NCBI RefSeq assembly: GCF_001570585.1
Contig: NZ_BBXF01000008.1
Location: 124,001 to 188,000, forward strand
Reading direction: 5' to 3'
From: Herbidospora daliensis
GTDB taxonomy: Bacteria > Actinomycetota > Actinomycetes > Streptosporangiales > Streptosporangiaceae
Length of the DNA stretch: 64,000 nucleotides
Shown in pieces: positions 1-64,000 of the stretch; position 1 is the first letter of the stretch, and each line of letters opens with the position of its first letter. The notes beneath the pieces were generated by a model. It saw nothing but the letters and a program-made list of their open reading frames with translations, was not told the DNA's origin and did not search any database. The position numbers were made by a program, and so were the translations under genes.

Positions 1-21
1 CGCGGGCGAGGTGGCTCGGCC

Positions 22-852
22 GTGCCCGAGGAGCGGGGTCATCGTGGGCGGGGTGGGTCGGCCGGATCCGAGCAGCCCGATTTCCGTGATCAGCGTGGCC
101 AGGCGACGCCCGGCCAGCCGGATCCTCGTGTGCGGAGGGGAACGGCAGCGCCTGGGGACTCCTCCGGACAGCCGGACCTGCACGATCAGCGCGGTCAGGC
201 GAGATCCCGGTGGTCAGATCCCGCTGGGCAGGGTGGCTCGGCCGCGCCCAGGCAGGCAGACCGTCGTAGGGAGGGCGAGCCGTCGGCGCCCAGGCGGCCG
301 GACTCGCACGCTCGCCCAGGCCAGGTGGATCCCCGTCGGCCGGGTGGTTCGGCCGGCGGGTCGAGGCAGGCGGATCCTTCTTCGCGGCGGGGGCAGGATC
401 CAGGCGAGTCGGGTCGGCCCACCGTTTCCGTTGGGCGGATGGAGCCGCGGGGGGCGGCTGAGCGGCTCGATGATCTGGTGGCGACTCGTCCCCATGAGGT
501 GGCCGCGACGCTCAGGGCCCTTCCGGCCGAGCGGGCCGGGCGCATCCTCGGGCTCATGCGGCCTGAAGGGGCGGCGGCGGTGCTGGTCATCCTGCCCCCC
601 GACCAGGGTGTACGTCTGCTGCTGCACACCGGTGAGCGCACCGCCGGGGCGTTGCTCGGCACGCTCGGGGTCACCTCGGCGGCGACGCGGCTCCTGGAGG
701 CGATGACCCTGACGCGGGCCGTCGGGGTGCTGGAGCATGTGCCGCCGGCCGTGACCGCCGGCCTGCTCAAGGCTTCGTCGGACGGCCGGTCGGGCCGGCT
801 TCTCAAGGGTCTGAGCCCCGCCACCAGGGCTCAGGTCACCGAGACCTACTAG
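22..852 (+). CDS. MgtE intracellular-N-domain-like protein with low-complexity N-terminus (5' end may lie outside window)
   Basis: The reading frame is open from base 1, so the true start may lie left of the window; the first GTG inside it is at 22. Residues 1 to about 145 are low complexity and rich in Gly, Arg, Pro, Asp and Gln, with imperfect repeats around 'DQRGQA' and 'RPDSHARPGQ'. Residues about 150-276 form a helical domain with repeated 'LPAERAGRILGLM' and 'LPPDQGVRLLL' units, the pattern of the MgtE intracellular N domain, which in magnesium channels is a helical superhelix. No CBS domain or membrane segment follows, so this is not a magnesium transporter. Role unknown; the domain probably serves as a protein-interaction or regulatory module. 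Confidence 0.6.
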   Translation: MPEERGHRGRGGSAGSEQPDFRDQRGQATPGQPDPRVRRGTAAPGDSSGQPDLHDQRGQARSRWSDPAGQGGSAAPRQADRRREGEPSAPRRPDSHARPGQVDPRRPGGSAGGSRQADPSSRRGQDPGESGRPTVSVGRMEPRGAAERLDDLVATRPHEVAATLRALPAERAGRILGLMRPEGAAAVLVILPPDQGVRLLLHTGERTAGALLGTLGVTSAATRLLEAMTLTRAVGVLEHVPPAVTAGLLKASSDGRSGRLLKGLSPATRAQVTETY

Positions 853-878
853 CACCTCCTTCGATACTCCCCAGCGGT

Positions 879-1487
879 TCAGTGGCCGCGGACGACGATG
901 TCGCCGTATGAGGTGGTGGCGCGGATGTCGACGGTGAGGTCGCCGTCGAACTTCTTGCGGAGGTCGCGCAGGGTGCCGTGACCGGTGGTCGCCTGCAGCC
1001 CCGCCGAGACCCCCGCCGCCACTCCGACCTCGATCGTGCCGTGGCTGGTCTTCAGGTCGAGCAGGCCGCTGACGGCTTCGTCGATGCGGATGTCGCCCTG
1101 CGCGGTGTCGGCGATGACGGCGCCGTCGACGGTGCCGAGGGAGATGTCGCCCTTGGCGGTCTGGACGCGGCCGCCGCCGAAGCGGCCTTCGGTGCGGAAG
1201 CCGGTGGCCATGCCGCTGCCTTCGGCGGTCGACCCGGCGGGCAGCTCGACGGTCACCTCGACCGAGCCGCTCTTGCCGAAGCGGGGGCTGTCGGGAGCCT
1301 TGACGTCCAGGACGCCGCCGGCGAATTCGACGGTGGTCTGCTCGGCGGCCTTGACGTCGGCCGCGCCGCCGGGGTTGGTCGGCCGGACGGTCACGACGGT
1401 GTCGGCGCGGTCGCCGGCGACGATGCGGACGCCGCCCATCGGGACGGAGATCTTGGCGGTGATGGCCTGGGGGGTGTCGAACTGCAT
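879..1487 (-). CDS. DUF4097 family beta-strand repeat protein
   Basis: The protein has 202 residues, starting at 'MQFDTPQ' because a GGAG ribosome site lies a few bases upstream; a longer frame to 1556 has no such site. The sequence is a run of short beta strands rich in Gly, Val, Thr and Asp, with 'GDI' and 'VDGAV' turns ('SVEVTVELPAGS', 'TAKGDISLGTVDGA', 'TSYGDIVVRG'). This matches the DUF4097 putative adhesin/beta-helix family, which is often a small cytosolic or surface protein next to a regulator. It is divergent from the GbsR/MarR-type regulator at 1721, and a cluster of TTGCAATG motifs lies between them, so that regulator probably controls it. Molecular function is unknown. Confidence 0.8.
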   Translation of the reverse strand: MQFDTPQAITAKISVPMGGVRIVAGDRADTVVTVRPTNPGGAADVKAAEQTTVEFAGGVLDVKAPDSPRFGKSGSVEVTVELPAGSTAEGSGMATGFRTEGRFGGGRVQTAKGDISLGTVDGAVIADTAQGDIRIDEAVSGLLDLKTSHGTIEVGVAAGVSAGLQATTGHGTLRDLRKKFDGDLTVDIRATTSYGDIVVRGH

Positions 1488-1564
1488 GATGTGCTCCGTG
1501 GTGTCCGGTGTGTTTCTGACATTCGAAAGGCTATGTTGCGTTCGCGAATCCTTCAACTGTCTCG

Positions 1565-1660
1565 TTGCATTGAAAAGGCATCACAGCAGCTAATGGCATC
1601 GAAATCATTGCAATGGAGGTGAGCATGAATGCAATGCGACGATGCCACGTGTTGCAATGA
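1565..1660. promoter_or_regulatory. Cluster of four TTGCAATG-type operator candidates
   Basis: The interval between the divergent DUF4097 and regulator genes contains TTGCATTGA (1565-1573), the perfect palindrome CATTGCAATG (1606-1615), ATGCAATGC (1629-1637) and TTGCAATGA (1652-1660). Four related copies within about 95 bp in a divergent promoter region are the layout expected for an autoregulated GbsR/MarR operator. Binding is inferred, not shown. Confidence 0.5.
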
Positions 1661-1720
1661 ACTGAGGGTGAAGGCCATAATCGGCAACGTCGAGGCGGTC
1701 GAGAGAAGGGGCGCGGCCCG

Positions 1721-2440
1721 ATGCCGGGAGGAAGACTCAGTCAGCAGGAGCGGCAGCAGATCTCCGCGGGGCTCGCCGACGGGCTGGCCTACGCCGAGAT
1801 CGCCCGGAGCCTGGGCCGGCCCACGTCCACCGTCACCCGTGAGGTCATGCGCAACGGCGGGCCCGCCGCCTACCGGGCCGAGACGGCCCATCGGGCCACC
1901 GAACGCCGGGCCCACCGGCGCAGGCGGTCGCCCGCGGGGGCGCCGGCGGCGGCGCCCGACGCCTACGGGCGGGATCCCGAGGCGGTTCGCGGGTTCGAGG
2001 AGTCGTTCACGACCTCGTTCGTCGAGTCGGGGCTGCCGCAGATGATGTCGCGCATCCTGGCCTGCCTCTACGTCAGCGACAGCGGCGGGATGACCGCCGC
2101 AGAGCTGGTGCGGCGGTTGCAGGTCAGCCCGGCGTCCGTGTCCAAGTCGATCGCGTTCCTCGAACGGCAGGCCCTGGTCAGGCGTGAACGGCAGGACAAC
2201 CGGCGGGAGCGCTACGTCGTCGACCTCGACCTCTGGTACCAGTCGATGCTGGCCAGCGCGCGGGCCAACGACCGCATCGTCGCGGTCGCGCGTGAGGGTG
2301 CCCAGGTGATGGGGGCGGACACCCCGGCGGGGCAGCGGCTCGAATCGGTGGCCCGGTTCATGGACCACGTCACCCACGACCTCATCCGGTCGACGTTGCA
2401 GTGGCGTTCGGTGCTGTTCCCCGACGAGCCGCAGTCGTGA
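1721..2440 (+). CDS. GbsR/MarR-type transcriptional regulator with an extra N-terminal HTH
   Basis: This 239-residue protein carries two DNA-binding modules. Residues 5-45 ('LSQQERQQISAGLADGLAYAE', then 'IARSLGRPTSTVTREV') match the HTH found at the N-terminus of IS30-type transposases. Residues about 90-170 form a winged helix of the GbsR/MarR type ('MTAAELVRRLQVSPASVSKSI', 'LERQALVRRERQDNRRERYVV'), followed by a helical dimerisation tail. Actinomycetes often carry this fusion beside a DUF4097 gene, as here. It probably represses the divergent DUF4097 gene and itself through the TTGCAATG cluster at 1565-1660. The effector is unknown. An A/G-rich site (AGGGG) precedes the ATG. Confidence 0.8.
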   Translation: MPGGRLSQQERQQISAGLADGLAYAEIARSLGRPTSTVTREVMRNGGPAAYRAETAHRATERRAHRRRRSPAGAPAAAPDAYGRDPEAVRGFEESFTTSFVESGLPQMMSRILACLYVSDSGGMTAAELVRRLQVSPASVSKSIAFLERQALVRRERQDNRRERYVVDLDLWYQSMLASARANDRIVAVAREGAQVMGADTPAGQRLESVARFMDHVTHDLIRSTLQWRSVLFPDEPQS

Positions 2441-2443
2441 GGG

Positions 2444-2743
2444 TCAGACCGTGTTGAGCGACAGGCCGATCACGTCGAGCAGGTGGGCGACCCGTTCGCT
2501 GGGCTTCTCGAAGACGAGGTCGTGGCCGCGGTCGCGGACGGTGGCGCGGGCGCGCATGAGACCGAAGATCCCGGTCGAGTCCATGAAGACGACGTCGGAG
2601 AGGTTCACGGTCAGCCTGCTGCGTCCTTCCGCCATGAGCAGGAGGAAGTCATAGAGGTCGAAGATCGACGCGATGTCGATGTCTCCGCCCACGTGGACGA
2701 CGATCGCGGCGCCGCGTTTGCGAACGCTGAGCCGGAGGTTCAT
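2444..2743 (-). CDS. STAS-domain anti-sigma factor antagonist
   Basis: A single STAS domain of 99 residues beginning 'MNLRLSVRKRG'. The motif 'FMDSTGIFGLM' contains the conserved Asp-Ser-Thr-Gly whose Ser is phosphorylated by anti-sigma kinases in SpoIIAA/RsbV-type proteins. In that family the unphosphorylated protein binds the kinase and frees a stress sigma factor. I chose the ATG at 2743 because the STAS fold begins there; a longer frame to 2893 would overlap the start of the DUF2945 gene. No cognate kinase lies nearby. It is convergent with the regulator gene at 1721-2440. Confidence 0.85.
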   Translation of the reverse strand: MNLRLSVRKRGAAIVVHVGGDIDIASIFDLYDFLLLMAEGRSRLTVNLSDVVFMDSTGIFGLMRARATVRDRGHDLVFEKPSERVAHLLDVIGLSLNTV

Positions 2744-2861
2744 CTCTCGATCCCGAGTCAGACGATCATCAGCATGTTGATGTGCTGGTAAAAGCCGCAT
2801 ACCCTGCCAAACCACCACATAAACCCTGCGTTGATCACGTGACAAGGGGTAGGGCGGCCAC

Positions 2862-3071
2862 ATGACCAACAAGAAGAAGGGTGACGAGGTCACCTGGAAG
2901 AGCCACGGTCAGACCGTCCACGGAAAGGTCGAGAAGAAGATCACCAAGCGGACCGAGGAGTCGGGCCGCACGGTCGACGCCTCGCCCGAGGAGCCGCAGT
3001 ACCGCGTGCGCAGCGACAAGAGCGGGCGGACCGCCGTACACAAGCCGGAGGCCCTCGATGACGACGGGTGA
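2862..3071 (+). CDS. DUF2945 (TUDOR-like) small protein
   Basis: A 69-residue basic protein: 'KKGDEVTWKSHGQTVHGKV' then 'QYRVRSDKSGRTAVHKPEAL'. This is the signature of DUF2945, a short SH3/Tudor-like barrel often annotated as hypervirulence-associated. The stop overlaps the start of the following DUF3140 gene by 14 bases, so the two are translationally coupled. The two families are commonly found together in actinobacteria. Biochemical role unknown. Confidence 0.85.
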   Translation: MTNKKKGDEVTWKSHGQTVHGKVEKKITKRTEESGRTVDASPEEPQYRVRSDKSGRTAVHKPEALDDDG

Positions 3072-3384
3072 CAAGGATTTCGACGAGGCGGTCAACATGA
3101 CGGCCGCCGAACTGGAGAAGTGGCTCCGCACCGACGAGTCCCAGCAGGTCGGGCAGAAGAACTCGGGAGGCGAGTCGACCGGCCACGAGTCGGGCCGCAA
3201 GATCGTCAAGATCCTGCGCAAACGCAAGGGGCAGATCACCGACGCCGACCGGGCGCACATGCGCAAGGTGACCGGCTACGTCCACCGGCACCTGGCCCAG
3301 CGCCCGAGCGGCGACGTCAGCGGCACGCCGTGGCGTTATTCGCTCATGAACTGGGGCCACGACCCGGCGAAAGCAGGATCTTGA
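3058..3384 (+). CDS. DUF3140 protein
   Basis: A 108-residue protein, 'MTTGDKDFDEAVNMTAAELEK' onward. It contains 'EKWLRTDESQQVG', 'ESGRKIVKILRKRK' and 'MRKVTGYVHRHLAQRP', the conserved features of DUF3140, proteins suggested to bind DNA. The start is inside the preceding gene (14-base overlap), which gives the family's usual length; an upstream frame to 2881 is out of register with DUF2945. Its 3' end overlaps the convergent alcohol dehydrogenase gene by 41 bases. Confidence 0.85.
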   Translation: MTTGDKDFDEAVNMTAAELEKWLRTDESQQVGQKNSGGESTGHESGRKIVKILRKRKGQITDADRAHMRKVTGYVHRHLAQRPSGDVSGTPWRYSLMNWGHDPAKAGS

Positions 3385-4543
3385 TCGCCCCGTCGCGCTT
3401 CTTCTGGAACATCTCGTAGGCCTGCGGGGCCTCGTCCAGCGGAAGCCGGTGGGTGGTCAGGTCCATCACGCCCAGCGGGTCGGCGTCGTCGGCGACCAGC
3501 GGCATCAGGTCGTCGATCCACCGTTTGACGTGGGCCTGGCCCATGCGCAGGGTGACGCCCTTGTCGAACAGCTTGAGCATCGGCATCGGGTCGCTCATGC
3601 CGGCGTACACGCCGGAAATCGAGACCGTGCCGCCACGCCTGACCGCGTCGAAGGCGGTGTAGAGGGCGCTCAGCCGGTCGACCCCGGCCGTCGACATGAG
3701 CGGCGCGGCCAGCTTGCCGGGCAGGAACGTGGTCATGGTCTGGGCGACCTTGGCCACCGGTGACCCGTGCGCCTCCATGCCGACCGCGTCGATCACCGAG
3801 TCGGCGCCGCGCCCGCCGGTCAGGTCGAGGATGTGCGCCTGGACGTTGTCGATCTCCGAAGCGTCGACGGTCTCGATGCCGTGGCGGCGGGCCATCTCCA
3901 GCCGTTCGCGCACCCCGTCGACGCCGATCACGCGGTGGCCGAGATGGCGGGCGATGCGGGCGCACATCTGGCCGATCGGGCCGAGGCCGATCACCGCCAC
4001 CGAGCCGCCCTCGGGCACGTCGGCGAAGGCGACCGCCTGCCAGGCCGTCGGCAGCACGTCCGACAGGAACACGAACCGCTCGTCGGGCGGCCCCTCGGGC
4101 ACCTTGATCGGGCCGAACTGGGCCTGCGGCACCCGCAGGTACTCGGCCTGGCCGCCGGGGACCTGGCCGTAGAGCTTGGTGTAGCCGAACAGGGCGGCGC
4201 CCTTGCCCTGGTCGCGGACCTGGGTGGTCTCGCACTGGGCGTAGAGCCGCTGGTCGCAGGTGTGGCAGTGGCCGCAGGAGATGTTGAACGGGATCACCAC
4301 CCGGTCGCCCGGCCTGATGTGGGCCACCTCGGGCCCGACCTCCTCGACGACGCCCATGGGCTCGTGGCCGAGGATGTCGCCCTCGTCGATGAACGGGCCG
4401 AACAGTTCGTACAGGTGCAGGTCGGAGCCGCAGATCGCGGTCGTGGTGACCCTGATGATCGCGTCGTTCGGCTCCTTGATCGCAGGATCGGCGACCTCGT
4501 CGACGCGGACGTCGCGCTTGCCGTGCCAGGTGACTGCCTTCAT
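3344..4543 (-). CDS. Zinc-dependent alcohol dehydrogenase (formaldehyde-dehydrogenase-like MDR)
   Basis: A 399-residue medium-chain dehydrogenase starting 'MKAVTWHGKRDVRVDEV' behind a GGGAG site. Visible features are the catalytic zinc region (Cys in 'TAICGSDLHLY', then 'GHEPMGVVEEVG'), the structural-zinc Cys cluster 'CGHCHTCDQRLYAQC', and the NAD(P) Rossmann motif 'VAVIGLGPIGQMCARIA'. Length and the insertion after the zinc lobe match the glutathione-independent formaldehyde dehydrogenase-like subgroup. Expected activity is NAD(P)-dependent oxidation of an alcohol or aldehyde; the substrate cannot be read from sequence. It is a monocistronic gene, divergent from the decayed ABC transporter. 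Confidence 0.85.
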   Translation of the reverse strand: MKAVTWHGKRDVRVDEVADPAIKEPNDAIIRVTTTAICGSDLHLYELFGPFIDEGDILGHEPMGVVEEVGPEVAHIRPGDRVVIPFNISCGHCHTCDQRLYAQCETTQVRDQGKGAALFGYTKLYGQVPGGQAEYLRVPQAQFGPIKVPEGPPDERFVFLSDVLPTAWQAVAFADVPEGGSVAVIGLGPIGQMCARIARHLGHRVIGVDGVRERLEMARRHGIETVDASEIDNVQAHILDLTGGRGADSVIDAVGMEAHGSPVAKVAQTMTTFLPGKLAAPLMSTAGVDRLSALYTAFDAVRRGGTVSISGVYAGMSDPMPMLKLFDKGVTLRMGQAHVKRWIDDLMPLVADDADPLGVMDLTTHRLPLDEAPQAYEMFQKKRDGAIKILLSPGRGPSS

Positions 4544-4682
4544 GGTCTGCTCCCTCGAATTCGAAAGCCCCCCTTGTTCGCCGTGCCCTCCTTCGAAAAC
4601 CGCTAACGGATCCGATGGCCGTCCTCCTGTTGGCCGCGATCTCCGCGGGTCGTCCGCGACCGGCTTCACCACCATGGGGTTC

Positions 4683-5375
4683 GGCCTGCCCGGAGAAGGT
4701 CCATCCCGACATCCCGGTGACCATCAACCAGGGGCAGTTCGACGAGCAGGCGTTCCTATCGCCGACCAGGGCGGCTGGAACCGGGTGAAGGCCTTCGCCG
4801 ACACCTTCGACTACTTCGGCGCCGGCAACCCCTTCGCCAAGGACCAGCTCGGCATGTTGCCGACCGAGCAGTTCGTGGTGGCCGCCATGGCGGGCGCCGA
4901 CCCCGACGCCGACATCACCGTGCTGCCCTTCCTCGGCCGCGACGGCACCCCGGTCAACAACGTCGGCGGCAACGCCTGGGCGGCGCCCAAGGGCGCGAAG
5001 AACCCCGAGGCGGCCTGCACGTGGATGAAGGAGATGACCTCCGCCGAGACGTGGATCGCGGCGGCCAGGGCCCGCCAGGCCAAACGCACGGCCGAGGGCA
5101 AGGTCAACATCGGCACGTACACGGGCAACATGAAGGCCGACGAGGTGATCTTCGGCGAGATCGTCAAGCCGTCGGGCCACCGGGCCTACGACGACGCGGT
5201 CACGGTCATCCGCTCGGTGCAGCAGGCCGGTTTCACGGTGCCGCCGTCGCGGGCCGCCGCCGAGTTCACCACCGCCTACCAGCAGGCGGCGACCCGGGTC
5301 CTCCAGGGCGCGCAGCCGGCCGCCGAGTCGCTGCGCCAGGCGCAGGCCGAGGCGGTCAGGGCGCTCGGCCCGTGA
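4683..5375 (+). pseudogene. Sugar ABC transporter solute-binding protein remnant
   Basis: Only the C-terminal half of an extracellular sugar-binding protein remains: 'VKAFADTFDYFGAGNPFAKDQ' ... 'FVVAAMAGADPDADITVLPF' ... 'AWAAPKGAKNPEAACTWMKE'. In another frame just upstream (about 4683-4760) one can read 'HPDIPVTINQGQFDEQAF', which continues the same family, so there is a frameshift near 4760. The signal peptide and N-terminal lobe are gone. Its stop overlaps a GTG of the next fragment, preserving the ancestral operon spacing. Confidence 0.75.
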
Positions 5376-5758
5376 GGACGGTGCTGTTCGCGGCGCTGCG
5401 CAACGTGCCGCGCGAGCTGACCGAGGCCGCCATGATCGACGGCGCGGGCACGTGGGCGCGTTTCCGGCACGTCACCCTGCCGATGATCAGCGCCGCCTTG
5501 TTCTTCGTGGTGATCGTCGACACGATCGCGGCGCTGCAGATGTTCGACCAGGTCTACACGATGTACTTCGGCACCTCCCAGGCGCAGCAGACCAGCGGCG
5601 ACGCCGCCCTGTTCTACGTCGTGTACCTGTTCCAGCAGGGCTTCCAGTACCTCCACATGGGCTACGCCTCCGCGCTGGCCTGGTTGTTGTTCGCGGTGAT
5701 CGCCGTGATCACGTTCGTGCAGATCAAGGTCGGTGACCGTCTGGTGCACTACGAATGA
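5372..5758 (+). pseudogene. ABC sugar permease remnant (MalF-type), N-terminally truncated
   Basis: About 128 codons remain, starting at a GTG overlapping the upstream stop: 'LRNVPRELTEAAMIDGAG' followed by 'ARFRHVTLPMISAALFFVVI'. The 'EAAMIDGAG' sequence is the EAA loop that contacts the ATPase in binding-protein-dependent permeases. Two transmembrane segments follow. The first four helices expected in a roughly 300-residue permease are missing, so this cannot form a working channel. Confidence 0.75.
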
Positions 5759-6310
5759 CCGCCCGCCGGATCTTCCCCCTGATGCTCCTGGCCGCCGCCT
5801 CGGCGATCTTCCTCTACCCGTTCGTCTGGCTGGTCCTCGCCTCGTTGCGGCCGCGCGACCTGACCTTCGCCGGGCAGTTGCCGATCCCGTTCCGGCCGCA
5901 GAGCTACGCCGACGTGTGGGCGGCCGCCCCCATGCTGACGTGGCTGCTCAACTCGGTCGTCGTCGGCGTCGCGGCGGCGCTGGCGGTGACGGTGTCGAGC
6001 GCGTTCGTGGCGTTCGGGTTCGCCTACTTCCGGTTCCCCGGGCGCGGCCGGCCCTGATCATCGCGTTCGTCTTCGAGCTCAAGGCGAGCTGGTTCGACCT
6101 GATGAAGCCGCTGATCTACCTCCAGGACGCGGAGCTGTTCACGCTGCCGCGCGGGCTGAAGGCCGTGGTCGACCAGTTCTACCAGGGCGGCGACCCGAAA
6201 TGGGAGATCGTGCTGGCGGCAGCGTGGTGACCACGCTGCCGCTGATCGTGGTCTTCTTCCTCGGCCAGCGCTACTTCGTGCAGGGCATCGCCACGACCGG
6301 CCGCCGGTGA
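5755..6310 (+). pseudogene. ABC sugar permease remnant (MalG-type), internally deleted and frameshifted
   Basis: The start overlaps the previous stop (ATGA). The first 100 codons encode two transmembrane helices ('IFPLMLLAAASAIFLYPFVW', 'WLLNSVVVGVAAALAVTVSS') and stop at 6057. The frame then shifts: 'LPRGLKAVVDQFYQGGDPKWE' is readable to 6230, and another shift gives the typical end 'LPLIVVFFLGQRYFVQGI' to a stop at 6308. The EAA loop region is deleted. This completes a three-gene transporter operon in decay; no ATPase gene is present. Confidence 0.75.
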
Positions 6311-6316
6311 CCGGCC

Positions 6317-6772
6317 TCAGCTCACCAGCGCCTGGGTCGCCGAATCCTTCAGCCGCGCGTTGGCCCAGCGCAGCTGGCGCAGCGTCTCGGGGTGACACCG
6401 TTCGGCCAGCGACAGCAGGTCGGCCCGCCGGGCGCCCTGCGCCGCCTGGGCCAGCAGCTCCCAGTCGGCCGACACCCCGGCCGCCAGGCGGTAGAGGTAG
6501 CGGAAGTCGGCCAGCAGCAGGACCGAGGGCTCCCGGTGGCCGAGCCAGTCGCGCGTCAGGGGCACCGGGCCGTCCGACGGGGTCAGGTCGAGCCCGAACT
6601 CCTTGCCCGCCGGGGCCAGCGCGCGCAGGTGGTCGAACGACCAGGCCGCCAGGTCGCGGGCCACGTGGAAGGTCTCGTGGTCGTTCCGGTGCCGGTCGGC
6701 CATGGTGAGCAGGGCCCGGCCGAGTTCGTCCTCCGACCGGTGCAGTTCGTCGATCAGCAGGTGGAACTTCAC
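6317..6772 (-). CDS. Helical protein co-operonic with molybdopterin oxidoreductase
   Basis: A 151-residue protein starting at a GTG that overlaps the oxidoreductase stop (GTGA). It is all-helical by eye ('HRSEDELGRALLTMADRHRN', 'ETFHVARDLAAWSFDHLRAL', 'ETLRQLRWANARLKD') with two His-rich stretches. I do not recognise a named family. The coupling suggests an accessory or partner of the molybdoenzyme, such as a maturation or electron-transfer helper, but that is inference from position only. Confidence 0.7.
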   Translation of the reverse strand: MKFHLLIDELHRSEDELGRALLTMADRHRNDHETFHVARDLAAWSFDHLRALAPAGKEFGLDLTPSDGPVPLTRDWLGHREPSVLLLADFRYLYRLAAGVSADWELLAQAAQGARRADLLSLAERCHPETLRQLRWANARLKDSATQALVS

Positions 6773-9084
6773 GGCCGGTCCTCCTTCTCCACCTGGGCGG
6801 CGGCCGTCTTGAAGATCGGCTGCTTGGACACCGGATCCCAGTCGGTGATGGTCAGCTCGTTGGCCGCCCGGTCGTGGTCGCCGCCCTCGCGGTCCCAGTA
6901 GCCGTAATGGAACGGCAGGAAGACCACGCCCGGCCGGATCCCGGTGACGCGCACGGGCGCGACGACCACGCCGCGCGGCGTCGTGACGCGCGCGAGGTCG
7001 CCTTCGGCCAGGCCGAGCCGGCGGGCGTCGGCGGCCGACAACTCCGCCCAGACCTCCGGGTCGGCGTCCTGGAGTTCCGGGGTCCGGCCCGTCTTGGTGC
7101 GGGTGTGGAACTGGTAGAGCGAGCGGCCGGTGGTCAGCCAGAACGGGAAGTCGCCGCCGGGCGACTCGTGCGGGGCGACGTACCCGGCCGCGCGGATGAT
7201 CGCCCGGCCGCCGGGGTTCATGGCGCGGTAGTCGGTCTCCTCGAACGGCGCGCCGGTGACCAGGTCGCGGCCGTAGCTCTCGCAGTAGTCGGGCGCGGCG
7301 AGGAACTCGCCGCCGGCGTAGAGGCGCTCGGTCCCGTCGGGCTTCTCGTCGGTGCAGGGCCACTGCACGCCGCCCTCGCGGAGTCTCCGGTACGTCAGCC
7401 CGCTGTAGTCGCACGGCCGCCCCCGGGAGCACTCCTTCCACGCCTCGAACGCGGCCTCGGGGTCGTGCCACTTCACCAGGGGCGCGCCGTCGCGGTCGGT
7501 CAGGCCGAGCCGGGCCGCGAAGTCGACCAGGATGTCGAGGTCGGACCGGGCCTCGCCGGGAGGGTCGACGGCCTGCTCCGACAGGTGCACGGTCCGGTCG
7601 GCGTTGGTGAACGCGCCGGTCTTCTCGCCCCATGCGGCGGCCGGGAGCACCACGTCGGCCAGGTCGGTCGTCTCCGTCGGGAAGATGTCCTGGACGACCA
7701 GGAACAGCTCCTCCCGGGCCAGGATCTCCCTGATCCGGGCCAGTTCCGGCAGGGAGACGGCGGGGTTGGTGCCGATGACGTACAGGAACCTGATCGAGCC
7801 CTCTTCCGCGTAGCGGAAGATCTGCATGGCGTGGGTCGGCGGCGAGTAGCTCGGGATGTCGAGCGGGTCGATGTTCCAGATCCGCGCCAGGTCGGCGACG
7901 TGCGCGGGGTTCGACCAGTTGCGGAAGCCGGGCAGGTCGCCGTCGGCGCCGCACTCGCGGTTGTTCTGCGCGGTCGGCTGGCCGTTCATCTGCAGCACCC
8001 CGCACCCGGGCCGGCCGAGCATGCCGCGCACCAGGTGGACGTTGTTGACCTGCACCGCCGCCGCGGTGGCCTGATTGGCCTGGTAGAAGCCCTGCAACAC
8101 GGTCGACAGCAGCCGCTCGGCGGTGCCGACGAGCACGGCGGCCAGGCGCAGGTCCTCCTCCGGCACCTCGCAGATCAGCGCGGCCTTCTCCAGCGGGTAG
8201 TCGGCGACCGTACGCCGCAGCTCGTCGAAGCCGACGGTGTGGGCCTCGACGTAGGCCCGGTCGATCCACCCGTTCTCGATGATCTCGTGCAGCAGGCCGT
8301 TCATCAGCGGCACGTTGGTGCCCGGCCGGTTGGCCAGATGCACGGTCGCGGCCTCGGCGACCGGCGTCGTGCGCGGATCGACGCAGATCAGGGCGGGCGG
8401 GTGCGGCCCGGCCAGCCGGTCGAGGATCCGGCTCCAGGTGACCGTCTGGGTGGCGGCCATGTTGTGGCCGTAGAGGCAGATGACGTCGGCGTGGTCGATG
8501 TCGGCGTAGCTGCCCGGCTGCCCGTCGCAGCCGAACGACTCCTTCAGCGCCGCTGCGGCGGTCGCCGTGCACAGGCGGGTGTTGCCGTCGACGTGGGCGG
8601 TGCCCAGCCCGCCGTGGGCGATCAGGCCGAGGGTGTAGTACTCCTCCAGGAACAGCTGCCCGGTCGTGTAGAAGCCCAGCGCGCTCGGCCCCTGCTCGTC
8701 GAGCAGTTCCCTGACCCTGCCGGTCACCCGGCCGAGCGCGGTGTCCCAGCTCGCCTCGACCAGACGGCCGTCCTCCCTGACCAGCGGCCGGGTGAGGCGG
8801 TCGGGGGAGTTGCCGGACTGCCAGCCGAACAGGTCCTTCGGGCCCAGGCGGCCGTGGTTGACCCGGTCGCCGGCCCGGCCGCGCACCCCGGCGATGCGGC
8901 CGTCCTTGACCGCGATCTCCAGGCCGTCGCCGTTGCTGTGCAGGATCGCCGCGCTCGGCACCCATCGGTCGACGTCGCCGGGCGCCAGCCCGTCGGCGAG
9001 TTGGCAGTCGACCCGCACCGGCCACGCCTCGCCCGGCCCGTAGGGGGTGCGGTCACCCCACGGGTCGGCGATCCGGCCGCTCAC
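6769..9084 (-). CDS. Molybdopterin-dependent oxidoreductase (nitrate reductase/formate dehydrogenase superfamily)
   Basis: A 771-residue cytosolic protein starting at GTG, overlapping the Ppx stop by 4 bases. Molybdopterin-binding signatures are clear: 'ALGFYTTGQLFLEEYY', 'ADVICLYGHNMAATQTVTWSR', 'LYVIGTNPAVSLPEL', 'DLADVVLPAAAWGEKTGAFTN', and the C-terminal dinucleotide-binding barrel 'LTTGRSLYQFHTRTKTGRT'. Oddity: the N-terminal CxxCxxxC [4Fe-4S] motif usual for this superfamily is absent. The region reads 'VRVDCQLADGLAPGD' ... 'HGRLGPKDLFGW', with a single Cys and Pro-Lys where a Cys-x-Lys normally sits. No Tat signal is seen. It probably receives or donates electrons directly or through a partner; substrate unknown. 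It lies in an operon with Ppx and the 151-residue protein. Confidence 0.85.
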   Translation of the reverse strand: MSGRIADPWGDRTPYGPGEAWPVRVDCQLADGLAPGDVDRWVPSAAILHSNGDGLEIAVKDGRIAGVRGRAGDRVNHGRLGPKDLFGWQSGNSPDRLTRPLVREDGRLVEASWDTALGRVTGRVRELLDEQGPSALGFYTTGQLFLEEYYTLGLIAHGGLGTAHVDGNTRLCTATAAAALKESFGCDGQPGSYADIDHADVICLYGHNMAATQTVTWSRILDRLAGPHPPALICVDPRTTPVAEAATVHLANRPGTNVPLMNGLLHEIIENGWIDRAYVEAHTVGFDELRRTVADYPLEKAALICEVPEEDLRLAAVLVGTAERLLSTVLQGFYQANQATAAAVQVNNVHLVRGMLGRPGCGVLQMNGQPTAQNNRECGADGDLPGFRNWSNPAHVADLARIWNIDPLDIPSYSPPTHAMQIFRYAEEGSIRFLYVIGTNPAVSLPELARIREILAREELFLVVQDIFPTETTDLADVVLPAAAWGEKTGAFTNADRTVHLSEQAVDPPGEARSDLDILVDFAARLGLTDRDGAPLVKWHDPEAAFEAWKECSRGRPCDYSGLTYRRLREGGVQWPCTDEKPDGTERLYAGGEFLAAPDYCESYGRDLVTGAPFEETDYRAMNPGGRAIIRAAGYVAPHESPGGDFPFWLTTGRSLYQFHTRTKTGRTPELQDADPEVWAELSAADARRLGLAEGDLARVTTPRGVVVAPVRVTGIRPGVVFLPFHYGYWDREGGDHDRAANELTITDWDPVSKQPIFKTAAAQVEKEDRP

Positions 9085-10034
9085 CACTTCTTCTGCCGCA
9101 GCGGCGCGATCTCGTCGCCCGCCTCGGCGGTCTCGGGGCTCAGCATCATCTGCCGCCGCCGGGTCAGGATGCCCTCGCGGACCGCCCACGGGCACATCTC
9201 CACCTCGTCGAGGCCCAGGTCGGTCATGACCGCCTCGGCCACGATCGCCCCCGCCAGCACCTCGTCGGCGCGGTCGGGCGCGACGCCCTTCAGCTTGGCC
9301 CGTTTGCGGTTGCTCATCGCGGCCAGCTTCGGCAGCCGCTTGCGCAGCCGCTTCAGCTTCAGCACGCCGTGGCCGCCGGTCAGCTTCGCCAGCTCGTGAA
9401 AGGTCTTGGACGTCGCCACGGCCCGCACCGGCCCATCGGCCCGTACCTTGCCGACCGACCCCGCCAGCTGGTTGTGGACGACGTCGCTCGCGCGCCGCAC
9501 CTGGTCGGCGCTGGGCGGATCGCCGGGCAGATACTCGGCGGTCACCCGCCCGGCCCCGATCGGCAACGAGATCTCGGCGGCCGGTTCCGCGCCGTCTCCG
9601 ACGGCGACCTCCAGCGATCCCCCGCCGATGTCGAGCACCGCCAGGCGGCCCGCCTGCCAGCCGTACCACTCGCGCGCGGCCAGGAAGGTCAGCCGCGCCT
9701 CGGCCTCCGACGGGAGGAACCCCATCCGGACGCCGGTCTTCTTGGCGACCTTCGAGACGACGGCGTCCCGGTTGGGCGCGTCCCTGACGGCCTCGGTCGC
9801 GAACGCGATCAGCTCCTCGACGTCGTGCTCGCGCGCCTCCCGGACGGCTTCGTCGACGGCCCGCACCAGTTCCTTGACCGCGCCGGGCCCGATCGCGCCG
9901 TCGTCGCCCGTGCCCTCGGCGAGCGGCGCGTCGTGCTTCTCGGACGCCACGGCGTGGAACGGCCCCTCGCGGGTGATGTCGGAGACCGTGAGATGGGTGG
10001 TGTTCGACCCGATGTCCATTACTCCGATGCGCAT
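9081..10034 (-). CDS. Ppx/GppA phosphatase family protein
   Basis: A 317-residue ASKHA-fold protein. The first phosphate-binding motif 'MRIGVMDIGSNTTHLTV' and second motif 'RLAVLDIGGGSLEVAVG' are intact, as is the catalytic region around 'LPSEAEARLTFLAAREW'. The family hydrolyses exopolyphosphate or pppGpp. The length corresponds to the short two-domain form common in actinobacteria, which have two such paralogues. It is the first gene of an operon with the molybdoenzyme, coupled by a GTGA overlap. Confidence 0.9.
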   Translation of the reverse strand: MRIGVMDIGSNTTHLTVSDITREGPFHAVASEKHDAPLAEGTGDDGAIGPGAVKELVRAVDEAVREAREHDVEELIAFATEAVRDAPNRDAVVSKVAKKTGVRMGFLPSEAEARLTFLAAREWYGWQAGRLAVLDIGGGSLEVAVGDGAEPAAEISLPIGAGRVTAEYLPGDPPSADQVRRASDVVHNQLAGSVGKVRADGPVRAVATSKTFHELAKLTGGHGVLKLKRLRKRLPKLAAMSNRKRAKLKGVAPDRADEVLAGAIVAEAVMTDLGLDEVEMCPWAVREGILTRRRQMMLSPETAEAGDEIAPLRQKKW

Positions 10035-10144
10035 TCACCCGCCTTACCCGTTATGTCTGGGTTGAAGGTCGAGAGAGTCCCCCGGCTTGCCCATGTTCAC
10101 GAGACCGGCCGCGCCTTCGGGCGGCGGCCGGTCTCGGCTCACGA

Positions 10145-10645
10145 TCAGGCTTCGGCGTTGAGGCGGACCTGCTCGATCTGCGCCTCGGTGACGTTGAGGG
10201 CGCCGAACTGCTTGACCGCCTGGTAGTAGGTCCAGGCCACGCCGTTGCAGGTGTTGCGCGGGATGGTCGAGTAGCCGGCGCAGACCTGCTTCATGTCGTA
10301 GTAGAACGCGTCGTCGATGCGCGGCTTGTTCGCCGAGAACTGGCCGACGGCCTTGTAGTTGCGGTAGCCGAAGTCGTGCCGCCGGCACGGCATCCGGAAG
10401 TCGAAGCCGAGCGGCTGGTCGGGGCTGGTCGAGCACAGGTCGGTCGACCAGTCGAACCCGTAGTCGGCCCAGGCGCCCTGGTTCTGCCAGGCGCCCCGCC
10501 AGCTGTCGGCGCTCGACGCGGTGGGCTGGCTGAAGGTGGAAAGTGCGGAAAGTTTTTGCTGCAGGGTCACCGCGTATGCGGGAAGAGTTAATCCGACTAA
10601 TGTGGCGAGGGTGGGGGCGACGATTGCGACGGCTCGCTTGACCAT
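10145..10645 (-). CDS. Secreted prokaryotic phospholipase A2
   Basis: A 166-residue exported protein. The first 25 or so residues ('MVKRAVAIVAPTLATLVGLTL', ending 'PAYA') are a signal peptide. The catalytic His-Asp dyad lies in 'CRRHDFGYRNY', and Cys residues at 'DLCST', 'PCRRH', 'QVCAG' and 'NTCNG' fit the two disulphides of actinobacterial PLA2. The start at 10645 is preferred over an upstream extension because it places the signal sequence at the N-terminus. Expected role: hydrolysis of the sn-2 acyl bond of phospholipids outside the cell. Confidence 0.88.
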   Translation of the reverse strand: MVKRAVAIVAPTLATLVGLTLPAYAVTLQQKLSALSTFSQPTASSADSWRGAWQNQGAWADYGFDWSTDLCSTSPDQPLGFDFRMPCRRHDFGYRNYKAVGQFSANKPRIDDAFYYDMKQVCAGYSTIPRNTCNGVAWTYYQAVKQFGALNVTEAQIEQVRLNAEA

Positions 10646-10809
10646 GAGGGCCCTGCCTTTTGGGTGAGGAGACCTGCCACGCCCCACGATGAGGGGAAAC
10701 CGTCGCCCACGCCGGAACAGATCTCCATCAAGACGAGCCGGAACATTGGCGGAACATCGCCATTTACAAACGCATATTCCCGCCGTCACCACACGTTGTC
10801 ATAGCCAGG

Positions 10810-10977
10810 TCACGAAGCGCCCGCGGGGAAAATCGGGAGGACGTTGACCTGAAGGAGATTCCCCGGAATGGAGATGACATCGTCGAAAAGCAGCCCGGGG
10901 CCGTCGGCGGCCCGCGCGGGAGCGGCGACCCCCACGGCGCCAAGTGCGAGCAGGGCCACGACGAACGCCTTCTTCAC
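10810..10977 (-). CDS. Short secreted peptide with a chaplin-like motif
   Basis: A 55-codon gene. A GGAGAG site lies 8 bases before a GTG start. The product opens 'VKKAFVVALLALGAVGVAA', a signal peptide ending at 'ARA', and leaves a mature part of about 32 residues with 'DVISIPGNLLQVNVLPIF'. The 'GNLLQV' core resembles the 'SGN-x-x-QVPV' core of short chaplins, hydrophobic amyloid-forming coat proteins of aerial hyphae, but it lacks the two Cys of canonical chaplins. Function inferred only by that resemblance. Confidence 0.6.
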   Translation of the reverse strand: MKKAFVVALLALGAVGVAAPARAADGPGLLFDDVISIPGNLLQVNVLPIFPAGAS

Positions 10978-11047
10978 TTCAGTCACTCTCCGCTGGTAGA
11001 TGGGGGCCTGACGGCTACGGAGAGTATCGGGGGTCAGTGAAAGCGGG

Positions 11048-11662
11048 TCAACTCGATGGTCCGTGCACGATCTGCGCCACGCAGTCGCGGAACAGGTCGT
11101 CGACGGTCCGGCCGGGCTCGAAGTACTCCGTCACGCCGGCGATCACCGTGGGATACGCCGCCGCGTAGGCGTCCATGTCGAAGCCCTCCAGCGCCTCCGC
11201 GCCGGGCGGCCCGGTCTGCTCCTCCAGGACGTAACCGACGGTGAACCGCAACACCGTCACCACGACCAGCCGGGCCCGCCGCAACGGGACGCCCCGCGCC
11301 ACGAGCGTGCTCATCGCCAGTTCCGAGATGCCCGCCATCGTGAGCGACAACTGGGAGGCCGAGATCACCCGCGCGCCGTCGGGATGGGCCAGCAGCGCCC
11401 GCCGCAGCCGCCCGGCCAGCCGGATCAGCCAGTCGGGCCAGGGCTCCGCCGGATCGGGCGACACGAACTCGGGGAACTGCTGCTCCAGGATCGCCTCGGC
11501 GATCGCGGTGACCAGCGCCGCCTTGTTCGGGATGTGCCAGTAGAGGGTCGGCGACTGCACGCCGAGCCGGGCGGCCAGCTTGCGCGTGGTCACCCCGTCG
11601 AGCCCTTCGGCGTCGAGCAGCGCGACGGCCTCGGTGATGATCCGCTGCCTGTCCAGAGCCAA
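11048..11662 (-). CDS. TetR-family repressor of the tetracycline-repressor class
   Basis: A 204-residue regulator. Its N-terminal domain ('LDAEGLDGVTTRKLAARLGV', then 'SPTLYWHIPNKAALV') is close to that of TetR itself, including the recognition helix 'PTLYWH'. A C-terminal ligand-binding domain follows. The divergent promoter region contains two tetO-like sites (11686-11720). It therefore most likely represses itself and the divergent gene pair at 11738-12867. The ligand may be quinone-like or drug-like given the target oxidoreductase; that is inference. Confidence 0.88.
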   Translation of the reverse strand: MALDRQRIITEAVALLDAEGLDGVTTRKLAARLGVQSPTLYWHIPNKAALVTAIAEAILEQQFPEFVSPDPAEPWPDWLIRLAGRLRRALLAHPDGARVISASQLSLTMAGISELAMSTLVARGVPLRRARLVVVTVLRFTVGYVLEEQTGPPGAEALEGFDMDAYAAAYPTVIAGVTEYFEPGRTVDDLFRDCVAQIVHGPSS

Positions 11663-11685
11663 TTTCCGCTACCTCCTTGCGCACC

Positions 11686-11720
11686 CTATCGCTGATAGAG
11701 TTCTCTATCGGTGATAGAGA
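11686..11720. promoter_or_regulatory. Tandem tetO-like operators
   Basis: Two palindromes sit between the divergent genes: CTATCGCTGATAG (11686-11698) and TCTCTATCGGTGATAGAGA (11702-11720). The second differs from the classical tetO2 sequence at two positions. The adjacent repressor has the TetR recognition helix, so operator assignment is well supported. Confidence 0.85.
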
Positions 11721-11737
11721 ACCCAGAGGAGGCACCG

Positions 11738-11923
11738 ATGAGCCACCGGCTCCGAGACCTGCTGCACCGGGCGACCCACCGCATCCCGGGCATCCCCGCA
11801 CACGCCGAGAATCCGCCGCCAGGCCACCAGGGCCGGCCGCGCCACGACCACACCCGGCCGCCGCGCGTGCTGGTGGCCTGGCAGACCCGCGTCGCCCGGG
11901 TGTTCGGCCAGGACCGGCCGTGA
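11738..11923 (+). CDS. Short basic leader-like protein coupled to the oxidoreductase
   Basis: A 61-codon reading frame starts at ATG 11738 behind a strong AGAGGAGG site: 'MSHRLRDLLHRATHRIPGIP' then a Pro/His/Arg-rich stretch. Its stop overlaps the GTG of the oxidoreductase (GTGA). It follows the tetO operators directly and so is the first gene of the TetR-controlled transcript. No family recognised; it may be a small protein or simply serve translational coupling. Confidence 0.55.
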   Translation: MSHRLRDLLHRATHRIPGIPAHAENPPPGHQGRPRHDHTRPPRVLVAWQTRVARVFGQDRP

Positions 11924-12867
11924 AAGCCGCGGTCCTGTACGAGCCGGGCGGCGTCCCCCGCTACGAGGACTTCCCCGACCCGGTGCCCGCCGACGGCGAG
12001 GTCGTCATCGACGTGAAGGCGGTCGCCGTGGAGAACGTCGACAAGGCGATCGCCGCCGGCACCCACTACGTGAGCGCCGAGTACCCGCTGATCCCCGCCT
12101 TCGACGGCATCGGCGCCCTGCCCGACGGCACGCTGGTCGGGTTCGGCAACATCCGCCCGCCCTATGGGGCGCTGGCCGAGAAGTCCGTCGTCCCCCTCGG
12201 CTCCTACGTGCCGATCCCCGACGGCGTCGAACCGGCCGTGGCGGCGGTGCTGGCCTCGGCGATCACCGCGATGTCGATGAAGACGGCCGCCGGGTTCACG
12301 CCGGGCGAGACGGTGCTGGTGCAGGGCGCCACCGGCGTCGCCGGACGGCTCGCCGTCAAGGTCGCCCGCCTGCTGGGCGCCGGGCGCATCGTCGCCACCG
12401 GGCGTGACGACGTCCAGTTGCGGGAGATCCGGGCCCTCGGGGCCGACGAGGTGATCAACACCGCCGTCTCCGACGACGACCTGGCGCGGGCCTACCTCGA
12501 CGCGAAGGGCGACGGCTACGACGTCGTGCTGGACTACCTGTGGGGGAGGCCCAGCGAGATCCTGCTGCGGGCGCTGACGCCGACGTCGTTCGCGTTCGGC
12601 ACGCCGACCCGGGTGGTCCAGATCGGGGAGTCGGCCGGTCCCGCGCTCACGGTCGCGGCGTCGAGCCTGCGCACCTCCGGGGTGGAGATCTGCGGCGCGG
12701 CCAAGGGTCTCGACCCGCGGACCATGGACGAGGCCTACCGGCAGATCGTGACGTGGACGCGGTCGGGCGAGCTGACCTTCGACGTCGAGAGGGTGCCGCT
12801 GAGCGACATCGAGAGCGCGTGGCGGCGTACCGACCTCAAAGGGCGGCGCCTCGTCGTGACGCCGTGA
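11920..12867 (+). CDS. Zinc-independent MDR quinone oxidoreductase-like protein
   Basis: A 315-residue medium-chain reductase: 'MKAAVLYEPGGVPRYEDFPD' at the start, 'TVLVQGATGVAGRLAVKVARL' as the nucleotide-binding motif, and no zinc ligands. This is the quinone oxidoreductase/zeta-crystallin class, NADPH-dependent reduction of quinones or enones in the cytosol. The start is a GTG overlapping the 61-residue gene. It is controlled by the divergent TetR protein through the tetO pair. Its 3' end overlaps the convergent ketopantoate-reductase-like gene by 32 bases. Confidence 0.85.
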   Translation: MKAAVLYEPGGVPRYEDFPDPVPADGEVVIDVKAVAVENVDKAIAAGTHYVSAEYPLIPAFDGIGALPDGTLVGFGNIRPPYGALAEKSVVPLGSYVPIPDGVEPAVAAVLASAITAMSMKTAAGFTPGETVLVQGATGVAGRLAVKVARLLGAGRIVATGRDDVQLREIRALGADEVINTAVSDDDLARAYLDAKGDGYDVVLDYLWGRPSEILLRALTPTSFAFGTPTRVVQIGESAGPALTVAASSLRTSGVEICGAAKGLDPRTMDEAYRQIVTWTRSGELTFDVERVPLSDIESAWRRTDLKGRRLVVTP

Positions 12868-13711
12868 CCTGTTCGGCCATCCGCTGCAGCTCGGCGGTCG
12901 CCGCGGGGGTGGCGTACACGAAACCGTTGGTGGCCGTCGGGCTGCGCAGGAAGCGTCGCAGGACGGCGATCAGCACCCCCTCGGGCAGCGTGCGCACGGC
13001 GGCGACCGCGCGGGGGACCGGCGGCGTCGGCAGGGCGGCCAGGTTCCGCCGCATGTGCCGGATCATGGCGCGGACCGCGCCGGGATCGCCGGCCAGCGAC
13101 TCCGGGCCGCCCGCCGCGTTCGACGCCTGACCGAGGGGCACCTCGACGGCGGCGTGGGTCTTGAGGTAAGCGTCCACACGCGGTTCGGTTCTGGCGGGGA
13201 GACCGGCGGCGCGGAACATCTCGACGACGCGCTCCACGCGCGGGGTGGTCCGCCCGTCGGGCTCGCCGACGGCCATCGCGATGCGGCGGGTGACGAGGTT
13301 GGTGGGCCGGTAGCGGAGGACGTCGCCGTCGAGCGTGCCGCCGGACGCGGGGAAACCGAGCAGCACCCGCTCGGGCCCGATCGCCGCGCCGAGCGGCTCG
13401 GGGCCGGCCGCCCAGTTGAGCAGGAACAGCACGTCTCCTTCGACGTGGACGAGTGTCCGCAGGACCTCGTCGACCTGGTGCGTGCGCACGATGACGAGGA
13501 TCAGGTCGTATGCGCCGGCGGGTTTCTCGACGACCGGCACCGGTATCCGCCTGATGTCGGGGCTGGTCCCCTCGGCGAGGCGCACGCCGTGTTCGCGCAG
13601 GTCAGTCAGGCGCTTGCCCCGGGCGAGGAGCGAGACGTCGTGCCCGGCCTCGTGGAGGCGGGCGGCATAGAAGGTGCCGAGTGCCCCGGCGCCGTAGACG
13701 AGCAGCTTCAT
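12836..13711 (-). CDS. Ketopantoate reductase family (PanE/ApbA) protein
   Basis: A 291-residue protein beginning 'MKLLVYGAGALGTFYAARLH', the GxGxxG dinucleotide-binding site of 2-dehydropantoate 2-reductases. A C-terminal helical domain follows. It is divergent from a TetR regulator whose probable operator (13721-13740) lies just upstream of this start. The TetR pairing and isolated position make a specialised reductase more likely than the pantothenate-pathway enzyme. Confidence 0.8.
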   Translation of the reverse strand: MKLLVYGAGALGTFYAARLHEAGHDVSLLARGKRLTDLREHGVRLAEGTSPDIRRIPVPVVEKPAGAYDLILVIVRTHQVDEVLRTLVHVEGDVLFLLNWAAGPEPLGAAIGPERVLLGFPASGGTLDGDVLRYRPTNLVTRRIAMAVGEPDGRTTPRVERVVEMFRAAGLPARTEPRVDAYLKTHAAVEVPLGQASNAAGGPESLAGDPGAVRAMIRHMRRNLAALPTPPVPRAVAAVRTLPEGVLIAVLRRFLRSPTATNGFVYATPAATAELQRMAEQVTASRRGAAL

Positions 13712-13720
13712 GATCGCCTC

Positions 13721-13740
13721 ATTCAAACGTTCGTTTAAAT
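13721..13740. promoter_or_regulatory. Palindromic TetR operator candidate
   Basis: ATTCAAACGTTCGTTTAAAT is a 20-bp inverted repeat with AAACG/CGTTT arms and a single mismatched pair. It sits in the 52-bp gap between the divergent reductase and TetR genes. A further CGTTCG lies at 13744-13749. Confidence 0.6.
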
Positions 13741-13763
13741 CAGTCGTTCGTATACTGCCACAC

Positions 13764-14351
13764 GTGACGAACCCCGACACCCGCACGCAGATCCTCGACG
13801 CGGCCGCTCATCTCTTCGCCGAACGCGGCTATCGAGGCACCTCGGTGCGCGCGGTCACCGACCGGGCCGGGGCGAACCTGGCGGCCGTCGGCTATCACTT
13901 CGGCTCCAAGGCGGAGCTCCTGGCCGCGGTGGCCCGCCGCGTGGTCGAGCCCATCATCACCGCGCAGTGCGCCGCCCTCGACCGGCTGCTCGCCGAAAAT
14001 CCGGAGCCGCCGGTCGCCGACCTGGTGGCGGCGTGGGTGGGGCCGATGTTCGACGAGATGTCGGCGGCCGAGGGGACGTCCAAGCTGATCATGATGATCC
14101 TCGGCGACCCGGCCGAGGAGGTGCGCAGCTGGACCGGCCCGGCCCAGAGCACGGTGTACGACCGCTACCTGGCGGCCTTCAGGCACGCGCTGCCGGCCCT
14201 CTCCCCGGAGGAACTCTGGTTCCGCATGCGGGGACTCCTCGCCGTGACGGCCGTCGACCGGGCCGAGGGCGCGTGCCGAGTGGGCGGCGAGGAGTCCCGC
14301 GCTTACGCGATCACGTTCCTGGCGGCGGCGATGAGCGCGCCGCCGACCTGA
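13764..14351 (+). CDS. TetR-family regulator
   Basis: A 195-residue regulator starting at GTG 13764. The HTH is 'AAAHLFAERGYRGTSVRAVT' then 'GANLAAVGYHFGSKAELLAAV'. The C-terminal domain resembles the CecR/YbiH type ('GTSKLIMMILGDP'). It probably represses the divergent ketopantoate-reductase-like gene through the palindrome upstream. Ligand unknown. Confidence 0.85.
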   Translation: MTNPDTRTQILDAAAHLFAERGYRGTSVRAVTDRAGANLAAVGYHFGSKAELLAAVARRVVEPIITAQCAALDRLLAENPEPPVADLVAAWVGPMFDEMSAAEGTSKLIMMILGDPAEEVRSWTGPAQSTVYDRYLAAFRHALPALSPEELWFRMRGLLAVTAVDRAEGACRVGGEESRAYAITFLAAAMSAPPT

Positions 14352-14354
14352 GCC

Positions 14355-15737
14355 CTACGACATGGGCTTGCACGGCGGCGTCTGGAAGACGACCCCGTCG
14401 AGGAAGTTGCCGAACGCGCCCCCGCCCGCCGACGAGACGGCCTGGAAGGAGAACCGGGTCGTGGTCTGCCCGGCCGGAACCGTGTAGGTGCCGGTGTACT
14501 GACGCCAGGCGGTGTTGCCGGTGGCGATGTCGGGCGAGCTCGCCCCGTTCGGGGTCTGCGCGACGGTCGCGCCCGGCGCCCCGATCAGCACGTGCATGAC
14601 GTCGGTGCCCGCACGGCCGCGGTGCCAGATCGACCAGCTCATGACGGTGCCGGGCACGGTCGGCACGTCCTGGTAGAGCGTCGAGGGCTGGGTGGCGTTG
14701 AGCTCCGCGAACTGCTGCCCGTCGGCCGAGGGCACCCCCTGGTAGCCGCTGCGCCAGATCTCCAGCATCCCGTCGGTGGCGGTGGTGCGCCATCCGGCGG
14801 CCGGGTTGGTGGCGGCGTCGGGGATGTCCCATCGCGCCGAGGCGACATAGGGCGACTCGAAGCTGCCGTTGGCCAGCCCGATCGGGTTGCTGACGCACGT
14901 GACGACCACGGTGACGGTCGCCGTGCTGGTCCCACACGCCGTGGTGATCGTGTACGTGAAGCTGTCGGTGCCGCTGAGCCCGGCCGGCGGCGTGTAGAGG
15001 ACACCGTTGCCCGAGACCGTCGCGGTGCCGTGGGCGGGCTGCCCCACGGCGGTGATCGTGGCGCCCGCGCCGGTGTCGTTGCCCAGCACCGGGATCGTGA
15101 CGGGGGTGTCCTGCGGGGTCGTGACGTTGTCGTCGACCGCGGTGGTCGGCGAGATGCTCTGACCGCTCACGATGCGGATCGGCGGCGCCGGGGTGTTGTT
15201 GCCCAGCTGACCCGGGAAGGCGATGACACTGCTGATGCCGCTCGGCCGGATGGTCATGCTCCGCCCGACGGTGCCCTGCTTGACGCGGAAGGTGATGACC
15301 TTCGCGGCGGGGTCGGACTTGGTGCCCGACGAGATCGTCAGCGTGTTGCCGCTGATGGACCCCGTGCCCGACTGGCCGACGACGTCGGCGTTGGCCAGCA
15401 GCGCGGAGATGTCCCACCTGGTGGTGTAGGTGCGCACCAGGAAAGGCCACTGGGCGGTGCGGTGGGCAAGCCGGACGCTGAACGTCGAACCGGGCGCGAT
15501 CTCCCCGCCCCACAACGACGGCGTGGTGGTCACGGACACGTCGCCCCGGCCCAGCTGCGCGCCGATGACGTTCTTCCAGTAGTAGTTCACCGGATAGGCG
15601 GCCTGGCCCGTCCGCACACAGGGGGTCGTGTTGTTCCGCGTGGCGGGTGCCGCCTGCGCGGTCCCGGTCGCCATGGCCGAAGCGGTGACCAGCGTGAGCA
15701 GTGCGGCGGCAAGGGCCGGCGTACGCCGATGTGACAT
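14355..15737 (-). CDS. Secreted protein with cadherin-like/Ig tandem domain and C-terminal lectin-like domain
   Basis: A 460-residue exported protein. The signal peptide is '[21 protein letters not shown]', ending near 'AQA'. Residues about 40-195 form a beta-rich domain. Residues about 205-285 ('[20 protein letters not shown]', '[17 protein letters not shown]') are a classic Ig-like_17/cadherin-like repeat found in large adhesins. Residues about 295-460 ('[17 protein letters not shown]', '[19 protein letters not shown]') look like a jelly-roll carbohydrate-binding module. It is probably a surface or matrix-binding protein. The ATG at 15737 has a GGAG site upstream. Confidence 0.75.
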
Positions 15738-15843
15738 CAAGACGAGCTCCGTTCTCCTAGATCAACTCGGCCGGAACGTTACTGGTCGTGATCTTGAAGT
15801 CACGTGTGGCGACACACTTGTTGATCATCCCGTTGCGTCGGTC

Positions 15844-15975
15844 GGCCTAAAGCGAGGCACCGTTACCCGCGGCGACGAACTCGAGAGCTGCCCCCGGTCC
15901 TACTCCAACACCGGCTACACCGCCCTCGGCCTGCTCGCCGAGAAGATCACCGGCCTGCCCCTGCGCAGGCGCTGA
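15844..15975 (+). pseudogene. Serine beta-lactamase-like hydrolase fragment
   Basis: About 40 codons end at 15975 and include 'RSYSNTGYTALGLLAEKITG'. 'YSNTGY' is the Tyr-x-Asn catalytic motif of class C beta-lactamase/esterase proteins. No Ser-x-x-Lys motif lies upstream in any frame within the gap and nothing follows, so it is an isolated remnant. Confidence 0.6.
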
Positions 15976-16172
15976 CCACCCACTTCTGCGCCAGATGACG
16001 ACCCGTGGCCCGGGGAAGGCCGCCACGCCGGCGTCAGCCGAACACGGATCCTTTCGACGGCGTAGGCAGCACGAAGCCCGGTCCTCAGGTTCGGTCAAGG
16101 GACGCATCGTTCTGGGTCATCGGTGGCGCGGCATCACGGGCACCCGCGTCGGCCGGGGAGAACATCCGCGTC

Positions 16173-17864
16173 ATGCGGAACAAGATCATCGCAGGACTGG
16201 CGTGCGTGGCCATCACCTGCTCCGGGCCGACGGTCGCCTCGGCCTCGGCGGGCATCTCGTCTGCCGCGGCGCCGGTAGTCCGGTTGTCGCTGGACGGCGA
16301 ACACCTCACCGTTCGTGACGCCTTCGCCGTCCTGGAGGCCGACACCGTACAGGTGAAACTCGACCCCGAAGCCGTCACGGCCATGAAGCGCACCCGCCGA
16401 GGCGCACTCGCCGCCCTCAAGGGCGGCGCGAGGGTCTACGGCTGGAACCAGGCCCTCGGCCCGCTGAAAGACCATCCCCTGGACGCCACCCAGCAGCGCC
16501 GCTTCCAACGCAACATGCTGCTCTCACACGCTGCCGGAACCGGCCCCGCCCTCCCGGACCGCGTCGCCAGGCTGGCCCTGATCATCAAAGCCAACCAGAT
16601 GGCCCGCGCCGACGAGGGCGTCCGCCCCGAAGTACCGCAACGGCTCCTGGACCTGGTCAACGCCGGCATCACCCCGGTCATGCCGCAGATCGGCTCACTC
16701 GGCACCGGCGACCTGCAACCCCAAGCCGCAGCCGGCCTGGTGGCGATCGGCGAACAGGCCCCCGCCCGCTACCGAGGCGAGGAACGCCCCGCCGCGCAGA
16801 TCCTCCCGATGGCCGGACTGAGCACCGACTTCGAGTTCCAGCAAGGTGAAGCCCTCCCGCTGATCAGCGGAAGCACCGTCGCGGCGGCACAGTTCCTGGA
16901 CGCCGTCCACCAGGCCGAGTCCCTCGCCGACCTGGCCGAGGGCGCGTTCGCCCTGTTCATGGAGGCCACCCGCGCCGAACAGAGCTCCCTGGACAGACGC
17001 ACCCACGACGAACGCCACATCCCCGAGCAGAAAGCCGTCGCGGCCAGGATCCGCACCCTGATCAAGGGCAGCCAGTGGATGACCGACCGAGGACGAGCCC
17101 AGCTCGACACCGCCCTGGGACAGGAGCCTCACCCGCGGATCCAAGACGCCGTCTCGGTACGCGCCGCCCCGCACATCCTCGCGGTCCTGCGCCGCGACCT
17201 GGCCCACTGCCGCACCATCCTGCGCCGCGAGATCAACTCCTCGACCTCCAACCCGCTGATCTTCCCCAAGGCGGGCGGCGGCTACGAGTTCGTCATGGGC
17301 GGCAACTGGGACGCCGCGATGATGGGCCACGCGGCCGACACCCTCAACGCCGACGTTGCCGACGTAGCCGTACTCTCCCAGGAACTGTCCGGCCGCCTGC
17401 TGTCGAGCAGATGGAGCTACGGCCTGCCCGCCAACCTCGCCGGCGGCGTGGTCGGCCTGAACTCCGGCCTGGTCCAGGTGCAGACGGTCGCCGCGGCGCT
17501 GATCCCCGAGATGCAGAGCAACGCCTTCCCCGCCAGCGTGCTGTCGCGCCCGGTGAAAGACGGCCAGGAAGACCACAACTCCATGGCGATGGCCTCCATC
17601 CGCAAGACCCTCGCCAACCTAGGGCAACTGCCCACGGTCCTGGCCGTCCAGTACCTCATGGCGGCCCAGGGCATCGACCTCATCAAGGACAAGATGACCG
17701 GCCTGTCCCTGGGCGCCGGCACGAACGCACTGCACCAGGCGATCCGCAAACGCGTCCCCGCCCTCGTCGACGACCGCTGGATGAGCCCCGACCTGCAGGC
17801 TGTCACCAACGCGGTCACCAACGGCGAACTGCTCGCAACCGTCCGCGCAGCCACCAAGGGCTGA
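16173..17864 (+). CDS. Exported aromatic amino-acid lyase (HAL/PAL superfamily) homologue with altered MIO site
   Basis: A 563-residue protein. Residues 1-25 ('MRNKIIAGLACVAITCSG', ending 'VASASA') look like a signal peptide, unusual for this cytosolic family. Superfamily motifs are present: 'VYGWNQALGPL' in place of YGVNTGFG, 'SSTSNPLIF', and 'GQEDHNSMAMA'. The catalytic Ala-Ser-Gly that cyclises to the MIO cofactor is replaced: family 'GSVGASGDL' reads 'GSLGTGDLQPQA' here, with one residue fewer and Thr for Ser. It may therefore be catalytically dead, use a variant cofactor, or catalyse something else. Monocistronic, with a hairpin terminator at 17900. Confidence 0.8.
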   Translation: MRNKIIAGLACVAITCSGPTVASASAGISSAAAPVVRLSLDGEHLTVRDAFAVLEADTVQVKLDPEAVTAMKRTRRGALAALKGGARVYGWNQALGPLKDHPLDATQQRRFQRNMLLSHAAGTGPALPDRVARLALIIKANQMARADEGVRPEVPQRLLDLVNAGITPVMPQIGSLGTGDLQPQAAAGLVAIGEQAPARYRGEERPAAQILPMAGLSTDFEFQQGEALPLISGSTVAAAQFLDAVHQAESLADLAEGAFALFMEATRAEQSSLDRRTHDERHIPEQKAVAARIRTLIKGSQWMTDRGRAQLDTALGQEPHPRIQDAVSVRAAPHILAVLRRDLAHCRTILRREINSSTSNPLIFPKAGGGYEFVMGGNWDAAMMGHAADTLNADVADVAVLSQELSGRLLSSRWSYGLPANLAGGVVGLNSGLVQVQTVAAALIPEMQSNAFPASVLSRPVKDGQEDHNSMAMASIRKTLANLGQLPTVLAVQYLMAAQGIDLIKDKMTGLSLGAGTNALHQAIRKRVPALVDDRWMSPDLQAVTNAVTNGELLATVRAATKG

Positions 17865-17899
17865 CCCGCCGACGGCTGCTCCGACTAGCGTCGACTTGC

Positions 17900-17924
17900 C
17901 TCGCCCCGGGCTACGCGGGGCGAG
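17900..17924 (+). terminator. Hairpin terminator after the lyase homologue
   Basis: CTCGCCCCG pairs with CGGGGCGAG across a 7-base loop, 36 bases after the lyase stop. There is no U-tract, which is common in high-GC genomes. Confidence 0.6.
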
Positions 17925-18216
17925 CACCGCCCAGAGGCGGCTGCCGCCGATTCTTCGCCCACGCCGTGATCCTCTGCAAGGGAGGCGCACTCGGGCACTG
18001 GTAGCACTCAGCCACCCAGTTCAGGGCCGGAGGCGGCCGCCTTCCCTGCTGGACGCGGAAGGCGATCGACTCCGGAGGCTATATCGGTGACCTCACCGGC
18101 CTCGCGTGCAGCTGTAAAACGACAGGGCCGGGAAGACCAAACCCAGAGTTTCCGCGTCGCAAAACGACTCACGCCTGATCCGGCAGGTCAATAGATGGGC
18201 CGGCCAAAGAGCCCGA
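17925..18216. other. Intergenic region without a recognisable gene
   Basis: Between the terminator at 17900-17924 and the dehalogenase stop I see no coding signal with a plausible ribosome site, and no RNA gene. Confidence 0.5.
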
Positions 18217-19101
18217 TCACGAAGAGAGATCCCGTAGCCAGGAGGCGATGGCCTCTCCGATCTCATTGGGCGCGTCTTCTTGGAGCATGTGGCCGCCCTT
18301 GATCGTGACGTGCGCCTGATTCGGCCACGAACGGGCGATGACGCGATGCGCTTCGAACATCGTCCCCGGAACCGCTTCGACGAACAATTTGGGAACCGGC
18401 GAATTCCCGAGCCATTCCGCATAACGCGAGATGACGTCATGGACGTCGCGAGGTTCGCCCGCGACGGGAACCTCACGCGGCCAGGTGAGCGTAGGCCGAC
18501 GCGACTCACCTGGCTCCGTGTAGGGACGGCGGTAGACGGCCAACTCCTCCTCTGACAACCCTCGCAGCACCTGCGCAGGCAGGATGTCGTCGACGAAGAT
18601 GTTCCGGTCGATTACCATCTCCTCTCCCGCCTCGGAGCGAACCGCCTGGAAGAAGGCCACTGCCTCCTCCGGCCAGTCACTCCACGAGGAGATCGAGCTC
18701 ACGAACGCCTCCATGTAGGCGATGCCCCTCACCGAGGCAGGGTGACGGCAGGCCCAGTCGAAACCCAGGGCCGAACCCCAGTCCTGCAGCACCAACACCA
18801 CCCGCTCATGTACGCCGAGGGCCTGGAGGAACGCGTCGAGATAACGGCGGTGCTCGACGAATCGATATGAGCCCGGCCCGCTGTTTGGGAGTTTCGCTGA
18901 ATCGCCCATCCCGATCAGGTCAGGGGCGATACAGCGCCCGTAACCGGTCAGGTGCGGAATGACGTTTCGCCATACATGCGACGACGTAGGGTTGCCGTGC
19001 AGAAAGACGATCGGATCGCCTTCACCCTCATCGACGTAGGCCATTTCTAGCCCGTCGATCTCAATGCGGTGCTTCCGATAACGTTCATCGCCAGAAATCA
19101 C
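18217..19101 (-). CDS. Haloalkane dehalogenase (HLD-II type alpha/beta hydrolase)
   Basis: A 294-residue protein from GTG 19101, preceded by GGAGTGGGG. Catalytic residues can be located by motif: 'FLHGNPTSS' with halide-binding Asn38, 'VLQDWGSALGF' with nucleophile Asp107 and Trp108, 'MEAF' with Glu131, and 'GGHMLQEDAP' with His271. This Asp-His-Glu plus Asn-Trp set is that of subfamily II dehalogenases, which hydrolyse carbon-halogen bonds in the cytosol. An in-frame extension to 19206 lacks a ribosome site. The natural substrate is unknown. Confidence 0.88.
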   Translation of the reverse strand: MISGDERYRKHRIEIDGLEMAYVDEGEGDPIVFLHGNPTSSHVWRNVIPHLTGYGRCIAPDLIGMGDSAKLPNSGPGSYRFVEHRRYLDAFLQALGVHERVVLVLQDWGSALGFDWACRHPASVRGIAYMEAFVSSISSWSDWPEEAVAFFQAVRSEAGEEMVIDRNIFVDDILPAQVLRGLSEEELAVYRRPYTEPGESRRPTLTWPREVPVAGEPRDVHDVISRYAEWLGNSPVPKLFVEAVPGTMFEAHRVIARSWPNQAHVTIKGGHMLQEDAPNEIGEAIASWLRDLSS

Positions 19102-19258
19102 GGTTATCCCCACTCCGAATATCGCGCCACACAGTTGTCGGCACGGCTCCGGTCGGAGATTCTGCATGACGACAGGGGTCTTGCCACAAGCCCACCCATA
19201 GGCCATACTCTGCGGCCGTTGTCAGGTATCGCCTGTCGCGGCAATGCCACCCCTGCAG

Positions 19259-19470
19259 TTCACAGCCTCCAAGGCTGCGCGAGCGAAGCGAGTGCGATCC
19301 GAGCGGAGCGAGGCCTGTCCAGGGAGCGCGAGGGGCGGAGCCCTTCGCCAGGGAGCGAAGCGACCCCGGAGCGTCAGCGACGCCAGGGCCGTGACAGCGG
19401 ACCAGGGGGAGCGCGAGGGGGCGCAAGCCCCTTCGCATCGGGGGTCCGGGGGTCGCCCCCCGGAGTAAAC
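19259..19470. repeat. GAGCGAAGCGAG-type GC-rich repeats
   Basis: The stretch contains GAGCGAAGCGAG, GAGCGGAGCGAG, and two diverged copies of a hairpin-forming unit beginning GGGAGCGCGAGGGG (about 19321 and 19410). No coding signal is convincing. It resembles palindromic intergenic elements common in Streptosporangiales. Confidence 0.45.
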
Positions 19471-19476
19471 GAGAAA

Positions 19477-19519
19477 CGACTCATGACAGCCGCCCCGAAG
19501 GGGCGTCAACCATGAGTCG
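19477..19519 (-). terminator. Nested hairpin downstream of the tRNA-Lys 3' end
   Basis: CGACTCATG (19477-19485) pairs with CATGAGTCG (19511-19519), enclosing CGCCCC-GAA-GGGGCG (19491-19505). Its position just beyond the tRNA 3' end on the minus strand suggests the native terminator of the tRNA-Lys gene that received the element array. Confidence 0.6.
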
Positions 19520-19527
19520 GTTCGAAG

Positions 19528-19572
19528 GGTGGGGCGCCAGGGATTCGAACCCTGAACCTACGGATTAAAAGT
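19528..19572 (-). other. attachment site: tRNA-Lys 3'-end copy (left boundary of the array)
   Basis: On the minus strand this is the 3' half of a tRNA-Lys: anticodon loop CTTTTAA, variable loop, T-arm GGGTTCGAATCCC and acceptor GGCGCCCC. The 5' half does not follow. The 45 bases are identical to 61193-61237. Such duplications mark the core att site of integrases targeting tRNA 3' ends. Confidence 0.85.
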
Positions 19573-19853
19573 TCGAGGGTTCCGTGCCGTTCGGTGTCGG
19601 GGCGTGCTGGCTTCTGCCGGTTTGCCCGCCATCATTCCTGATCCAGTGCCGGTCGGTGGTGGCCCGTGCCGCGCTGTTTCGCGTGCCAATGAGCAACCCC
19701 CGAGCAACCGGGAACTACCCGACAGGGCTTTACCGAACTACCAGGACGCGACTTCGACCCCGATCTTTGTGATGGCCCGCCTCATTGTTGGGACAGGAGC
19801 GTCCCCCGCGAGCGGCATTCCGCCTGCTCGCGGAGGACACGAACGTTATTCGG
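19573..19853. other. Region inside the left att boundary without a recognised gene
   Basis: No convincing gene is seen between the att copy and the small membrane protein. The sequence is probably element-end DNA, where integrase arm sites would be expected. I cannot define them. Confidence 0.4.
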
Positions 19854-20051
19854 TCACTCGGGATGTGCGCGGTGCAGCATGCCCACCGCAGCCAGCACCG
19901 CAAGCGCGGCCACCACTGCGGCCAGGATCCCCTTGATCTCGTCGACACTCTGGCCGGTCTGAAAGCCCAGCACCAGCACAAGAATGATGATCATCAAGGG
20001 GCGGGGCGGCCGGGGATGGGGTGAGGGATCGGGCGAGGGATGAGTCATCAT
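19854..20051 (-). CDS. Small membrane protein
   Basis: A 65-residue protein with a Pro/His-rich N-terminus ('MMTHPSPDPSPHPRPPRP') and two hydrophobic stretches ('LMIIILVLVLGF' and 'ILAAVVAALAVLAAVGML'). An AAGGTG site precedes the tandem ATG codons. Small two-helix proteins are common accessory genes of actinomycete integrative elements; no family was identified. Confidence 0.55.
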   Translation of the reverse strand: MMTHPSPDPSPHPRPPRPLMIIILVLVLGFQTGQSVDEIKGILAAVVAALAVLAAVGMLHRAHPE

Positions 20052-20147
20052 GGGTAGGACACCTTTCTTCTACGGAGTGGGTGGCGAACCGTCGGCCCCT
20101 GTCCTGCTGTGGAAGGTGGAGGCAGGGGCGACGGGGTCTGGGTGAAT

Positions 20148-20906
20148 TCAGGGCGCCTCGTGCTCGGCTTGAGCGATCACCATGTTCCCGAGTCGGCGTG
20201 CGATGTCAGCCCGTTGATCCGTTCGAAGAGCGCGGAGGAGCGCCCAAGTGCGTTCCGCATCGGTGGGTGGCCTATGGTCCATGGCGATCCATGCGAGCAA
20301 CTTCGTCTGATCGCTCGGGGAAAGCCCCTGGACCAGATTCCAGACTGCTTCCGGGTCGAGCGGGTCATGCGACCGTCGGTCATAGGCCGCATGGCAGTTG
20401 GCACAGAGTGTAATTAGGTTGTTTAGCGAGTCGGTGCCGCCCTCGGAACGTGGCCGTACGTAAGCAAGCTTCAGAATGTGTTGGATCTCGGAGTCGATGG
20501 TTCCCTCCACCAGCGAAAGTCCGCAATTGGTGCAGGAGTGGCCATCGCGCTCCAGGACCGCGTCGCGTATTCGACGGTGTGGCACAAGGCCAGACTTCGC
20601 AACATAGACGAGTCCGTGCGGCTCCCAAACAGGGTCGCCTGCTTTGACGAACAACATCTCCGATGGAGCCAAGCCGGCGAGGGTTCTCGACGTCTCGATT
20701 ACCCAGCCGTGGTTACGGAGGTCTCGTAGCCGTCGATCTACCTGCGCGGACGGGAACGCATGATGGAGTCGCTCTTTGGTAAAGGGGTTTCCTTCGCCGA
20801 CCTCGTCCAGCAGCCAGAGCGCGACTCGGATACGAGTGCCCAGCTTCTCGTTGCGCCAGTTCGGTCGCTCGGTAGATGCCTCCGCTTCGGCTCCCCTATC
20901 CGTCAT
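20148..20906 (-). CDS. HNH endonuclease
   Basis: A 252-residue protein from ATG 20906 ('MTDRGAEAEAS'). An N-terminal winged-helix-like region ('RIRVALWLLDEVGEGNPFTK', 'RRLRDLRNHGWVIETSR') precedes a zinc-stabilised HNH domain. The HNH has CxxC pairs 'CTNC' and 'CANC', first His in 'IQHILKLA', Asn in 'SLNNLITLC' and last His in 'CANCHAAYD'. This family in actinomycetes is often associated with restriction or mobile elements. No methyltransferase is adjacent. The frame stays open upstream to 21278, and a possible ATG at 21101 has no ribosome site. Confidence 0.82.
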   Translation of the reverse strand: MTDRGAEAEASTERPNWRNEKLGTRIRVALWLLDEVGEGNPFTKERLHHAFPSAQVDRRLRDLRNHGWVIETSRTLAGLAPSEMLFVKAGDPVWEPHGLVYVAKSGLVPHRRIRDAVLERDGHSCTNCGLSLVEGTIDSEIQHILKLAYVRPRSEGGTDSLNNLITLCANCHAAYDRRSHDPLDPEAVWNLVQGLSPSDQTKLLAWIAMDHRPPTDAERTWALLRALRTDQRADIARRLGNMVIAQAEHEAP

Positions 20907-21210
20907 ACCACAAGGGTACATGATCTGTTTGCCTCGGCATGCCTCAACTTGCCGCAGCCAAGATGCCTCGCCGCATGACGTGGTGCGAGCAAGGCTGAGG
21001 CTGCAGGCGGTCAGGGTGGCCGGCCACGTCACCTTGATGACGTAGTCGCCGAAAGTCGTCGGAGTCGCAATAAGCGGGTTAACCGCCAAGATCTGAGACA
21101 TGAACGGACCATTTTCCTGGGGGGAGGGCGGCAGATCTGGTGACCGGTTAGGGGCGTGACGAGCGGTGTTTGCGTCTGGGGTACCCTCGGGCCGACCACG
21201 ACGCTGACGT
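20907..21210. other. Gap with a possible N-terminal extension of the HNH gene
   Basis: The frame of the HNH gene is open through this stretch, giving 'MSQILAVNPLIATPTTFGDYV' from 21101, but without a ribosome site or recognised domain. I treat it as upstream DNA. Confidence 0.35.
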
Positions 21211-22107
21211 CTACGGTCTGAGCTGTAGGGGATGACGTCGTAGCGCGAGCCCCAGCCCACCCGAGCTCCTAATTGCAACCCGGTAGCAGTAATCTCTCCC
21301 GATCCGGTCCGACTCCTCGCAGTAACACCTTCGTGTTGGATCTTCGAGCGATACGTTCAGTCCGAAATCATGATCGAGAAGCCTCTTGATCACTGCGCTA
21401 TGGGTGGGTCCACCGCGCCATTCCAGTTGGATTCCGTCATCAATCCACAGACTCCAATAGCGAACGTTTTGGCCGCCATATATTGCGTGACAACGGCGTA
21501 TGAGGCCAGACGTGAACGCATTTCCGGAAATGCCGAGATCGAAAAGTCTGTTGTTGATCTTGTAGAAAGCTACTTCTTTCGGTGTCCATTCATCCGCATG
21601 GTCCATCCACACTGCCATATCGCGGTTGGTGTGGTCGATGGCGAGTGCAACTGCGGCCTCCCAGGCGAAGGAAGGGGTAAGGACCTTGATCCGTCCGGGC
21701 CGACCGGGACGAGTGAGTAGCACATGCTTTGCGCGTACCTCGGCGCGGAGTCCTGCGATCCCACCCACCTCAGTTCCGTCCGTTTCGACCGCAGGCATGA
21801 CCAGCCCGACAAAGAAAGGGAGGAGGTCGGGATGGACGTCGAGTTGGAGCTCATCGGGAAGCGGGACGACATAACGGAATCCGAAAGGTGGGTACCAACG
21901 CCGCTCGGAGTTAAGAGGTGCACGCCAGGGGCGATAGTCCATGCGACCGCACATGATAAGCAGTAGCGTTTCGAGCGCAGCCTGCTCCGGTGTTGCGGAT
22001 GGGATCGATAGCGTGCTATCGAGAAGGTGACGGCTGGCGATGCTCAGCGGCTCACCTGTGTATCGCCTGCGATTGCGAATGAGATTGCGGCGCTGTGAAT
22101 GAAGCAT
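21211..22107 (-). CDS. Hypothetical protein of the integrative element
   Basis: A 298-residue protein starting 'MLHSQRRNLIRNRRRYTGEP' behind a GGAG site 6 bases upstream. It is mixed alpha/beta, with 'SIPSATPEQAALETLLLIMCG' and a region 'AWEAAVALAIDHTNRDMAVWM' that reads as a compact globular domain. No catalytic motif or named family is evident. Base composition is lower in GC than the flanking chromosome, matching the imported block up to 26.2 kb. It may act with the HNH gene downstream, about 300 bases away on the same strand. Confidence 0.65.
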   Translation of the reverse strand: MLHSQRRNLIRNRRRYTGEPLSIASRHLLDSTLSIPSATPEQAALETLLLIMCGRMDYRPWRAPLNSERRWYPPFGFRYVVPLPDELQLDVHPDLLPFFVGLVMPAVETDGTEVGGIAGLRAEVRAKHVLLTRPGRPGRIKVLTPSFAWEAAVALAIDHTNRDMAVWMDHADEWTPKEVAFYKINNRLFDLGISGNAFTSGLIRRCHAIYGGQNVRYWSLWIDDGIQLEWRGGPTHSAVIKRLLDHDFGLNVSLEDPTRRCYCEESDRIGRDYCYRVAIRSSGGLGLALRRHPLQLRP

Positions 22108-22738
22108 TAATTGCTCCGTTGCGCTGCCCGACTCAGCACATATCGGAGAAGTGACTGCTTCACTTCCGCACTCAATGAACTCATAATCGTGGTGAGGCGT
22201 GCCCCTGGGGTCCTGCAATGACCGCTGTCGGGTCGGTCACGCGGACTAGGCGGCCACACCGCCCGGAAATCCCTGCGGACATTATGCATCAGCCGTCGAT
22301 CGGGCGCTACTCAAACTGTTTTCGTGCACGGAGTTGCAATCTCGTCACCGGAGCGCCCACCTGACCCGTTTCGGAAGGCGCTGACGGTGTCGCTTGCTCG
22401 GATGAGTTGGTCACGAATGATCGAGGTGCGCCTTGGCCTCCTCCCGGATCCGGGTTAGGAGTTTGGAGATAGGGCTGTGGCTTCTTGTAGCCCGTCAGGT
22501 CGGCGATCTCGCAGAGCTCGGTGAACCCGCTGTTCAGGGACATGACAACCTGGCGCTCGCGGCCGTCTCCTGATGGCAGACCTCGGCTTCCCCCAGGCCG
22601 AGCACGAAGGGCTCATCGGCTGGCCCTGGCTCAGCGCATGTCCGAATACCGACCGCCACCCGCGTTCATACGTAGCTCGAACCTCGCGGGATGCGCCTCA
22701 TTCCGAACGAGCAGGAGACGACGTCCCATGCTGTGTGT
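22108..22738. other. Gene-poor gap before IS630; possible gene fragment on the minus strand
   Basis: A minus-strand frame at 22307-22543 begins 'MSLNSGFTELCEIADLTGYKK'. Its first 25 codons have the codon bias of a real gene, but the rest does not, so it may be a truncated leader joined to foreign sequence. Nothing else supportable is seen. Confidence 0.35.
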
Positions 22739-22739
22739 C

Positions 22740-23991
22740 TAGTGCTGTGACCGGAAATGTTGGCCGGGTTGTGCGGTCAGGCGGCAGGTGACAGTGGCCG
22801 GCCGCCCCAGCGGACGCGTTTCTCGCTGCGGACGCGGGCGCGTTCTCGGCGCTGGGCGGCCAGGACATCAGGGTGGCGGGCGTTGGCGTTGCGCCAGCGC
22901 AGGTAGGCATGCAGCGCCCGGGTCTGGACGGTGTGGTTGGAATGGTTGGAGCCGGCGATGGTGAACTGGCGTAGCGGCCCGAAGTGGGCCTCGATGGGGT
23001 TGGCCCAGGAGGCGTAGGTCGGGGTGAAACACAACTCGACCCTGTTGCGCCTGGCCCAGGAGCGGATGCGCCAGTTCTTGTGCGTCGACAGGTTGTCCAG
23101 GATCACGTAGATGGGGGCGCCGTCCGGGCGGGCCGCGCGGATCGACCGGAGCGCGGCCCAGGTGTGGTCGATGCCTTTGCGGCGGCGGTTGACGCCCCAG
23201 AGCAGGTCATCGCCGACGGAGTAGCAGCCGTGGAAATAGGTGATCCCGTGGGTGCGGTGGTAGGTGGCCGGCAACCGGCCCGGCCGGCCCTGCTCGGCCC
23301 AACCCGATCGGTGTGCGGGGCGGATGCCCAAAGGTCCGAACTCGTCGAAGGCGAAGGTTCGCTCCGGGCGCTGGGTCAGGGCGTACTCGATCCGGTCAAG
23401 TTTGGCGTCGAAGTCCAGGTCGGGGGATTCCTTCCAGGTCTTGGTGCGCTGGAAGGTGATCCCCGGCGGGCGAGCAGGGTGCGTAAGGTCTCGCGGCCGA
23501 TGACCAGCGGCCGGCCGGGAAGGCGTTGCAGATGGGCGGCCAGCTTGCGGATCGACCAGCGGGTGAAGGGCTGCCCCAGCTTGGCGGGGCGGGTGGTGGC
23601 CATCTGGATGACGAGCTCTTCCTCATCGTCACTGAGCAGGCGGGGACGGCCTCCCGCCCACCGAGGGTCCAGGCAGGCCAGCCCGATCTCGTACAACCGG
23701 TGGATGACGTCGCGGACGGTGTCCTCATCTGCGGCTACCAGGCGGGCGATCACCGGGACGGTGTTGCCTCCGGCTGAGGCCAGCACGATCATCGCCCGCC
23801 GGTACCGGACCGAGCTGGTGCTGCCCCGGCGGACGATCTGCTGCAGTTTCTGCCCTTCGGCGTCCATCAGTCTTCGCACTCTGACCGGTTCTGCCACCGC
23901 GCCTCCTCGCATCGGCCGGACGTGTACGACACATCCAACCGATGCCGGCGGCTACACGCGAGACCGGTGAAGGTTTCCGGTCACAGCACTA
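22740..23991 (-). mobile_element. IS630-family insertion sequence with TA target duplication
   Basis: Perfect 19-bp terminal inverted repeats CTAGTGCTGTGACCGGAAA (22739-22757) and its complement (23974-23992) include the TA dinucleotide duplicated on insertion, the IS630/Tc1-mariner hallmark. The body is about 1.25 kb and carries one transposase in two frames. Confidence 0.9.
22777..23912 (-). CDS. IS630 transposase in two overlapping frames (frameshift near 23457)
   Basis: The 5' part (23912 down to about 23457) encodes the HTH region ('RRAMIVLASAGGNTVPVIAR', 'RLLSDDEEELVIQMATTRP'). The 3' part in the -1 frame (to 22777) encodes the DDE domain: 'FAFDEFGPLGI', 'YVILDNLSTHKNW', 'WANPIEAHFGPLR' hold Asp, Asp and Glu. 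The switch lies at CGGGGATC, where 'LLARRG' continues as 'ITFQRTKTWKE' after a -1 slip. This could be programmed frameshifting on the G run, known in IS630 relatives, or a one-base loss. Confidence 0.8.
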
Positions 23992-24011
23992 GGAGCTGTT
24001 CCGAGTTCGGA

Positions 24012-24290
24012 TCATGTGGTTGAGGTGAGGAGCTTCAGCCACATAATCGAGCCCCGCAGGTGGAGTCCGGCCTCATAGCTGTCCGGGGATTTGTCGTAAC
24101 GGGTGGCTAACCCGCGCCAAGCCTTGATCTTTTGGAAGCAGCGTTCGACGGTGTTGTGCTGCCGATAGAGGTCCGCGTTGAAACCGACGGGCCGTCCGCC
24201 GGCCGAGCCCTTCCTCTTCCGGTTGGCCTGCTGGTCGGCCTTCTCCGGGATGACCACAGTGATCCGGCGGCGGAATAGCAGATGGGGCCA
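24012..24290 (-). pseudogene. IS5-family transposase C-terminal fragment
   Basis: Reading leftward: 'ITVVIPEKADQQANRKRKG', 'GFNADLYRQHNTVERCFQKI', 'WRGLATRYDKSPDSYEAGLH'. The 'NTVERCF..K..RGLATRYDK' string is the end of an IS5/IS1373-like DDE transposase, with the final Glu in VER. The N-terminal part is absent; the frame is fused upstream to unrelated sequence up to 24428. The remnant abuts the IS630 copy. Confidence 0.75.
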
Positions 24291-24445
24291 AGATCTTACA
24301 TGTCCAGTTTGCGGGGTCCAATAGAAGTAATGACCCGGATCATCGCTTTGTGCTAACAAGGGCGATTCGGTGACCAGCGAGCTCTCGTGAACTCCATCGC
24401 AGGCCTCAGCGGCAAGCCACTTCGACATCGGGCATACTCTTACGT

Positions 24446-24805
24446 ATGACCATGCAAGACGATGTTCAGGCGGCGATTCGGCTGGCCGAGCTGGAAGACA
24501 ACGAGCTACTCGTCCGGCTCGGTCGCGAGCTATTCGGCGACGGCCGGGATGTATCGCCAGGGCAAGCGTGGGAACGCATGCGACAGCGGACAGAAGAATG
24601 GTTCGATGCGTGGCTGCGAACCTCGCGAGAGGCCATCTGTAGCCACAAGTCAGTCATAAAGATCCAGAACGACAGTACAGCAACACGCATACAGGAAGCG
24701 GCAGCGCTTATAGACGCAATCGCTTCCCTGAAGGCAGTACCTCCGCTAGCCACCGTGACAGCGATTCTATTGAAGCGAGGCATCGGAAGAATCTGCGCCG
24801 TTTAG
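24446..24805 (+). CDS. Small helical protein coupled to the HEXXH protein
   Basis: A 119-residue protein, 'MTMQDDVQAAIRLAELEDNEL' onward, predicted mostly helical, with 'AWERMRQRTEEWFDAWLR' in the middle. Its stop overlaps the GTG of the next gene by one base (TAGTG). Not a recognised family. The coupling suggests a partner of the metallopeptidase, for example an adaptor or inhibitor. Base composition is lower in GC than usual here. Confidence 0.65.
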   Translation: MTMQDDVQAAIRLAELEDNELLVRLGRELFGDGRDVSPGQAWERMRQRTEEWFDAWLRTSREAICSHKSVIKIQNDSTATRIQEAAALIDAIASLKAVPPLATVTAILLKRGIGRICAV

Positions 24806-26247
24806 TGGAAGCCGAGAGTAGATTAGCACTACGATCTCTACCTCCGACCGAAGAGGTCATGAGGGCGTCTATTACTCATCTGCGATCTCTGTACGAGAGC
24901 GCTCCACCGGAGCTCATCGAATCCATAATCGATGAATTCAATCGCCACGGAACCATGACCTCGGATGTGGAGCGCGCCTGGGCGAGGCTACGAAATCGAG
25001 TCATGGACGAGGGTGCATCAGAGCGCCTCAGCCAGATCTCATCCAAGCTTGTCGTGGGGGCGTGCAGTGGCGGTGAAGTCTCTACAGCCACATTCGCGTT
25101 TGATGACGGTTCATTCTTGATCCTCATGGACCATGGACTCGCGAACCTCACATTCTTTTCCGCCGCACTCTACGTCGCCAGCCGCAACTCCCCTCTGCTG
25201 GGTCGCCCAGTGATCGGCGAGCAAGTGGATTCCGTCACAGCAGCGCGTGCAATCAGACTTGCCGTAGCGTGGGTTGCTGCAGGCGGGCGTGCAGGGCAGG
25301 TTCCGCCACTCAAGTTGACACTCGAAGAATTGGAGATGGCTAGCCTACTGGTCGCCGAAATGGACGTATTCGTCCTGGGCCATGAAGCGGCACATATTCT
25401 GCTGAACCATTTCGCTGGCGAACGCAAGTCGCTCGGAATGGTCGGAGGAACCAATCGATTGCTCGGCAAGGGACAGAACGAAGAACTCTCTGCAGATATC
25501 CTCGGCACCACATTGATGTTCGACGACATGCTGGAGAGTGGAACCGGCTCCACAGCGGTTATCGAGCTGAGAATAACGGCTATCCGCCTTTTCCTGGCCA
25601 CTCTGGAGATGTACGAGCAGTCGTGCTTTTTGACTCAGCCAAGTAGTCATCCTCCTGCAGGGCTCCGATGGCAGCGAATAGTCGATACATGTCTTAATCC
25701 ACGGTTTCCCGAACTCTCCGAGGAACTACGCTTTTTCGATCTGCCGTCCAGAGCCCTCGACCGACTGAGGGATTTCCCGCGCTGGGGGGATGCAGACGCC
25801 GTACGCAACGGCCTCGGGAAACGCCTGGATACACCCTTGTGGCGACAGGACGACTGGAAACGAGCAGCGGAACTCAGTTTCCTACTGTGTGCAACCACCT
25901 CCGAAGCATTGGCCGCACTAACAGGCTGGTCCGGATGGTTGCCCGAGGAACATATCGGAGAACGTATTAGCGCGCTCATCAAGTGCGTTCTCGAAACGCC
26001 GCCCGTGCGCGACCTGATCCGAGAAACAGTCGTCGACGCCCGGACCGTGACACGACTCGAAGCGCTGGAGATCATCGCGGCCGAGGTTAACTTGATTATG
26101 GGTCAGCCGGAAGGCGAAGACCCTTTTCCGAACTGGGCCATTGCGATCATACTTATTGCCTCCGTTCGGGGCATGGGGGAGCGTAAACGCGCGAACAAGC
26201 ACGACGATCCGTTCCAGGAGGAGCCGCTAGAACGGCTGCCATCCTGA
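24805..26247 (+). CDS. Putative HEXXH zinc metallopeptidase-like protein
   Basis: A 480-residue protein starting at GTG 24805. The core has '[15 protein letters not shown]' with His193-Glu194-x-x-His197, followed about 30 residues later by '[10 protein letters not shown]' with Glu227 in an ExxAD context. That spacing is the gluzincin pattern seen in M48-like peptidases. Flanking regions are helical with no signal peptide or clear membrane segment, so it probably acts in the cytosol. Codons are A/T-richer than the chromosome, suggesting transfer. With the coupled 119-residue gene it forms a two-gene module inside the element; a defence or toxin role is possible but unproven. Confidence 0.65.
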
Positions 26248-26276
26248 ACGAAGCGCTCCGCACCCTCGGTTCTTTG

Positions 26277-26466
26277 ACATGATGAGCGAGATCTGCGGGA
26301 TCATGCCCGAGGCGCGCACGTTGCGGCGGAAGATCTCCCCGTACAGGCCGAGAGAGACCACACCCTCCTGGATGCGCGCCCCCGCACCCTCGTTGATGTT
26401 GACGATCGGGGCGCCGATCTTGACGGCCATGTCCATGACCTTGCAGGTCTTCTCGACGTAGACCTC
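26277..26466 (-). pseudogene. Acyl-CoA carboxylase beta-subunit (PccB/AccD) fragment
   Basis: Reading leftward: '[19 protein letters not shown]', '[20 protein letters not shown]', '[20 protein letters not shown]'. This is the highly conserved carboxyltransferase core of propionyl/acetyl-CoA carboxylase beta chains, about 63 codons long. Homology stops at 'SLIM' on one side and at the IS terminus (26467) on the other. It has no start or stop of its own. Confidence 0.85.
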
Positions 26467-27684
26467 TGTGCCTGCCGATTATTCCATCCGTCCAGGTCAC
26501 GGGCTTGAAGGCAGGCTTCGATTCCTGACGAGAAATAGTGCGGCAGGATGACCGGTCATGCTCCTTCGCCTGGCCTACCCGGCCGTCACGAACACCTTCG
26601 CGGCGCTGCGGTTACTGCCAATGGGAGATCGGGACAAGGACATCGAGATCCTCGCCCTGCGTCACCAGATCATCGTTCTCGAACGGCAGCTCGGCGTCGG
26701 CGCTCGGGTAAGGTTCGCTCCTGAGGATCGAGCGTTCCTCGCCGCTCTCCTGGCACCGCTGCCCCGCGACGTCCTGCGCCGGCTGAAGCTGCTCATCCGG
26801 CCCGACACCGTCGTGCGCTGGCACCGCGATCTGATGAAACGGCGTCATGCTCGTGCCTGCGCGCCGAAACGGCGTGGACGCCCGCCGACCGTCCGCTCTA
26901 TCCGCGTCCTTGTCCTGCGCCTGGTCCGGGAGAACCCCTCCTGGGGCTACCGGAGGGTCCACGGAGAGCTCGCCACGCTCGGCATCACGGTGGCGCCGTC
27001 CACAGTCTGGGAGATCCTCAAGCGGGAAGGCATCGATCCCGCACCGGGCGGGCGTCGACCACGTGGGCCGACTTTCTGCGCTCCCAGGCCGAGGCGCTGC
27101 TGGCCTGCGACTTCATCGAGACTGTCACTCTTGATGGGCGGCGTCAGTACATCCTGGCCGTCATCGACCACGCCACCAGACGCGTCCGCGTGCTCGGCAC
27201 CACCACCCACCCGACCGCGAACTGGGTCGCCCAAACCGTCAGGAACCTGATGATGGATCTGGAGGACACCGGCTGCCGGGCCGCTTTCTGATTCGCGGCC
27301 GGGACGGCAAGTTCCCCGGGCTCATGGACGAAATCCTGGCTCAGGCCGACGTTCAGACCGTGCTCACCGGTATCCGGATGCTGCGGATGAACGCGGTCAT
27401 GGAACGGTGGGTGCGGTTGTGCCGCCGCGAGCTTCTTGACCGCTGTCTGCTGTGGAACGAATGCATCTGCGGCACGCTCTGCGCGAGTACGAACAGTTCT
27501 ACAACGGCACCGCGCCCATCAATCCCTTGGCCAGGCGGCCCCGCTGCGTCCCGTCCCGGCTCTGATCATCGAGCAGGAGCGGATCGCGAGCTTGACCATC
27601 CGTCGGCGGGACCGGCTCGGTGGAATCCTTTACGAGTACTCACATGCGGCTTGAGCTGCACGGATGGAATTATCGGCAGGCACA
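26467..27684 (+). mobile_element. Insertion sequence copy A (rve-integrase transposase), decayed
   Basis: Ends TGTGCCTGCCGATTATTCC (26467 on) and the complement of TGTGCCTGCCGATAATTCC (to 27684) form the terminal inverted repeats. The 1.2-kb body is about 80-90% identical by eye to copy B at 45503-46730, in the same orientation. No target duplication is evident. Confidence 0.85.
26558..27654 (+). pseudogene. rve-type transposase of IS copy A, multiply frameshifted
   Basis: The N-terminal part reads well: 'DIEILALRHQIIVLERQLG', 'NPSWGYRRVHGELATLGITV'. The frame breaks near 27045 and again near 27280. Pieces of the integrase core ('RQYILAVIDHATRRVRVLGT' equivalent, and 'RMLRMNAVMERWVRLCRREL') lie in different frames, ending at 27654. 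It is not functional. Confidence 0.85.
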
Positions 27685-27776
27685 ACCCTGACGCGCAAGC
27701 TCGTCGTGACGCCGGGGACCGACGCCGTGGGCATCCTCGATGGAGTGTCCGCGCCGTAACACGCACCCGATTCACC

Positions 27777-27819
27777 CCTCCATGGCCGGTCCGGACTCCC
27801 TCCGGGCCGGCCATGGAGG
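27777..27819. terminator. Strong hairpin between IS copy A and the TPR gene
   Basis: CCTCCATGGCCGG (27777-27789) pairs perfectly with CCGGCCATGGAGG (27807-27819) across a 17-base loop. It lies 49 bases past the stop of the minus-strand TPR gene and probably ends that operon. A plus-strand frame from the IS end to about 27759 ('KLVVTPGTDAVGILDGVSAP') may be the tail of a lost gene. Confidence 0.7.
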
Positions 27820-27867
27820 TGGAGTCGCCGGGACGGTCCGGTGCGTTCCTGGGAGGAGCGCGTGAAG

Positions 27868-29226
27868 CTACGAAGACGGATCCAGGCGGCGCACGTGCGC
27901 GACAGCCTGGAGATACCTTTCAACCAGTACGGGCTGAACTGCTGCGAGATCGGCCAGGTCCACACGGTCGCGGTCCAGGGCTTCTGCGAGCATCAGTGCT
28001 CGTCCGCGTTCGAGCGCGACCACCGCATCGGCTCCCTCGCCCTGCCGGGCCGCCGCCGACGCTGTGCGAGCGCCCAGTTCCGTGAAGCTCAGCAGCCACG
28101 TCTCTTTGTTCCGGCGGCCTGCCTGCAGGCGGTAGAGCTGTTCAGCGGCCCGCCAGGCGAAGGAGAAAGCCTCGCTCGCTTCGGCCCAAGCGTCCCGCTC
28201 CATCGCCCAAATGCCCCAGTTCTGTGCGGCCGACAAGATGTCCTCCGCATACGCGTGCGTGTCGAGTTCACAGCATCGGCGGTACAGGGCGATCGCCTCG
28301 CGCGTGTCGCCTGCGCCGAAGCGCAGTGCGGTGGCCAGATTCGTGAGCCTGCCGGGAAGGTGGGGGGAGTCGGCGGGCGTGGAAGCGACGGCCTCGCGCA
28401 GGCAGGCAGTCGCCCGGGTGTAGTCGTCGTCGGACTTCAGGACGGTCGAACGGTCCAACAGCGCGATGCCGAGATTCATGAGGATCTTGGGGTGCAGCGG
28501 GGAGCCATCAGAAAGCTCGGCGGCTCGTTCGTAGGCGCGGATCGCCAGGAGCAGATCGGTGATCTCGATCGCCGGATCGTTGCTCGCCTGGATGCTTTCC
28601 ATGGCCAGGTGCTCGTATCTCAGGCGACGGGCGTTGCCCAGGTTGTTGAGATGGCCCGAGAATTCCTGGTCACCGGCCGGGGTGTTCTTCAGCGCAGCTT
28701 CCGCGGCTTGGATGGCGGCGTCCAGAGCCGAGGGCGTGAGTGTTCGCTCGTAACGGTCGATCAGCAGCATCGACAGATTGGAATAGGCCCTGGCGGTGTC
28801 AGAGGAGCCGGGTTCGGTGTGGTCCAGAGATTCAGTCAGCAGGTCGAGTGCGGTGTCCAGGTCGTGGAGATCCCCCCGGCGGTCGTATCGGTCGGACAGG
28901 AAGACTCCCAGATTGCTCAGGTAGGTGATTCGGTCCGGCGAATCGGCGGAAGTGGTCCGCAACGCCGCCCAGCCCATGTCGATCGCCTCATCCAGGTCTG
29001 ATTCTGAAGCAGTGCGCTCATACCTGTCGGACAGGGCGACGGCCAGATTGGACAGGTAGACAGCCAGGCGGGGATCGTCGGCGGACGCCGCGTCCAGTGC
29101 GGCGCGGAAGAGGGCGATGGCTTCCTGGAGTGGTTCGAAATCTCCGGTGACGGCGTATCTCGCGCGTGCTTCGATGCCCTGCTCCACCAGTGCGCGGGAC
29201 TGTCGCGGCCCGTTCGTGTTCGTCAT
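27868..29226 (-). CDS. TPR protein ending at the pre-CHAT junction
   Basis: A 452-residue protein of tandem TPR-like units with the recurrent pattern 'YLSNLAVALSDRYERT', 'DLDEAIDMGWAALRTTSADSP'. After the repeats comes the linker typical of TPR-CHAT proteases: 'AAQNWGIWAMERDAWAEASEA', 'RNKETWLLSFTELGARTASAA', 'AVVALERGRALMLAEALDRDR'. In the family a CHAT protease domain follows at this point, but here the protein stops. The start overlaps the upstream NUDIX gene stop (ATGA). It is the third gene of the NACHT operon, presumably its sensor or adaptor. Confidence 0.82.
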   Translation of the reverse strand: MTNTNGPRQSRALVEQGIEARARYAVTGDFEPLQEAIALFRAALDAASADDPRLAVYLSNLAVALSDRYERTASESDLDEAIDMGWAALRTTSADSPDRITYLSNLGVFLSDRYDRRGDLHDLDTALDLLTESLDHTEPGSSDTARAYSNLSMLLIDRYERTLTPSALDAAIQAAEAALKNTPAGDQEFSGHLNNLGNARRLRYEHLAMESIQASNDPAIEITDLLLAIRAYERAAELSDGSPLHPKILMNLGIALLDRSTVLKSDDDYTRATACLREAVASTPADSPHLPGRLTNLATALRFGAGDTREAIALYRRCCELDTHAYAEDILSAAQNWGIWAMERDAWAEASEAFSFAWRAAEQLYRLQAGRRNKETWLLSFTELGARTASAAARQGEGADAVVALERGRALMLAEALDRDRVDLADLAAVQPVLVERYLQAVAHVRRLDPSS

Positions 29227-29990
29227 CGGCGAGGCGGCAGGTCTTGCCGGTATCGCTGTTTACCGAACAGGAATGCTGACTGCGGGCCGATGAGGTATTC
29301 CTCACGGCGTCCATCGATGATGTCCTGGCTGGTCGCCAGGATCACGCCTTTTTCTTCGGGATCCTGGGCCAAGGCGATGATGTGTTGCAGCATGCGCCAG
29401 GTGCGTTCATCAGAGGAGACGGGCTCGTGTATTTCGAATACGCGGAGCTGCCAATACTCCTTGCCGGGGATTCTCCGGGGCCGTTCGACCACTTTGCGAA
29501 CGGATTTGAACGTGAGGGCCTCAGTACCGGCGGCGAGTTCGCTGTGGCCGATTTCGGCGAGTTCCTCGGCGAGTTCTCGTCGCAGGCATTCGGTGACGGA
29601 CTCGCGGTCGCTGTTCGTGCCGAACCACCGCAGGAATGATGCCAGAGCTCGGGAGGGAAGGAAGCCGCGCAAGTCCGATGAGGTCATGTCTTCGTTCACC
29701 GAGGGGCGATCGGCGCGGAAGGAAAGGCGGTCGAGGGTAGACATCGCTTCGGGATGGAATTTGAACACCCCGCCCGGCGGCCCGTAGGAGCCGGGCGTGT
29801 AGGGGGTATGGAAAAGCACGAAGCGGTCGTCTCGGCTGATGCGCAACAACGCGCTCATCGAGACCCTCACTTTCGCGGTCGGACGCAGCGCTGTCGACCA
29901 TGCCGGGAGAATGTCCCGGTTGCGCCACGCCAACGCCCCAATGGCGATGAGAGCACTGGCTAGGAGACTGGAGACGATGCCGCTGACCAT
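29223..29990 (-). CDS. Membrane-anchored NUDIX-like protein (resembles SMODS-associated NUDIX)
   Basis: A 255-residue protein from ATG 29990 with GGAG 5 bases upstream. Residues 1-20 ('MVSGIVSSLLASALIAIGAL') form one membrane anchor. The soluble part holds 'YGPPGGVFKFHPEA' and 'ECLRRELAEELAEIG', which correspond to the glycine loop and the REx2EE part of a NUDIX box; a large insertion separates them. This architecture resembles the SMODS-associated NUDIX class proposed in nucleotide-signalling conflict systems, where it may bind or degrade a nucleotide signal at the membrane. It lies between the NACHT gene and the TPR gene in one operon. Family name is from memory of the motif layout, so moderate confidence. 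Confidence 0.65.
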   Translation of the reverse strand: MVSGIVSSLLASALIAIGALAWRNRDILPAWSTALRPTAKVRVSMSALLRISRDDRFVLFHTPYTPGSYGPPGGVFKFHPEAMSTLDRLSFRADRPSVNEDMTSSDLRGFLPSRALASFLRWFGTNSDRESVTECLRRELAEELAEIGHSELAAGTEALTFKSVRKVVERPRRIPGKEYWQLRVFEIHEPVSSDERTWRMLQHIIALAQDPEEKGVILATSQDIIDGRREEYLIGPQSAFLFGKQRYRQDLPPRR

Positions 29991-30104
29991 TCGGACTCCG
30001 GCTTCTCGGGCTGCATGTACAACGCACGTGCTGTCAGCTTGGCATGGGGGTTCAGCTCGGTGGAAGGCGAGCTGTGACAAACCCCCATCTGGGCGAGTTT
30101 GTCC

Positions 30105-33100
30105 TCACTTGTCATTCATCGCGGAGCGAGCGGGAGTCGCGTCACTCGGCGGCGGCTCGGTGAAGAGTCCGGCTTTGTGCTCGGCGTCGCGTCGTAGTCG
30201 TGACAGCACCGTCCGAACGGAGTCGGGCAGGGCCGTGGCCTGGAGCCTGGTGGTGATCGATAGGGCCACATTCGTCTCGCTGTCGGCGGGTGTGTCGTTC
30301 CGCCAAAGCTGTAAGGCGTTGGCCGCGATCTGCGCGAGCCGCGGGTCATCGAGGTCGCACCCCTCCAGCACCCGCCTCCATTCGCCCAGGTACGCCAGGC
30401 CCGTCAGTCGGCCGACGGCCACGCTGGGATGAGATCGGGCGACCGGAAAGGCCGAGAGCGTGGCTCTGGCCATGTCGGCTTCGGATCGGTTGCCTCCTCG
30501 TGCCGAAATTCTCCCCAAGTAGCCGACAGCAGCGAGAACACCCGCCAGATCGGTCTCCTCAAGGTGGCCGTACCCGCTTGTGCTGATGATCGCCGTGGTC
30601 GGGTTGCCGCTCAGTTCCACGGCGAGATCGCAGGCGTAGGGGAGCGCCTCAGTGGCGCCGACGGCGGCGGCCGCCATCACATACCGCCATGCCTGCCGGC
30701 CGGAGGGCTTCGGTCGGGCGGCGCGGAATCCGCCGGCGCCACGTTCGTCGAGCCGCACTCCGGGACCCGGCCGTGCGTCGATGAGGAATCCGAGGCCGGC
30801 CAGGCCGAAGATCGCCAGCTCGACTGCTCGGTCGTCCCCTGCCAGCAGGGACAACAGGTCGGTGATGCCGCCTCTGGTTCGGGCGAAGGCCATGGACCAA
30901 GGCCAGGCCTGCCGCCCGGCGATGCCTCGGACCTCCAGGGCTCGGGCGGTGTGCAGCGTCAGCCTCACCCCGCGCTCGCGGTCGATGGCGAACACCCCGG
31001 TCACCAGTGCGGCCAAGGATTCCAGCCGGTCGGGGTCGGCGTGCGCGGCCATCTCGGTTATGACGTGTTCGACGTGGTCCAGCGCTCTGGAGGCATTGAC
31101 GACGTCGAGGTCGGCGATGGCCGCCGCGGTGATGAGCATCCTGGAAGGTGATCCGTCAGGGACAGCGCCCATCACGATGGCAGTCGCCTGCACGGGAAGC
31201 AGACGATGGGCGGCCGCCGCCGCCACCGGCTCGTCGTCTTGGTCGATCAAGTTCATCAGACGAGCTTCGGTCTCCGGCTTGGTGAGCACGGCCCACGCAG
31301 GCGTGACGTCCTGAGAGGAGTCCGTCTCCAGGTCGTTCAGGAGGTCGGCGACATCGTCGGCGAGATCGAACCGGAACCGGTACCGGAGAAGGAGGTCGTG
31401 ATGGGGCGCGCAGGCGAGTTCGGCCAGCAGACGGCGGCGTTCGCCGGTCAGCCGGACCTGTTCCTCATGTCGTGCCGCGTCGGCGATCTCGGATTCGATG
31501 CCCTGGAGTCGGTCAGAGCACGAGGCCGTCCAACGGTGGCGGACAGCGTCGGTCGAATCGGCTTGGAGAGCCCGGAAGGCTGTCATCGCCGCGTCGGTCG
31601 TCGGCCAGGGCTGGGCCGGGTCGACGAGCTCGGCGATGCGGGGCAACAGGTGATGGAGGCCGGCTCGCCCGGCCAGATCCAGCGCGGCATGGCGGACCTG
31701 TGGCGGGGTGCCGGAGGTGAGTACTGCGTGGATCGCCTGGCGAAGTGTCGTGCGGACGCGCCCCGAGGCCGGTTCAGGCGCGCGGTGCATCATCCGTTCC
31801 AATCCCCGCAATGCGGCTACGCGCGCCGGGGCCGACACGGATGAGTCGGTCACCAGGGAGCCCAACAATTGTCTGGCCCCGCGTCCCCCGAGATCTGCCA
31901 GCGCCGACGCGGCGCGAACTCGCTCGTCTTGACGTAGGCCAGGCAGCGCGATGCGGTCGCGGAGGTCGGCACGCAACTGCGGCAGCAGGGCACGGGCGGG
32001 GGTGCGGGCGGCGCGCAGGAACTCCACGGCCAAGCCCTCGTCGTACCGCATGGCTTCGTCGACCAGCGCGGAGACGGCGGGGTCGTCTCCTTCGAGGCTG
32101 TTGAGCAGCAGAAGGATCGGCACATGCCAGCGGAAGTCCCTCACCCCCTCCAGCAGTTCCGAGCGGTTGACGCGAGCGAGCGCACGAGCGGAGAAATAGT
32201 CCTGAATCAAAGAGGATTCGAAGGTCACACTCGCGGCTTGGCGGGTGAGCAGACCGCATGCGACCAGGTCATCGACCATGTCTTCGACGTCGTCGGCGGC
32301 CGAAACGGCAGGAAGATCCGTGAGAGGCAGACGTTCCGATCTTCTGCGGGTCAGTTCACCGGCGATGGCGGACAAGACGCGGTCTCTGAGGTGAGCGTCG
32401 ATTCGCGAGGTTTCGACCAGCCTGCCGACGTATCGGCCCAACAGCGCGTTGACCGAAGGGTCGGCGTCGGGTTCCTCCGCGAGGATGTGGATCAGCGGGA
32501 GCACCGCAGGCGACCACAGGGTCGGGGAGGGCCATCGAGGGATCCCCTCACCCCCGTCGGCATGGTCGTCGACGAACCGATCGATCAATGATCGGCCGGT
32601 GTCACCGTTGGAGGCCAGCGCGCGCTGCAGGAAGGGTCGAACGAGGGCGGGAGCGGGCGGGGCCAGGATGTGGATGCTGAAAGGCCCGATATGTGAAGTG
32701 CTGCCTGAAGTGTCGGCATGAGCGCCGATGCGGCAGGCGATGACGACAGAGCTGCGGCGGCCTTCATCGAGGGCCAGGTCACGGAGCCATTCGAAGATCC
32801 CTTCTCGCCCGTCGACGCCGAGATGATCCAGGTGATCGACGAGGAGGCGGACCGCCCCGATGGCCAGGAGCGCGGGAAGCTCCTGTGCCCAGTCTGTGGG
32901 CAGTCCGCAAGCCGTCCAAGCGAGGCGCAAACCGTCCAGGTCGCCGACTGCCGACAGGTCGGCGGCGCTCACCTTCAAGGGCAGGAATGCGGGAGCCGGT
33001 GATGGATCACTCTCGATGTCGGGTGTCATCGAGCGCAGGCGAATTTCCTCGAGCAGAGTGGTTTTGCCGGCAAGGGCCTGTCCAAGGAGGACGACGTGCC

Positions 33101-34925
33101 GGTCCTGCCTGAGGAGTAGCAGGGCGTCCTGTCCCGGCGGATGACCCCCACCGGGGTATGCGGTCAGCGGGACGTACTCGACACGATCTCCAAGAGATGT
33201 CGGATGCGCCGATTGATCTCCCAGGACGCCCTTCACCAGACTGTCACGAAAGGAGGCCAGCGTCTGTTCGACGAGGGCGTCGCGGACGCCTCGACGGTCG
33301 AGTTCGGTCACCAGTTCGGCCGCGATCTCGGCTGCATCCCGGCTCCGGCCGTCCAGGATCGGGATCAGTGCCCGGGCGGCTGCTGTCAGTACAGAGATCT
33401 GCCACCTTTCGAAGACGCGATCGCTCCGCCACATCTCCGATGCCGCCCCACCGGCCGCGACGACGGCGCTCATCCCCGCGGCGGTGTGACCGTGGTCGCC
33501 CCACTTGAAGGTGCGGTTCACAGCGATCACCAGCTGTGCGGCGTATTCGCGCCACCAGGCGGGGCCCGACTGGGCCGGATAGACATGACAGCCCTGGACC
33601 CTGACCGCCCACAACAGGCGAAACGAGTTCTCCAGATCGGGGGCGACCTCCCGGATGACCTCGACGAGGGCCGCTTCGACGGCGGCTGCCCGTCGCGCGG
33701 AGCCAGGGGGTGCGGTCGCCTCCAGGGCGCGGCAGGCCAGGCCGAGCAACCGCTGCAGCAGGAGCATCTGGCCGAAACCGTGCCGACCGGCCAGCACGTC
33801 ACGGAGTAGTCCTGTTTCCAGCCAGGCGTAGTCGCTCAGCAACGGCTGTCCGGCGTCGGTCTTGTCGAAGTCGATCAGGAAGGGCCGGTCAGCGCAGACC
33901 ACGATGTTGCGAGGATTGAGGTCGCCATGGACGAGCGCGACGACCCGGCCCTGCTCTTCTCGGGTGAGAATCTCGTAAAGGCAGCCGAATGGCAGGTCGG
34001 TCTGCTCCCTGCCCCAGAAGAGGTGCGCTCCTTCACGTCGCAGGTCTGGGCACAACCTGGACATCAACGACCAACTGGCGCCGGCGAAGGTCTCAGCCAC
34101 CTTGCCGGTGATCTCGGCGACCTCGCCCGGAACCGGCGCAGCGTCTGCCGCCACCTTGATCTTGAGCCCGTAGTACTCACCCCACAGGCCGTCCCGTCCG
34201 GGGATCAGCGTCAGAGGGAGACGGACGCGGCCGAGTCCGGCCTCGGTCGGAAGGGACAGACAGGCGGCCAGCAGGGTGTCCGAGTCGACGAGGGGGCCGT
34301 CGCCGTCGTCGGGGTCCAGTGTGAGCATGCAGCCGAGCGTTCCGGCCTGACTCCGCAACGAGTCCGGACCGGGTTGCGGTTTGGCTCCGCCGTACAGCAC
34401 CGAACCCGCCGATCGGGCGAACCGGGCGATGACGTCGATCAGTCGATCGACGGTGTCGTGACAGCCCTGGCGGGCCAGGTCTTCGAGAGTGGCGAGAGAC
34501 TGATCGGGGCTACCGGAGAAGGACGTGACGTGGCCATAAACAATCAGTTCTCTCTGCCCGCGGATGCGCTTGGTCTCATCCAGCACCGCCGGCGTGGCCA
34601 GTTCGACGGGCGCGCACAGGACGTTCGACTTGCCGGCGAAATACTTCCTGTAGGCACCCCACTCCCGCGCCAGTTCTTCGGCCGGCCCGAGCTTGGCGAC
34701 GTAGCGCCAGTGCCCCTCATCCCAGTAAGCGGTGATTTCGAAGACGTCGGCGCCACCTCGTCCGCCCGTCAGCACACCGTCCACGACGATCCGGTCGGGC
34801 AATCGCGCCCACCGGCTCTCACCCTCGGACGAGGCGACCAGCCGGTGCAGCGCGTCCCGCGCCCCGGCAGGAGCGCCGTCACCGACGGAGATCCGTGGAA
34901 TCGGCACATTCCCTCCGCTTCTCAT
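30105..34925 (-). CDS. APH-like kinase / NACHT-type STAND NTPase / HEAT-repeat fusion protein
   Basis: A 1606-residue protein. Residues about 45-440 look like an aminoglycoside-phosphotransferase-type kinase: 'WRYVAKLG' (ATP-binding Lys), catalytic loop 'VHGDLNPRNIVV' (about 332-343), and metal-binding 'FLIDFDKT' (about 349-356). Residues about 580-900 form a NACHT/STAND NTPase: 'EYVPL', P-loop 'LGQALAGKTTLLEEI' (about 614-628), Walker B 'RLLVDHLDHLG' and 'VVIACRIG'. The C-terminal 700 residues are HEAT-like helical repeats ('VRAASALADLGGRGARQLL'). STAND proteins are signal-activated switches that oligomerise on ATP. A GTG at 34907 preceded by GGAGG is an alternative start. First gene of an operon with the NUDIX-like and TPR genes. 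Confidence 0.85.
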   Translation of the reverse strand: MRSGGNVPIPRISVGDGAPAGARDALHRLVASSEGESRWARLPDRIVVDGVLTGGRGGADVFEITAYWDEGHWRYVAKLGPAEELAREWGAYRKYFAGKSNVLCAPVELATPAVLDETKRIRGQRELIVYGHVTSFSGSPDQSLATLEDLARQGCHDTVDRLIDVIARFARSAGSVLYGGAKPQPGPDSLRSQAGTLGCMLTLDPDDGDGPLVDSDTLLAACLSLPTEAGLGRVRLPLTLIPGRDGLWGEYYGLKIKVAADAAPVPGEVAEITGKVAETFAGASWSLMSRLCPDLRREGAHLFWGREQTDLPFGCLYEILTREEQGRVVALVHGDLNPRNIVVCADRPFLIDFDKTDAGQPLLSDYAWLETGLLRDVLAGRHGFGQMLLLQRLLGLACRALEATAPPGSARRAAAVEAALVEVIREVAPDLENSFRLLWAVRVQGCHVYPAQSGPAWWREYAAQLVIAVNRTFKWGDHGHTAAGMSAVVAAGGAASEMWRSDRVFERWQISVLTAAARALIPILDGRSRDAAEIAAELVTELDRRGVRDALVEQTLASFRDSLVKGVLGDQSAHPTSLGDRVEYVPLTAYPGGGHPPGQDALLLLRQDRHVVLLGQALAGKTTLLEEIRLRSMTPDIESDPSPAPAFLPLKVSAADLSAVGDLDGLRLAWTACGLPTDWAQELPALLAIGAVRLLVDHLDHLGVDGREGIFEWLRDLALDEGRRSSVVIACRIGAHADTSGSTSHIGPFSIHILAPPAPALVRPFLQRALASNGDTGRSLIDRFVDDHADGGEGIPRWPSPTLWSPAVLPLIHILAEEPDADPSVNALLGRYVGRLVETSRIDAHLRDRVLSAIAGELTRRRSERLPLTDLPAVSAADDVEDMVDDLVACGLLTRQAASVTFESSLIQDYFSARALARVNRSELLEGVRDFRWHVPILLLLNSLEGDDPAVSALVDEAMRYDEGLAVEFLRAARTPARALLPQLRADLRDRIALPGLRQDERVRAASALADLGGRGARQLLGSLVTDSSVSAPARVAALRGLERMMHRAPEPASGRVRTTLRQAIHAVLTSGTPPQVRHAALDLAGRAGLHHLLPRIAELVDPAQPWPTTDAAMTAFRALQADSTDAVRHRWTASCSDRLQGIESEIADAARHEEQVRLTGERRRLLAELACAPHHDLLLRYRFRFDLADDVADLLNDLETDSSQDVTPAWAVLTKPETEARLMNLIDQDDEPVAAAAAHRLLPVQATAIVMGAVPDGSPSRMLITAAAIADLDVVNASRALDHVEHVITEMAAHADPDRLESLAALVTGVFAIDRERGVRLTLHTARALEVRGIAGRQAWPWSMAFARTRGGITDLLSLLAGDDRAVELAIFGLAGLGFLIDARPGPGVRLDERGAGGFRAARPKPSGRQAWRYVMAAAAVGATEALPYACDLAVELSGNPTTAIISTSGYGHLEETDLAGVLAAVGYLGRISARGGNRSEADMARATLSAFPVARSHPSVAVGRLTGLAYLGEWRRVLEGCDLDDPRLAQIAANALQLWRNDTPADSETNVALSITTRLQATALPDSVRTVLSRLRRDAEHKAGLFTEPPPSDATPARSAMNDK

Positions 34926-34962
34926 CGCCTACAGTCAGTATGCATAGGCAGGGGATATCGCG

Positions 34963-35346
34963 ATGTTGCAAGAACCACCCGAGCTGCCCACCTCATGGGC
35001 GGACATCTGCGCGCTCAAGCGACGGCTCAGGCAGTCGGCCCGGGAAACGGGGCATTACCTGCTATGGCGAGACCTCGACGACGACGCCAAGAAGGGCCTC
35101 GACACCATCGAGGGATGGCTGGGCCTGTGCGAGAAGATCGCTGAAGGCGGGGAGTGGTACGGCTCCTACATCATCAGAGACGGCGCGGCCGAAGATGACG
35201 ACGACGGCGAGCAGTTGTACGGGTGTCCCAACCACCGGCGTTGTGAGCGGGTCATGACCGCCTGCCCCCGGGGGCGGCCCATCTGCGAGCTGTCGGGCGA
35301 GCCGATGGCGGAACTCCCGTCGCCCGATGCGGGAGGACGTGCCTGA
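34963..35346 (+). CDS. Small acidic protein with C-terminal Cys cluster
   Basis: A 127-residue protein from ATG 34963 behind AGGGG. The N-terminal 75 residues are helical ('ADICALKRRLRQSARETGHYL'). An acidic linker 'AAEDDDDGEQ' leads to 'YGCPNHRRCERVMTACPRG' and 'PICELSGEPM', four Cys and a His that could bind zinc. It is divergent from the NACHT gene, with only 37 bases between the two starts, and lies just before the TPR-CHAT protease. No named family; likely an adaptor of the system. Confidence 0.65.
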   Translation: MLQEPPELPTSWADICALKRRLRQSARETGHYLLWRDLDDDAKKGLDTIEGWLGLCEKIAEGGEWYGSYIIRDGAAEDDDDGEQLYGCPNHRRCERVMTACPRGRPICELSGEPMAELPSPDAGGRA

Positions 35347-35387
35347 GGCCGCGTCCCCCCTTCCTCACTCCGGTCAAGGTGGTTGCC

Positions 35388-38300
35388 ATGCCCGACTCTC
35401 ACCGGGATCGTCTGCTCATCGACCGGGCCCGGATCATCGAGCATCTGGGAACTCTGCGGGCCGGTGACCTGACCCGGCTGCTGTGGCTGAACAACCTCGG
35501 CAACCTCTCGCTGGCGCTCTACGACTGCACCGGCGAGCTCGAGCACCTGCAGGCGGCAGTCGATTGGCACACCGCCGCCTGGACGCAGTCGCCGGGTGAC
35601 GACCCGGGACGCGCGGGGTTCGCCGCCAACCTGGCCACCAGTCACTTGCAGCGTTTCCGCGCTCGCGGCGACTCAAGCGATCTGGCCGCCGCCAGGGAAC
35701 ACATCGAATCGGCTCTGGCGATCACGCCGAGCGGACACGAGCAGCTTCCGGGACGGCTGCACACGCTCGGCAACGTGCTGGAGGTCATGTTCCGTCGCCA
35801 TGCCGACCCCGAAGTCTTGGAGGAAGCCACCCGCGCCCGGCGGCGGACACTGGAGGCCGTGCCCGAAGGTGCCCGCGGGCGTTCGATCTTGCTCACGGGT
35901 GCGGGCAACACCGCCAAACTTCGCTATGAAACCCACCTCGATATCGCCGATCTGGATGCTGCTCTCGCATTTCACGAGCAAGCTCTGGCCGAGGCGCCGT
36001 CAGACGCCGTCCGCGCTGCGGCCCGAAGCAATCTGTCGAACTGTTACGCCGATAGGTTTCAGATCTCGGGAGTTCAGACTGACCTGGCCGCCGCCCTCGA
36101 TCTCGCAGAGGGCGCTCTCGCCCTCACTGCGAAAGATCACCCTGAACGGGCCGGACGCGCGAGCAACCTGGCATCCATGCTCCGGGCCCGCTACGACCAC
36201 GAGGGTGATCCCGCGGATCTGGATCGGGCGATCGCGCTCACCGAGGGCGCCTTGGCGGGGCATCCCGCCGGTTCACCGGGCAGGCCGGCTCTATTGGGCA
36301 ATCTGGGAGCCGCTTTGCACACCCGTTTCCGGCATCGCGGCAGCGGCGCTGATCTCGAGACGGCCGCAGGTCTTCTTCGCGAAGCGGTGACTGCTTCCGG
36401 AGTCTCCAAAGCTGAGCTTCCGCGTTGGAAGAACAATCTCGGCAACGTGCTGAGCAGTCTGTTCCTGCGCACGTCCGACATGCGGGACCTCGATGAGGCG
36501 ATCGACAGTCTACGCGGGGCCGTGGCTCTGACGCCCGGGGCGCATCCCCAACGGGCGGCGCGACTGCACAACCTGGCCGGGTCGCTGCACCGCCGAGTGG
36601 CCTATCGCGGTTCCGTCGCCGACCTGAACGAGGCCATAACCTGTTATTCCGCCGCCGCCCAGGCGGCTCCAGCCGGTCGGCGACTCGCTTCCGCGGCCAA
36701 CGCCGGACTCGGCGCCACGCTCGGTCTGCGCTTCGCCCTTCAGGGCGACGGAGAAGACCTCGACGCGGCCGTCCGCCGGCTCCGACTCGCCTTACGTTTC
36801 GTCGGCGATCTCGATCCCGATCGCCCCACGTGGCTGGTCAACCTGGCCGATCAACTGATCAGGCGTTTTCAGCACACCCAGGATCGGGACGCGCTCGACG
36901 AGGCGATCGAGGTGCTGGCTCAAGCCACGAGAGCCACTGAGCCCGGGCACCCGTTCCAGTCGCTGCGGCTGGAGACCCACGGCCGGGCGCTGGCGATGCG
37001 CTTCGAGGCTTTCGCCGACCTCGCGGACGCCGACGCCGCAGTGCGGCGATGTGAGCAGGCGGCGGACGCAGCCCTCGATCCGGTGGACCGCGGCACCGCG
37101 CTTCATGTGCTGGGCGACGTGCTACAAGCCCGCTATGTGTACGCGGCGGGCCCCGAAGACCTGAATCGAGCCGGTGCGGCGTTGAGAGAAGCGGCACGTA
37201 TCCTCCCGGCCACCCATCCCGATCATCCGATCGCCCGGCGCAGCCTGGCCCTGTGGGTGCGCTTCTGCGCGGCCCTCAACCACGATCGGCATGCGGCGGA
37301 TCAGGCGGTCGATCTGCTGGAGAGTCTGGCTCGGCGGACATCTCGTCCGGGACGGCCGGACCCCGTGACACTGATGGAACTGGCGACGGCCTACCGTGTC
37401 CGCTCCGAACTGCCCGGAGACCCCCTGCGAGGGCGAGAGGACCGTTCGCTGTCCCGGCGGACCGGCCAGGAGGCACTCCAGGCCTGTGCCGAGGAGGTCC
37501 TGCTCCAACCGGGCACCGCCGACGGCCTGGCCGTCGCCCGCCGGACGGCCCGTCGGGGCTCGGCTGTCATCTCCTGGTGTCTGCTCGACGACGAGGTCGC
37601 CGAAGCGGTGGAGGTGATCGAGTCGGCGCGCGGGCTGGTTCACCGAGCCGCGATGTTCACCGGATCCACCGGGCGGCGGTTGCGTGCGGCTGGACACGAC
37701 GATCTGGCGACGCGGTGGGAGGCGGAACAGGCTCTGGCCATCCAAAGCCGCGGGACCATGGTCGGTGCGACGGCGGTCGCCCCGCCGGATGCCCCGATCA
37801 TGCCGAGTCGCCTGCGTGGCGAAGTCATCAGCGTGCTCGCGGGCCGGGGGCTGGAGACCGCGTTTTCGCCGGACGCCCTGTCGGCGACCTTGGCTGAGAC
37901 ACGCACCGATGCCCTCGTCCATCTCTTGCCCGGTACGGCCGAACGGCCCGGGTACGCGGTGCTGACGCCCGCCCGAGGCCCCTCACGGCGGCTGATCTTG
38001 GACGACTTCCATGCGGTGCCGGGCGGCCACCTGTCGGTTTTCGTGGACGCGTACAACAGGCTCCTGGTGGCGGCCGCAAGGGAGATGCGCGGCCCCGACG
38101 ACGAGGATCCGCACCGCGAGCGCCGGCGATTGACCGAGGCGTGGATCGCCACCCTGCACGCGCTGTGTGACTGGGCATGGGAAGCGGTGATGGCACCCGT
38201 CCTCACGGCGGTCGGCGATCTGTCCCCAGCGTGTGACGGCGCGCCTCCGCGCCTCGTCCTGGTCCCCGTCGGACATGCCGCGCTGGTTCCCTGGCACGCC

Positions 38301-39059
38301 GCCCGGACCCCCACCGACGAGGGAGGACACCATCACGCGGTGGAGGAGGCGGTCATCAGTTATGCCGCCTCGGCGGAGCTCTTCTGCGAAACCGCCCGCC
38401 GTGGACGGCTGTCCATGGACGGCCGTGCCCTCATCGTCGGAAACCCCACCTTCAACCTGCGATACGCAGAGGCCGAAGCGCGGCAGATCCTTCGGCGCTG
38501 CTACCCGTCCGGTCAGTTCATCGGTCCTCCTCGTGCAGGTGAGCAGCTCCACGTGACAGCCGAAGACCTGACGTCACAGCTGTCGGGCGAGGCTGCCTTC
38601 CCCGTCATCCACCTGGCCTCCCACGGCTACGCCGCCGCGGATCCGGCACGTTCCCGGCTGGCGCTGACAGGTGGCAGGTCGTTGACCATCGAGCAGTTGC
38701 TCGCGCACGGACGGGGGATCGGGGACAGGTCCGCCGGACCGCTGGTCGTGCTTTCCGCGTGCGCGTCGGGAATGAGCAACGACGACTTCGACGAGATGAT
38801 GACGCTCACCACGGCCTTCCTCATCGCAGGAGCCTCAGCCGCCGTCGGCTCACTGTGGATCGTGGACGACCGCACGACCGCAGACCTCATGACCACCTTT
38901 CACGAGTTGCTGACCTCGGATCTTCCGGATCCGGCAGATGCGCTGCGGGCGGCCCAGATCGAGATGATTCGGGCCGGTCGTCAAACCTCGCCCGTGCCTG
39001 GCCGCCGTTCTCCGGGGGATCCGTACTGCTGGGCCGCCTTCACCCATCAAGGGAACTGA
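35388..39059 (+). CDS. TPR-CHAT caspase-like protease
   Basis: A 1223-residue protein (ATG 35388, AAGGTGG upstream). Residues about 15-700 are some 14 TPR-like units ('LLWLNNLGNLSLALYDCTGEL', 'RAGFAANLATSHLQRFRARGD'). After the linker 'VIESARGLVHRAAMF', the CHAT domain occupies about 890-1223. The catalytic dyad is His1079 in 'IHLASHGYA' and Cys1125 in 'VVLSACASGM', with 'GASAAVGSLWIVDD' and the terminal 'DPYCWAAFTHQGN' conserved. CHAT domains are caspase/separase-fold cysteine proteases; TPR-CHAT is known as a Craspase-type effector and in actinobacterial conflict systems. The TPRs probably sense a partner or infection signal and release the protease. Confidence 0.9.
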   Translation: MPDSHRDRLLIDRARIIEHLGTLRAGDLTRLLWLNNLGNLSLALYDCTGELEHLQAAVDWHTAAWTQSPGDDPGRAGFAANLATSHLQRFRARGDSSDLAAAREHIESALAITPSGHEQLPGRLHTLGNVLEVMFRRHADPEVLEEATRARRRTLEAVPEGARGRSILLTGAGNTAKLRYETHLDIADLDAALAFHEQALAEAPSDAVRAAARSNLSNCYADRFQISGVQTDLAAALDLAEGALALTAKDHPERAGRASNLASMLRARYDHEGDPADLDRAIALTEGALAGHPAGSPGRPALLGNLGAALHTRFRHRGSGADLETAAGLLREAVTASGVSKAELPRWKNNLGNVLSSLFLRTSDMRDLDEAIDSLRGAVALTPGAHPQRAARLHNLAGSLHRRVAYRGSVADLNEAITCYSAAAQAAPAGRRLASAANAGLGATLGLRFALQGDGEDLDAAVRRLRLALRFVGDLDPDRPTWLVNLADQLIRRFQHTQDRDALDEAIEVLAQATRATEPGHPFQSLRLETHGRALAMRFEAFADLADADAAVRRCEQAADAALDPVDRGTALHVLGDVLQARYVYAAGPEDLNRAGAALREAARILPATHPDHPIARRSLALWVRFCAALNHDRHAADQAVDLLESLARRTSRPGRPDPVTLMELATAYRVRSELPGDPLRGREDRSLSRRTGQEALQACAEEVLLQPGTADGLAVARRTARRGSAVISWCLLDDEVAEAVEVIESARGLVHRAAMFTGSTGRRLRAAGHDDLATRWEAEQALAIQSRGTMVGATAVAPPDAPIMPSRLRGEVISVLAGRGLETAFSPDALSATLAETRTDALVHLLPGTAERPGYAVLTPARGPSRRLILDDFHAVPGGHLSVFVDAYNRLLVAAAREMRGPDDEDPHRERRRLTEAWIATLHALCDWAWEAVMAPVLTAVGDLSPACDGAPPRLVLVPVGHAALVPWHAARTPTDEGGHHHAVEEAVISYAASAELFCETARRGRLSMDGRALIVGNPTFNLRYAEAEARQILRRCYPSGQFIGPPRAGEQLHVTAEDLTSQLSGEAAFPVIHLASHGYAAADPARSRLALTGGRSLTIEQLLAHGRGIGDRSAGPLVVLSACASGMSNDDFDEMMTLTTAFLIAGASAAVGSLWIVDDRTTADLMTTFHELLTSDLPDPADALRAAQIEMIRAGRQTSPVPGRRSPGDPYCWAAFTHQGN

Positions 39060-41761
39060 CCTGGCGGCCGCTCGATGGGTGGGCGGCCGGTGGATCCTGA
39101 GAGGGTCGCGATCGTGGTCGACGCGGCCGCGAAGCGCGCCACGAGGTCGGAGCGCTGGGAGGACAGCGGTTCCAGGCGATGGCGCTGGAGGGCCTCGTCG
39201 AGAAGGGCCGCACGTCCACTGTCGAGTGCCAAGACCGCTTGGGCGAGATCGCCGGCCATCACCTTGGCGGCCGCGGCCTCGGCGGCGAGCTGCCCGGCGA
39301 CGCGCAGCCAGTTCTCTTTGTGCGCGCGCAGAAGTTGACTCGTGAAAACCTGCCGCAGCGCGGCCAACGCGTGGTCGTAGGCCTCGACCGCGTCGGGCGC
39401 CGCTTGCCGGGCCATCGCCCACCTGCCCCAGTTCCGCGCTGCTTCCAATGCCCACAGCGCGTCGGTCAGCGCGCCTTCCCGACACGCGGTGCGGAACGCC
39501 TCGGTGGCCTCGCGGAGATCGGCTCGGGCGTCGGAACGGGTGTGACGATCGCGCAGGAAACAGCCCGCGCTGTTGAGGTACACGGGTCGAGACGGCGAGG
39601 TGGGCGGCAACAGATTCAAGGCTGATCGGATGAGGTCGATGGCGTGATCGAGATCAGCGTCGGCACCGTCGCGCCGCCAGCGAAACCAGACCGCTCCCGC
39701 GTGGTTGGCGATGACACGGGCCCGGTCGGAGGATCGCGCGGGCATGGCGTCGAGGGCCTCGGCGTAGGTGTCCAGGGCGCGGTCGAGGTCGCCGGGATCC
39801 TGCGTACGCTCGTAGCGGTTCACGAGTGCGTTGGCGAGGTTGTCGAGGTAGACGGGCAGGTCAGGGGCGGTCGGCGGGGTTCGCAGCACGAGGTCGTCGA
39901 AGGCCGACAACGCGGTTTCGAGGTCGGAGATCTGGTTCAGGTGCCGATAGCGGACGCGGAGCGCGTTCCCCCAATCGTTGACGACACCGGCTCGATGGGG
40001 GGATTGAGGAGGCGTCGCCTCTACGGCCTCGGCCAGACGACTCACGGCCTCGTCGAGGTCGGCGTCGACTCCGCTGCGATCGAAGCGGGACAGCAGGGCG
40101 TCCGCGAGGCCTTGAAAGGCGTCTCGGCGCATTGAGGAGGCGCCGCCGAAGTGTGCCGACGCGGCGATCTGTGCCCGGCGGGCGGCGATGGCCTTCTGAA
40201 GGTCGTGCAGGTCGCCGGTGAGGTTGTAGCGATCATTCAGAGCTTCGGCCAGGTTGCCCAGATAGCGTCCCCGCCGGGGCCCGGTTCGTTGCTCACCCCC
40301 GGGAGTGACGAGCTCTGTGAAGCGTTGTATGACGTCGGTCAGCTCTTCCCGTCTCTGACCGGTCATCCTGCTGCGGCTAAGTCGTGCGAGAGCCTGATTG
40401 TTGCGGTCGCCCATCGTGGGCGGCAGACTGCCATTGCGGGTGACCGCGCTGTCGAACAGGGCCTGCGCACGTTCGAGGTCTCGGTCATCCCCGACGATGT
40501 GCCAGCGTTCGATGAGCGCGACCGCCAGGTTGCCCTGCTGGTCGGCGCAGGCGGGCGATCGCGGTGCGACGGCGTCCACGGCGAACTCGAGCAGCTCGAT
40601 CGCCCGGTCGAGAGCGTGACGTGATCCGTCCACACCGAACTGCTCCATCAGGCAGAGGGCCAGTGTCGCCGTCCCCGTGGGTCCGATGATGGACTGCTCG
40701 TGCCCGGCGTGGAAGGCGCCTTCTCCCGCTTGTATCGCCAGGCGGAGCTCACGCTGGTCGCCGGATCGTTCGTACTGCGCCAGCAGGGCGTTGACATAAC
40801 CGATACGCGCGTGTTGAGAGAGGCCCTCGCGGTCGTAGAGACGCAGGCCCCGGGCGAGATCGTCGGGGTCGCCGTGTTCTTCGTAGCGGGTCACCAGGGC
40901 TTGGGCAAGGGTGTGCATCTGCCGACCGCGGTCGGCCGCAGTCGAAGGACTGAGCGCGAGAGCCCGTTCGGCCGAGGAGACGGCCTCCGTCAAATCGGAG
41001 AGGTCGCCGAGGCGGCGGTGCCGAGCGAGCAGGGAGCCGGACAGGTTCGCCAGGCGCAGCGGCAGGTCGGGAGATCGTCTCTCGGTCAGGTCGATCGCCT
41101 GCCGATAGGCGTTGATCGCTTCGGTCATGTGGCCGGCTTCGCCGGTGAGGTCGAAGAGTTCCTGGAGGGCGGTGCCCAGGTTCGTCAGGTGCAGAGGGCG
41201 ATTGGAGTCCTGAGGTCGTCCACGACTGACCGCCTGGTGGTGGGCGGCCAGCGAGGACTCCAGGTGGGTGGTGTCATGGTCGATGAGATAGCGCTCGAAG
41301 TGAACCAGCCCGAGATTGTCCAAGACGGTCGGGACGAGATCGTCATCGTCATCGTCGAGAGCGAGTTCAGCGGCCAGGGTGAGGACCTCGCCGGCCTCCT
41401 CGAGCAGCGATCGCACGTCGGTGTGGGCGTAGGACGTGCGCAGGCAGTTGCCCAGATTGTTGAGGACGTACGGATCGCCGTGTGATGTGATGACGTCCGC
41501 TTGCCGGTAGACGCGCAGAGCGTAGTCCAGGTCGTCTCCGTCGCCGAGAACCCCGAAACGCTCGAGCAGTGCGCCGCCGAGTTCACCCACCAAATCGGGG
41601 TCGGAGGGGACGAGGAGGGAGATCTGCTCCCACAATTGCACAGCCAGCGTCGCCGCCTCGACGTCGCCGGTCTCGGCGAATTCCTCTCCGGCCGCATCGG
41701 CGCGGCGGATGAGGTCGTCCAGGTCCGGTTCCGCTGGAATGTCGTCGTTGAACAGGGCCAT
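39047..41761 (-). CDS. Large TPR protein ending at the pre-CHAT junction
   Basis: A 904-residue protein made of about 15 TPR-like units ('VLNNLGNCLRTSYAHTDVR', 'PVYLDNLANALVNRYERTQD'). Its end, 'AARNWGRWAMARQAAPDAVE', 'RAHKENWLRVAGQLAAEAAAA', 'AVLALDSGRAALLDEALQRHR', is the linker that precedes CHAT in fused proteins, and no CHAT domain follows. The stop overlaps the convergent TPR-CHAT stop by 13 bases. Two separate CHAT genes lie directly upstream in the same operon, so the protease function may have been split into separate subunits. Confidence 0.82.
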   Translation of the reverse strand: MALFNDDIPAEPDLDDLIRRADAAGEEFAETGDVEAATLAVQLWEQISLLVPSDPDLVGELGGALLERFGVLGDGDDLDYALRVYRQADVITSHGDPYVLNNLGNCLRTSYAHTDVRSLLEEAGEVLTLAAELALDDDDDDLVPTVLDNLGLVHFERYLIDHDTTHLESSLAAHHQAVSRGRPQDSNRPLHLTNLGTALQELFDLTGEAGHMTEAINAYRQAIDLTERRSPDLPLRLANLSGSLLARHRRLGDLSDLTEAVSSAERALALSPSTAADRGRQMHTLAQALVTRYEEHGDPDDLARGLRLYDREGLSQHARIGYVNALLAQYERSGDQRELRLAIQAGEGAFHAGHEQSIIGPTGTATLALCLMEQFGVDGSRHALDRAIELLEFAVDAVAPRSPACADQQGNLAVALIERWHIVGDDRDLERAQALFDSAVTRNGSLPPTMGDRNNQALARLSRSRMTGQRREELTDVIQRFTELVTPGGEQRTGPRRGRYLGNLAEALNDRYNLTGDLHDLQKAIAARRAQIAASAHFGGASSMRRDAFQGLADALLSRFDRSGVDADLDEAVSRLAEAVEATPPQSPHRAGVVNDWGNALRVRYRHLNQISDLETALSAFDDLVLRTPPTAPDLPVYLDNLANALVNRYERTQDPGDLDRALDTYAEALDAMPARSSDRARVIANHAGAVWFRWRRDGADADLDHAIDLIRSALNLLPPTSPSRPVYLNSAGCFLRDRHTRSDARADLREATEAFRTACREGALTDALWALEAARNWGRWAMARQAAPDAVEAYDHALAALRQVFTSQLLRAHKENWLRVAGQLAAEAAAAKVMAGDLAQAVLALDSGRAALLDEALQRHRLEPLSSQRSDLVARFAAASTTIATLSGSTGRPPIERPPGQFP

Positions 41762-41817
41762 GTCCTTGTCATCCTTAGCGCCGGGATTCACACAGATGAT
41801 CCGGTCCCCCGGATCGG

Positions 41818-43500
41818 TCAACGCCCGGCGACTGTGGCTGTGGGGGAGCCGTAGACGCTGTAGGCAAGCCAGGTCGGATCGCCCGCCTCGTCCATGATGT
41901 CCAGTCGCGCCGCCATCGTCGCCTGACCCAACGGCTTGCCACGTTGACAGAAGTGCTCGTAGAAGCAATCAGCGAACCGGGCTGCCGACGTCGACCGCAC
42001 CCCCCAAAGGGAACCGATGAAAGCACCCGCGCCGATTCGCAGGAACGTGTCGGCCCACCCCGTGTTGGTGCGGATGGCCGGCGCCTGACCTGCTGTGCGG
42101 CATCCGTTGAGGAAGACCAGCGGGTTGCTCTTCCACCGGTTGCGATGCGCAGCCAGCTCGAGGTCGACGGGCCGCAGTTCGCCTCCGTGCAGTCGTACGG
42201 CCGGCCCGTGGGGCAGGGAGTATTCGTGGTGTCCGGCCAGATGCAGGATCCCGGCGAGATCGGCCTCGACGAGGGCGTGCAGATCGTCGAGGTCTTCGAT
42301 GACGGGATCATCGCTGATGGTCTGGACCCTGTTCCGGATCGCCGCCATCTCGGCCGAAAAGCCATCGGCGTGTCCCTCATCACCGGGCTGCGGTGGTGGT
42401 GCGACGCAGACCAGGCGGTTCACGGCCAGCCTTTGCACCCGTTTGTGCCCGTAGGTCCAGCGGACGATCGGCACCGTCTCGGCGAGGAATCCGTTTTCCC
42501 GGTCGCCGTCCACCGGGTAGAGTAGTTCCCACGGGATGACGTCCAGTTCGCTGACGATGGTGAGGGAGCTGATTCGGCCAGCTTGCGCCCAGAACTGCTC
42601 ACGCACCTTCTCGGGCACGATGCCCCATAGTTCGGCTCCCCTGCCTTGAAGCCGGCGGCGGATCAAAGACGAGGAATCGTGAGAGGCTTCACCGGCTGCC
42701 ATGCGTGTCAGTTCATCGACGATGCGTTCGACGATCTGCGATGGATCGGCGGCGAGTCGGCTCACCGACTCGGGAGCGTTCATGACCTCGCCGAGGAATT
42801 GGAAGCGGTATCCGTCGTTGTCGCGCTGGACGTGAAGGGTGACCTCTCCGGGGTCGGGGGGAGCCGAGGAGAGAGCGGTGGCCTGCACTATCGGTTCCTG
42901 GCCGGAGACGACGGTTTGAGCTGCGAGCTGGACTGCGGTCTCACCGAGCAGCGTGCCATTGCGGAAGACGCGCACGGTCACCCTGTGCAGACCTGCGGTG
43001 TGGGCAACGAGGCCGAACCGTACCGGTTCTGAGTCGCCGTCGGCGGGAACGGTCAGTTCGGCTTCCATATCGTCTTTGACGACGAGAGTGGGAGCCCACA
43101 AGGAGATCAGGACCCGAGCTCCGTGGGACGGGACGTCGAAAGCGCGCAGCGCGGCCCCGAGATCGGAGTCTGATCGCGTGATCCGGACGTAGAGGGGCAC
43201 GCGCTGTCCCAAGGCCATGTTCTCCGGCGCCGACACCTCCAGGAACCGGACCAGCTGCGCGGTGCGGTAGCCCTCCTCCTCAGGCACTTGGGTGCGCAGC
43301 CAGGCGCGGGTCTGCTCGTGACGGGTGAGCAGTTTGCGCAGCCTCTGCTTGGCCGCAGGGCCGCTGGGCATGCTCATGGCCAGGTCGAGATCCCGGATGA
43401 AGGTCATGGCAGTGCCGGAGTCTCCGATCAGCGTTGCCGCCAGCGGCCGGATCCGCTCGGCGAGAAGGCGCCACTCCGGCTCGGTCAGCGATGCGCGCAC
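41818..43500 (-). CDS. CHAT protease with N-terminal helical (EAD-like) and beta-sandwich domains
   Basis: A 560-residue protein starting at GTG behind AGGAG. Residues 1-75 form a helical domain ('EPEWRLLAERIRPLAATLIG', 'KQRLRKLLTRHEQTRAWLR') similar in size and place to effector-associated death-like domains. Residues about 85-230 look like a beta sandwich ('GARVLISLWAPTLVVKDDME'). The C-terminal CHAT domain has 'ILHLAGHHEYS' with His424/425 and 'LVFLNGCRTAG' with Cys467, plus 'GAGAFIGSLWGVR'. An active caspase-like protease is likely. Spacing to the upstream CHAT gene is 33 bases and to the TPR gene 56 bases. Confidence 0.85.
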   Translation of the reverse strand: MRASLTEPEWRLLAERIRPLAATLIGDSGTAMTFIRDLDLAMSMPSGPAAKQRLRKLLTRHEQTRAWLRTQVPEEEGYRTAQLVRFLEVSAPENMALGQRVPLYVRITRSDSDLGAALRAFDVPSHGARVLISLWAPTLVVKDDMEAELTVPADGDSEPVRFGLVAHTAGLHRVTVRVFRNGTLLGETAVQLAAQTVVSGQEPIVQATALSSAPPDPGEVTLHVQRDNDGYRFQFLGEVMNAPESVSRLAADPSQIVERIVDELTRMAAGEASHDSSSLIRRRLQGRGAELWGIVPEKVREQFWAQAGRISSLTIVSELDVIPWELLYPVDGDRENGFLAETVPIVRWTYGHKRVQRLAVNRLVCVAPPPQPGDEGHADGFSAEMAAIRNRVQTISDDPVIEDLDDLHALVEADLAGILHLAGHHEYSLPHGPAVRLHGGELRPVDLELAAHRNRWKSNPLVFLNGCRTAGQAPAIRTNTGWADTFLRIGAGAFIGSLWGVRSTSAARFADCFYEHFCQRGKPLGQATMAARLDIMDEAGDPTWLAYSVYGSPTATVAGR

Positions 43501-43533
43501 CGCGGGCTCCTCACAGTCTCCTGCGCGGACGGG

Positions 43534-44838
43534 TCACACTCCGACATGGCAGAACGCCGCCCAGTGGCGAATGGAGGCGTCATCATGTCGCCCGGGTTCG
43601 CGCTGCAGAATCCAGTCGAGGTGCGCATCCGCGACGCCGGGATCCGGCCACGAGGGATCTTCTTCGAAGGCGCGTTCCAAAACCTGCGCCTTCTCCTCGT
43701 TGGTGCTGTCTCGAAGCCAGAGCTGAGCTGTCCTCAAGGCTTGGGCCGGCGACCACGAGGGGCTGCGCCAGTCGCGGTAGAACTCGGTCATCAGCATGCT
43801 CGTCCGCACGTCCGGCACCGCCCACATCGGCGCGACGACACCGGCAGCCCCGGCTTGCAGAAGTCCGGCGGGAAGTCCGATGACCTCGTCCGGCAAGTCC
43901 GTCCCCGGCAGAGAGGCCTCGCATGAGGACAGGACCGCGACCCTGATCTTCAATTCCATCTCCAGCAGATCCCGCACACGAAGCGCCTGCCCGGCCGACA
44001 GCACGAGCCCGCTTTCCAGCGGATTGGTTAGGTCGGCGTAGCCGTGGCAGGCGAAGTGGACGACGTCAGCCGCCCGAAGTCTGCGGCGAACCTCAGGGAG
44101 CACCGCCGCTGACCCGGCGAGGACATTCGCCGTGCCTAGGGTGGCCGCCCTGACCGTGGCCTCTTCCAGTGCCGTGAACGGAATCGGCCGGAAGGCCGCG
44201 GACATGGGCTGTGGATCGATGACGGCCATGACCCTCTCCCTGCCCCGATCGGCGGCGATCTGCCTGGCTGCGGTCAGCGATCTGGCATTGGGCGCATAGC
44301 TGATGGCAGAGGTGTCTAGCGCGTAGCTGCGGCCCGTCGGTTTGGCCTGATCCGGTGTCCAGGCAGCGTGTAGTGGCAGGAGACCGAGCAGTCCGCCGGG
44401 GACCAGGGTGATGGCCGGTTCCGGTCCGATCAGGTCGAAGAGTGGTTCCATGACGGTGTCCCACAGCCACCGCGTGACCGCGTCCAGGTCGGCTTCCCAC
44501 GGCCCGGCGACCGAAGTGGGATCGGTCCGGAATTCGTGGTAGGAACTGAACAACGCCGACACGCGAGTTTTCAGCGAATCCGTGGTCAGGTCGGGGAGCA
44601 CCACGGAGTCGACCCCGCCGTCGGAACGAACGACCATCGCGAGGCCTTCCGCATCGGTCGCGCTTATGTAGCACAGTGGCTGGAACGCGGCGGCGGCTAT
44701 GTCACCGAAGGTCGGAGCCGCGAGGAAATCCGCGTATCCGGGCACCTGGCGAATGTCCTCGACGACATCGTTGAGTTCCCGCCACGCGGCCCGTAGCTCC
44801 TCGAGGTCGTCGCCCTCCACGCCGGCTGGATCACTCAT
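43534..44838 (-). CDS. Stand-alone CHAT protease
   Basis: A 434-residue protein. The N-terminal 140 residues are helical and strand-rich ('LRAAWRELNDVVEDIRQVPGY') and resemble the pre-CHAT part of fused proteins. The CHAT domain has 'DVVHFACHGYADL' with His265, 'VAVLSSCEASLPG' with Cys306, and the C-terminal 'IRHWAAFCHVGV', typical of the family. It opens an operon with the second CHAT gene and the TPR gene. Its target might be the NACHT-operon proteins, a toxin precursor or host machinery; sequence does not tell. Confidence 0.87.
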   Translation of the reverse strand: MSDPAGVEGDDLEELRAAWRELNDVVEDIRQVPGYADFLAAPTFGDIAAAAFQPLCYISATDAEGLAMVVRSDGGVDSVVLPDLTTDSLKTRVSALFSSYHEFRTDPTSVAGPWEADLDAVTRWLWDTVMEPLFDLIGPEPAITLVPGGLLGLLPLHAAWTPDQAKPTGRSYALDTSAISYAPNARSLTAARQIAADRGRERVMAVIDPQPMSAAFRPIPFTALEEATVRAATLGTANVLAGSAAVLPEVRRRLRAADVVHFACHGYADLTNPLESGLVLSAGQALRVRDLLEMELKIRVAVLSSCEASLPGTDLPDEVIGLPAGLLQAGAAGVVAPMWAVPDVRTSMLMTEFYRDWRSPSWSPAQALRTAQLWLRDSTNEEKAQVLERAFEEDPSWPDPGVADAHLDWILQREPGRHDDASIRHWAAFCHVGV

Positions 44839-44943
44839 GGTGAGGATGCTACGCGTCGGGATGATCGTCGCATGGTGACTGCAGTGGAACGCCCGGCTAT
44901 TTCGTTTATGTCGTGAATGCGTAATGTTGAAAGGCGCCGCGAA

Positions 44944-45502
44944 TCAACGGGCGCTCACCGCAACCCTTTGCATGACTATCGGCACGAAGGCCGCCGGGAT
45001 CAGGGCGAAGTGGAGGATGGTGACGGTAAGCCACGCGGGTTCGCTCGTCACCTGGGCGACCGCCATGGCGATGGAAGTCACCATGAGACCCCCGGTGATC
45101 AACAGGTAGACGCCCAGAGTCCGGCTGGAGGTCAGGAACCGCCGAGGTTGCCCGAGCCCGAGCCACCAGCGCAGCGCCCACCACAGGACCAGGCTCGCCA
45201 CGGCCACGACGACGGCCGAGAAGGCCGCCGCTCCGGGGCTCGGCGGCACGTCCTCGTCCAGCGCGCCGAGGCCGAGCCACCCCGTCACGACGAACGGCAC
45301 GAAGCAGAGCCAGGCCGCGAGGTTCAACGCCGAGACGACGCGCCTGCCGGGAACGGTGGCCTGGAGTTCGCGGGACACGGCCCGCCAGAGGTGGACGGCG
45401 GGCCCGATGTCGTCGCCGCCACGCCGCACTCTGATCGCCCGGTAGACCCAGACTGCGGCCACGCCCAGCGCGACGACGATCACCAGCCCCGTCAGCGGGG
45501 AC
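44944..45502 (-). pseudogene. Integral membrane protein truncated by IS copy B
   Basis: Reading leftward from the IS end: 'LVIVVALGVAAVWVYRAIRV', 'LNLAAWLCFVPFVVTGWLGLG', 'AFSAVVVAVASLVLWWALRW' and 'LGVYLLITGGLMVTSIAMAV', four membrane segments, stop at 44944. The frame is open back to the IS terminus at 45503, so the N-terminus was lost to the insertion. No family recognised. Confidence 0.65.
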
Positions 45503-46730
45503 TGTGCCTGCCGATAATTTCATCCGGCCACGTCACGGCCTCGCAGGGCTTCTCTTGTAGGCGGGCTTCGATTCCTGCGGAGGAGCCAGTGCGGCAGGAT
45601 GACCGGTCGTGCTCTTTCGCCTGGCCTATCTCGCTGTCACGAATACCTTCGCGGCGCTGCGGTTGCCGCCGATAGGAGATCGGGACAAAGACGTCGAGAT
45701 CCTCGCCCTGCGTCACCAGATCACCGTCCTCGAACGGCAGCTCGGCGTCGGCGAGAGGGCGCGGTTCGCGCCTGAAGACCGGGCCTTCCTCGCCGCCCTC
45801 CTGACACCGCTGCCCCGCGACGCCCTGCGCCGGCTGAGGCTCCTCGTCCGGCCCGACACCGTCATGCGCTGGCACCGTGACCTGATGAAGCGGCGTCATG
45901 CTCAAGCTTGCGTGCCGAAGCGGCGCGGGCGCCAACCGTCCCTTTCATCCGCGCCCTCGTCCTGCGTCTGGTCCGGGAGAATCCGTCCTGGGGCTACAGG
46001 AGGGTGCACGGAGAGCTCGCCACGCTCGGCATCAAGGTGGCGCCGTACGGTCTGGGAGATCCTCAAGCGGGAAGGCGTCGATCCGGCGCCCGAGCGGGCG
46101 TCCACCACCTGGGCCGACTTCCTGCGCTCCCAAGCCGACGCGCTGCTGGCCTGTGACTTCATCGAAACCATCACCCTTGATGGACGGCGTCAGTACATCC
46201 TGGCCGTCATCGACCACGCCACCAGACGCGTCCGTGTCCTCGGTACCACCGCACACCCGACCGCGCATTGGGTTCCGCAAGCGTTCAAGAACCTGGTGAT
46301 GGATCTGGAGGACGCCGGCTGCCGGGCCCACTATCTGATCCGCGACCGGGACGGCAAGTTCCCCGCGCTCATGGACGAGATCCTCGCCGAGGTCGGTATC
46401 CACACCGTTCTCACCGGTATCCGGATGCCACGGATGAACGCGATCATGGAACGGTGGGTGCGGTCCTGCCGCCGCGAACTCCTCGACCGCTGCCTGCTGT
46501 GGACGAACACCACCTGCGGCACGCCCTACGCGAGCGAACAGCTCTACAACCGGCACCGCGCCCATCAATCCCTTGCCCAGGCGGCCCCACTGCGTCCCGT
46601 CCCGGCTCTGATCATCGATCAGGAACGGATCGCGAGCTTGACGATACGCCGGAGGGACCGGCTCGGCGGAATCCTCCACGAGTACTCACATGCAGCTTGA
46701 GCTGCATGGATGGAATATTCGGCAGGCACA
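45503..46730 (+). mobile_element. Insertion sequence copy B (rve-integrase transposase)
   Basis: The ends TGTGCCTGCCGATAATTTC (45503 on) and the complement of TGTGCCTGCCGAATATTCC (to 46730) match those of copy A. Size is about 1.23 kb, same orientation as copy A. The two copies bracket 17.8 kb containing the whole NACHT/TPR/CHAT cluster. Confidence 0.88.
45609..46700 (+). pseudogene. rve-type transposase of IS copy B, with two compensating indels
   Basis: The 363-codon frame is open throughout, but residues about 106-148 are out of register compared with copy A. A one-base loss after the codons for 'KRRGR' and a two-base loss before 'TVWEILKREG' restore the frame and drop one codon. The normal reading of that stretch ('ENPSWGYRRVHGELATLG') is present in another frame. 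The catalytic region ('LLACDFIETITLDG', 'LIRDRDGKFPALMD', 'NAIMERWVRSCRREL') is intact. The protein may be misfolded or have reduced activity. Confidence 0.7.
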
Positions 46731-46766
46731 ATGCCGACCTCTTCTCGAGGGGTGGATGGCACGCAA

Positions 46767-46833
46767 GTCAAGCAAAGAGACTCCACGGAAGCCGGGGAAA
46801 CACCAGAGCCTCCACCGATCCCGGACCGCTTCA
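46767..46833. repeat. Solo terminus of an IS3-type element
   Basis: The sequence GTCAAGCAAAGAGACTCCAC (46767 on), then GGGGAAACACCAGAGCCTCC and GGACCGCTTCA (to 46833), matches the complement of the left end and the right end of the IS3 copy at 56954-58280. No transposase is attached. It lies 20 bases from the degenerate att site. Confidence 0.6.
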
Positions 46834-46852
46834 AAGAGCCCGAATGGGAAGT

Positions 46853-46897
46853 GGTGGGGCGCCAGGAATTCGAACCTTGAACCTACGGATTAAGAGG
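46853..46897 (-). other. Degenerate tRNA-Lys 3'-end att copy
   Basis: This stretch matches 41 of 45 bases of the att copies at 19528 and 61193. Changes weaken the T-stem and alter the anticodon loop to CTCTTAA, that is anticodon CUU rather than UUU. It probably marks an older integration junction between units 1 and 2, or derives from a tRNA-Lys(CUU) target. Confidence 0.7.
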
Positions 46898-46898
46898 G

Positions 46899-47711
46899 TT
46901 AAATGTCGGTTTCCCTCCGTTGGGCGAATCCCTCTTGCCAGGCGATGGGATTCCACAATCGCACGAACTGCGTTTTCAGGGCGGTGGCCTCGCCGGACAG
47001 TCTGTCGCCCTTCTTGAAGAACCGCCCGGTTGCCGTCGGCCCTGTACAGCCGCGGGCCCAATAGTCGTTGGCCCAGCGGAGGTAGGCCCGATCCGCCTCC
47101 AGGGATGCGAACAACGCGCCCACCAGAAGATTCTTGATCTCAGCGCCGTTCTCGATTGCGTCCACCTGGAGTGCGCTGGCCCGCGCGTGCTGCTCTTTCC
47201 TGGCCCCGGTGATCCGCTGAATGGTCACGAATCCGCTGTGGTCCAGGCAGGCACGTGCCTCGCCTATCGCGGTCCCGAGGTCACCTCGGCTCTGACGGGT
47301 CGATTCGATCAATTCGTCGATCGCCGTGACCTGTGCACGACGGGCCGTCTCGTGGTCGTCGACGGTAGCGGGCGGCTGGGGTGGATCCGTTGAGAACGTC
47401 TCGGCTGGAGAGGGACTCACCTGCTCCTGAACCGTCGCCTCGGGTGATTCGGCCGCAACGGGTGCCGGCTTTCCGACGAGGGGGCTTGGCACGGCGGGAG
47501 TCTCCCGGGCCGCGAGTTCGGCCCGAACGAAGGTGGTCATACCGAACCCGACTGAGATCAGCAGCGCGAGTACCAGACCACCGGCCACCGGGCCGACCGC
47601 CGAACGTCCTGCGCCTTTCCTCCGGCGCCGCCACGCGGAGCCGTGGACGAGACCACCGACCAGGCGCTCCCTGCCCAGGGCGTGTTCTTCCAGCCGATCC
47701 TTGTCATCCAT
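46899..47711 (-). CDS. Membrane-anchored protein of the type VII locus
   Basis: A 270-residue protein from ATG 47711. Residues 1-40 are cytosolic and basic ('SAWRRRRKGAGRS'), residues about 42-65 are one membrane helix ('PVAGGLVLALLISVGFGM'), then a Pro/Ser/Thr-rich stalk and a helical extracytoplasmic domain ('AQVTAIDELIESTRQSRGDLG'). No catalytic motif. It follows a WXG100 gene by 26 bases and its stop abuts the degenerate att site. It may be an ESX-associated membrane component or an effector chaperone; family not recognised. Confidence 0.6.
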   Translation of the reverse strand: MDDKDRLEEHALGRERLVGGLVHGSAWRRRRKGAGRSAVGPVAGGLVLALLISVGFGMTTFVRAELAARETPAVPSPLVGKPAPVAAESPEATVQEQVSPSPAETFSTDPPQPPATVDDHETARRAQVTAIDELIESTRQSRGDLGTAIGEARACLDHSGFVTIQRITGARKEQHARASALQVDAIENGAEIKNLLVGALFASLEADRAYLRWANDYWARGCTGPTATGRFFKKGDRLSGEATALKTQFVRLWNPIAWQEGFAQRRETDI

Positions 47712-47737
47712 GGAGGCCCCCCGCAGGGAAGCATGGG

Positions 47738-48031
47738 TTATGCCTGCAGTGCGCCACGAACGCGGCCCCGCATGGTCTCGACCGATTCCGTGGTCTGCCC
47801 GAGCGATGTCTTGACTTGAGCGAGAATGCCCGCGATTTGGGCGGCGGCGTTGTCCCACTGGTTCTGCACGCCGCGGTAGAGCTCCTGCTCGTCACCTTCC
47901 CAGTTCGCCGTAACGCCAGCGACGAAACCGCCCAGTTCGGCAAGGTTGTTCTCCAGCGCGGACATGGTGGCAGCGAGGTTCGCCTCGGCCTCGCGGGCGA
48001 CTGCGGAATCGTAGCTGTACTTGTCACTCAT
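47738..48031 (-). CDS. WXG100 family ESX secretion target
   Basis: A 97-residue helical hairpin protein: 'AREAEANLAATMSALENNL', the WxG turn 'ANWEGDEQE' in the middle, and 'QWDNAAAQIAGILAQVKTSL' after it. Length, helix content and the central WEG match ESAT-6-like proteins, exported as dimers by EccC-dependent type VII systems. It is followed 36 bases upstream by a second WXG100 gene, the usual paired arrangement. Confidence 0.85.
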   Translation of the reverse strand: MSDKYSYDSAVAREAEANLAATMSALENNLAELGGFVAGVTANWEGDEQELYRGVQNQWDNAAAQIAGILAQVKTSLGQTTESVETMRGRVRGALQA

Positions 48032-48067
48032 CGTGCCCCTCCTGACGGCCGCTGAGCCGGATGGTCG

Positions 48068-48403
48068 TCACCCACGGAATTTGGCGCCGTCCCAGTCGGC
48101 GCTCGCTGCCGTCTGGCTAATGCCGGCCGCCTGTTCAGCGTGATAGGCGTCGTAGAGCTGACCGGCGTTCCCCACGCGGCCGCGGATGGTGGTGAGCGCC
48201 GAGTTGAGGTCGTGGGAGGCCGTCTCCCATCGCTTGGTCAACTGGTCGAAGGACTGGAACGCGGCTCCCTGCCAGACGCCAGGGAGGGCTTCCACGGCCG
48301 CCAGGAACTGGCGCAGGTTGGCATTCAGGTTGTTCACCGAGGTGTCCAAGTTGGTGCCGTGCTTGTTCACGGCATCGCCGGTGATGGAGAACTTCTGTCC
48401 CAC
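48068..48403 (-). CDS. Second WXG100-type ESX protein
   Basis: A 111-residue protein from GTG 48403 behind GAGAGGA. It has 'DTSVNNLNANLRQFLAAVEAL', the turn 'GVWQGAAF' (WxG), and 'FDQLTKRWETASHDLNSALTT'. It pairs with the WXG100 gene downstream and is probably its secretion partner. The C-terminus is about 10 residues longer than the typical 100. A different frame spanning to 49111 is a shadow. Confidence 0.83.
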   Translation of the reverse strand: MGQKFSITGDAVNKHGTNLDTSVNNLNANLRQFLAAVEALPGVWQGAAFQSFDQLTKRWETASHDLNSALTTIRGRVGNAGQLYDAYHAEQAAGISQTAASADWDGAKFRG

Positions 48404-48405
48404 CG

Positions 48406-49101
48406 TCAATCCTCTCTGGTCGGGGTGTCGTCGGGCTGGTCGGCTGGCACTGCGCGCGTGGCCGCGCGCAGCCGCGAACGCAGGTCGGCCTGTGGTGCCG
48501 CTTTGGGCAGGTCGGGTTCGAGAGAGGTGGCCATCCGGCGCACCGTCTTGGTCATGAGCTCGGCGTGGGCCGCGTTGGTGGTGGCGCCGGTGCAGAGCGC
48601 GGTCCACGTAGTGCCGGGCACGGGCAGATAGATCTGGGTGTCGAAGGTGCACCCCTCGGCCATGAGCCAGGGAAGCGGCTGGTCCCACTCGGTGCGCCCC
48701 GCCACCTGCAGCCCGGTCGCCAGATCGGTCTGCATGATCTCCTGAGTGCCCTGTTCGCCCGCCACCAACTGGACGAAGGCTAGGTCGGGCTCGATGGGCG
48801 CCGAATCGAACCATGCCAGGGTGAGCGTGCCGATGAAGGGCGGCCCGGCGGCAGAGGCGAACTTCGTCGCGGACACGCAGGCACCGGTCGCGCGGGCCAC
48901 CGCAGCCACGTCGGCGAGAATGCGCAGGGCTCCGCGCCGTTCCGCGCCGGACAGCCGTCGCGCCCCTTCTTTTTGGACGTCCAGGAGAGCCTCTGTGCTG
49001 CGCTGCCAACCCTCGGCGGAGGTGTCGAAAATCGTCCAGTCGTCGGGCACCTCGACCCGAAAGGCGAATGGGGGCAGGACCGCCCGACTTTCGCGGGTCA
49101 T
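48406..49101 (-). CDS. Hypothetical protein in the ESX operon
   Basis: A 231-residue soluble protein: 'PPFAFRVEVPDDWTIFDTSA', 'FIGTLTLAWFDSAPIEPDLA', 'LPVPGTTWTALCTGATTNAA'. It is an alpha/beta fold without signal or membrane helices. The N-terminal 'F.VEVPDDW' pattern occurs in actinobacterial proteins of ESX loci, but I cannot name the family. Start overlaps the upstream gene stop (ATGA); stop is 2 bases before the WXG100 start. Probably a specific chaperone or regulator. Confidence 0.65.
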   Translation of the reverse strand: MTRESRAVLPPFAFRVEVPDDWTIFDTSAEGWQRSTEALLDVQKEGARRLSGAERRGALRILADVAAVARATGACVSATKFASAAGPPFIGTLTLAWFDSAPIEPDLAFVQLVAGEQGTQEIMQTDLATGLQVAGRTEWDQPLPWLMAEGCTFDTQIYLPVPGTTWTALCTGATTNAAHAELMTKTVRRMATSLEPDLPKAAPQADLRSRLRAATRAVPADQPDDTPTRED

Positions 49102-49391
49102 GATTCCTCACCCCGGAAAGCGGCCGCGAGGGCCTGATCGTGCTCGCCCATCAACTGGCCGATATTCGTGGCCTTCTCTCCCCATGATCCAGTCTTCTGC
49201 ACAAGGCGCTGGGTGGCATTGTCCCAGTCTTCCCTGAAGTCCTTCAGCGCCGAGGTGATCTCCTCGTACTCCTCGGCGCCGGTCGCCTCGGGAAAGACGG
49301 CACCGAATCGGACGGTTTCGGAGACATCCCGAAGTTGGGACCCCAAATTCTGCAATGTCGAGAGCCGTACGCTGAAGTGAGACGAAACCAT
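49098..49391 (-). CDS. Small helical ESX-type protein (WXG100-superfamily-like)
   Basis: A 97-residue helical protein, 'HFSVRLSTLQNLGSQLRDVSE', 'EYEEITSALKDFREDWDNATQ', 'SWGEKATNIGQLMGEHDQAL'. It fits the EspC/DUF2580-like group of type VII substrates or chaperones. The ATG at 49391 is preferred for its AAGG spacing; codons at 49397 or 49448 are alternatives. First gene of the minus-strand operon 49391-46899 and divergent from the toxin gene. Confidence 0.65.
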   Translation of the reverse strand: MVSSHFSVRLSTLQNLGSQLRDVSETVRFGAVFPEATGAEEYEEITSALKDFREDWDNATQRLVQKTGSWGEKATNIGQLMGEHDQALAAAFRGEES

Positions 49392-49552
49392 GCGCATGAC
49401 CTTGAAGATAGGCAAATCGTATGGAATGCACGCTACCATAGCCATCATCAGGAGTCAGGTCTAGGTTACTGTCACCCCACCCTCAAGGGCGCAGTCGCTT
49501 CCGATTGCGACATTTGGGGATTTTTGCTGTCTGATTCAGGGAGGAAACGCGC

Positions 49553-51151
49553 GTGCCCGTGCTGGAATTCCCCGCCGCCACGTTCGTTGTGGCAGGCGAT
49601 CCCGAGTCGATCAGAGACACGGCCCGCTCCTATAGCACCTTCTCGACCCTCACCGGTCAGGCCGCGAGCGACATGCGCCGGCTCAGCTCCGACGAATGGG
49701 TCGGCTCCGAAGGAGATCTTTTCCGCAGCGGCCTGAATGAGCTGCCCTCGCATTTCGACACCGCACACCAGGCTTTCGGTCAGGTCTCCACAGCCCTTTC
49801 GGGCTTCGCCGCCGAACTGGAATCGGCGAAGTCGCGGATGAGTGGCTTATCCTCCGACGCCCAGGTGACCTTCGAGGCGTTAAAAGCGGCCCGAAATTCC
49901 CGTTCCGATCTCCAGCCTCCCCACCAGGACGACGAGGCCGACGGCTACGCGGCCTCGATGACCGCGTACGAGCAGCAGAAGAACAGTCTGAACGTCCGGG
50001 TCAACGGGCTGGAGGCCGACTGGCAACGGCACCTCGTCAGTGCCACCGCCCTCCGCAACGAGGCACGGGAGGCGGCCGGCCGGGCCGCGAACTCCATCCG
50101 CGCCGCCGGCCGCACCTCGCCCACCGCCGATCAGAATTTCCTGGAACGCAACCTGGAGAAGGCCGATACCTGGGTCTCCACGCGGCTCGCCGAACTTAAG
50201 AGCTTCATCGCCGACCGGGCGGTGATGTTCCGCGGGATCGCGAAGGCGCTGAAGGCTGTCGGCGCGGCCCTGATGGCGGTCGCGGCCGTTGCCATGGTCC
50301 TGGCCGCATTCGTCCCGGTCCTCGGCTGGCTCGCAGAGTTCCCCCTGGCTGGCATGTTCGCGGTGGGCGGCGCCCTGTACGGGACCGGGGACGCGCTGAA
50401 TACCACCGTCGACTGGGCTGAAGGCAAGATCACCGGACAGGAACTGCTCTTCCGGGGCGGGCTGGCGATCGGGCTAAGTGTGGTCGGGGCGGGGGTTGGC
50501 GTCGTCGCGCTCAAAGCAATGGAGAAGGTGGCCCCCACCGTCAAGAAGTGGTTTGACGACGTCATCGAGCGCACCCGACACGACGAAAGGGGCAGCGTCT
50601 CCCTCCCCGCGAGCACTGCGCAGGCGATCAGAGATCGCATTAACTATTTAAGATATGAGGGGCCAAAGTCACATGCCGTGCAGCGCCACCTCGAGGTGAC
50701 TGACGATCAGCTCAAGAAACGCCTTGGCACACCTTTGTATAATCCCGACGGGACGCCACAGTTAAAATACGATTTCGTCCAGACCAAAGACCGTATCGAC
50801 CCTATGAACCCCGGAAACCCGGGATTCGATGGGGTCCATCCCGGCAAAAAACACCAGTGCTTCCCCTATGCCACGAGGTTCAACGACGCCAGTGATTTCG
50901 TCTTTGTAGACAAAGAACTTCGCCAGAAGGTAATCGAGACCGGAGTGCTGGAACAGAAGGTCCCCCTGAAGGAAATCTTCAAGGACGGCTGGGATGGCAA
51001 ATTCACGGGCTACTACATCAATCCCAAAAACCCGACAGAGTATCTACCGGCGGATTTTTCAACTGGGAAAATCGTCGCCGTATACAAGCGCGACGCCCAA
51101 GGGGACCCATTCCTATATACTATGTATCCGGACCCTCTTGGATCCCCCTGA
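49553..51151 (+). CDS. Type VII-secreted polymorphic toxin with C-terminal RNase-A-like domain
   Basis: A 532-residue protein. Residues 1-215 are a WXG/LXG-type helical targeting domain ('DEWVGSEGDLFRSGLNELP' with W-V-G). Residues about 220-320 contain hydrophobic segments ('VGAALMAVAAVAMVLAAFVP', 'RGGLAIGLSVVGAGVGVVAL'). The C-terminal ~150 residues ('SHAVQRHLEVTDDQLKKRLG', 'FPYATRFNDASDFVFVDKEL') have the His-rich 'H..RH...TD..L..RL' opening of bacterial RNase-A-like contact toxins. Codons are distinctly A/T-richer from about 50630 on, as expected for an exchanged toxin cassette. The next gene is a candidate immunity protein. Start is a GTG after a GGAGG-type site. Confidence 0.78.
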   Translation: MPVLEFPAATFVVAGDPESIRDTARSYSTFSTLTGQAASDMRRLSSDEWVGSEGDLFRSGLNELPSHFDTAHQAFGQVSTALSGFAAELESAKSRMSGLSSDAQVTFEALKAARNSRSDLQPPHQDDEADGYAASMTAYEQQKNSLNVRVNGLEADWQRHLVSATALRNEAREAAGRAANSIRAAGRTSPTADQNFLERNLEKADTWVSTRLAELKSFIADRAVMFRGIAKALKAVGAALMAVAAVAMVLAAFVPVLGWLAEFPLAGMFAVGGALYGTGDALNTTVDWAEGKITGQELLFRGGLAIGLSVVGAGVGVVALKAMEKVAPTVKKWFDDVIERTRHDERGSVSLPASTAQAIRDRINYLRYEGPKSHAVQRHLEVTDDQLKKRLGTPLYNPDGTPQLKYDFVQTKDRIDPMNPGNPGFDGVHPGKKHQCFPYATRFNDASDFVFVDKELRQKVIETGVLEQKVPLKEIFKDGWDGKFTGYYINPKNPTEYLPADFSTGKIVAVYKRDAQGDPFLYTMYPDPLGSP

Positions 51152-51166
51152 CGTAAAGGTGGAAAA

Positions 51167-51457
51167 ATGACCCTGAGCAAGGAGCTGGACACGTTCATCG
51201 GCTCGATGTTGCATATTGAGCTGGCCGACAACTTGGCGGACGCGAAAGAAGTCCTCGACGACGGGCCTGCGGCGCATGCGGTAGTAGTGAAGGACGGCCT
51301 GCGGCAACTGATCGCGGAGCACACCCTGACCGCCCGTGATTGGTTCTATCTGACCGGCGTTGGATTCGACACCGACGAAGAGCTCTATGTATACCTTCAG
51401 AGAGTTCTGGAATTCCTCACCGGAGTCAGGACTACTCCGCCGGACCTTCCAGACTGA
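51167..51457 (+). CDS. Candidate immunity protein for the RNase-A-like toxin
   Basis: A 96-residue acidic protein: 'ELDTFIGSMLHIELADNLAD', 'HTLTARDWFYLTGVGFDTDEE', 'YVYLQRVLEFLTG'. It starts 15 bases after the toxin stop with an AAGGTGG site. Small size, acidity and the position right after the toxin tip make it the likely antidote; it resembles CdiI-type immunity proteins. Direct evidence is absent. Confidence 0.68.
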   Translation: MTLSKELDTFIGSMLHIELADNLADAKEVLDDGPAAHAVVVKDGLRQLIAEHTLTARDWFYLTGVGFDTDEELYVYLQRVLEFLTGVRTTPPDLPD

Positions 51458-51478
51458 GGCGCAGCTCACCGCGAGCAG

Positions 51479-52798
51479 TCATCCCGACCACTGCCTAGCC
51501 AGTTCCACCGCCCACCCATAAGCGTTGAAAAGACCGAGAATCAAGGGGCCGCAGGCGATCAGCAGAACGAGTTCGAGCCGATCGACCTGCTTACTCACCC
51601 GGATTCGTGTGATCTCACTCAGCCGCACGGTCGCACACGCAGCCAGCAGCACGGCGGCACCCACGGCGACAACGAGCGAAACGAGGGGATTACTCGCCTG
51701 CCAAATCACGGTCGTAGCGGCGACGAACATCCCCACGGCCCCAGCGGTCACGAGTACCCTGACCTGACCGGCGTGGCTGTACGCTCGAGCGCGCAGCCAC
51801 AGCACCGCCGCCAGCGTCACAGCGCAGATCATGCCCCACACGCCCGGTGCGAGCGCGAGCATCCAGAGTTCGAAGACGGTCGGCACCGCGAGCCCGACCA
51901 GAAGCCACGTCAGGTATTCACGGGCTCGCGCCGCCAGGTCCCTGACCTCGCTCCTGCGCGTCGGGCCACCGGCGGACACTTTGTCGGCGACACGGCCGAG
52001 GCCGGTCGTCTCCGCGGCCAGCCGAGGCAGGAAGGCGATGCCGACCACCACCGCCAGCGCGCCGATCGCAGCCGCCCGGTATGGGCCGAGCCCGACCGCG
52101 CTCAGCCCGGCCCACCCCGCCATTCCGACCGCCGCGACCGCCGTCACGAGGAAGACCGCGGCCAGCCTCAGGCCGAGCCGGAAGGCTCCGATCGCGACGC
52201 CCGCCGCGAGCAGGGCGCCGACGCAGAACTGGGCAGACGCACCGAGATTGGCCAGGCCGGCCACGACCGCCCCCAGCGAGGCGGCAATCGTCGTCAATGC
52301 GAACGCCAGGCTGCTCGCGATGGCGGTCCGGCCCGATCGAAGTGCCGCGCCCCCGGTAACGGCGAGCGTGAGCGCGGCGAACGCGAGGATCACGACGTTC
52401 CCCACAGCGGCGCCGTACCGCATCACGAGCACCGGCCCGAACAACCCGAGCCAGATCCCTAGCAGCACCGTGGCCGCGTGGCGTGTGCGATCAGGTGTCC
52501 ACGCCCCCGGGTCGGCGTCGGCGACGGCCGCGGCCTCCTCGGCGACGTCTTCGGCGAAGGGCGCCAGCGAGCCGTCGCCGGACGGGTGCAGGTAGAGGAT
52601 CTCGCCGTCGAGGATCCCGGCCGAGCCGAGGCCGTCGTGCGGGGCGAGCGGTCCCTTGACCGGATGAATCAGGTTCCATTCACGCGGCTGATCGAGGCTG
52701 TTTCCCCCTGCCAGCCGAATCAGTTCGATGACGGGCGTATTGCCCGGAACGGACAAGTCGACGCGAAAGTCTGGCCCGGAAACGGTAATCCGGGTCAT
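51479..52798 (-). CDS. eccD: EccD type VII secretion integral membrane protein
   Basis: A 439-residue protein. Residues 1-80 are a ubiquitin-like (YukD) domain: 'MTRITVSGPDFRVDLSVPGN', 'LLHP'-type end 'GEILYLHPSGDG'. About 11 membrane helices follow ('AATVLLGIWLGLFGPVLVM', 'GNVVILAFAALTLAVTGGA', 'LIACGPLILGLFNAYGW'). This is the EccD topology, the channel-forming subunit of ESX secretion. The ATG at 52798 places the ubiquitin-like domain at the N-terminus; an in-frame GTG at 52816 is also possible. Divergent from eccC. Confidence 0.88.
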   Translation of the reverse strand: MTRITVSGPDFRVDLSVPGNTPVIELIRLAGGNSLDQPREWNLIHPVKGPLAPHDGLGSAGILDGEILYLHPSGDGSLAPFAEDVAEEAAAVADADPGAWTPDRTRHAATVLLGIWLGLFGPVLVMRYGAAVGNVVILAFAALTLAVTGGAALRSGRTAIASSLAFALTTIAASLGAVVAGLANLGASAQFCVGALLAAGVAIGAFRLGLRLAAVFLVTAVAAVGMAGWAGLSAVGLGPYRAAAIGALAVVVGIAFLPRLAAETTGLGRVADKVSAGGPTRRSEVRDLAARAREYLTWLLVGLAVPTVFELWMLALAPGVWGMICAVTLAAVLWLRARAYSHAGQVRVLVTAGAVGMFVAATTVIWQASNPLVSLVVAVGAAVLLAACATVRLSEITRIRVSKQVDRLELVLLIACGPLILGLFNAYGWAVELARQWSG

Positions 52799-52905
52799 TG
52801 TGGTAGCGGCTACCACGAATCCCCACATTCTCCACGTAAGTAGTGCATGATTAACATGACACGGTTCATAGAATATTAGGCGATCTTGCCTGCTTATGGA
52901 GAATC

Positions 52906-55900
52906 ATGGGTCACGAGGTCGTGCACCGTCCGGCACGTATTTGGCCGACCGAAATTCCCGCTGGCGTGGAAGAGCTCGCCCGCCCGCCGGTGCCCTCACC
53001 GCCACCGGGACCCATGCAGGCCGTGATGCAGGTCGCGATGCCCGTGCTCGGCGGCCTCGGCATGGTCGTCTTCGTGTTCGCCGGCCGGAATCCCCTGCTC
53101 ATGGTGGGTGGCCTGGTGTTGGTCCTGGCCATGATCGGAGGCGGGGTGGGGATGCTCGTCGCCCAGCGCACCGGAACCCGCAGGCGCGCGGCCATGGCAC
53201 GTGAGCAGTATCTGGCCTACCTGGAGGACCTCCGGGAGAAACTCCGGAATGCGGCACGGGCGCAAAGCGAGGCGGCCGCCACCATTCATCCCACACCGGG
53301 CGCATTATTGCATTTCGCCCGCCACCCGGCCCGCCGGTGGGAACGGCGCCCCGGGGACCCCGATTTCCTCGACCTGCGAATCGGGCTGGGCGACGTGCCG
53401 CGTGCGCTGCGCGCGGTCATGCGGCGGAACCAGAACCCGCTGGAGGAACACGACGCCGTATGTCAGCGGGCCGCCGAACGAATTGTTGCGAATTACACCG
53501 TTCTGCACCATCAACCGATCGCCGTCCCGATGCGGGACTCCGGCGTGGTGTCGATCGTCGGCACGGTGGATCACACCCGTTTGGTCGCACGGTTGCTGAT
53601 CGCGCAACTGGCGGTCTCGCACGCGCCCGGCGAGGTGCGCCTGGCCCTCTGCTTCGCCCGGGAGGCGGAGCCCGCCTGGCGCTGGACGAAGTGGCTGCCG
53701 CACTGCCTCGCACCGGACGCCAGGGGCGCTCAGCCACCGCGCTACATCGCCGACTCCCCGGACAAGCTGAAGACGCTGCTGCGGCAGGAGTACGCCGAGC
53801 GCGCCGCCCAGGTGGATCGTTCCGCCCGGCTCGGCAGTAAGGCGGTCCCGCGAGACCGCCTGGTGATCGTGGTCGACGAGGCCGGTCTCGGGGAGCGCCC
53901 CGACCTGCGGCCCGACGATCAGACCCGGTCCCTGGCCGACCTGGGAATCTGCGTGGTCCACCTGGTCGGTGAGCGCCGCGACGAGCCCGGCCAGGTGGAC
54001 GTACGCGTGTCGATCGGCGAGACCGCCGAGGTGGCGGTCCTGCGGCCGGCCTCGAACGCACCCGTGTCCTCCGTCACCCGGCTCGACGTACTGAGCGTGG
54101 CCGAGGCGGAGACGCTGGCCCGGGCGCTCGCGCCGCTGCGCCTTGACCACGGCGCCGCCAGCGCGGAGGAGCCGCTCGTGGTCGATCTCGACCTGCCCCG
54201 GCTGCTCGGCGGGGAGGCTGGTGCGGATCCGCCGATCCGGTGGCAGCCGCGTCCGCTGGCCGATTTCCTGCGTGTGCCCATCGGCGTCACTGCCGACGGT
54301 TCGCCGCTGCTCCTGGACCTGAAGGAGAACGCGCTGGGCGGCATGGGTCCCCACGGGATCTGCATCGGCGCCACCGGGTCGGGCAAGAGCGAGCTGCTGC
54401 GCACGCTGGTGCTGGCGCTGGCCATGACACACCCACCCGAACGGCTGGCCTTCGTCCTGGTGGACTACAAGGGCGGCGCCGCCTTCGCCGGGCTCGGCGA
54501 GCTGCCGCACACGGCCGGATTCATCACGAACCTGTCGGATGGCAGCGAGGCGGCGGATCCGTCCGGACCGGCCGCGGTCGGCGGCGGGTTCGCCCCGAAC
54601 GCCGAGCTGGTGGATCGCATGTACGAGGCGTTGTCCGGCGAGATGCGACGCCGCCAGCAGATCCTCATGGCCGCCGGGAACCTGCCGAACGTGGTGGAGT
54701 ACAACCGGCGGCTCGACGCTGGCCTGCTGACCGAGCCGCTGCCGAATCTGCTCGTCGTCGTGGACGAGTTCGCCGAACTGCTCGACGCCAAGCCCGAGTT
54801 CATCGGCCTGTTCGACCGGATCGGCCGCATCGGCCGTTCCATCGGCATGCATCTGCTGCTGTCGGCCCAGCGGCTGGAGGAGGGACGGCTACGCGGCCTC
54901 GAAAGTTGTATCTCCTACCGCCTCGGCCTGCGGACCTTCACCGCCGCGGAGAGCCGGGCGGTCCTCGGCGTGCCCGATGCGCACCAGCTACCGCCAGTGG
55001 CGGGATCCGCTTATCTCAAGGTCGACCCGAACGTGTTCCAGCGGTTCAAGGCCGCGTACGTCTCGGGGCCGTACCGACAAGGGCGGCCCGCACCGGCGGA
55101 GGACCGTGTCCCGATCACGGAGTTCCCCACCTACTACCGAGAACCGGCCTCTCCCCGGGCAGCGGGGGAGGCGCGGCCGGAGACTGCGGTGGGGACGGCC
55201 GACGCTCCGAGTGTGCTGAGTGTCGCGGTCAGCCGTCTGGCCGCCCGAGGCGGGAATGTCCATCAGGTCTGGCTGTCGCCGCTCCCAACGGCGCTGCCCC
55301 TGGACGCGGTTGCCGGACGGCCCTATCAGGACGAGCGGTTGGGACTGCGAGTGGCCCGGCAGCTGCCGCTCCGGGTGCCGCTCGGGCTGCTCGACCTGCC
55401 GGCCGAGCAGCGGCAGGAGACCTGGACGCACGACTTCTCCGGTTCCGGCGGCCATCTGGCCATCCTGGGCGCGCCCCAGAGCGGTAAGAGCATGCTGCTG
55501 CGCACCCTGATATTGAGCGCGGCGCTGACCCACAAGCCGGGCGAGGTCGCCTTCCACTGCGTGGACTTCGGCGGGGGCACGCTGTCGAAACTGGCGGACC
55601 TGCCCCACGTCGGCACCGTGTGCGGACGTCTCGACCCGCAACGTGTCCGCAGAACCGTTGCCGAGGCCGCATCCCAGTTGGAGGAGCGCGAACGGGTGTT
55701 CGCCCGGCGGGGAATTGACTCGGCGGAGACTATGCGCGCCATGTGGCACGCAGGTGAGCTGCCGGAACTGCCGTACGTCGATCTCTTCCTGGTGATTGAC
55801 AACTACATGACCATCAAGAATGACTACGAGGATCTGGGCGACCTGCTCGCCGAGATCGCCGCCCGAGGGCTGGGCTACGGAATCCATCTGGTGCTGACCG

Positions 55901-56937
55901 CCGCCCGCTGGCACGATCTGCGCGGCAACCTGCAAACCGCCATCGGCGGCCGAATAGAGTTGCGGCTCAACGACCCGATGGACTCCATCATCTCCCGCAA
56001 ACAGGTCGAACTCCTCCGATCCGATCAACGTGGCCGGTGCGTGACCATCGACGCCAGGATGGTCCAGATCGCCCTGCCACGGGTCGACGCGATCGCCGCG
56101 ACCGCCGACCTGTCCGACGCGCTGACGTGGGCTTGCGGCCAGATCAACCGAAGCTGGCCGGGGCCTCGAGTGCCGCCGGTGCGGTTGCTGCCGGAACGGG
56201 TGGAACACGCCCGGCTCGCCCCGCCGTCAGCGGGCGGCCGAGTCGTCCTGGGCATCGGAGAAAACGACCTACGCCCGGTAGAACTTGACCTCTTCGGAGC
56301 CGACGGTCATCTGCTGGTCTTCGGCGAGGGTGGCGCCGGTAAGACCTCGGTGCTGATGACCCTAATCCGCTCACTCATGGCGGCGCACACCGATGACGAT
56401 GTCGTCTTCGCGATCTTCGATCCGCGGCGCACGCTGCTAGGGTTCGTCCCGGAGGCATACGTGGGCGCTTACGCCGGGACTCCCGACCAGGCTGCGGGAC
56501 TGGCCGCTGGCCTGGCGCAGGAACTCAAGGCGCGACTGCCCCCCGATGACATCACCCCTGAGCAACTGCGGGCCCGAGCGTGGTGGCGAGGGCCTCAGAT
56601 GATCGTGGTCGTCGACGACTACGAACTCCTGGTCGGTTCCGGCAATCCACTCACCCCCCTGCTGGAATATCTGCCGCAGGCGCGGGACCTCGGCCTGCAC
56701 GTCATGGTGGCTCGGCATAGCGGCGGGGTGGGACGCGCGCTGTTCGAGCCGTTCCTGCAGCGGCTGCGCGAACTCGGAGCGGCCGGGCTGGTTCTGCGCG
56801 GAGATCGTCAGGAAGGCCAGCTCTGGCCGGGGGTATGGCCCTCGAGCCAGCCAAACGGACGCGGTCACCTGGTCCGCCGTGGTCATCGGCCACTGCTCGT
56901 TCAGGTCGCACATCTGGACGAGCAGCCCCAAGTTTGA
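52906..56937 (+). CDS. eccC: EccC FtsK/SpoIIIE-type type VII secretion ATPase
   Basis: A 1343-residue fused EccCa-EccCb protein. Two membrane helices lie at residues about 45-90 ('PVLGGLGMVVFVFAGRNPLL', 'LVLVLAMIGGGVGMLVA'). Three FtsK-like ATPase domains follow with P-loops 'GATGSGKSELLRTL' (about 488), 'GAPQSGKSMLLRTL' (about 855) and 'GEGGAGKTSVLMTL' (about 1139). The first domain retains 'VLVDYKGGAAFAGL' and 'LLVVVDEFAELLD', so it is likely the active motor. It recognises WXG100 substrates and drives export with EccD. No eccB, eccE or mycP gene is in the window. GGAG precedes ATG 52906. Confidence 0.92.
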   Translation: MGHEVVHRPARIWPTEIPAGVEELARPPVPSPPPGPMQAVMQVAMPVLGGLGMVVFVFAGRNPLLMVGGLVLVLAMIGGGVGMLVAQRTGTRRRAAMAREQYLAYLEDLREKLRNAARAQSEAAATIHPTPGALLHFARHPARRWERRPGDPDFLDLRIGLGDVPRALRAVMRRNQNPLEEHDAVCQRAAERIVANYTVLHHQPIAVPMRDSGVVSIVGTVDHTRLVARLLIAQLAVSHAPGEVRLALCFAREAEPAWRWTKWLPHCLAPDARGAQPPRYIADSPDKLKTLLRQEYAERAAQVDRSARLGSKAVPRDRLVIVVDEAGLGERPDLRPDDQTRSLADLGICVVHLVGERRDEPGQVDVRVSIGETAEVAVLRPASNAPVSSVTRLDVLSVAEAETLARALAPLRLDHGAASAEEPLVVDLDLPRLLGGEAGADPPIRWQPRPLADFLRVPIGVTADGSPLLLDLKENALGGMGPHGICIGATGSGKSELLRTLVLALAMTHPPERLAFVLVDYKGGAAFAGLGELPHTAGFITNLSDGSEAADPSGPAAVGGGFAPNAELVDRMYEALSGEMRRRQQILMAAGNLPNVVEYNRRLDAGLLTEPLPNLLVVVDEFAELLDAKPEFIGLFDRIGRIGRSIGMHLLLSAQRLEEGRLRGLESCISYRLGLRTFTAAESRAVLGVPDAHQLPPVAGSAYLKVDPNVFQRFKAAYVSGPYRQGRPAPAEDRVPITEFPTYYREPASPRAAGEARPETAVGTADAPSVLSVAVSRLAARGGNVHQVWLSPLPTALPLDAVAGRPYQDERLGLRVARQLPLRVPLGLLDLPAEQRQETWTHDFSGSGGHLAILGAPQSGKSMLLRTLILSAALTHKPGEVAFHCVDFGGGTLSKLADLPHVGTVCGRLDPQRVRRTVAEAASQLEERERVFARRGIDSAETMRAMWHAGELPELPYVDLFLVIDNYMTIKNDYEDLGDLLAEIAARGLGYGIHLVLTAARWHDLRGNLQTAIGGRIELRLNDPMDSIISRKQVELLRSDQRGRCVTIDARMVQIALPRVDAIAATADLSDALTWACGQINRSWPGPRVPPVRLLPERVEHARLAPPSAGGRVVLGIGENDLRPVELDLFGADGHLLVFGEGGAGKTSVLMTLIRSLMAAHTDDDVVFAIFDPRRTLLGFVPEAYVGAYAGTPDQAAGLAAGLAQELKARLPPDDITPEQLRARAWWRGPQMIVVVDDYELLVGSGNPLTPLLEYLPQARDLGLHVMVARHSGGVGRALFEPFLQRLRELGAAGLVLRGDRQEGQLWPGVWPSSQPNGRGHLVRRGHRPLLVQVAHLDEQPQV

Positions 56938-57058
56938 GCGGCGAACTATGTGGTGGATACCGCGGTTCCTGGTCAATGCCAGGGGGGATGATGTTCCCCC
57001 ACTTCCGTGGAGTCGCTTTGCTTGACTTGGGTGCCATGGACCCCCAGGAGAGGTGGGC

Positions 57059-57364
57059 ATGCCACGCAAGGGCTACCCCTCGGAGTTCCGCCGCAAGGTG
57101 CTGGACCTGGTCGAGGCCGGACGGCCCGTCCGGGATGTCGCCCGTGATCTGGGGATCAGTGAGCAGACGATCTATGTCTGGCGCAAGCAGGACCTGATCG
57201 ACACCGGCCGCTTACCCGGAGCGACCACGACCGAGCAGGCCGAACTGCTGGCGGCCCGCAAGCGGATCCGGGAACTGGAGACCGAACTGGCCGTCACCCG
57301 CCGGGCGATCGAGCTGGTGCGGGAGGTGGTGCCCCCAAAAGACGGTTCGAAGCGATCGCGGTGA
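57059..57364 (+). CDS. IS3 transposase OrfA
   Basis: A 101-residue protein 'MPRKGYPSEFRRKVLDLVEA' with HTH 'VRDVARDLGISEQTIYVWRKQ' and a leucine-zipper tail 'ARKRIRELETELAVTRRAIE'. AGGAG precedes the ATG. The end 'VVPPKDGSKRSR' runs over an A-rich slip site (CCCAAAAG) where IS3 elements shift -1 into orfB. Confidence 0.88.
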   Translation: MPRKGYPSEFRRKVLDLVEAGRPVRDVARDLGISEQTIYVWRKQDLIDTGRLPGATTTEQAELLAARKRIRELETELAVTRRAIELVREVVPPKDGSKRSR

Positions 57365-58213
57365 TGGCCGATGAGGGTCTGCCAGTTCAGGTCGCCTGCC
57401 GGGTGCTGAACGTCTCCGAATCGGGCTACTTCGCCTGGCGAGGTCGGCCGCCTTCGCCTAGATCGCTGCGGCACGCGTGGCTGAGCGAGCGGATCCGGCA
57501 GATCCACGCCGCCTCCCGCGGCACCTACGGATCGCGGCGCGTCCACGCCGAACTCACACTCGGCAGCGGCCTGATCGTCGCCTACCACACCGTCGAGATG
57601 CTGATGCAGCGCGAAGGCATCCGAGGCCTGCCCGGCACCCCGCGACGGCGCCGGCCACCCCAGCAGGTCCCCACCGCCGCCGACATGGTCGACCGGGACT
57701 TCCACCGAGACGCACCCAACATGCTGTGGGTCACCGACATCACCGAGCACCACACCCGCGAGGGCAAGGTCTACTGCTGCGTCGTCCTGGACGTCTACTC
57801 CCGCCGCGTCGTGGGCTGGTCAATCGACTCCACCCAGACCTCGGCGCTGGTCACCAACGCACTCGGCATGGCCGTCCACAACCGCACACCGCAAACCCGG
57901 CGGGCTCATCCACTCCGATCACGGGACGCAGTTCACCTCCTGGGCGTTCACCCGCCGCGCCCGCGAATCCAGGCTCATCCCCTCCATGGGATCCATCGGC
58001 GACTGCTTCGACAACGCCGTCATCGAGTCCTTCTGGGGCCGCAGGCAGGTCGAACTCCTCAACCGCCGGCGCTGGAAAACCCGCATCGAACTCGCCAACG
58101 CGATCTTCGAATACCTCGAGATCTTCCACAACCGCCAACGCCGCCACAGCGCCCTCGGCATGCGCACACCCGTCGAATACGAGATGCTCTACCCAACCCG
58201 CCTACCGGCATAA
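57361..58213 (+). pseudogene. IS3 transposase OrfB (DDE), frameshifted
   Basis: The first part ('MADEGLPVQVACRVLNVSES', 'RDAPNMLWVTDITEHHTREG') carries the first Asp of the rve domain. Near 57897 a one-base change moves the frame. The rest is in another frame, 'HSDHGTQFTSWAF', 'NAVIESFWGRRQVELLNRR', ending 'PVEYEMLYPTRLPA' at 58213, which includes the second Asp and the Glu. A single product with all three residues cannot be made. Confidence 0.85.
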
Positions 58214-58333
58214 AGTCCAGCGAGACGACTCCACCCAACACGGGGAACATCAGAGCCTCCATCAGACCCGGACCGCTTCACCCTGGATAAGAGGGGTTAT
58301 GCGGGGAGTTAGCAGTCGCCGGATTGACGTTGG

Positions 58334-59464
58334 TCACGCCACCTCGGGGGCGGCTGGGGATTCCCCGGCGTGGATAAGGCAACCGGTTGAGGAGTCAATG
58401 AGCCAGCCGGGCGGCCACACGTGTGGGCGTGCGGGGTCGTCGGCGCGGCATCCTTCCAAGTGCACGCGATCGTGGAAGACCGCATCGGTGAAGTCGCCGC
58501 GCCCGCCGAAGGTCGCGCCGCGGAAGATGGCATCGCTGGCGAAGACCGTCTCCAGAAACCAGGCGTCTCCCCCCAAGGTGGCGTCGGTGAACCATGCGTG
58601 GCCGGTGAAGGTGGCGCCGCCAAAAACGGCGATCTCGGTGATCACCGCATCGCCGAAGTAGGCACCGCCCAGGATCCGCTTTCTGATGAAGGTGGCGCGC
58701 CGCACGTGGCAGCCGTGGAAATTCCAATCGATCAACGCCGCATCGGTCAGGTCGATACTGATGCCGGACCAGAATCGGAGCTTAGACGACGTCACTGCCA
58801 ACGGCAGCTCAACTGCTGCGGCGGCTGCGGTGAGGCACAGATGCTGGTTGAGGATGCGCTGAGCCGCCAACCGTACCTGCCGCTCCTCACGCGCGGCATG
58901 TGCGACCTGGGGCTCGGCCTCTTCCCCCGGCATCTCATAAGGCATCCGCAGATAGGCGCAAATGACCTCGACGATGCTCTGACGATGAGACACGTGGTTG
59001 TCGGCCAGGCGCTCCAGCGCGTACAAGCCGGCCAGCCGCACTGCGGCCTTATCCGATCCGAGCTGATCGGCGGCCTTGGTATACAGCTCTGTGATCCTCC
59101 TCTCAGTCGCGTCGTAGTCGCCCAGCGCGGTGGCGATCTCTTGATGACGCTGCCTCCGGAAAGCCAGCAACAACCCCACCGCCGCCCCGGCCCCCGCACC
59201 GGCGGCCAGCCCCGTTCGTACCGCCTCCATCTGAAGCCTCGCCCGTTCGGCACCGGGCGGCACCTGATCAGCCGTCCCCAGCAGCGCGGCCGTGACCACC
59301 CAGATCGCCGCTCCGGCCACCAACCCAGCGACCACCATCCATACCCCGGCCGCTAGCGGTCTCAGACGCGGCTGGGACATAGGACGTCGCCAACGCGAGA
59401 CCAACCACCGCCGAGCCTGCGGCCTCCACCTACCACCCGAGCTCCCCGGCTCAACGAAGGTCAT
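58334..59464 (-). CDS. Pentapeptide-repeat membrane protein
   Basis: A 376-residue protein. Two membrane helices at about 37-62 and 88-107 ('AAGVWMVVAGLVAGAAIWVV', 'AAGAGAGAAVGLLLAF') are followed by a conserved 'ERRITELYTKAADQLGSDKA' region and 'VRLAGLYALERLADNH'. The C-terminal part holds pentapeptide-type repeats A(D/N)LXX ('AYFGDAVITEIAVFGGATFTG', 'AIFRGATFGGRGDFTDAVF'), which form a right-handed quadrilateral beta helix. The family is widespread in actinomycetes with unknown function. It ends just beyond the IS3 element. Confidence 0.85.
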   Translation of the reverse strand: MTFVEPGSSGGRWRPQARRWLVSRWRRPMSQPRLRPLAAGVWMVVAGLVAGAAIWVVTAALLGTADQVPPGAERARLQMEAVRTGLAAGAGAGAAVGLLLAFRRQRHQEIATALGDYDATERRITELYTKAADQLGSDKAAVRLAGLYALERLADNHVSHRQSIVEVICAYLRMPYEMPGEEAEPQVAHAAREERQVRLAAQRILNQHLCLTAAAAAVELPLAVTSSKLRFWSGISIDLTDAALIDWNFHGCHVRRATFIRKRILGGAYFGDAVITEIAVFGGATFTGHAWFTDATLGGDAWFLETVFASDAIFRGATFGGRGDFTDAVFHDRVHLEGCRADDPARPHVWPPGWLIDSSTGCLIHAGESPAAPEVA

Positions 59465-59839
59465 ACGACCACAATCACTGCTTCACTACCCCCTGCATAG
59501 ATCCCGCCGCGGGCCTCGGCGTGGTTCTTGCTGTCGCCGGAACAGCGCGGCAGGGGTCGAATGAGGGACTGAGTTTGCTGACCGGCCTCGGAATGATCAG
59601 GCGCCCGAGTACAGGCCGGGCACGACGCAGTCCTTATCGGGGCGGCCAACTGATCGCCACCTCCGAGCAGCAGCACCCGGTCGGCGCCGAGGCGGTGCCC
59701 ACACGAGCCAGGGTCTCTGCACTTGCCTGGCCATTTGATGACCAGGGCCAGGCCCATCTCGACCTCTTGAAGCGTCGCTTGTGTGATCGATGCCGTCACG
59801 ATCGCCGGATTTGTGTTTCTCCGTTTAAGGAGGAAGGTG
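59465..59839. other. Gap upstream of the integrase
   Basis: No convincing gene. The stretch contains the upstream region of the integrase gene; short frames lack ribosome sites. Confidence 0.4.
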
Positions 59840-61128
59840 ATGACGATGGGTGAGAGTCATCCAGTGGTCTACAAGCGGTGTGGTTGCACCGGGCGGAGCG
59901 GGTGTCCCAGGTTGGCCGAGGACGGGCACGGTTCGTGGTATTTCGCCGTGCAGGTTCAGGGCCTGTCGGGGCAGCGGGAGCGTATGCGGCGGCGCGGATA
60001 CGCAAGCGCGGCGGAAGCCGAACAAGCCGGGCTGCAGGTGATCGCGGCCGAACATGGTGGGGGCATCGGGGCGGCATGCACCGTGGCGCAGTGGCTCCGG
60101 TATTGGCTGGCTACGGATCAGGGCATCCGGCCGAGGACGCGTCAGGGGTATGCGGATCACGTCCGTTTGCATCTGCTCCCGGCGTTGGGGCGGATCAGGC
60201 TGGCGGAGCTGTCCTTCCGTGATGTGCGGCGGATGTTCATGGTGTTGGCCGGGCGCCGGAACCGGTATGGCAGGCCGTTGGCGGCGGCGTCGCTGGAGCG
60301 GATCCGTGCCACGTTGCGGGCGGCGCTGAACGAGGCCGTCCGGGAAGGGCTGATCGACGCCAATCCCGCTCGTGGGTTGCGGTTGCCTGCCGCGCCGCGT
60401 CCGAGGGCGCAGGTGTGGACCGATCGGCGGGTGGCGGTGTGGAGGGCGACCGGTGAGAGGCCGACTGTGGCGGTTTGGACGGTGCCGCAGCTGGTGGACT
60501 TCTTGGACAGCATCCGGGGCGACGCCTTGTTCCCGCTGTGGTGGCTGGCGGCGCTGCGTGGGCTTCGCCGGGGGGAACTCGCCGGCCTGCGCTGGGTGGA
60601 TCTCAGCCTGCAGACTGCCGAACTCGACGTGGTGCGGCAGCTGGTGCAGGTCGGTGGAAGGCTCGTGTTCTTCCCACCGAAGAGCCAGGCCAGTAGACGC
60701 ACGGTCGCGCTGGATCCGCAAACGGTCCGGCTACTGCGCCGCCACGAACGCGAGCAGCGAACGGAGGGAAGGTTCTGCGACGGCAGGGCGCAGGTCTTCA
60801 CTCGGATGGACGGCAGCCCGGTGGCGCCGGACTACCTCACCTACCGGTTCCATAAGCTGGTTCGAGAGAGCGGGCTGCCACCGGTGCGGCTGCATGACCT
60901 GCGGCACGGCGCCTGACGATGGCACTGGCCGCGCACGTGGATCTACCGGTGGTCCAAGACCAGGGGGGCCACGCCAGCATCGTGCTGACCGCTGACACCT
61001 ACACCTCGGTGTTGCCGGAACTGCAACATGAGGCCGCCAGAGCGACGGCGCGTCTGGTGATGTCAGCGGCCCGCGGAGCTGCCCGGAAGGTGCGCCGGGG
61101 GAGGTGCGGGTGGATGACCCAGGTATGA
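59840..61128 (+). pseudogene. Tyrosine-type site-specific integrase, frameshifted
   Basis: ATG 59840 follows a strong AAGGAGG. The first part (to 60916) holds the arm-binding domain, SAM-like core-binding domain ('TVAQWLRYWLATDQGIRPRTR') and catalytic Arg I in 'LRGLRRGELAGLRWVDL', and ends at the box-II 'RLHDLRHGA'. A one-base loss at about 60913 creates a stop. The remainder, 'LTMALAAHVDLPVVQDQGGH', then 'ASIVLTADTYTSVLPELQ', carries the last His and the Tyr nucleophile in another frame to 61128. Each half alone is inactive. It ends 65 bases before the att copy, the normal layout for tRNA-targeting integrases. Confidence 0.9.
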
Positions 61129-61192
61129 CCCATCCGTGTCCCAGGCCATGATCGGGGGATCTTGGACCTGGGAGGACGCGCAGGTCAAGAGT

Positions 61193-61237
61193 GGTGGGGC
61201 GCCAGGGATTCGAACCCTGAACCTACGGATTAAAAGT
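61193..61237 (-). other. attachment site: tRNA-Lys 3'-end copy next to the integrase
   Basis: The 45 bases are identical to 19528-19572; here the encoded CCA end is present (TGGTGGGG on the plus strand). The tRNA 5' half does not follow at 61238 either, so another element is inserted in tandem to the right, and the intact tRNA-Lys should lie beyond the window. Confidence 0.87.
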
Positions 61238-61239
61238 AG

Positions 61240-61326
61240 TTGCGTCTCTTGCCGGAATTTATCGGGATCGATCGCGATACGCCGTGCATGCAGGTCAGAG
61301 GCTTGCGTACTTGCCGGAATCTATCG
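61240..61326 (+). repeat. Direct repeats flanking the att core
   Basis: TTGCGT followed by CTTGCCGGAAT(T/C)TATCG occurs at 61240-61264 and 61303-61326, 63 bases apart, immediately inside the third element. Their place suggests integrase or excisionase arm-binding sites. Confidence 0.55.
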
Positions 61327-61415
61327 CTCTCAACGCTCGGGATCGGGATCGTACGTTCCTGCCGGTCTCCCCTCGGTCTCCCCGGCCGTCGGGAGACCGA
61401 GGCGTTCCCGGGGCT

Positions 61416-61646
61416 TCAGTCCTGCTTCAGCCGGCCGGTCGCGCGGGCCCAGTCGAGGATGTCGGCGAGCCACCACCAGTCGCGGCCGGAGATCTTCCCG
61501 GCGGGCTCGGGGAACTTCTCGACGGTCACCCACTCCTTCGAGCGGCGTCGCCACGTGACGACGGTGTCTTGCGTGACGCCGAGCTCGTCGGCGATGCCGT
61601 CAATGCCGACGGGAACCCAGGGCGCGCTGGGGCGAGTCGCGGTCAT
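61416..61646 (-). CDS. Excisionase/MerR-like small HTH protein
   Basis: A 76-residue protein: 'VPVGIDGIADELGVTQDTVVT', 'WRRRSKEWVTVEKFPEPAGK', 'GRDWWWLADILDWARATGRL'. The winged-helix layout with a 'FPEP..' wing is that of excisionase/AlpA-like DNA-binding proteins of actinomycete integrative elements. It probably directs excision or represses element genes. ATG 61646 is followed upstream by the 17-bp repeat array, so it may be autoregulated. Confidence 0.75.
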   Translation of the reverse strand: MTATRPSAPWVPVGIDGIADELGVTQDTVVTWRRRSKEWVTVEKFPEPAGKISGRDWWWLADILDWARATGRLKQD

Positions 61647-61668
61647 GGGCACATCGTACGGGTCAGAC

Positions 61669-61764
61669 GGGCGCACGTCTGTACAGGGCGCACGTCCGAA
61701 TCGGGCGACGATCTAGAACGGGCGTACGTCTAAGGTTGACAGGTGTACGCCTGGGACGTACGGT
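61669..61764 (+). promoter_or_regulatory. Four 17-bp iterated repeats and a sigma-70-type promoter
   Basis: GGGCGCACGTCT-type units begin at 61669, 61686, 61703 and 61720, exactly 17 bases apart, with a related GGTGTACGCCT at 61742. TTGACA (61736-61741), 17 bases, then TACGGT (61759-61764) form a promoter toward the DUF6907 genes. The repeats overlap its upstream part. Confidence 0.6.
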
Positions 61765-61854
61765 CATCGTGTTGGCACCAGTTAACACGGCGGGCCCGCC
61801 CAAGCGACTGCAACGCGAGGACGGACCCTTGACCGGGAAAGGCACTCCCAGCCC

Positions 61855-62241
61855 ATGACCCACCGTACGGGCGTCGACGAAGACGCCACCAGCACCCCCC
61901 AGAACGGCACGCCCGACCACCCCGCCCGCGCTCCCTGGCTCACCGGGCCTTGCCCGCCGTGGTGCCGGGAGCAGCACACCGACCTGTCCGTGGCCCCGGC
62001 CGACCGGGCGCACGTCGGCCCGTACGCCTCCGTCCCGCTCACGTCGGAGAACTACCCGAAGGGCAGCAAGGCCCCGATCGACCTGATGGCCCGCCTTGAG
62101 CAGGGCTACCGCGAGGCCGAGGCCCGCGTCTGCCTGGTCGACAACGAGACCGAGACGCCCCGGTTCCTCACCCTCGACGAGGCCGAGCGCCTGGTCGAGA
62201 CGCTGACGCAGCAGATCCGCCAGGGAAGGGGCGAAGCATGA
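61855..62241 (+). CDS. DUF6907 protein
   Basis: A 128-residue protein with the N-terminal 'CPPWCREQHTD' motif, then 'DLMARLEQGYREAEARVCLV' and 'LTLDEAERLVETLTQQIRQ'. The CPxWC pattern and the final helix are those of DUF6907, common in Streptosporangiales and streptomycete mobile elements. Function unknown. Its stop overlaps the next gene start (ATGA). Confidence 0.75.
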   Translation: MTHRTGVDEDATSTPQNGTPDHPARAPWLTGPCPPWCREQHTDLSVAPADRAHVGPYASVPLTSENYPKGSKAPIDLMARLEQGYREAEARVCLVDNETETPRFLTLDEAERLVETLTQQIRQGRGEA

Positions 62242-62612
62242 CCGCCAAGCACACCGATTCGTGCCCGTCCTGGTGCGTCAACGGCGAGCATGGCGTCCAG
62301 CCGCTCGCCGGGGACCGGATGCACGTGGTGATGGTCGACGCGCAGCCGCTGCTCACCATGGAGTTCGAGAACTGCGGTTCGGAGTGGGAGCCGTATGAGC
62401 TCCTCGTCGAGATGACCCAGCACGTTCGCGAGGTTGAGGCCCGGATCGTCATCGCCTCCACGCTGCCGCTGGACAAGCCCCGCGACATGCAGCTCACCCT
62501 CGACCAGGCCGAGCATCACGCCCGGCTCGTCCTGGAGCTGGTGCGCGCGGCCCGGACGAACACGCCGGTCGACTACGCCAACGTGACCGGCTCGGAGGAG
62601 CAGCAGTCCTGA
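62238..62612 (+). CDS. DUF6907 protein, second copy
   Basis: A 124-residue paralogue of the preceding gene: 'CPSWCVNGEHGV', 'LLVEMTQHVREVEARIVIAS', 'MQLTLDQAEHHARLVLELV'. Translationally coupled by an ATGA overlap. A strong terminator follows at 62625. Function unknown. Confidence 0.75.
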   Translation: MTAKHTDSCPSWCVNGEHGVQPLAGDRMHVVMVDAQPLLTMEFENCGSEWEPYELLVEMTQHVREVEARIVIASTLPLDKPRDMQLTLDQAEHHARLVLELVRAARTNTPVDYANVTGSEEQQS

Positions 62613-62624
62613 GCGTGCAAGAAG

Positions 62625-62652
62625 CCCCCGCCGACGCGATCGGCGGGGGTTT
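62625..62652 (+). terminator. Rho-independent terminator of the DUF6907 operon
   Basis: CCCCCGCCGA pairs with TCGGCGGGGG across a 5-base loop, followed by TTT. Confidence 0.85.
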
Positions 62653-62746
62653 CGCCTTGCGCGGGGCCGGCTGGTCTTCGCGCTGGCGTCAACCGCGGCG
62701 CCCGCTCGAGCATCTCCTGTGCATCCCGATACGCCAGGAGCCGACC

Positions 62747-62917
62747 GTGCGACGACTCGCCCCCGCCCTCATGCTCGCCTTCGTGCTCGCCCTCGCGGGG
62801 TGCGGCGACGACGAAGGGACCGCCCCGGCGGGCGGCAGCGAGGCGTGCAACTCCCCGGAGACCCTGACCAACGACGAGGCGATCTGGTGCGCCTACCAGA
62901 TCGGCGAGACCTGGTGA
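62747..62917 (+). CDS. Small lipoprotein
   Basis: A 56-residue protein from GTG 62747 with AGGAG 6 bases upstream. The signal peptide 'VRRLAPALMLAFVLALAGC' ends in the lipobox LAGC; the mature part 'CGDDEGTAPAGGSEACNSPE' is short with two more Cys ('EACN', 'IWCAY'). It would be anchored to the outer face of the membrane. Possibly an exclusion-type protein of the element; function unknown. Confidence 0.7.
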   Translation: MRRLAPALMLAFVLALAGCGDDEGTAPAGGSEACNSPETLTNDEAIWCAYQIGETW

Positions 62918-62921
62918 TGTC

Positions 62922-63692
62922 CTACGAGGTGGGGAGCGCCTCGCCGTAGGTCAGCGTGTAGCGCTCGGCGCTGAGCACGGACTCGGCGGTCTCGACCGGG
63001 CGGCCGTCGAGGTCGTAGTGGGTGCGCGTCAGGACGTGGACGACTGAGCCGGGCGGAACCCGGAGCGCCTCGACCTCCTCGGCGATGGCGATGCGCGCGT
63101 CAACCTGGTCGACGCAGCCCGCGATGATGACGCCGATCGAGCGGAACCGGTCGGCGATGCCGAGCAGGTTCTCACTCTTGCCGGGGATCATGACCGGCGT
63201 TCCGCCCGTGATGGCCAGCAGCTCCCACGAGACCGTCTTCTCCGACGGAACCCCGTCCACCTCGAAGAGTGACTCGGTGCGGATGACGTCGGGCTCTTCG
63301 CCGGCGGGGTCCATCCGGAGCCGTTCGCGCACCGGGCCGGGTGCGACGTCTGGCCGCGACGTGGTCCGTAGGAGGACCTGGTGGCCCTGTTCGGGGAGGT
63401 CGAAGACGGCCGATGATCCGGAGTCGGTGAGCCGGAGCGTGAAGTTCCTGACGAGGGTGCGCCTCTTGGGCCGCGCCCTGACGTACGTGCCGCTTCCGGC
63501 GCGTGCTTCGGCGAGGCCCTCGGAGACCAAGATCTGGCTCACCTTGAGGGCGACCGAGTTGGACACGCCGTACAGGCGCTGGATCTCGGGCCGGGACGGG
63601 AGCTGGTCGCCGGGTTCGAGCTCGCCAGATTCGATCTTCTCGCGTAGCTCTTCGACGATCTTTGCGTACAGGTAAGGGCGATCTTCGGTCAC
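62922..63692 (-). CDS. GntR/HutC-family regulator (KorSA-like)
   Basis: A 256-residue regulator from GTG 63692. N-terminal winged helix 'LREKIESGELEPGDQLPSRP', 'YGVSNSVALKVSQILVSEGLA'; C-terminal UTRA ligand-binding domain ('ALRVPPGSVVHVLTRTHYDLD'). Proteins of this type (KorSA, TraR) repress transfer and replication genes of actinomycete integrative elements. The palindrome and repeats just upstream are its probable operator; it is divergent from the gene at 63776. Confidence 0.85.
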   Translation of the reverse strand: MTEDRPYLYAKIVEELREKIESGELEPGDQLPSRPEIQRLYGVSNSVALKVSQILVSEGLAEARAGSGTYVRARPKRRTLVRNFTLRLTDSGSSAVFDLPEQGHQVLLRTTSRPDVAPGPVRERLRMDPAGEEPDVIRTESLFEVDGVPSEKTVSWELLAITGGTPVMIPGKSENLLGIADRFRSIGVIIAGCVDQVDARIAIAEEVEALRVPPGSVVHVLTRTHYDLDGRPVETAESVLSAERYTLTYGEALPTS

Positions 63693-63697
63693 AAAGT

Positions 63698-63765
63698 ACA
63701 GCTTGACACCCTGTACCGTCAGCTTGCAAGCTGTAGGAGCAACACAACAGCCTGTACCGACAGCT
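63698..63765. promoter_or_regulatory. Operator candidates for the GntR regulator
   Basis: CCTGTACCGTCAGCT (63710-63724) and CCTGTACCGACAGCT (63751-63765) are direct repeats 41 bases apart. CAGCTTGCAAGCTG (63720-63733) is a perfect palindrome, and GTACAG/CTGTAC half-sites face each other at 63697-63716. Confidence 0.65.
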
Positions 63766-63775
63766 AGGCGGTTTG

Positions 63776-64000
63776 ATGTTCCCGACGTCGCTCCCCCCTA
63801 CTGCGGACTCCCCGGCGCTGGCCGCCGCGTGGGCCCGCTCCATCGCCCAAGCGGAGTTCCCGAAGTTCGCCGACGCCGCTGAGGACCTGGCCCGTGACCT
63901 CGTCTCGCAGGCCATCCCCGCGCAGCCGCCGCCCGGCGGTCACCACGTTCAGCTCCAGGTCGGCCTCACCGACGAGGGGCGGTTGCGGGTCGAGGTCCAC
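63776..64000 (+). CDS. Partial gene running off the right edge
   Basis: An ATG at 63776 opens a frame to the window end: 'MFPTSLPPTADSPALAAAWA', 'AEFPKFADAAEDLARDLVSQ', 'HVQLQVGLTDEGRLRVEV'. Codon bias fits the plus strand, and the start lies just past the GntR operators, so it is probably a repressed element gene. No family can be named from 75 residues. Confidence 0.5.
   Translation, partial: MFPTSLPPTADSPALAAAWARSIAQAEFPKFADAAEDLARDLVSQAIPAQPPPGGHHVQLQVGLTDEGRLRVEVH

What the first reader, a model, noticed from the sequence alone, without database searches (positions are those of the whole stretch)
27777..44943. Kinase-NACHT, NUDIX, TPR and three CHAT proteases in one island
Eight genes in 17 kb all belong to families of NTP-switched, protease-executed conflict systems. 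One operon has an APH-like/NACHT/HEAT protein, a membrane NUDIX-like protein and a TPR protein. A divergent pair has a Cys-cluster protein and TPR-CHAT. A facing operon has two CHAT proteases and a TPR protein. Three separate caspase-like dyads (His1079/Cys1125, His424/Cys467, His265/Cys306) are intact. I know of STAND and TPR-CHAT systems separately but not of this full set. A defence or programmed-death role is inference.
Basis: partly seen in the sequence, partly recalled or inferred. Interest (0 to 1): 0.9.

Follow-up and report, generated by a model that had tools for sequence, protein, structure and literature searches.

The report
Kinase-switch and caspase-like defence cassette
Eight neighbouring actinomycete genes (a kinase-NACHT switch protein, a small cysteine protein, three caspase-like proteases, two partner scaffold proteins and an effector enzyme) recur as a set, whole or in part, in other bacteria with the effector swapped, so they look like one modular immune or cell-suicide system.

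Summary
All eight genes are open and the three caspase-like His/Cys dyads are present. The set is not a chance pile-up: Streptomyces sp. MNU76 carries an eight-gene equivalent and Actinomadura formosensis five of the genes (29-59% protein identity). In MNU76 the window's Sa-NUDIX effector is replaced by a 4TM effector. Both are families known from CBASS, yet no SMODS cyclase was found in the window's genome. In a third relative the partner is a Lamassu/Avs1a-like nuclease fused to a CHAT domain. The kinase-NACHT protein carries Pfam TCAD9, which print ties to vWA-MoxR-VMAP systems. Its tree splits into a VMAP-linked clade and this clade (Cys protein in 6 of 7 loci; 0 of 11 in the other). The CHAT-less TPR proteins end about where free-standing CHAT3 begins on fused TPR-CHATs, so they look like a split TPR-CHAT. 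The Cys protein matches no Pfam family. Two IS copies in direct orientation bracket the cassette. Best reading: an infection-triggered abortive system in which the NACHT switch licenses TPR-held CHAT proteases, which release an exchangeable effector. Conservation and modularity are shown; trigger, substrates and defence role are inferred. New variant of a known kind.

The parts
27868..29226 (-). P0001 TPRa: CHAT-less TPR protein, 452 aa, last gene of operon A; overlaps P0002 by 4 bases
   Evidence: TPR_10 1.9e-11; its C-terminus maps just before the CHAT part in 7 of 9 fused TPR-CHATs
29223..30080 (-). P0002 Sa-NUDIX effector with one hydrophobic segment; start codon uncertain (TTG 30080 or later)
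   Evidence: Sa_NUDIX 1.7e-37; PADLOC CBASS '2TM' effector models 4.4e-21 and DRT RTasNUDIX 7.2e-17; R168, E172, E173 of the NUDIX box invariant in 4 of 4 rows
30105..34925 (-). P0003 TCAD9 (APH-like kinase) - NACHT-like P-loop - HEAT-like repeats, 1606 aa, first gene of operon A
   Evidence: TCAD9 1.7e-82; kinase residues invariant in 19 of 19; HEAT_2 called in the L022 relative
34963..35346 (+). P0004 small Cys protein, 127 aa, divergent from P0003 (37 bases between start codons)
   Evidence: No Pfam match at E<=10; relatives in 8 further loci share the CPxxxCxR...PxC...M motif
35379..39059 (+). P0005 TPR-CHAT (start GTG 35379 or ATG 35388), tandem with P0004
   Evidence: CHAT 5e-46; His1082/Cys1128
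39047..41761 (-). P0006 TPRb: CHAT-less TPR protein (ATG start 41761; ORF opens at TTG 41968)
   Evidence: 42% identical to the L022 homologue over residues 60-965 and 41.5% to the G116 one over 81-927; TPR-S 27.7 bits, cut-off 27.6; start
41818..43500 (-). P0007 CHAT2: free-standing CHAT protein with an N-terminal region of about 280 aa of unknown fold
   Evidence: CHAT 2.3e-17; H424 and C467 invariant in 4 of 4
43534..44838 (-). P0008 CHAT3: free-standing CHAT protein, first gene of operon B
   Evidence: CHAT 7.5e-56; H265 and C306 invariant in 4 of 4; similar to Csx29 of Craspase
44944..45483 (-). Possible ninth gene: 179 aa with five hydrophobic segments; its start lies 19 bases from the right IS, so it may be truncated
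   Evidence: no Pfam search was made on it; no PADLOC match; not found beside the core in other loci
26467..27684 (+). Left IS copy, reading frame broken
   Evidence: 86% identical to the right copy over 1239 aligned columns, 23-bp terminal inverted repeats
45503..46730 (+). Right IS copy, same orientation, rve_3-type transposase
   Evidence: rve_3 8.5e-4, below its cut-off

Best explanation
One modular conflict system of the abortive-infection type. SHOWN: a rare gene core (TCAD9-NACHT, Cys protein, CHAT3, CHAT2, TPR partner) is conserved across genera while the effector next to it changes. INFERRED: the HEAT-like part of P0003 senses an invader; ATP binding by the NACHT-like module drives assembly; its APH-like kinase gates the switch, perhaps by phosphorylating a small molecule or a partner. 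The CHAT-less TPR proteins dock the free-standing CHAT proteases as a split TPR-CHAT and hold them off until the switch fires. The CHATs then cleave a target, the Cys protein and/or the effector, and the effector (Sa-NUDIX here, a 4TM protein in Streptomyces MNU76, probably an MBL nuclease in G116) stops the cell. The CHATs are thus initiators; the exchangeable effector is the executioner.
For: Recurrence in L022 (eight-gene equivalent) and L023 (five genes). Tree of 20 proteins: window, L022 and L023 form a 100/100 clade inside a 7-row clade (96/97); the 12-row clade (100/99) is the VMAP-linked one. Cys protein in 6 of 7 and CHAT-like protein in 5 of 7 loci of the first clade, both in 0 of 11 examined loci of the second. 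Effector swap: Sa_NUDIX (window, L029, L032, L036), S_4TM 3.7e-82 in L022, LmuA-like MBL-CHAT fusion in G116, PADLOC 2.7e-49. MBL-fold pro-nucleases are activated by partner proteases, caspases included, in other systems (PMC12799240, passages). Split TPR-CHAT geometry in 8 of 9 fused proteins for TPRb. Defence-island hint: pPIWI-RE genes beside the Lentzea locus.
Against: No experiment. No trigger, substrate or cleavage site known. CHAT2 and CHAT3 orthologues beside TCAD9-NACHT were found in two other loci only. L023 has a methyltransferase, not a recognised effector, beside TCAD9-NACHT. The three other Sa-NUDIX relatives show no hydrophobic segment at the threshold that finds one in P0002, so membrane action is not a shared trait. 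In L030 the CHAT lacks its catalytic stretch, and a simple motif search found both dyad residues in 12 of 17 CHATs only. Both flanking IS copies are old and the host may have repurposed the set.
Confidence: 0.58

Rival explanations
1. Two or three independent systems lie side by side in a defence island: a TCAD9-NACHT/Sa-NUDIX system, a Cys protein/TPR-CHAT system and a CHAT3/CHAT2/TPRb system.
For: Subsets occur alone: Cys protein + TPR-CHAT + membrane protein in G189, G006, G167 (in G167 the TPR-CHAT is about 1.9 kb away); CHAT3 + TPR without TCAD9-NACHT in G116; TCAD9-NACHT + Cys protein + Sa-NUDIX without CHAT within the fetched stretch in Lentzea.
Against: The three subsets meet again in L022, and in part in L023, with different gene orders but the same partners. 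The window's P0003 is closest in the tree to the proteins of exactly those two loci (100/100), as expected if the partners travel and evolve together.
Confidence: 0.22
2. A host programme of development, stress or programmed death in multicellular actinomycetes, not aimed at phage: TPR-CHATs and STAND proteins regulate lysis, with Sa-NUDIX acting on NAD- or ADP-ribose-like metabolites.
For: Conflict systems of this style are concentrated in multicellular prokaryotes (PMC7159879, abstract). P0006 reaches the TPR-S model by 0.1 bit; that TPR-S was proposed to sense NAD-derived signals is recalled from Burroughs and Aravind 2020, not held.
Against: Sporadic presence: in 7 genomes of the genus only the window's own has the strong CHAT3 match, P0007 in 0 of the 6 congeners listed. 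IS bracketing and an exchangeable effector fit a conflict system better than a core developmental programme.
Confidence: 0.13
3. A decayed or piled-up locus: the TPR-only proteins are truncated TPR-CHATs and part of the island is dead.
For: Both TPR proteins stop where CHAT would begin; both flanking transposase genes are degraded; TPR-CHAT genes are common in actinomycetes (recalled).
Against: TPRb keeps the same CHAT-less length in L022 (42%, aligned to residue 965 of 973) and G116, and the L023 TPR protein also lacks CHAT. All eight frames are open and the kinase and CHAT2/CHAT3 catalytic residues are conserved. No CHAT remnant was found.
Confidence: 0.05
4. A CBASS variant: Sa-NUDIX or 4TM effectors answer a cyclic nucleotide.
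For: Both effector families are PADLOC CBASS effectors.
Against: No SMODS (PF18144) match in the own genome (the same search found it in 3 of 14 control genomes); none in the window ORFs scanned. One model only was tested, so an unusual cyclase is not excluded.
Confidence: 0.02

Closest known systems
vWA-MoxR-VMAP ternary systems (Kaur et al. 2020, PMC7159879: outline, section 14 and passages seen; TCAD9 link in PMC10910872, legend passage)
   Same: Same TCAD9 domain; NTP-switch logic; Kaur reports a few active APH-superfamily kinases among effectors; TCAD9-NACHT relatives sit beside a VMAP protein (EAD2-VMAP-M0-VMAP-C).
   Different: No VMAP, MoxR or vWA above cut-off among the 28 window ORFs scanned. 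TCAD9-NACHT is coupled to the Cys protein, split TPR/CHAT and CBASS-type effectors instead, and forms a separate clade.
Craspase (type III-E gRAMP with TPR-CHAT Csx29; PMC9729208, listing only)
   Same: CHAT3 resembles Csx29 (NCBIfam 2.2e-15, below cut-off; PDB chain 8d9f_A 6.6e-8); protease tied to a TPR scaffold.
   Different: TPR and CHAT on separate chains; a kinase-NACHT protein in place of an RNA-guided effector; no Cas protein among the window ORFs scanned. CRISPR arrays were not searched.
Canu and protease-nuclease pairs of Hachiman, AVAST, Lamassu (PMC12799240, passages)
   Same: A caspase-like protease beside a switchable effector. G116 fuses an LmuA/Avs1a-like MBL domain to CHAT.
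   Different: The window has no MBL nuclease; its effector is Sa-NUDIX. CHAT, not the MALT1-like caspase of Canu.
CBASS 2TM/4TM effectors and DRT NUDIX partner (PADLOC)
   Same: Sa-NUDIX and S_4TM effector families.
   Different: No SMODS cyclase.
[quoted passage not shown] original paper not held)
   Same: Caspase-like protein plus TPR plus effector logic, as far as the passages say.
   Different: No CATRA-named Pfam model matched the window proteins or the Cys family. That Pfam holds such models is recalled.
Bacterial NACHT/NLR-like defence (Avs, bNACHT; recalled)
   Same: STAND-type P-loop with helical repeats.
   Different: P0003 matches no PADLOC model; an N-terminal kinase-like domain and protease partners in trans.

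Membership tests
TCAD9 domain family (PF19974) | Score over the curated cut-off | tested here: met
   278 against 40 bits
vWA-MoxR-VMAP ternary system | VMAP, MoxR and vWA partners | tested here: not met
   None above cut-off in Pfam scans of the 8 cassette ORFs and 20 flanking ORFs; one sub-cut-off TssR_VWA match (0.0071) to a flanking ORF
CHAT proteases | CHAT model over cut-off and a His/Cys dyad | tested here: met
   P0005, P0007, P0008; activity not tested
CBASS | CD-NTase (SMODS) cyclase | tested here: not met
   0 in the own genome with PF18144
CBASS | CBASS-type effector | tested here: met
   Sa_NUDIX, PADLOC 2TM models
Craspase / type III-E | gRAMP (Cas7-11) and CRISPR array | not tested
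   No Cas family among the ORFs scanned; arrays and the rest of the genome not searched
Craspase / type III-E | Csx29 model over its cut-off | tested here: not met
   56.6 (P0008) and 30.7 (P0005) against 300 bits
Canu | Caspase plus gated MBL-fold nuclease | tested here: not met
   No MBL domain in the cassette; present in the G116 relative
CATRA | CATRA protein | tested here: inconclusive
   No such model matched; existence of the models recalled
STAND/NACHT NTPases | NACHT P-loop and Walker B | tested here: inconclusive
   Motifs present; Pfam NACHT only weakly in L023 (20.3 bits, cut-off 26.7) and not in P0003
Composite transposon | Two like IS copies at both ends | tested here: met
   86% identity, direct orientation, intact 23-bp ends
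Composite transposon | Target-site duplication and working transposase | tested here: not met
   No duplication seen by eye at the ends; left frame split, right frame apparently shifted internally

The most novel reading that the evidence does not exclude
A bacterial counterpart of an apoptosome-plus-caspase cascade built from split parts: a kinase-NACHT receptor with an obligatory small Cys-motif partner assembles free TPR scaffolds that recruit free CHAT proteases (initiator and executioner CHATs), and these unleash whichever effector has been slotted in. It is a system class of its own that borrowed TCAD9 from, or lent it to, VMAP systems, and it founds an unnamed family of Cys-motif proteins tied to CHAT.
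Probability: 0.33. Interest if true: 0.87.

Novelty: new variant of a known kind. Interest (0 to 1): 0.72.

Why it matters
It places an APH-like kinase, a NACHT-type switch, caspase-like proteases on separate TPR scaffolds and an exchangeable immune effector in one conserved set, so it offers a testable bacterial model of receptor-to-caspase-to-executioner signalling. It gives TCAD9 a second context, shows CHAT systems drawing on CBASS and Lamassu/Avs effectors, and brings up a small Cys-motif protein family without a Pfam model that marks such loci.

Tried and rejected
Led nowhere: genome-contig scan with P0007 alone (no relative confirmed). Viral-contig scans with the CHAT3 and TCAD9-NACHT alignments (no relative; pattern-limited). 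Plasmids: no CHAT3 at E<=1e-30 and no TPRb at E<=1e-60; P0007 gave 6 records and P0003 4 partial ones. CHAT2 profile: 6 of 394 class genomes, the five besides the own weak (1e-32 to 7e-24) and not examined. Promoter/terminator scan: no promoter-like site, fewer terminator-like sites than in shuffles. NCBIfam named no protein. PDB: no match for the TCAD9-NACHT or Sa-NUDIX alignments; one CHAT entry for CHAT2.

Considered and rejected: CBASS proper (no cyclase), VMAP ternary system proper (no VMAP partner), Craspase (Csx29 score far below cut-off), dead TPR-CHAT halves (TPRb length conserved).

Rows dropped before counts: L040 (a match of 38 residues) was left out of all counts of the 19 loci; L036 holds TCAD9 only and lacks the P-loop region; L031 falls outside both clades. 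L005 (G424, in the tree) was not scanned with the Cys, CHAT or NUDIX profiles. G020, G357 and G401 hits were not fetched further. Only L026 of the nine VMAP-like cluster members was Pfam-scanned. The Cys profile used was built from the window, L023 and L030 proteins, so only L022, L029 and L032 are independent finds there.
Full report
OBSERVATION. They form three same-strand groups: P0003-P0002-P0001 (minus), P0004-P0005 (plus), P0008-P0007-P0006 (minus). Gaps within groups are 56 bases or less, with one 4-base overlap, taking the ATG at 41761 as the start of P0006. Pfam names TCAD9 in P0003, Sa_NUDIX in P0002, CHAT in P0005, P0007 and P0008, and TPR in P0001 and P0006. TCAD9 carries APH-like catalytic residues: K78, E88, H333, D335, N340 and D352 are invariant in 19 of 19 aligned proteins, and the L036 relative matches Pfam APH weakly, below cut-off. 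Walker A lysine is kept in 16 of the 18 proteins that reach it.

CO-OCCURRENCE. P0003 relatives are rare: 2 of 100 family genomes and TCAD9 in 2 of 394 class genomes, own genome included in both; only a few candidates per genome were scored, so these are lower bounds. P0007 relatives: 7 of 250 family genomes including the own. A scan of named genomes with an alignment of four TCAD9-NACHT proteins gave 19 loci. Streptomyces sp. MNU76 (L022) has CHAT3 (50.6%), CHAT2 (45.8%), Cys protein (38.9%), TCAD9-NACHT (34.9%) and TPRb (42%, residues 60-965), plus a second TPR protein (35% to TPRa) and a TPR-CHAT, and directly after TPRb an S_4TM protein (3.7e-82). That is the window's gene content with Sa-NUDIX exchanged for S_4TM.

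TWO CONTEXTS OF TCAD9-NACHT. A maximum-likelihood tree of 20 proteins gives a 12-row clade (100/99) and a 7-row clade (96/97); in the latter the window, L022 and L023 group at 100/100. In the 12-row clade, 9 of the 11 loci examined have a neighbour of one sequence cluster whose L026 member is EAD2-VMAP-M0-VMAP-C, the published context. In the 7-row clade the Cys protein is found in 6 of 7, a CHAT or CHAT-like protein in 5 of 7 (in L030 without its catalytic stretch) and Sa_NUDIX or S_4TM in 5 of 7; profiles found no Cys protein, CHAT or Sa-NUDIX in the 11 loci of the other clade. Some of those contigs are short (L028, L037). S_4TM was not searched for systematically.

THE CYS PROTEIN. Nine members align, with W/C in the first half in most and a shared CP-x3/4-C-x-R ... 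P-x-C ... M tail. None has a family match in Pfam; one weak, sub-cut-off hit to a DNA-ligase zinc finger (E 0.13) in L023. It lies directly divergent from TCAD9-NACHT in 5 of the 6 loci that have both. In 394 class genomes it occurs in 4; in the three besides the own it sits near a divergent TPR-CHAT (about 1.9 kb away in G167) and before a membrane protein with 2-3 hydrophobic segments. It is therefore a CHAT companion in general. A zinc-binding adaptor, inhibitor or substrate role is inference.

SPLIT TPR-CHAT. On nine fused TPR-CHATs, the C-terminus of TPRb maps just ahead of where CHAT3 begins in 8 of 9, that of TPRa in 7 of 9; the exceptions are the window's own P0005 for both, and G167 for TPRa. 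TPRb homologues without CHAT exist in L022 and G116, and the L023 TPR protein also lacks CHAT. No further CHAT was found in the window.

EFFECTOR SLOT. Sa-NUDIX stands beside TCAD9 in the window, L029, L032 and L036 (42-45% identity); NUDIX-box residues R168, E172, E173 are kept in 4 of 4. In G116, CHAT3 and TPRb stand beside a 1082-aa protein whose N-terminal part matches LmuA (2.7e-49), RTasMBL and Avs1a and whose C-terminal part matches CHAT weakly (1.6e-5). Published work shows that such MBL nucleases are pro-enzymes cut by a partner protease (PMC12799240, passages). From this comes the proposal that the CHATs activate the effector. Against a simple membrane model, only the window's Sa-NUDIX shows a hydrophobic segment at the threshold used.

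MOBILITY. Two IS copies, 26467-27684 and 45503-46730, lie in the same orientation at both sides of the cassette, 86% identical, with 23-bp terminal inverted repeats (4 matches, 0.00 expected). In the own genome the only other long match is a broken copy on contig C3. Both transposase frames look damaged and no target duplication was seen, so this is an old bracket. The cassette is sporadic: among 7 genomes of the genus only the own has the strong CHAT3 match (8.9e-227; two others match in long fused frames at 1e-45 and 1e-44). The Lentzea locus adjoins pPIWI-RE genes. To the right of the window's cassette lies a type VII secretion locus.

PRINT. Ten full-text searches of an open-access library showed no paper that describes this set; subscription papers, including the original CATRA paper, could not be read. 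TCAD9 is mentioned as a domain associated with vWA-MoxR-VMAP (PMC10910872, legend passage).

VERDICT. A conserved, modular system: shown. That it is an NTP-switched, protease-triggered abortive system: best-supported inference, confidence 0.58.

Noticed in passing
window 26467-27684 and 45503-46730: Two direct copies of one IS bracket the cassette; two of the few long copies in the 8.5 Mb genome.
   Followed up: yes
window 44944-45483 (-): Possible ninth gene: 179 aa with five hydrophobic segments upstream of CHAT3, perhaps truncated by the right IS.
   Followed up: partly
window 48068-56937: Type VII secretion locus (WXG100, T7SS signal, EccD, FtsK/SpoIIIE-type ATPase) right of the cassette.
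   Followed up: no
L055 14392-17640: LmuA/Avs1a-like MBL domain fused to a CHAT domain beside CHAT3 and two CHAT-less TPR proteins.
   Followed up: partly
L045, L046, L047: Recurring trio of TPR-CHAT, Cys-motif small protein and a membrane protein of about 300 aa without a Pfam family.
   Followed up: partly
L029 14164-15264 and L030 8329-9330: Related proteins of 333-366 aa without a Pfam family near TCAD9-NACHT in two loci of the same clade.
   Followed up: no
L029 3836-9579: pPIWI-RE defence genes next to the Lentzea TCAD9-NACHT locus.
   Followed up: no
L061 (Streptomyces sp. NBC_00080 plasmid): A protein of about 1680 aa related to the C-terminal half of P0003, followed by genes in the layout of the VMAP-linked clade.
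   Followed up: partly
window 22777-23912: Remains of an IS630-like transposase (DDE_3 and HTH parts) left of the cassette.
   Followed up: no
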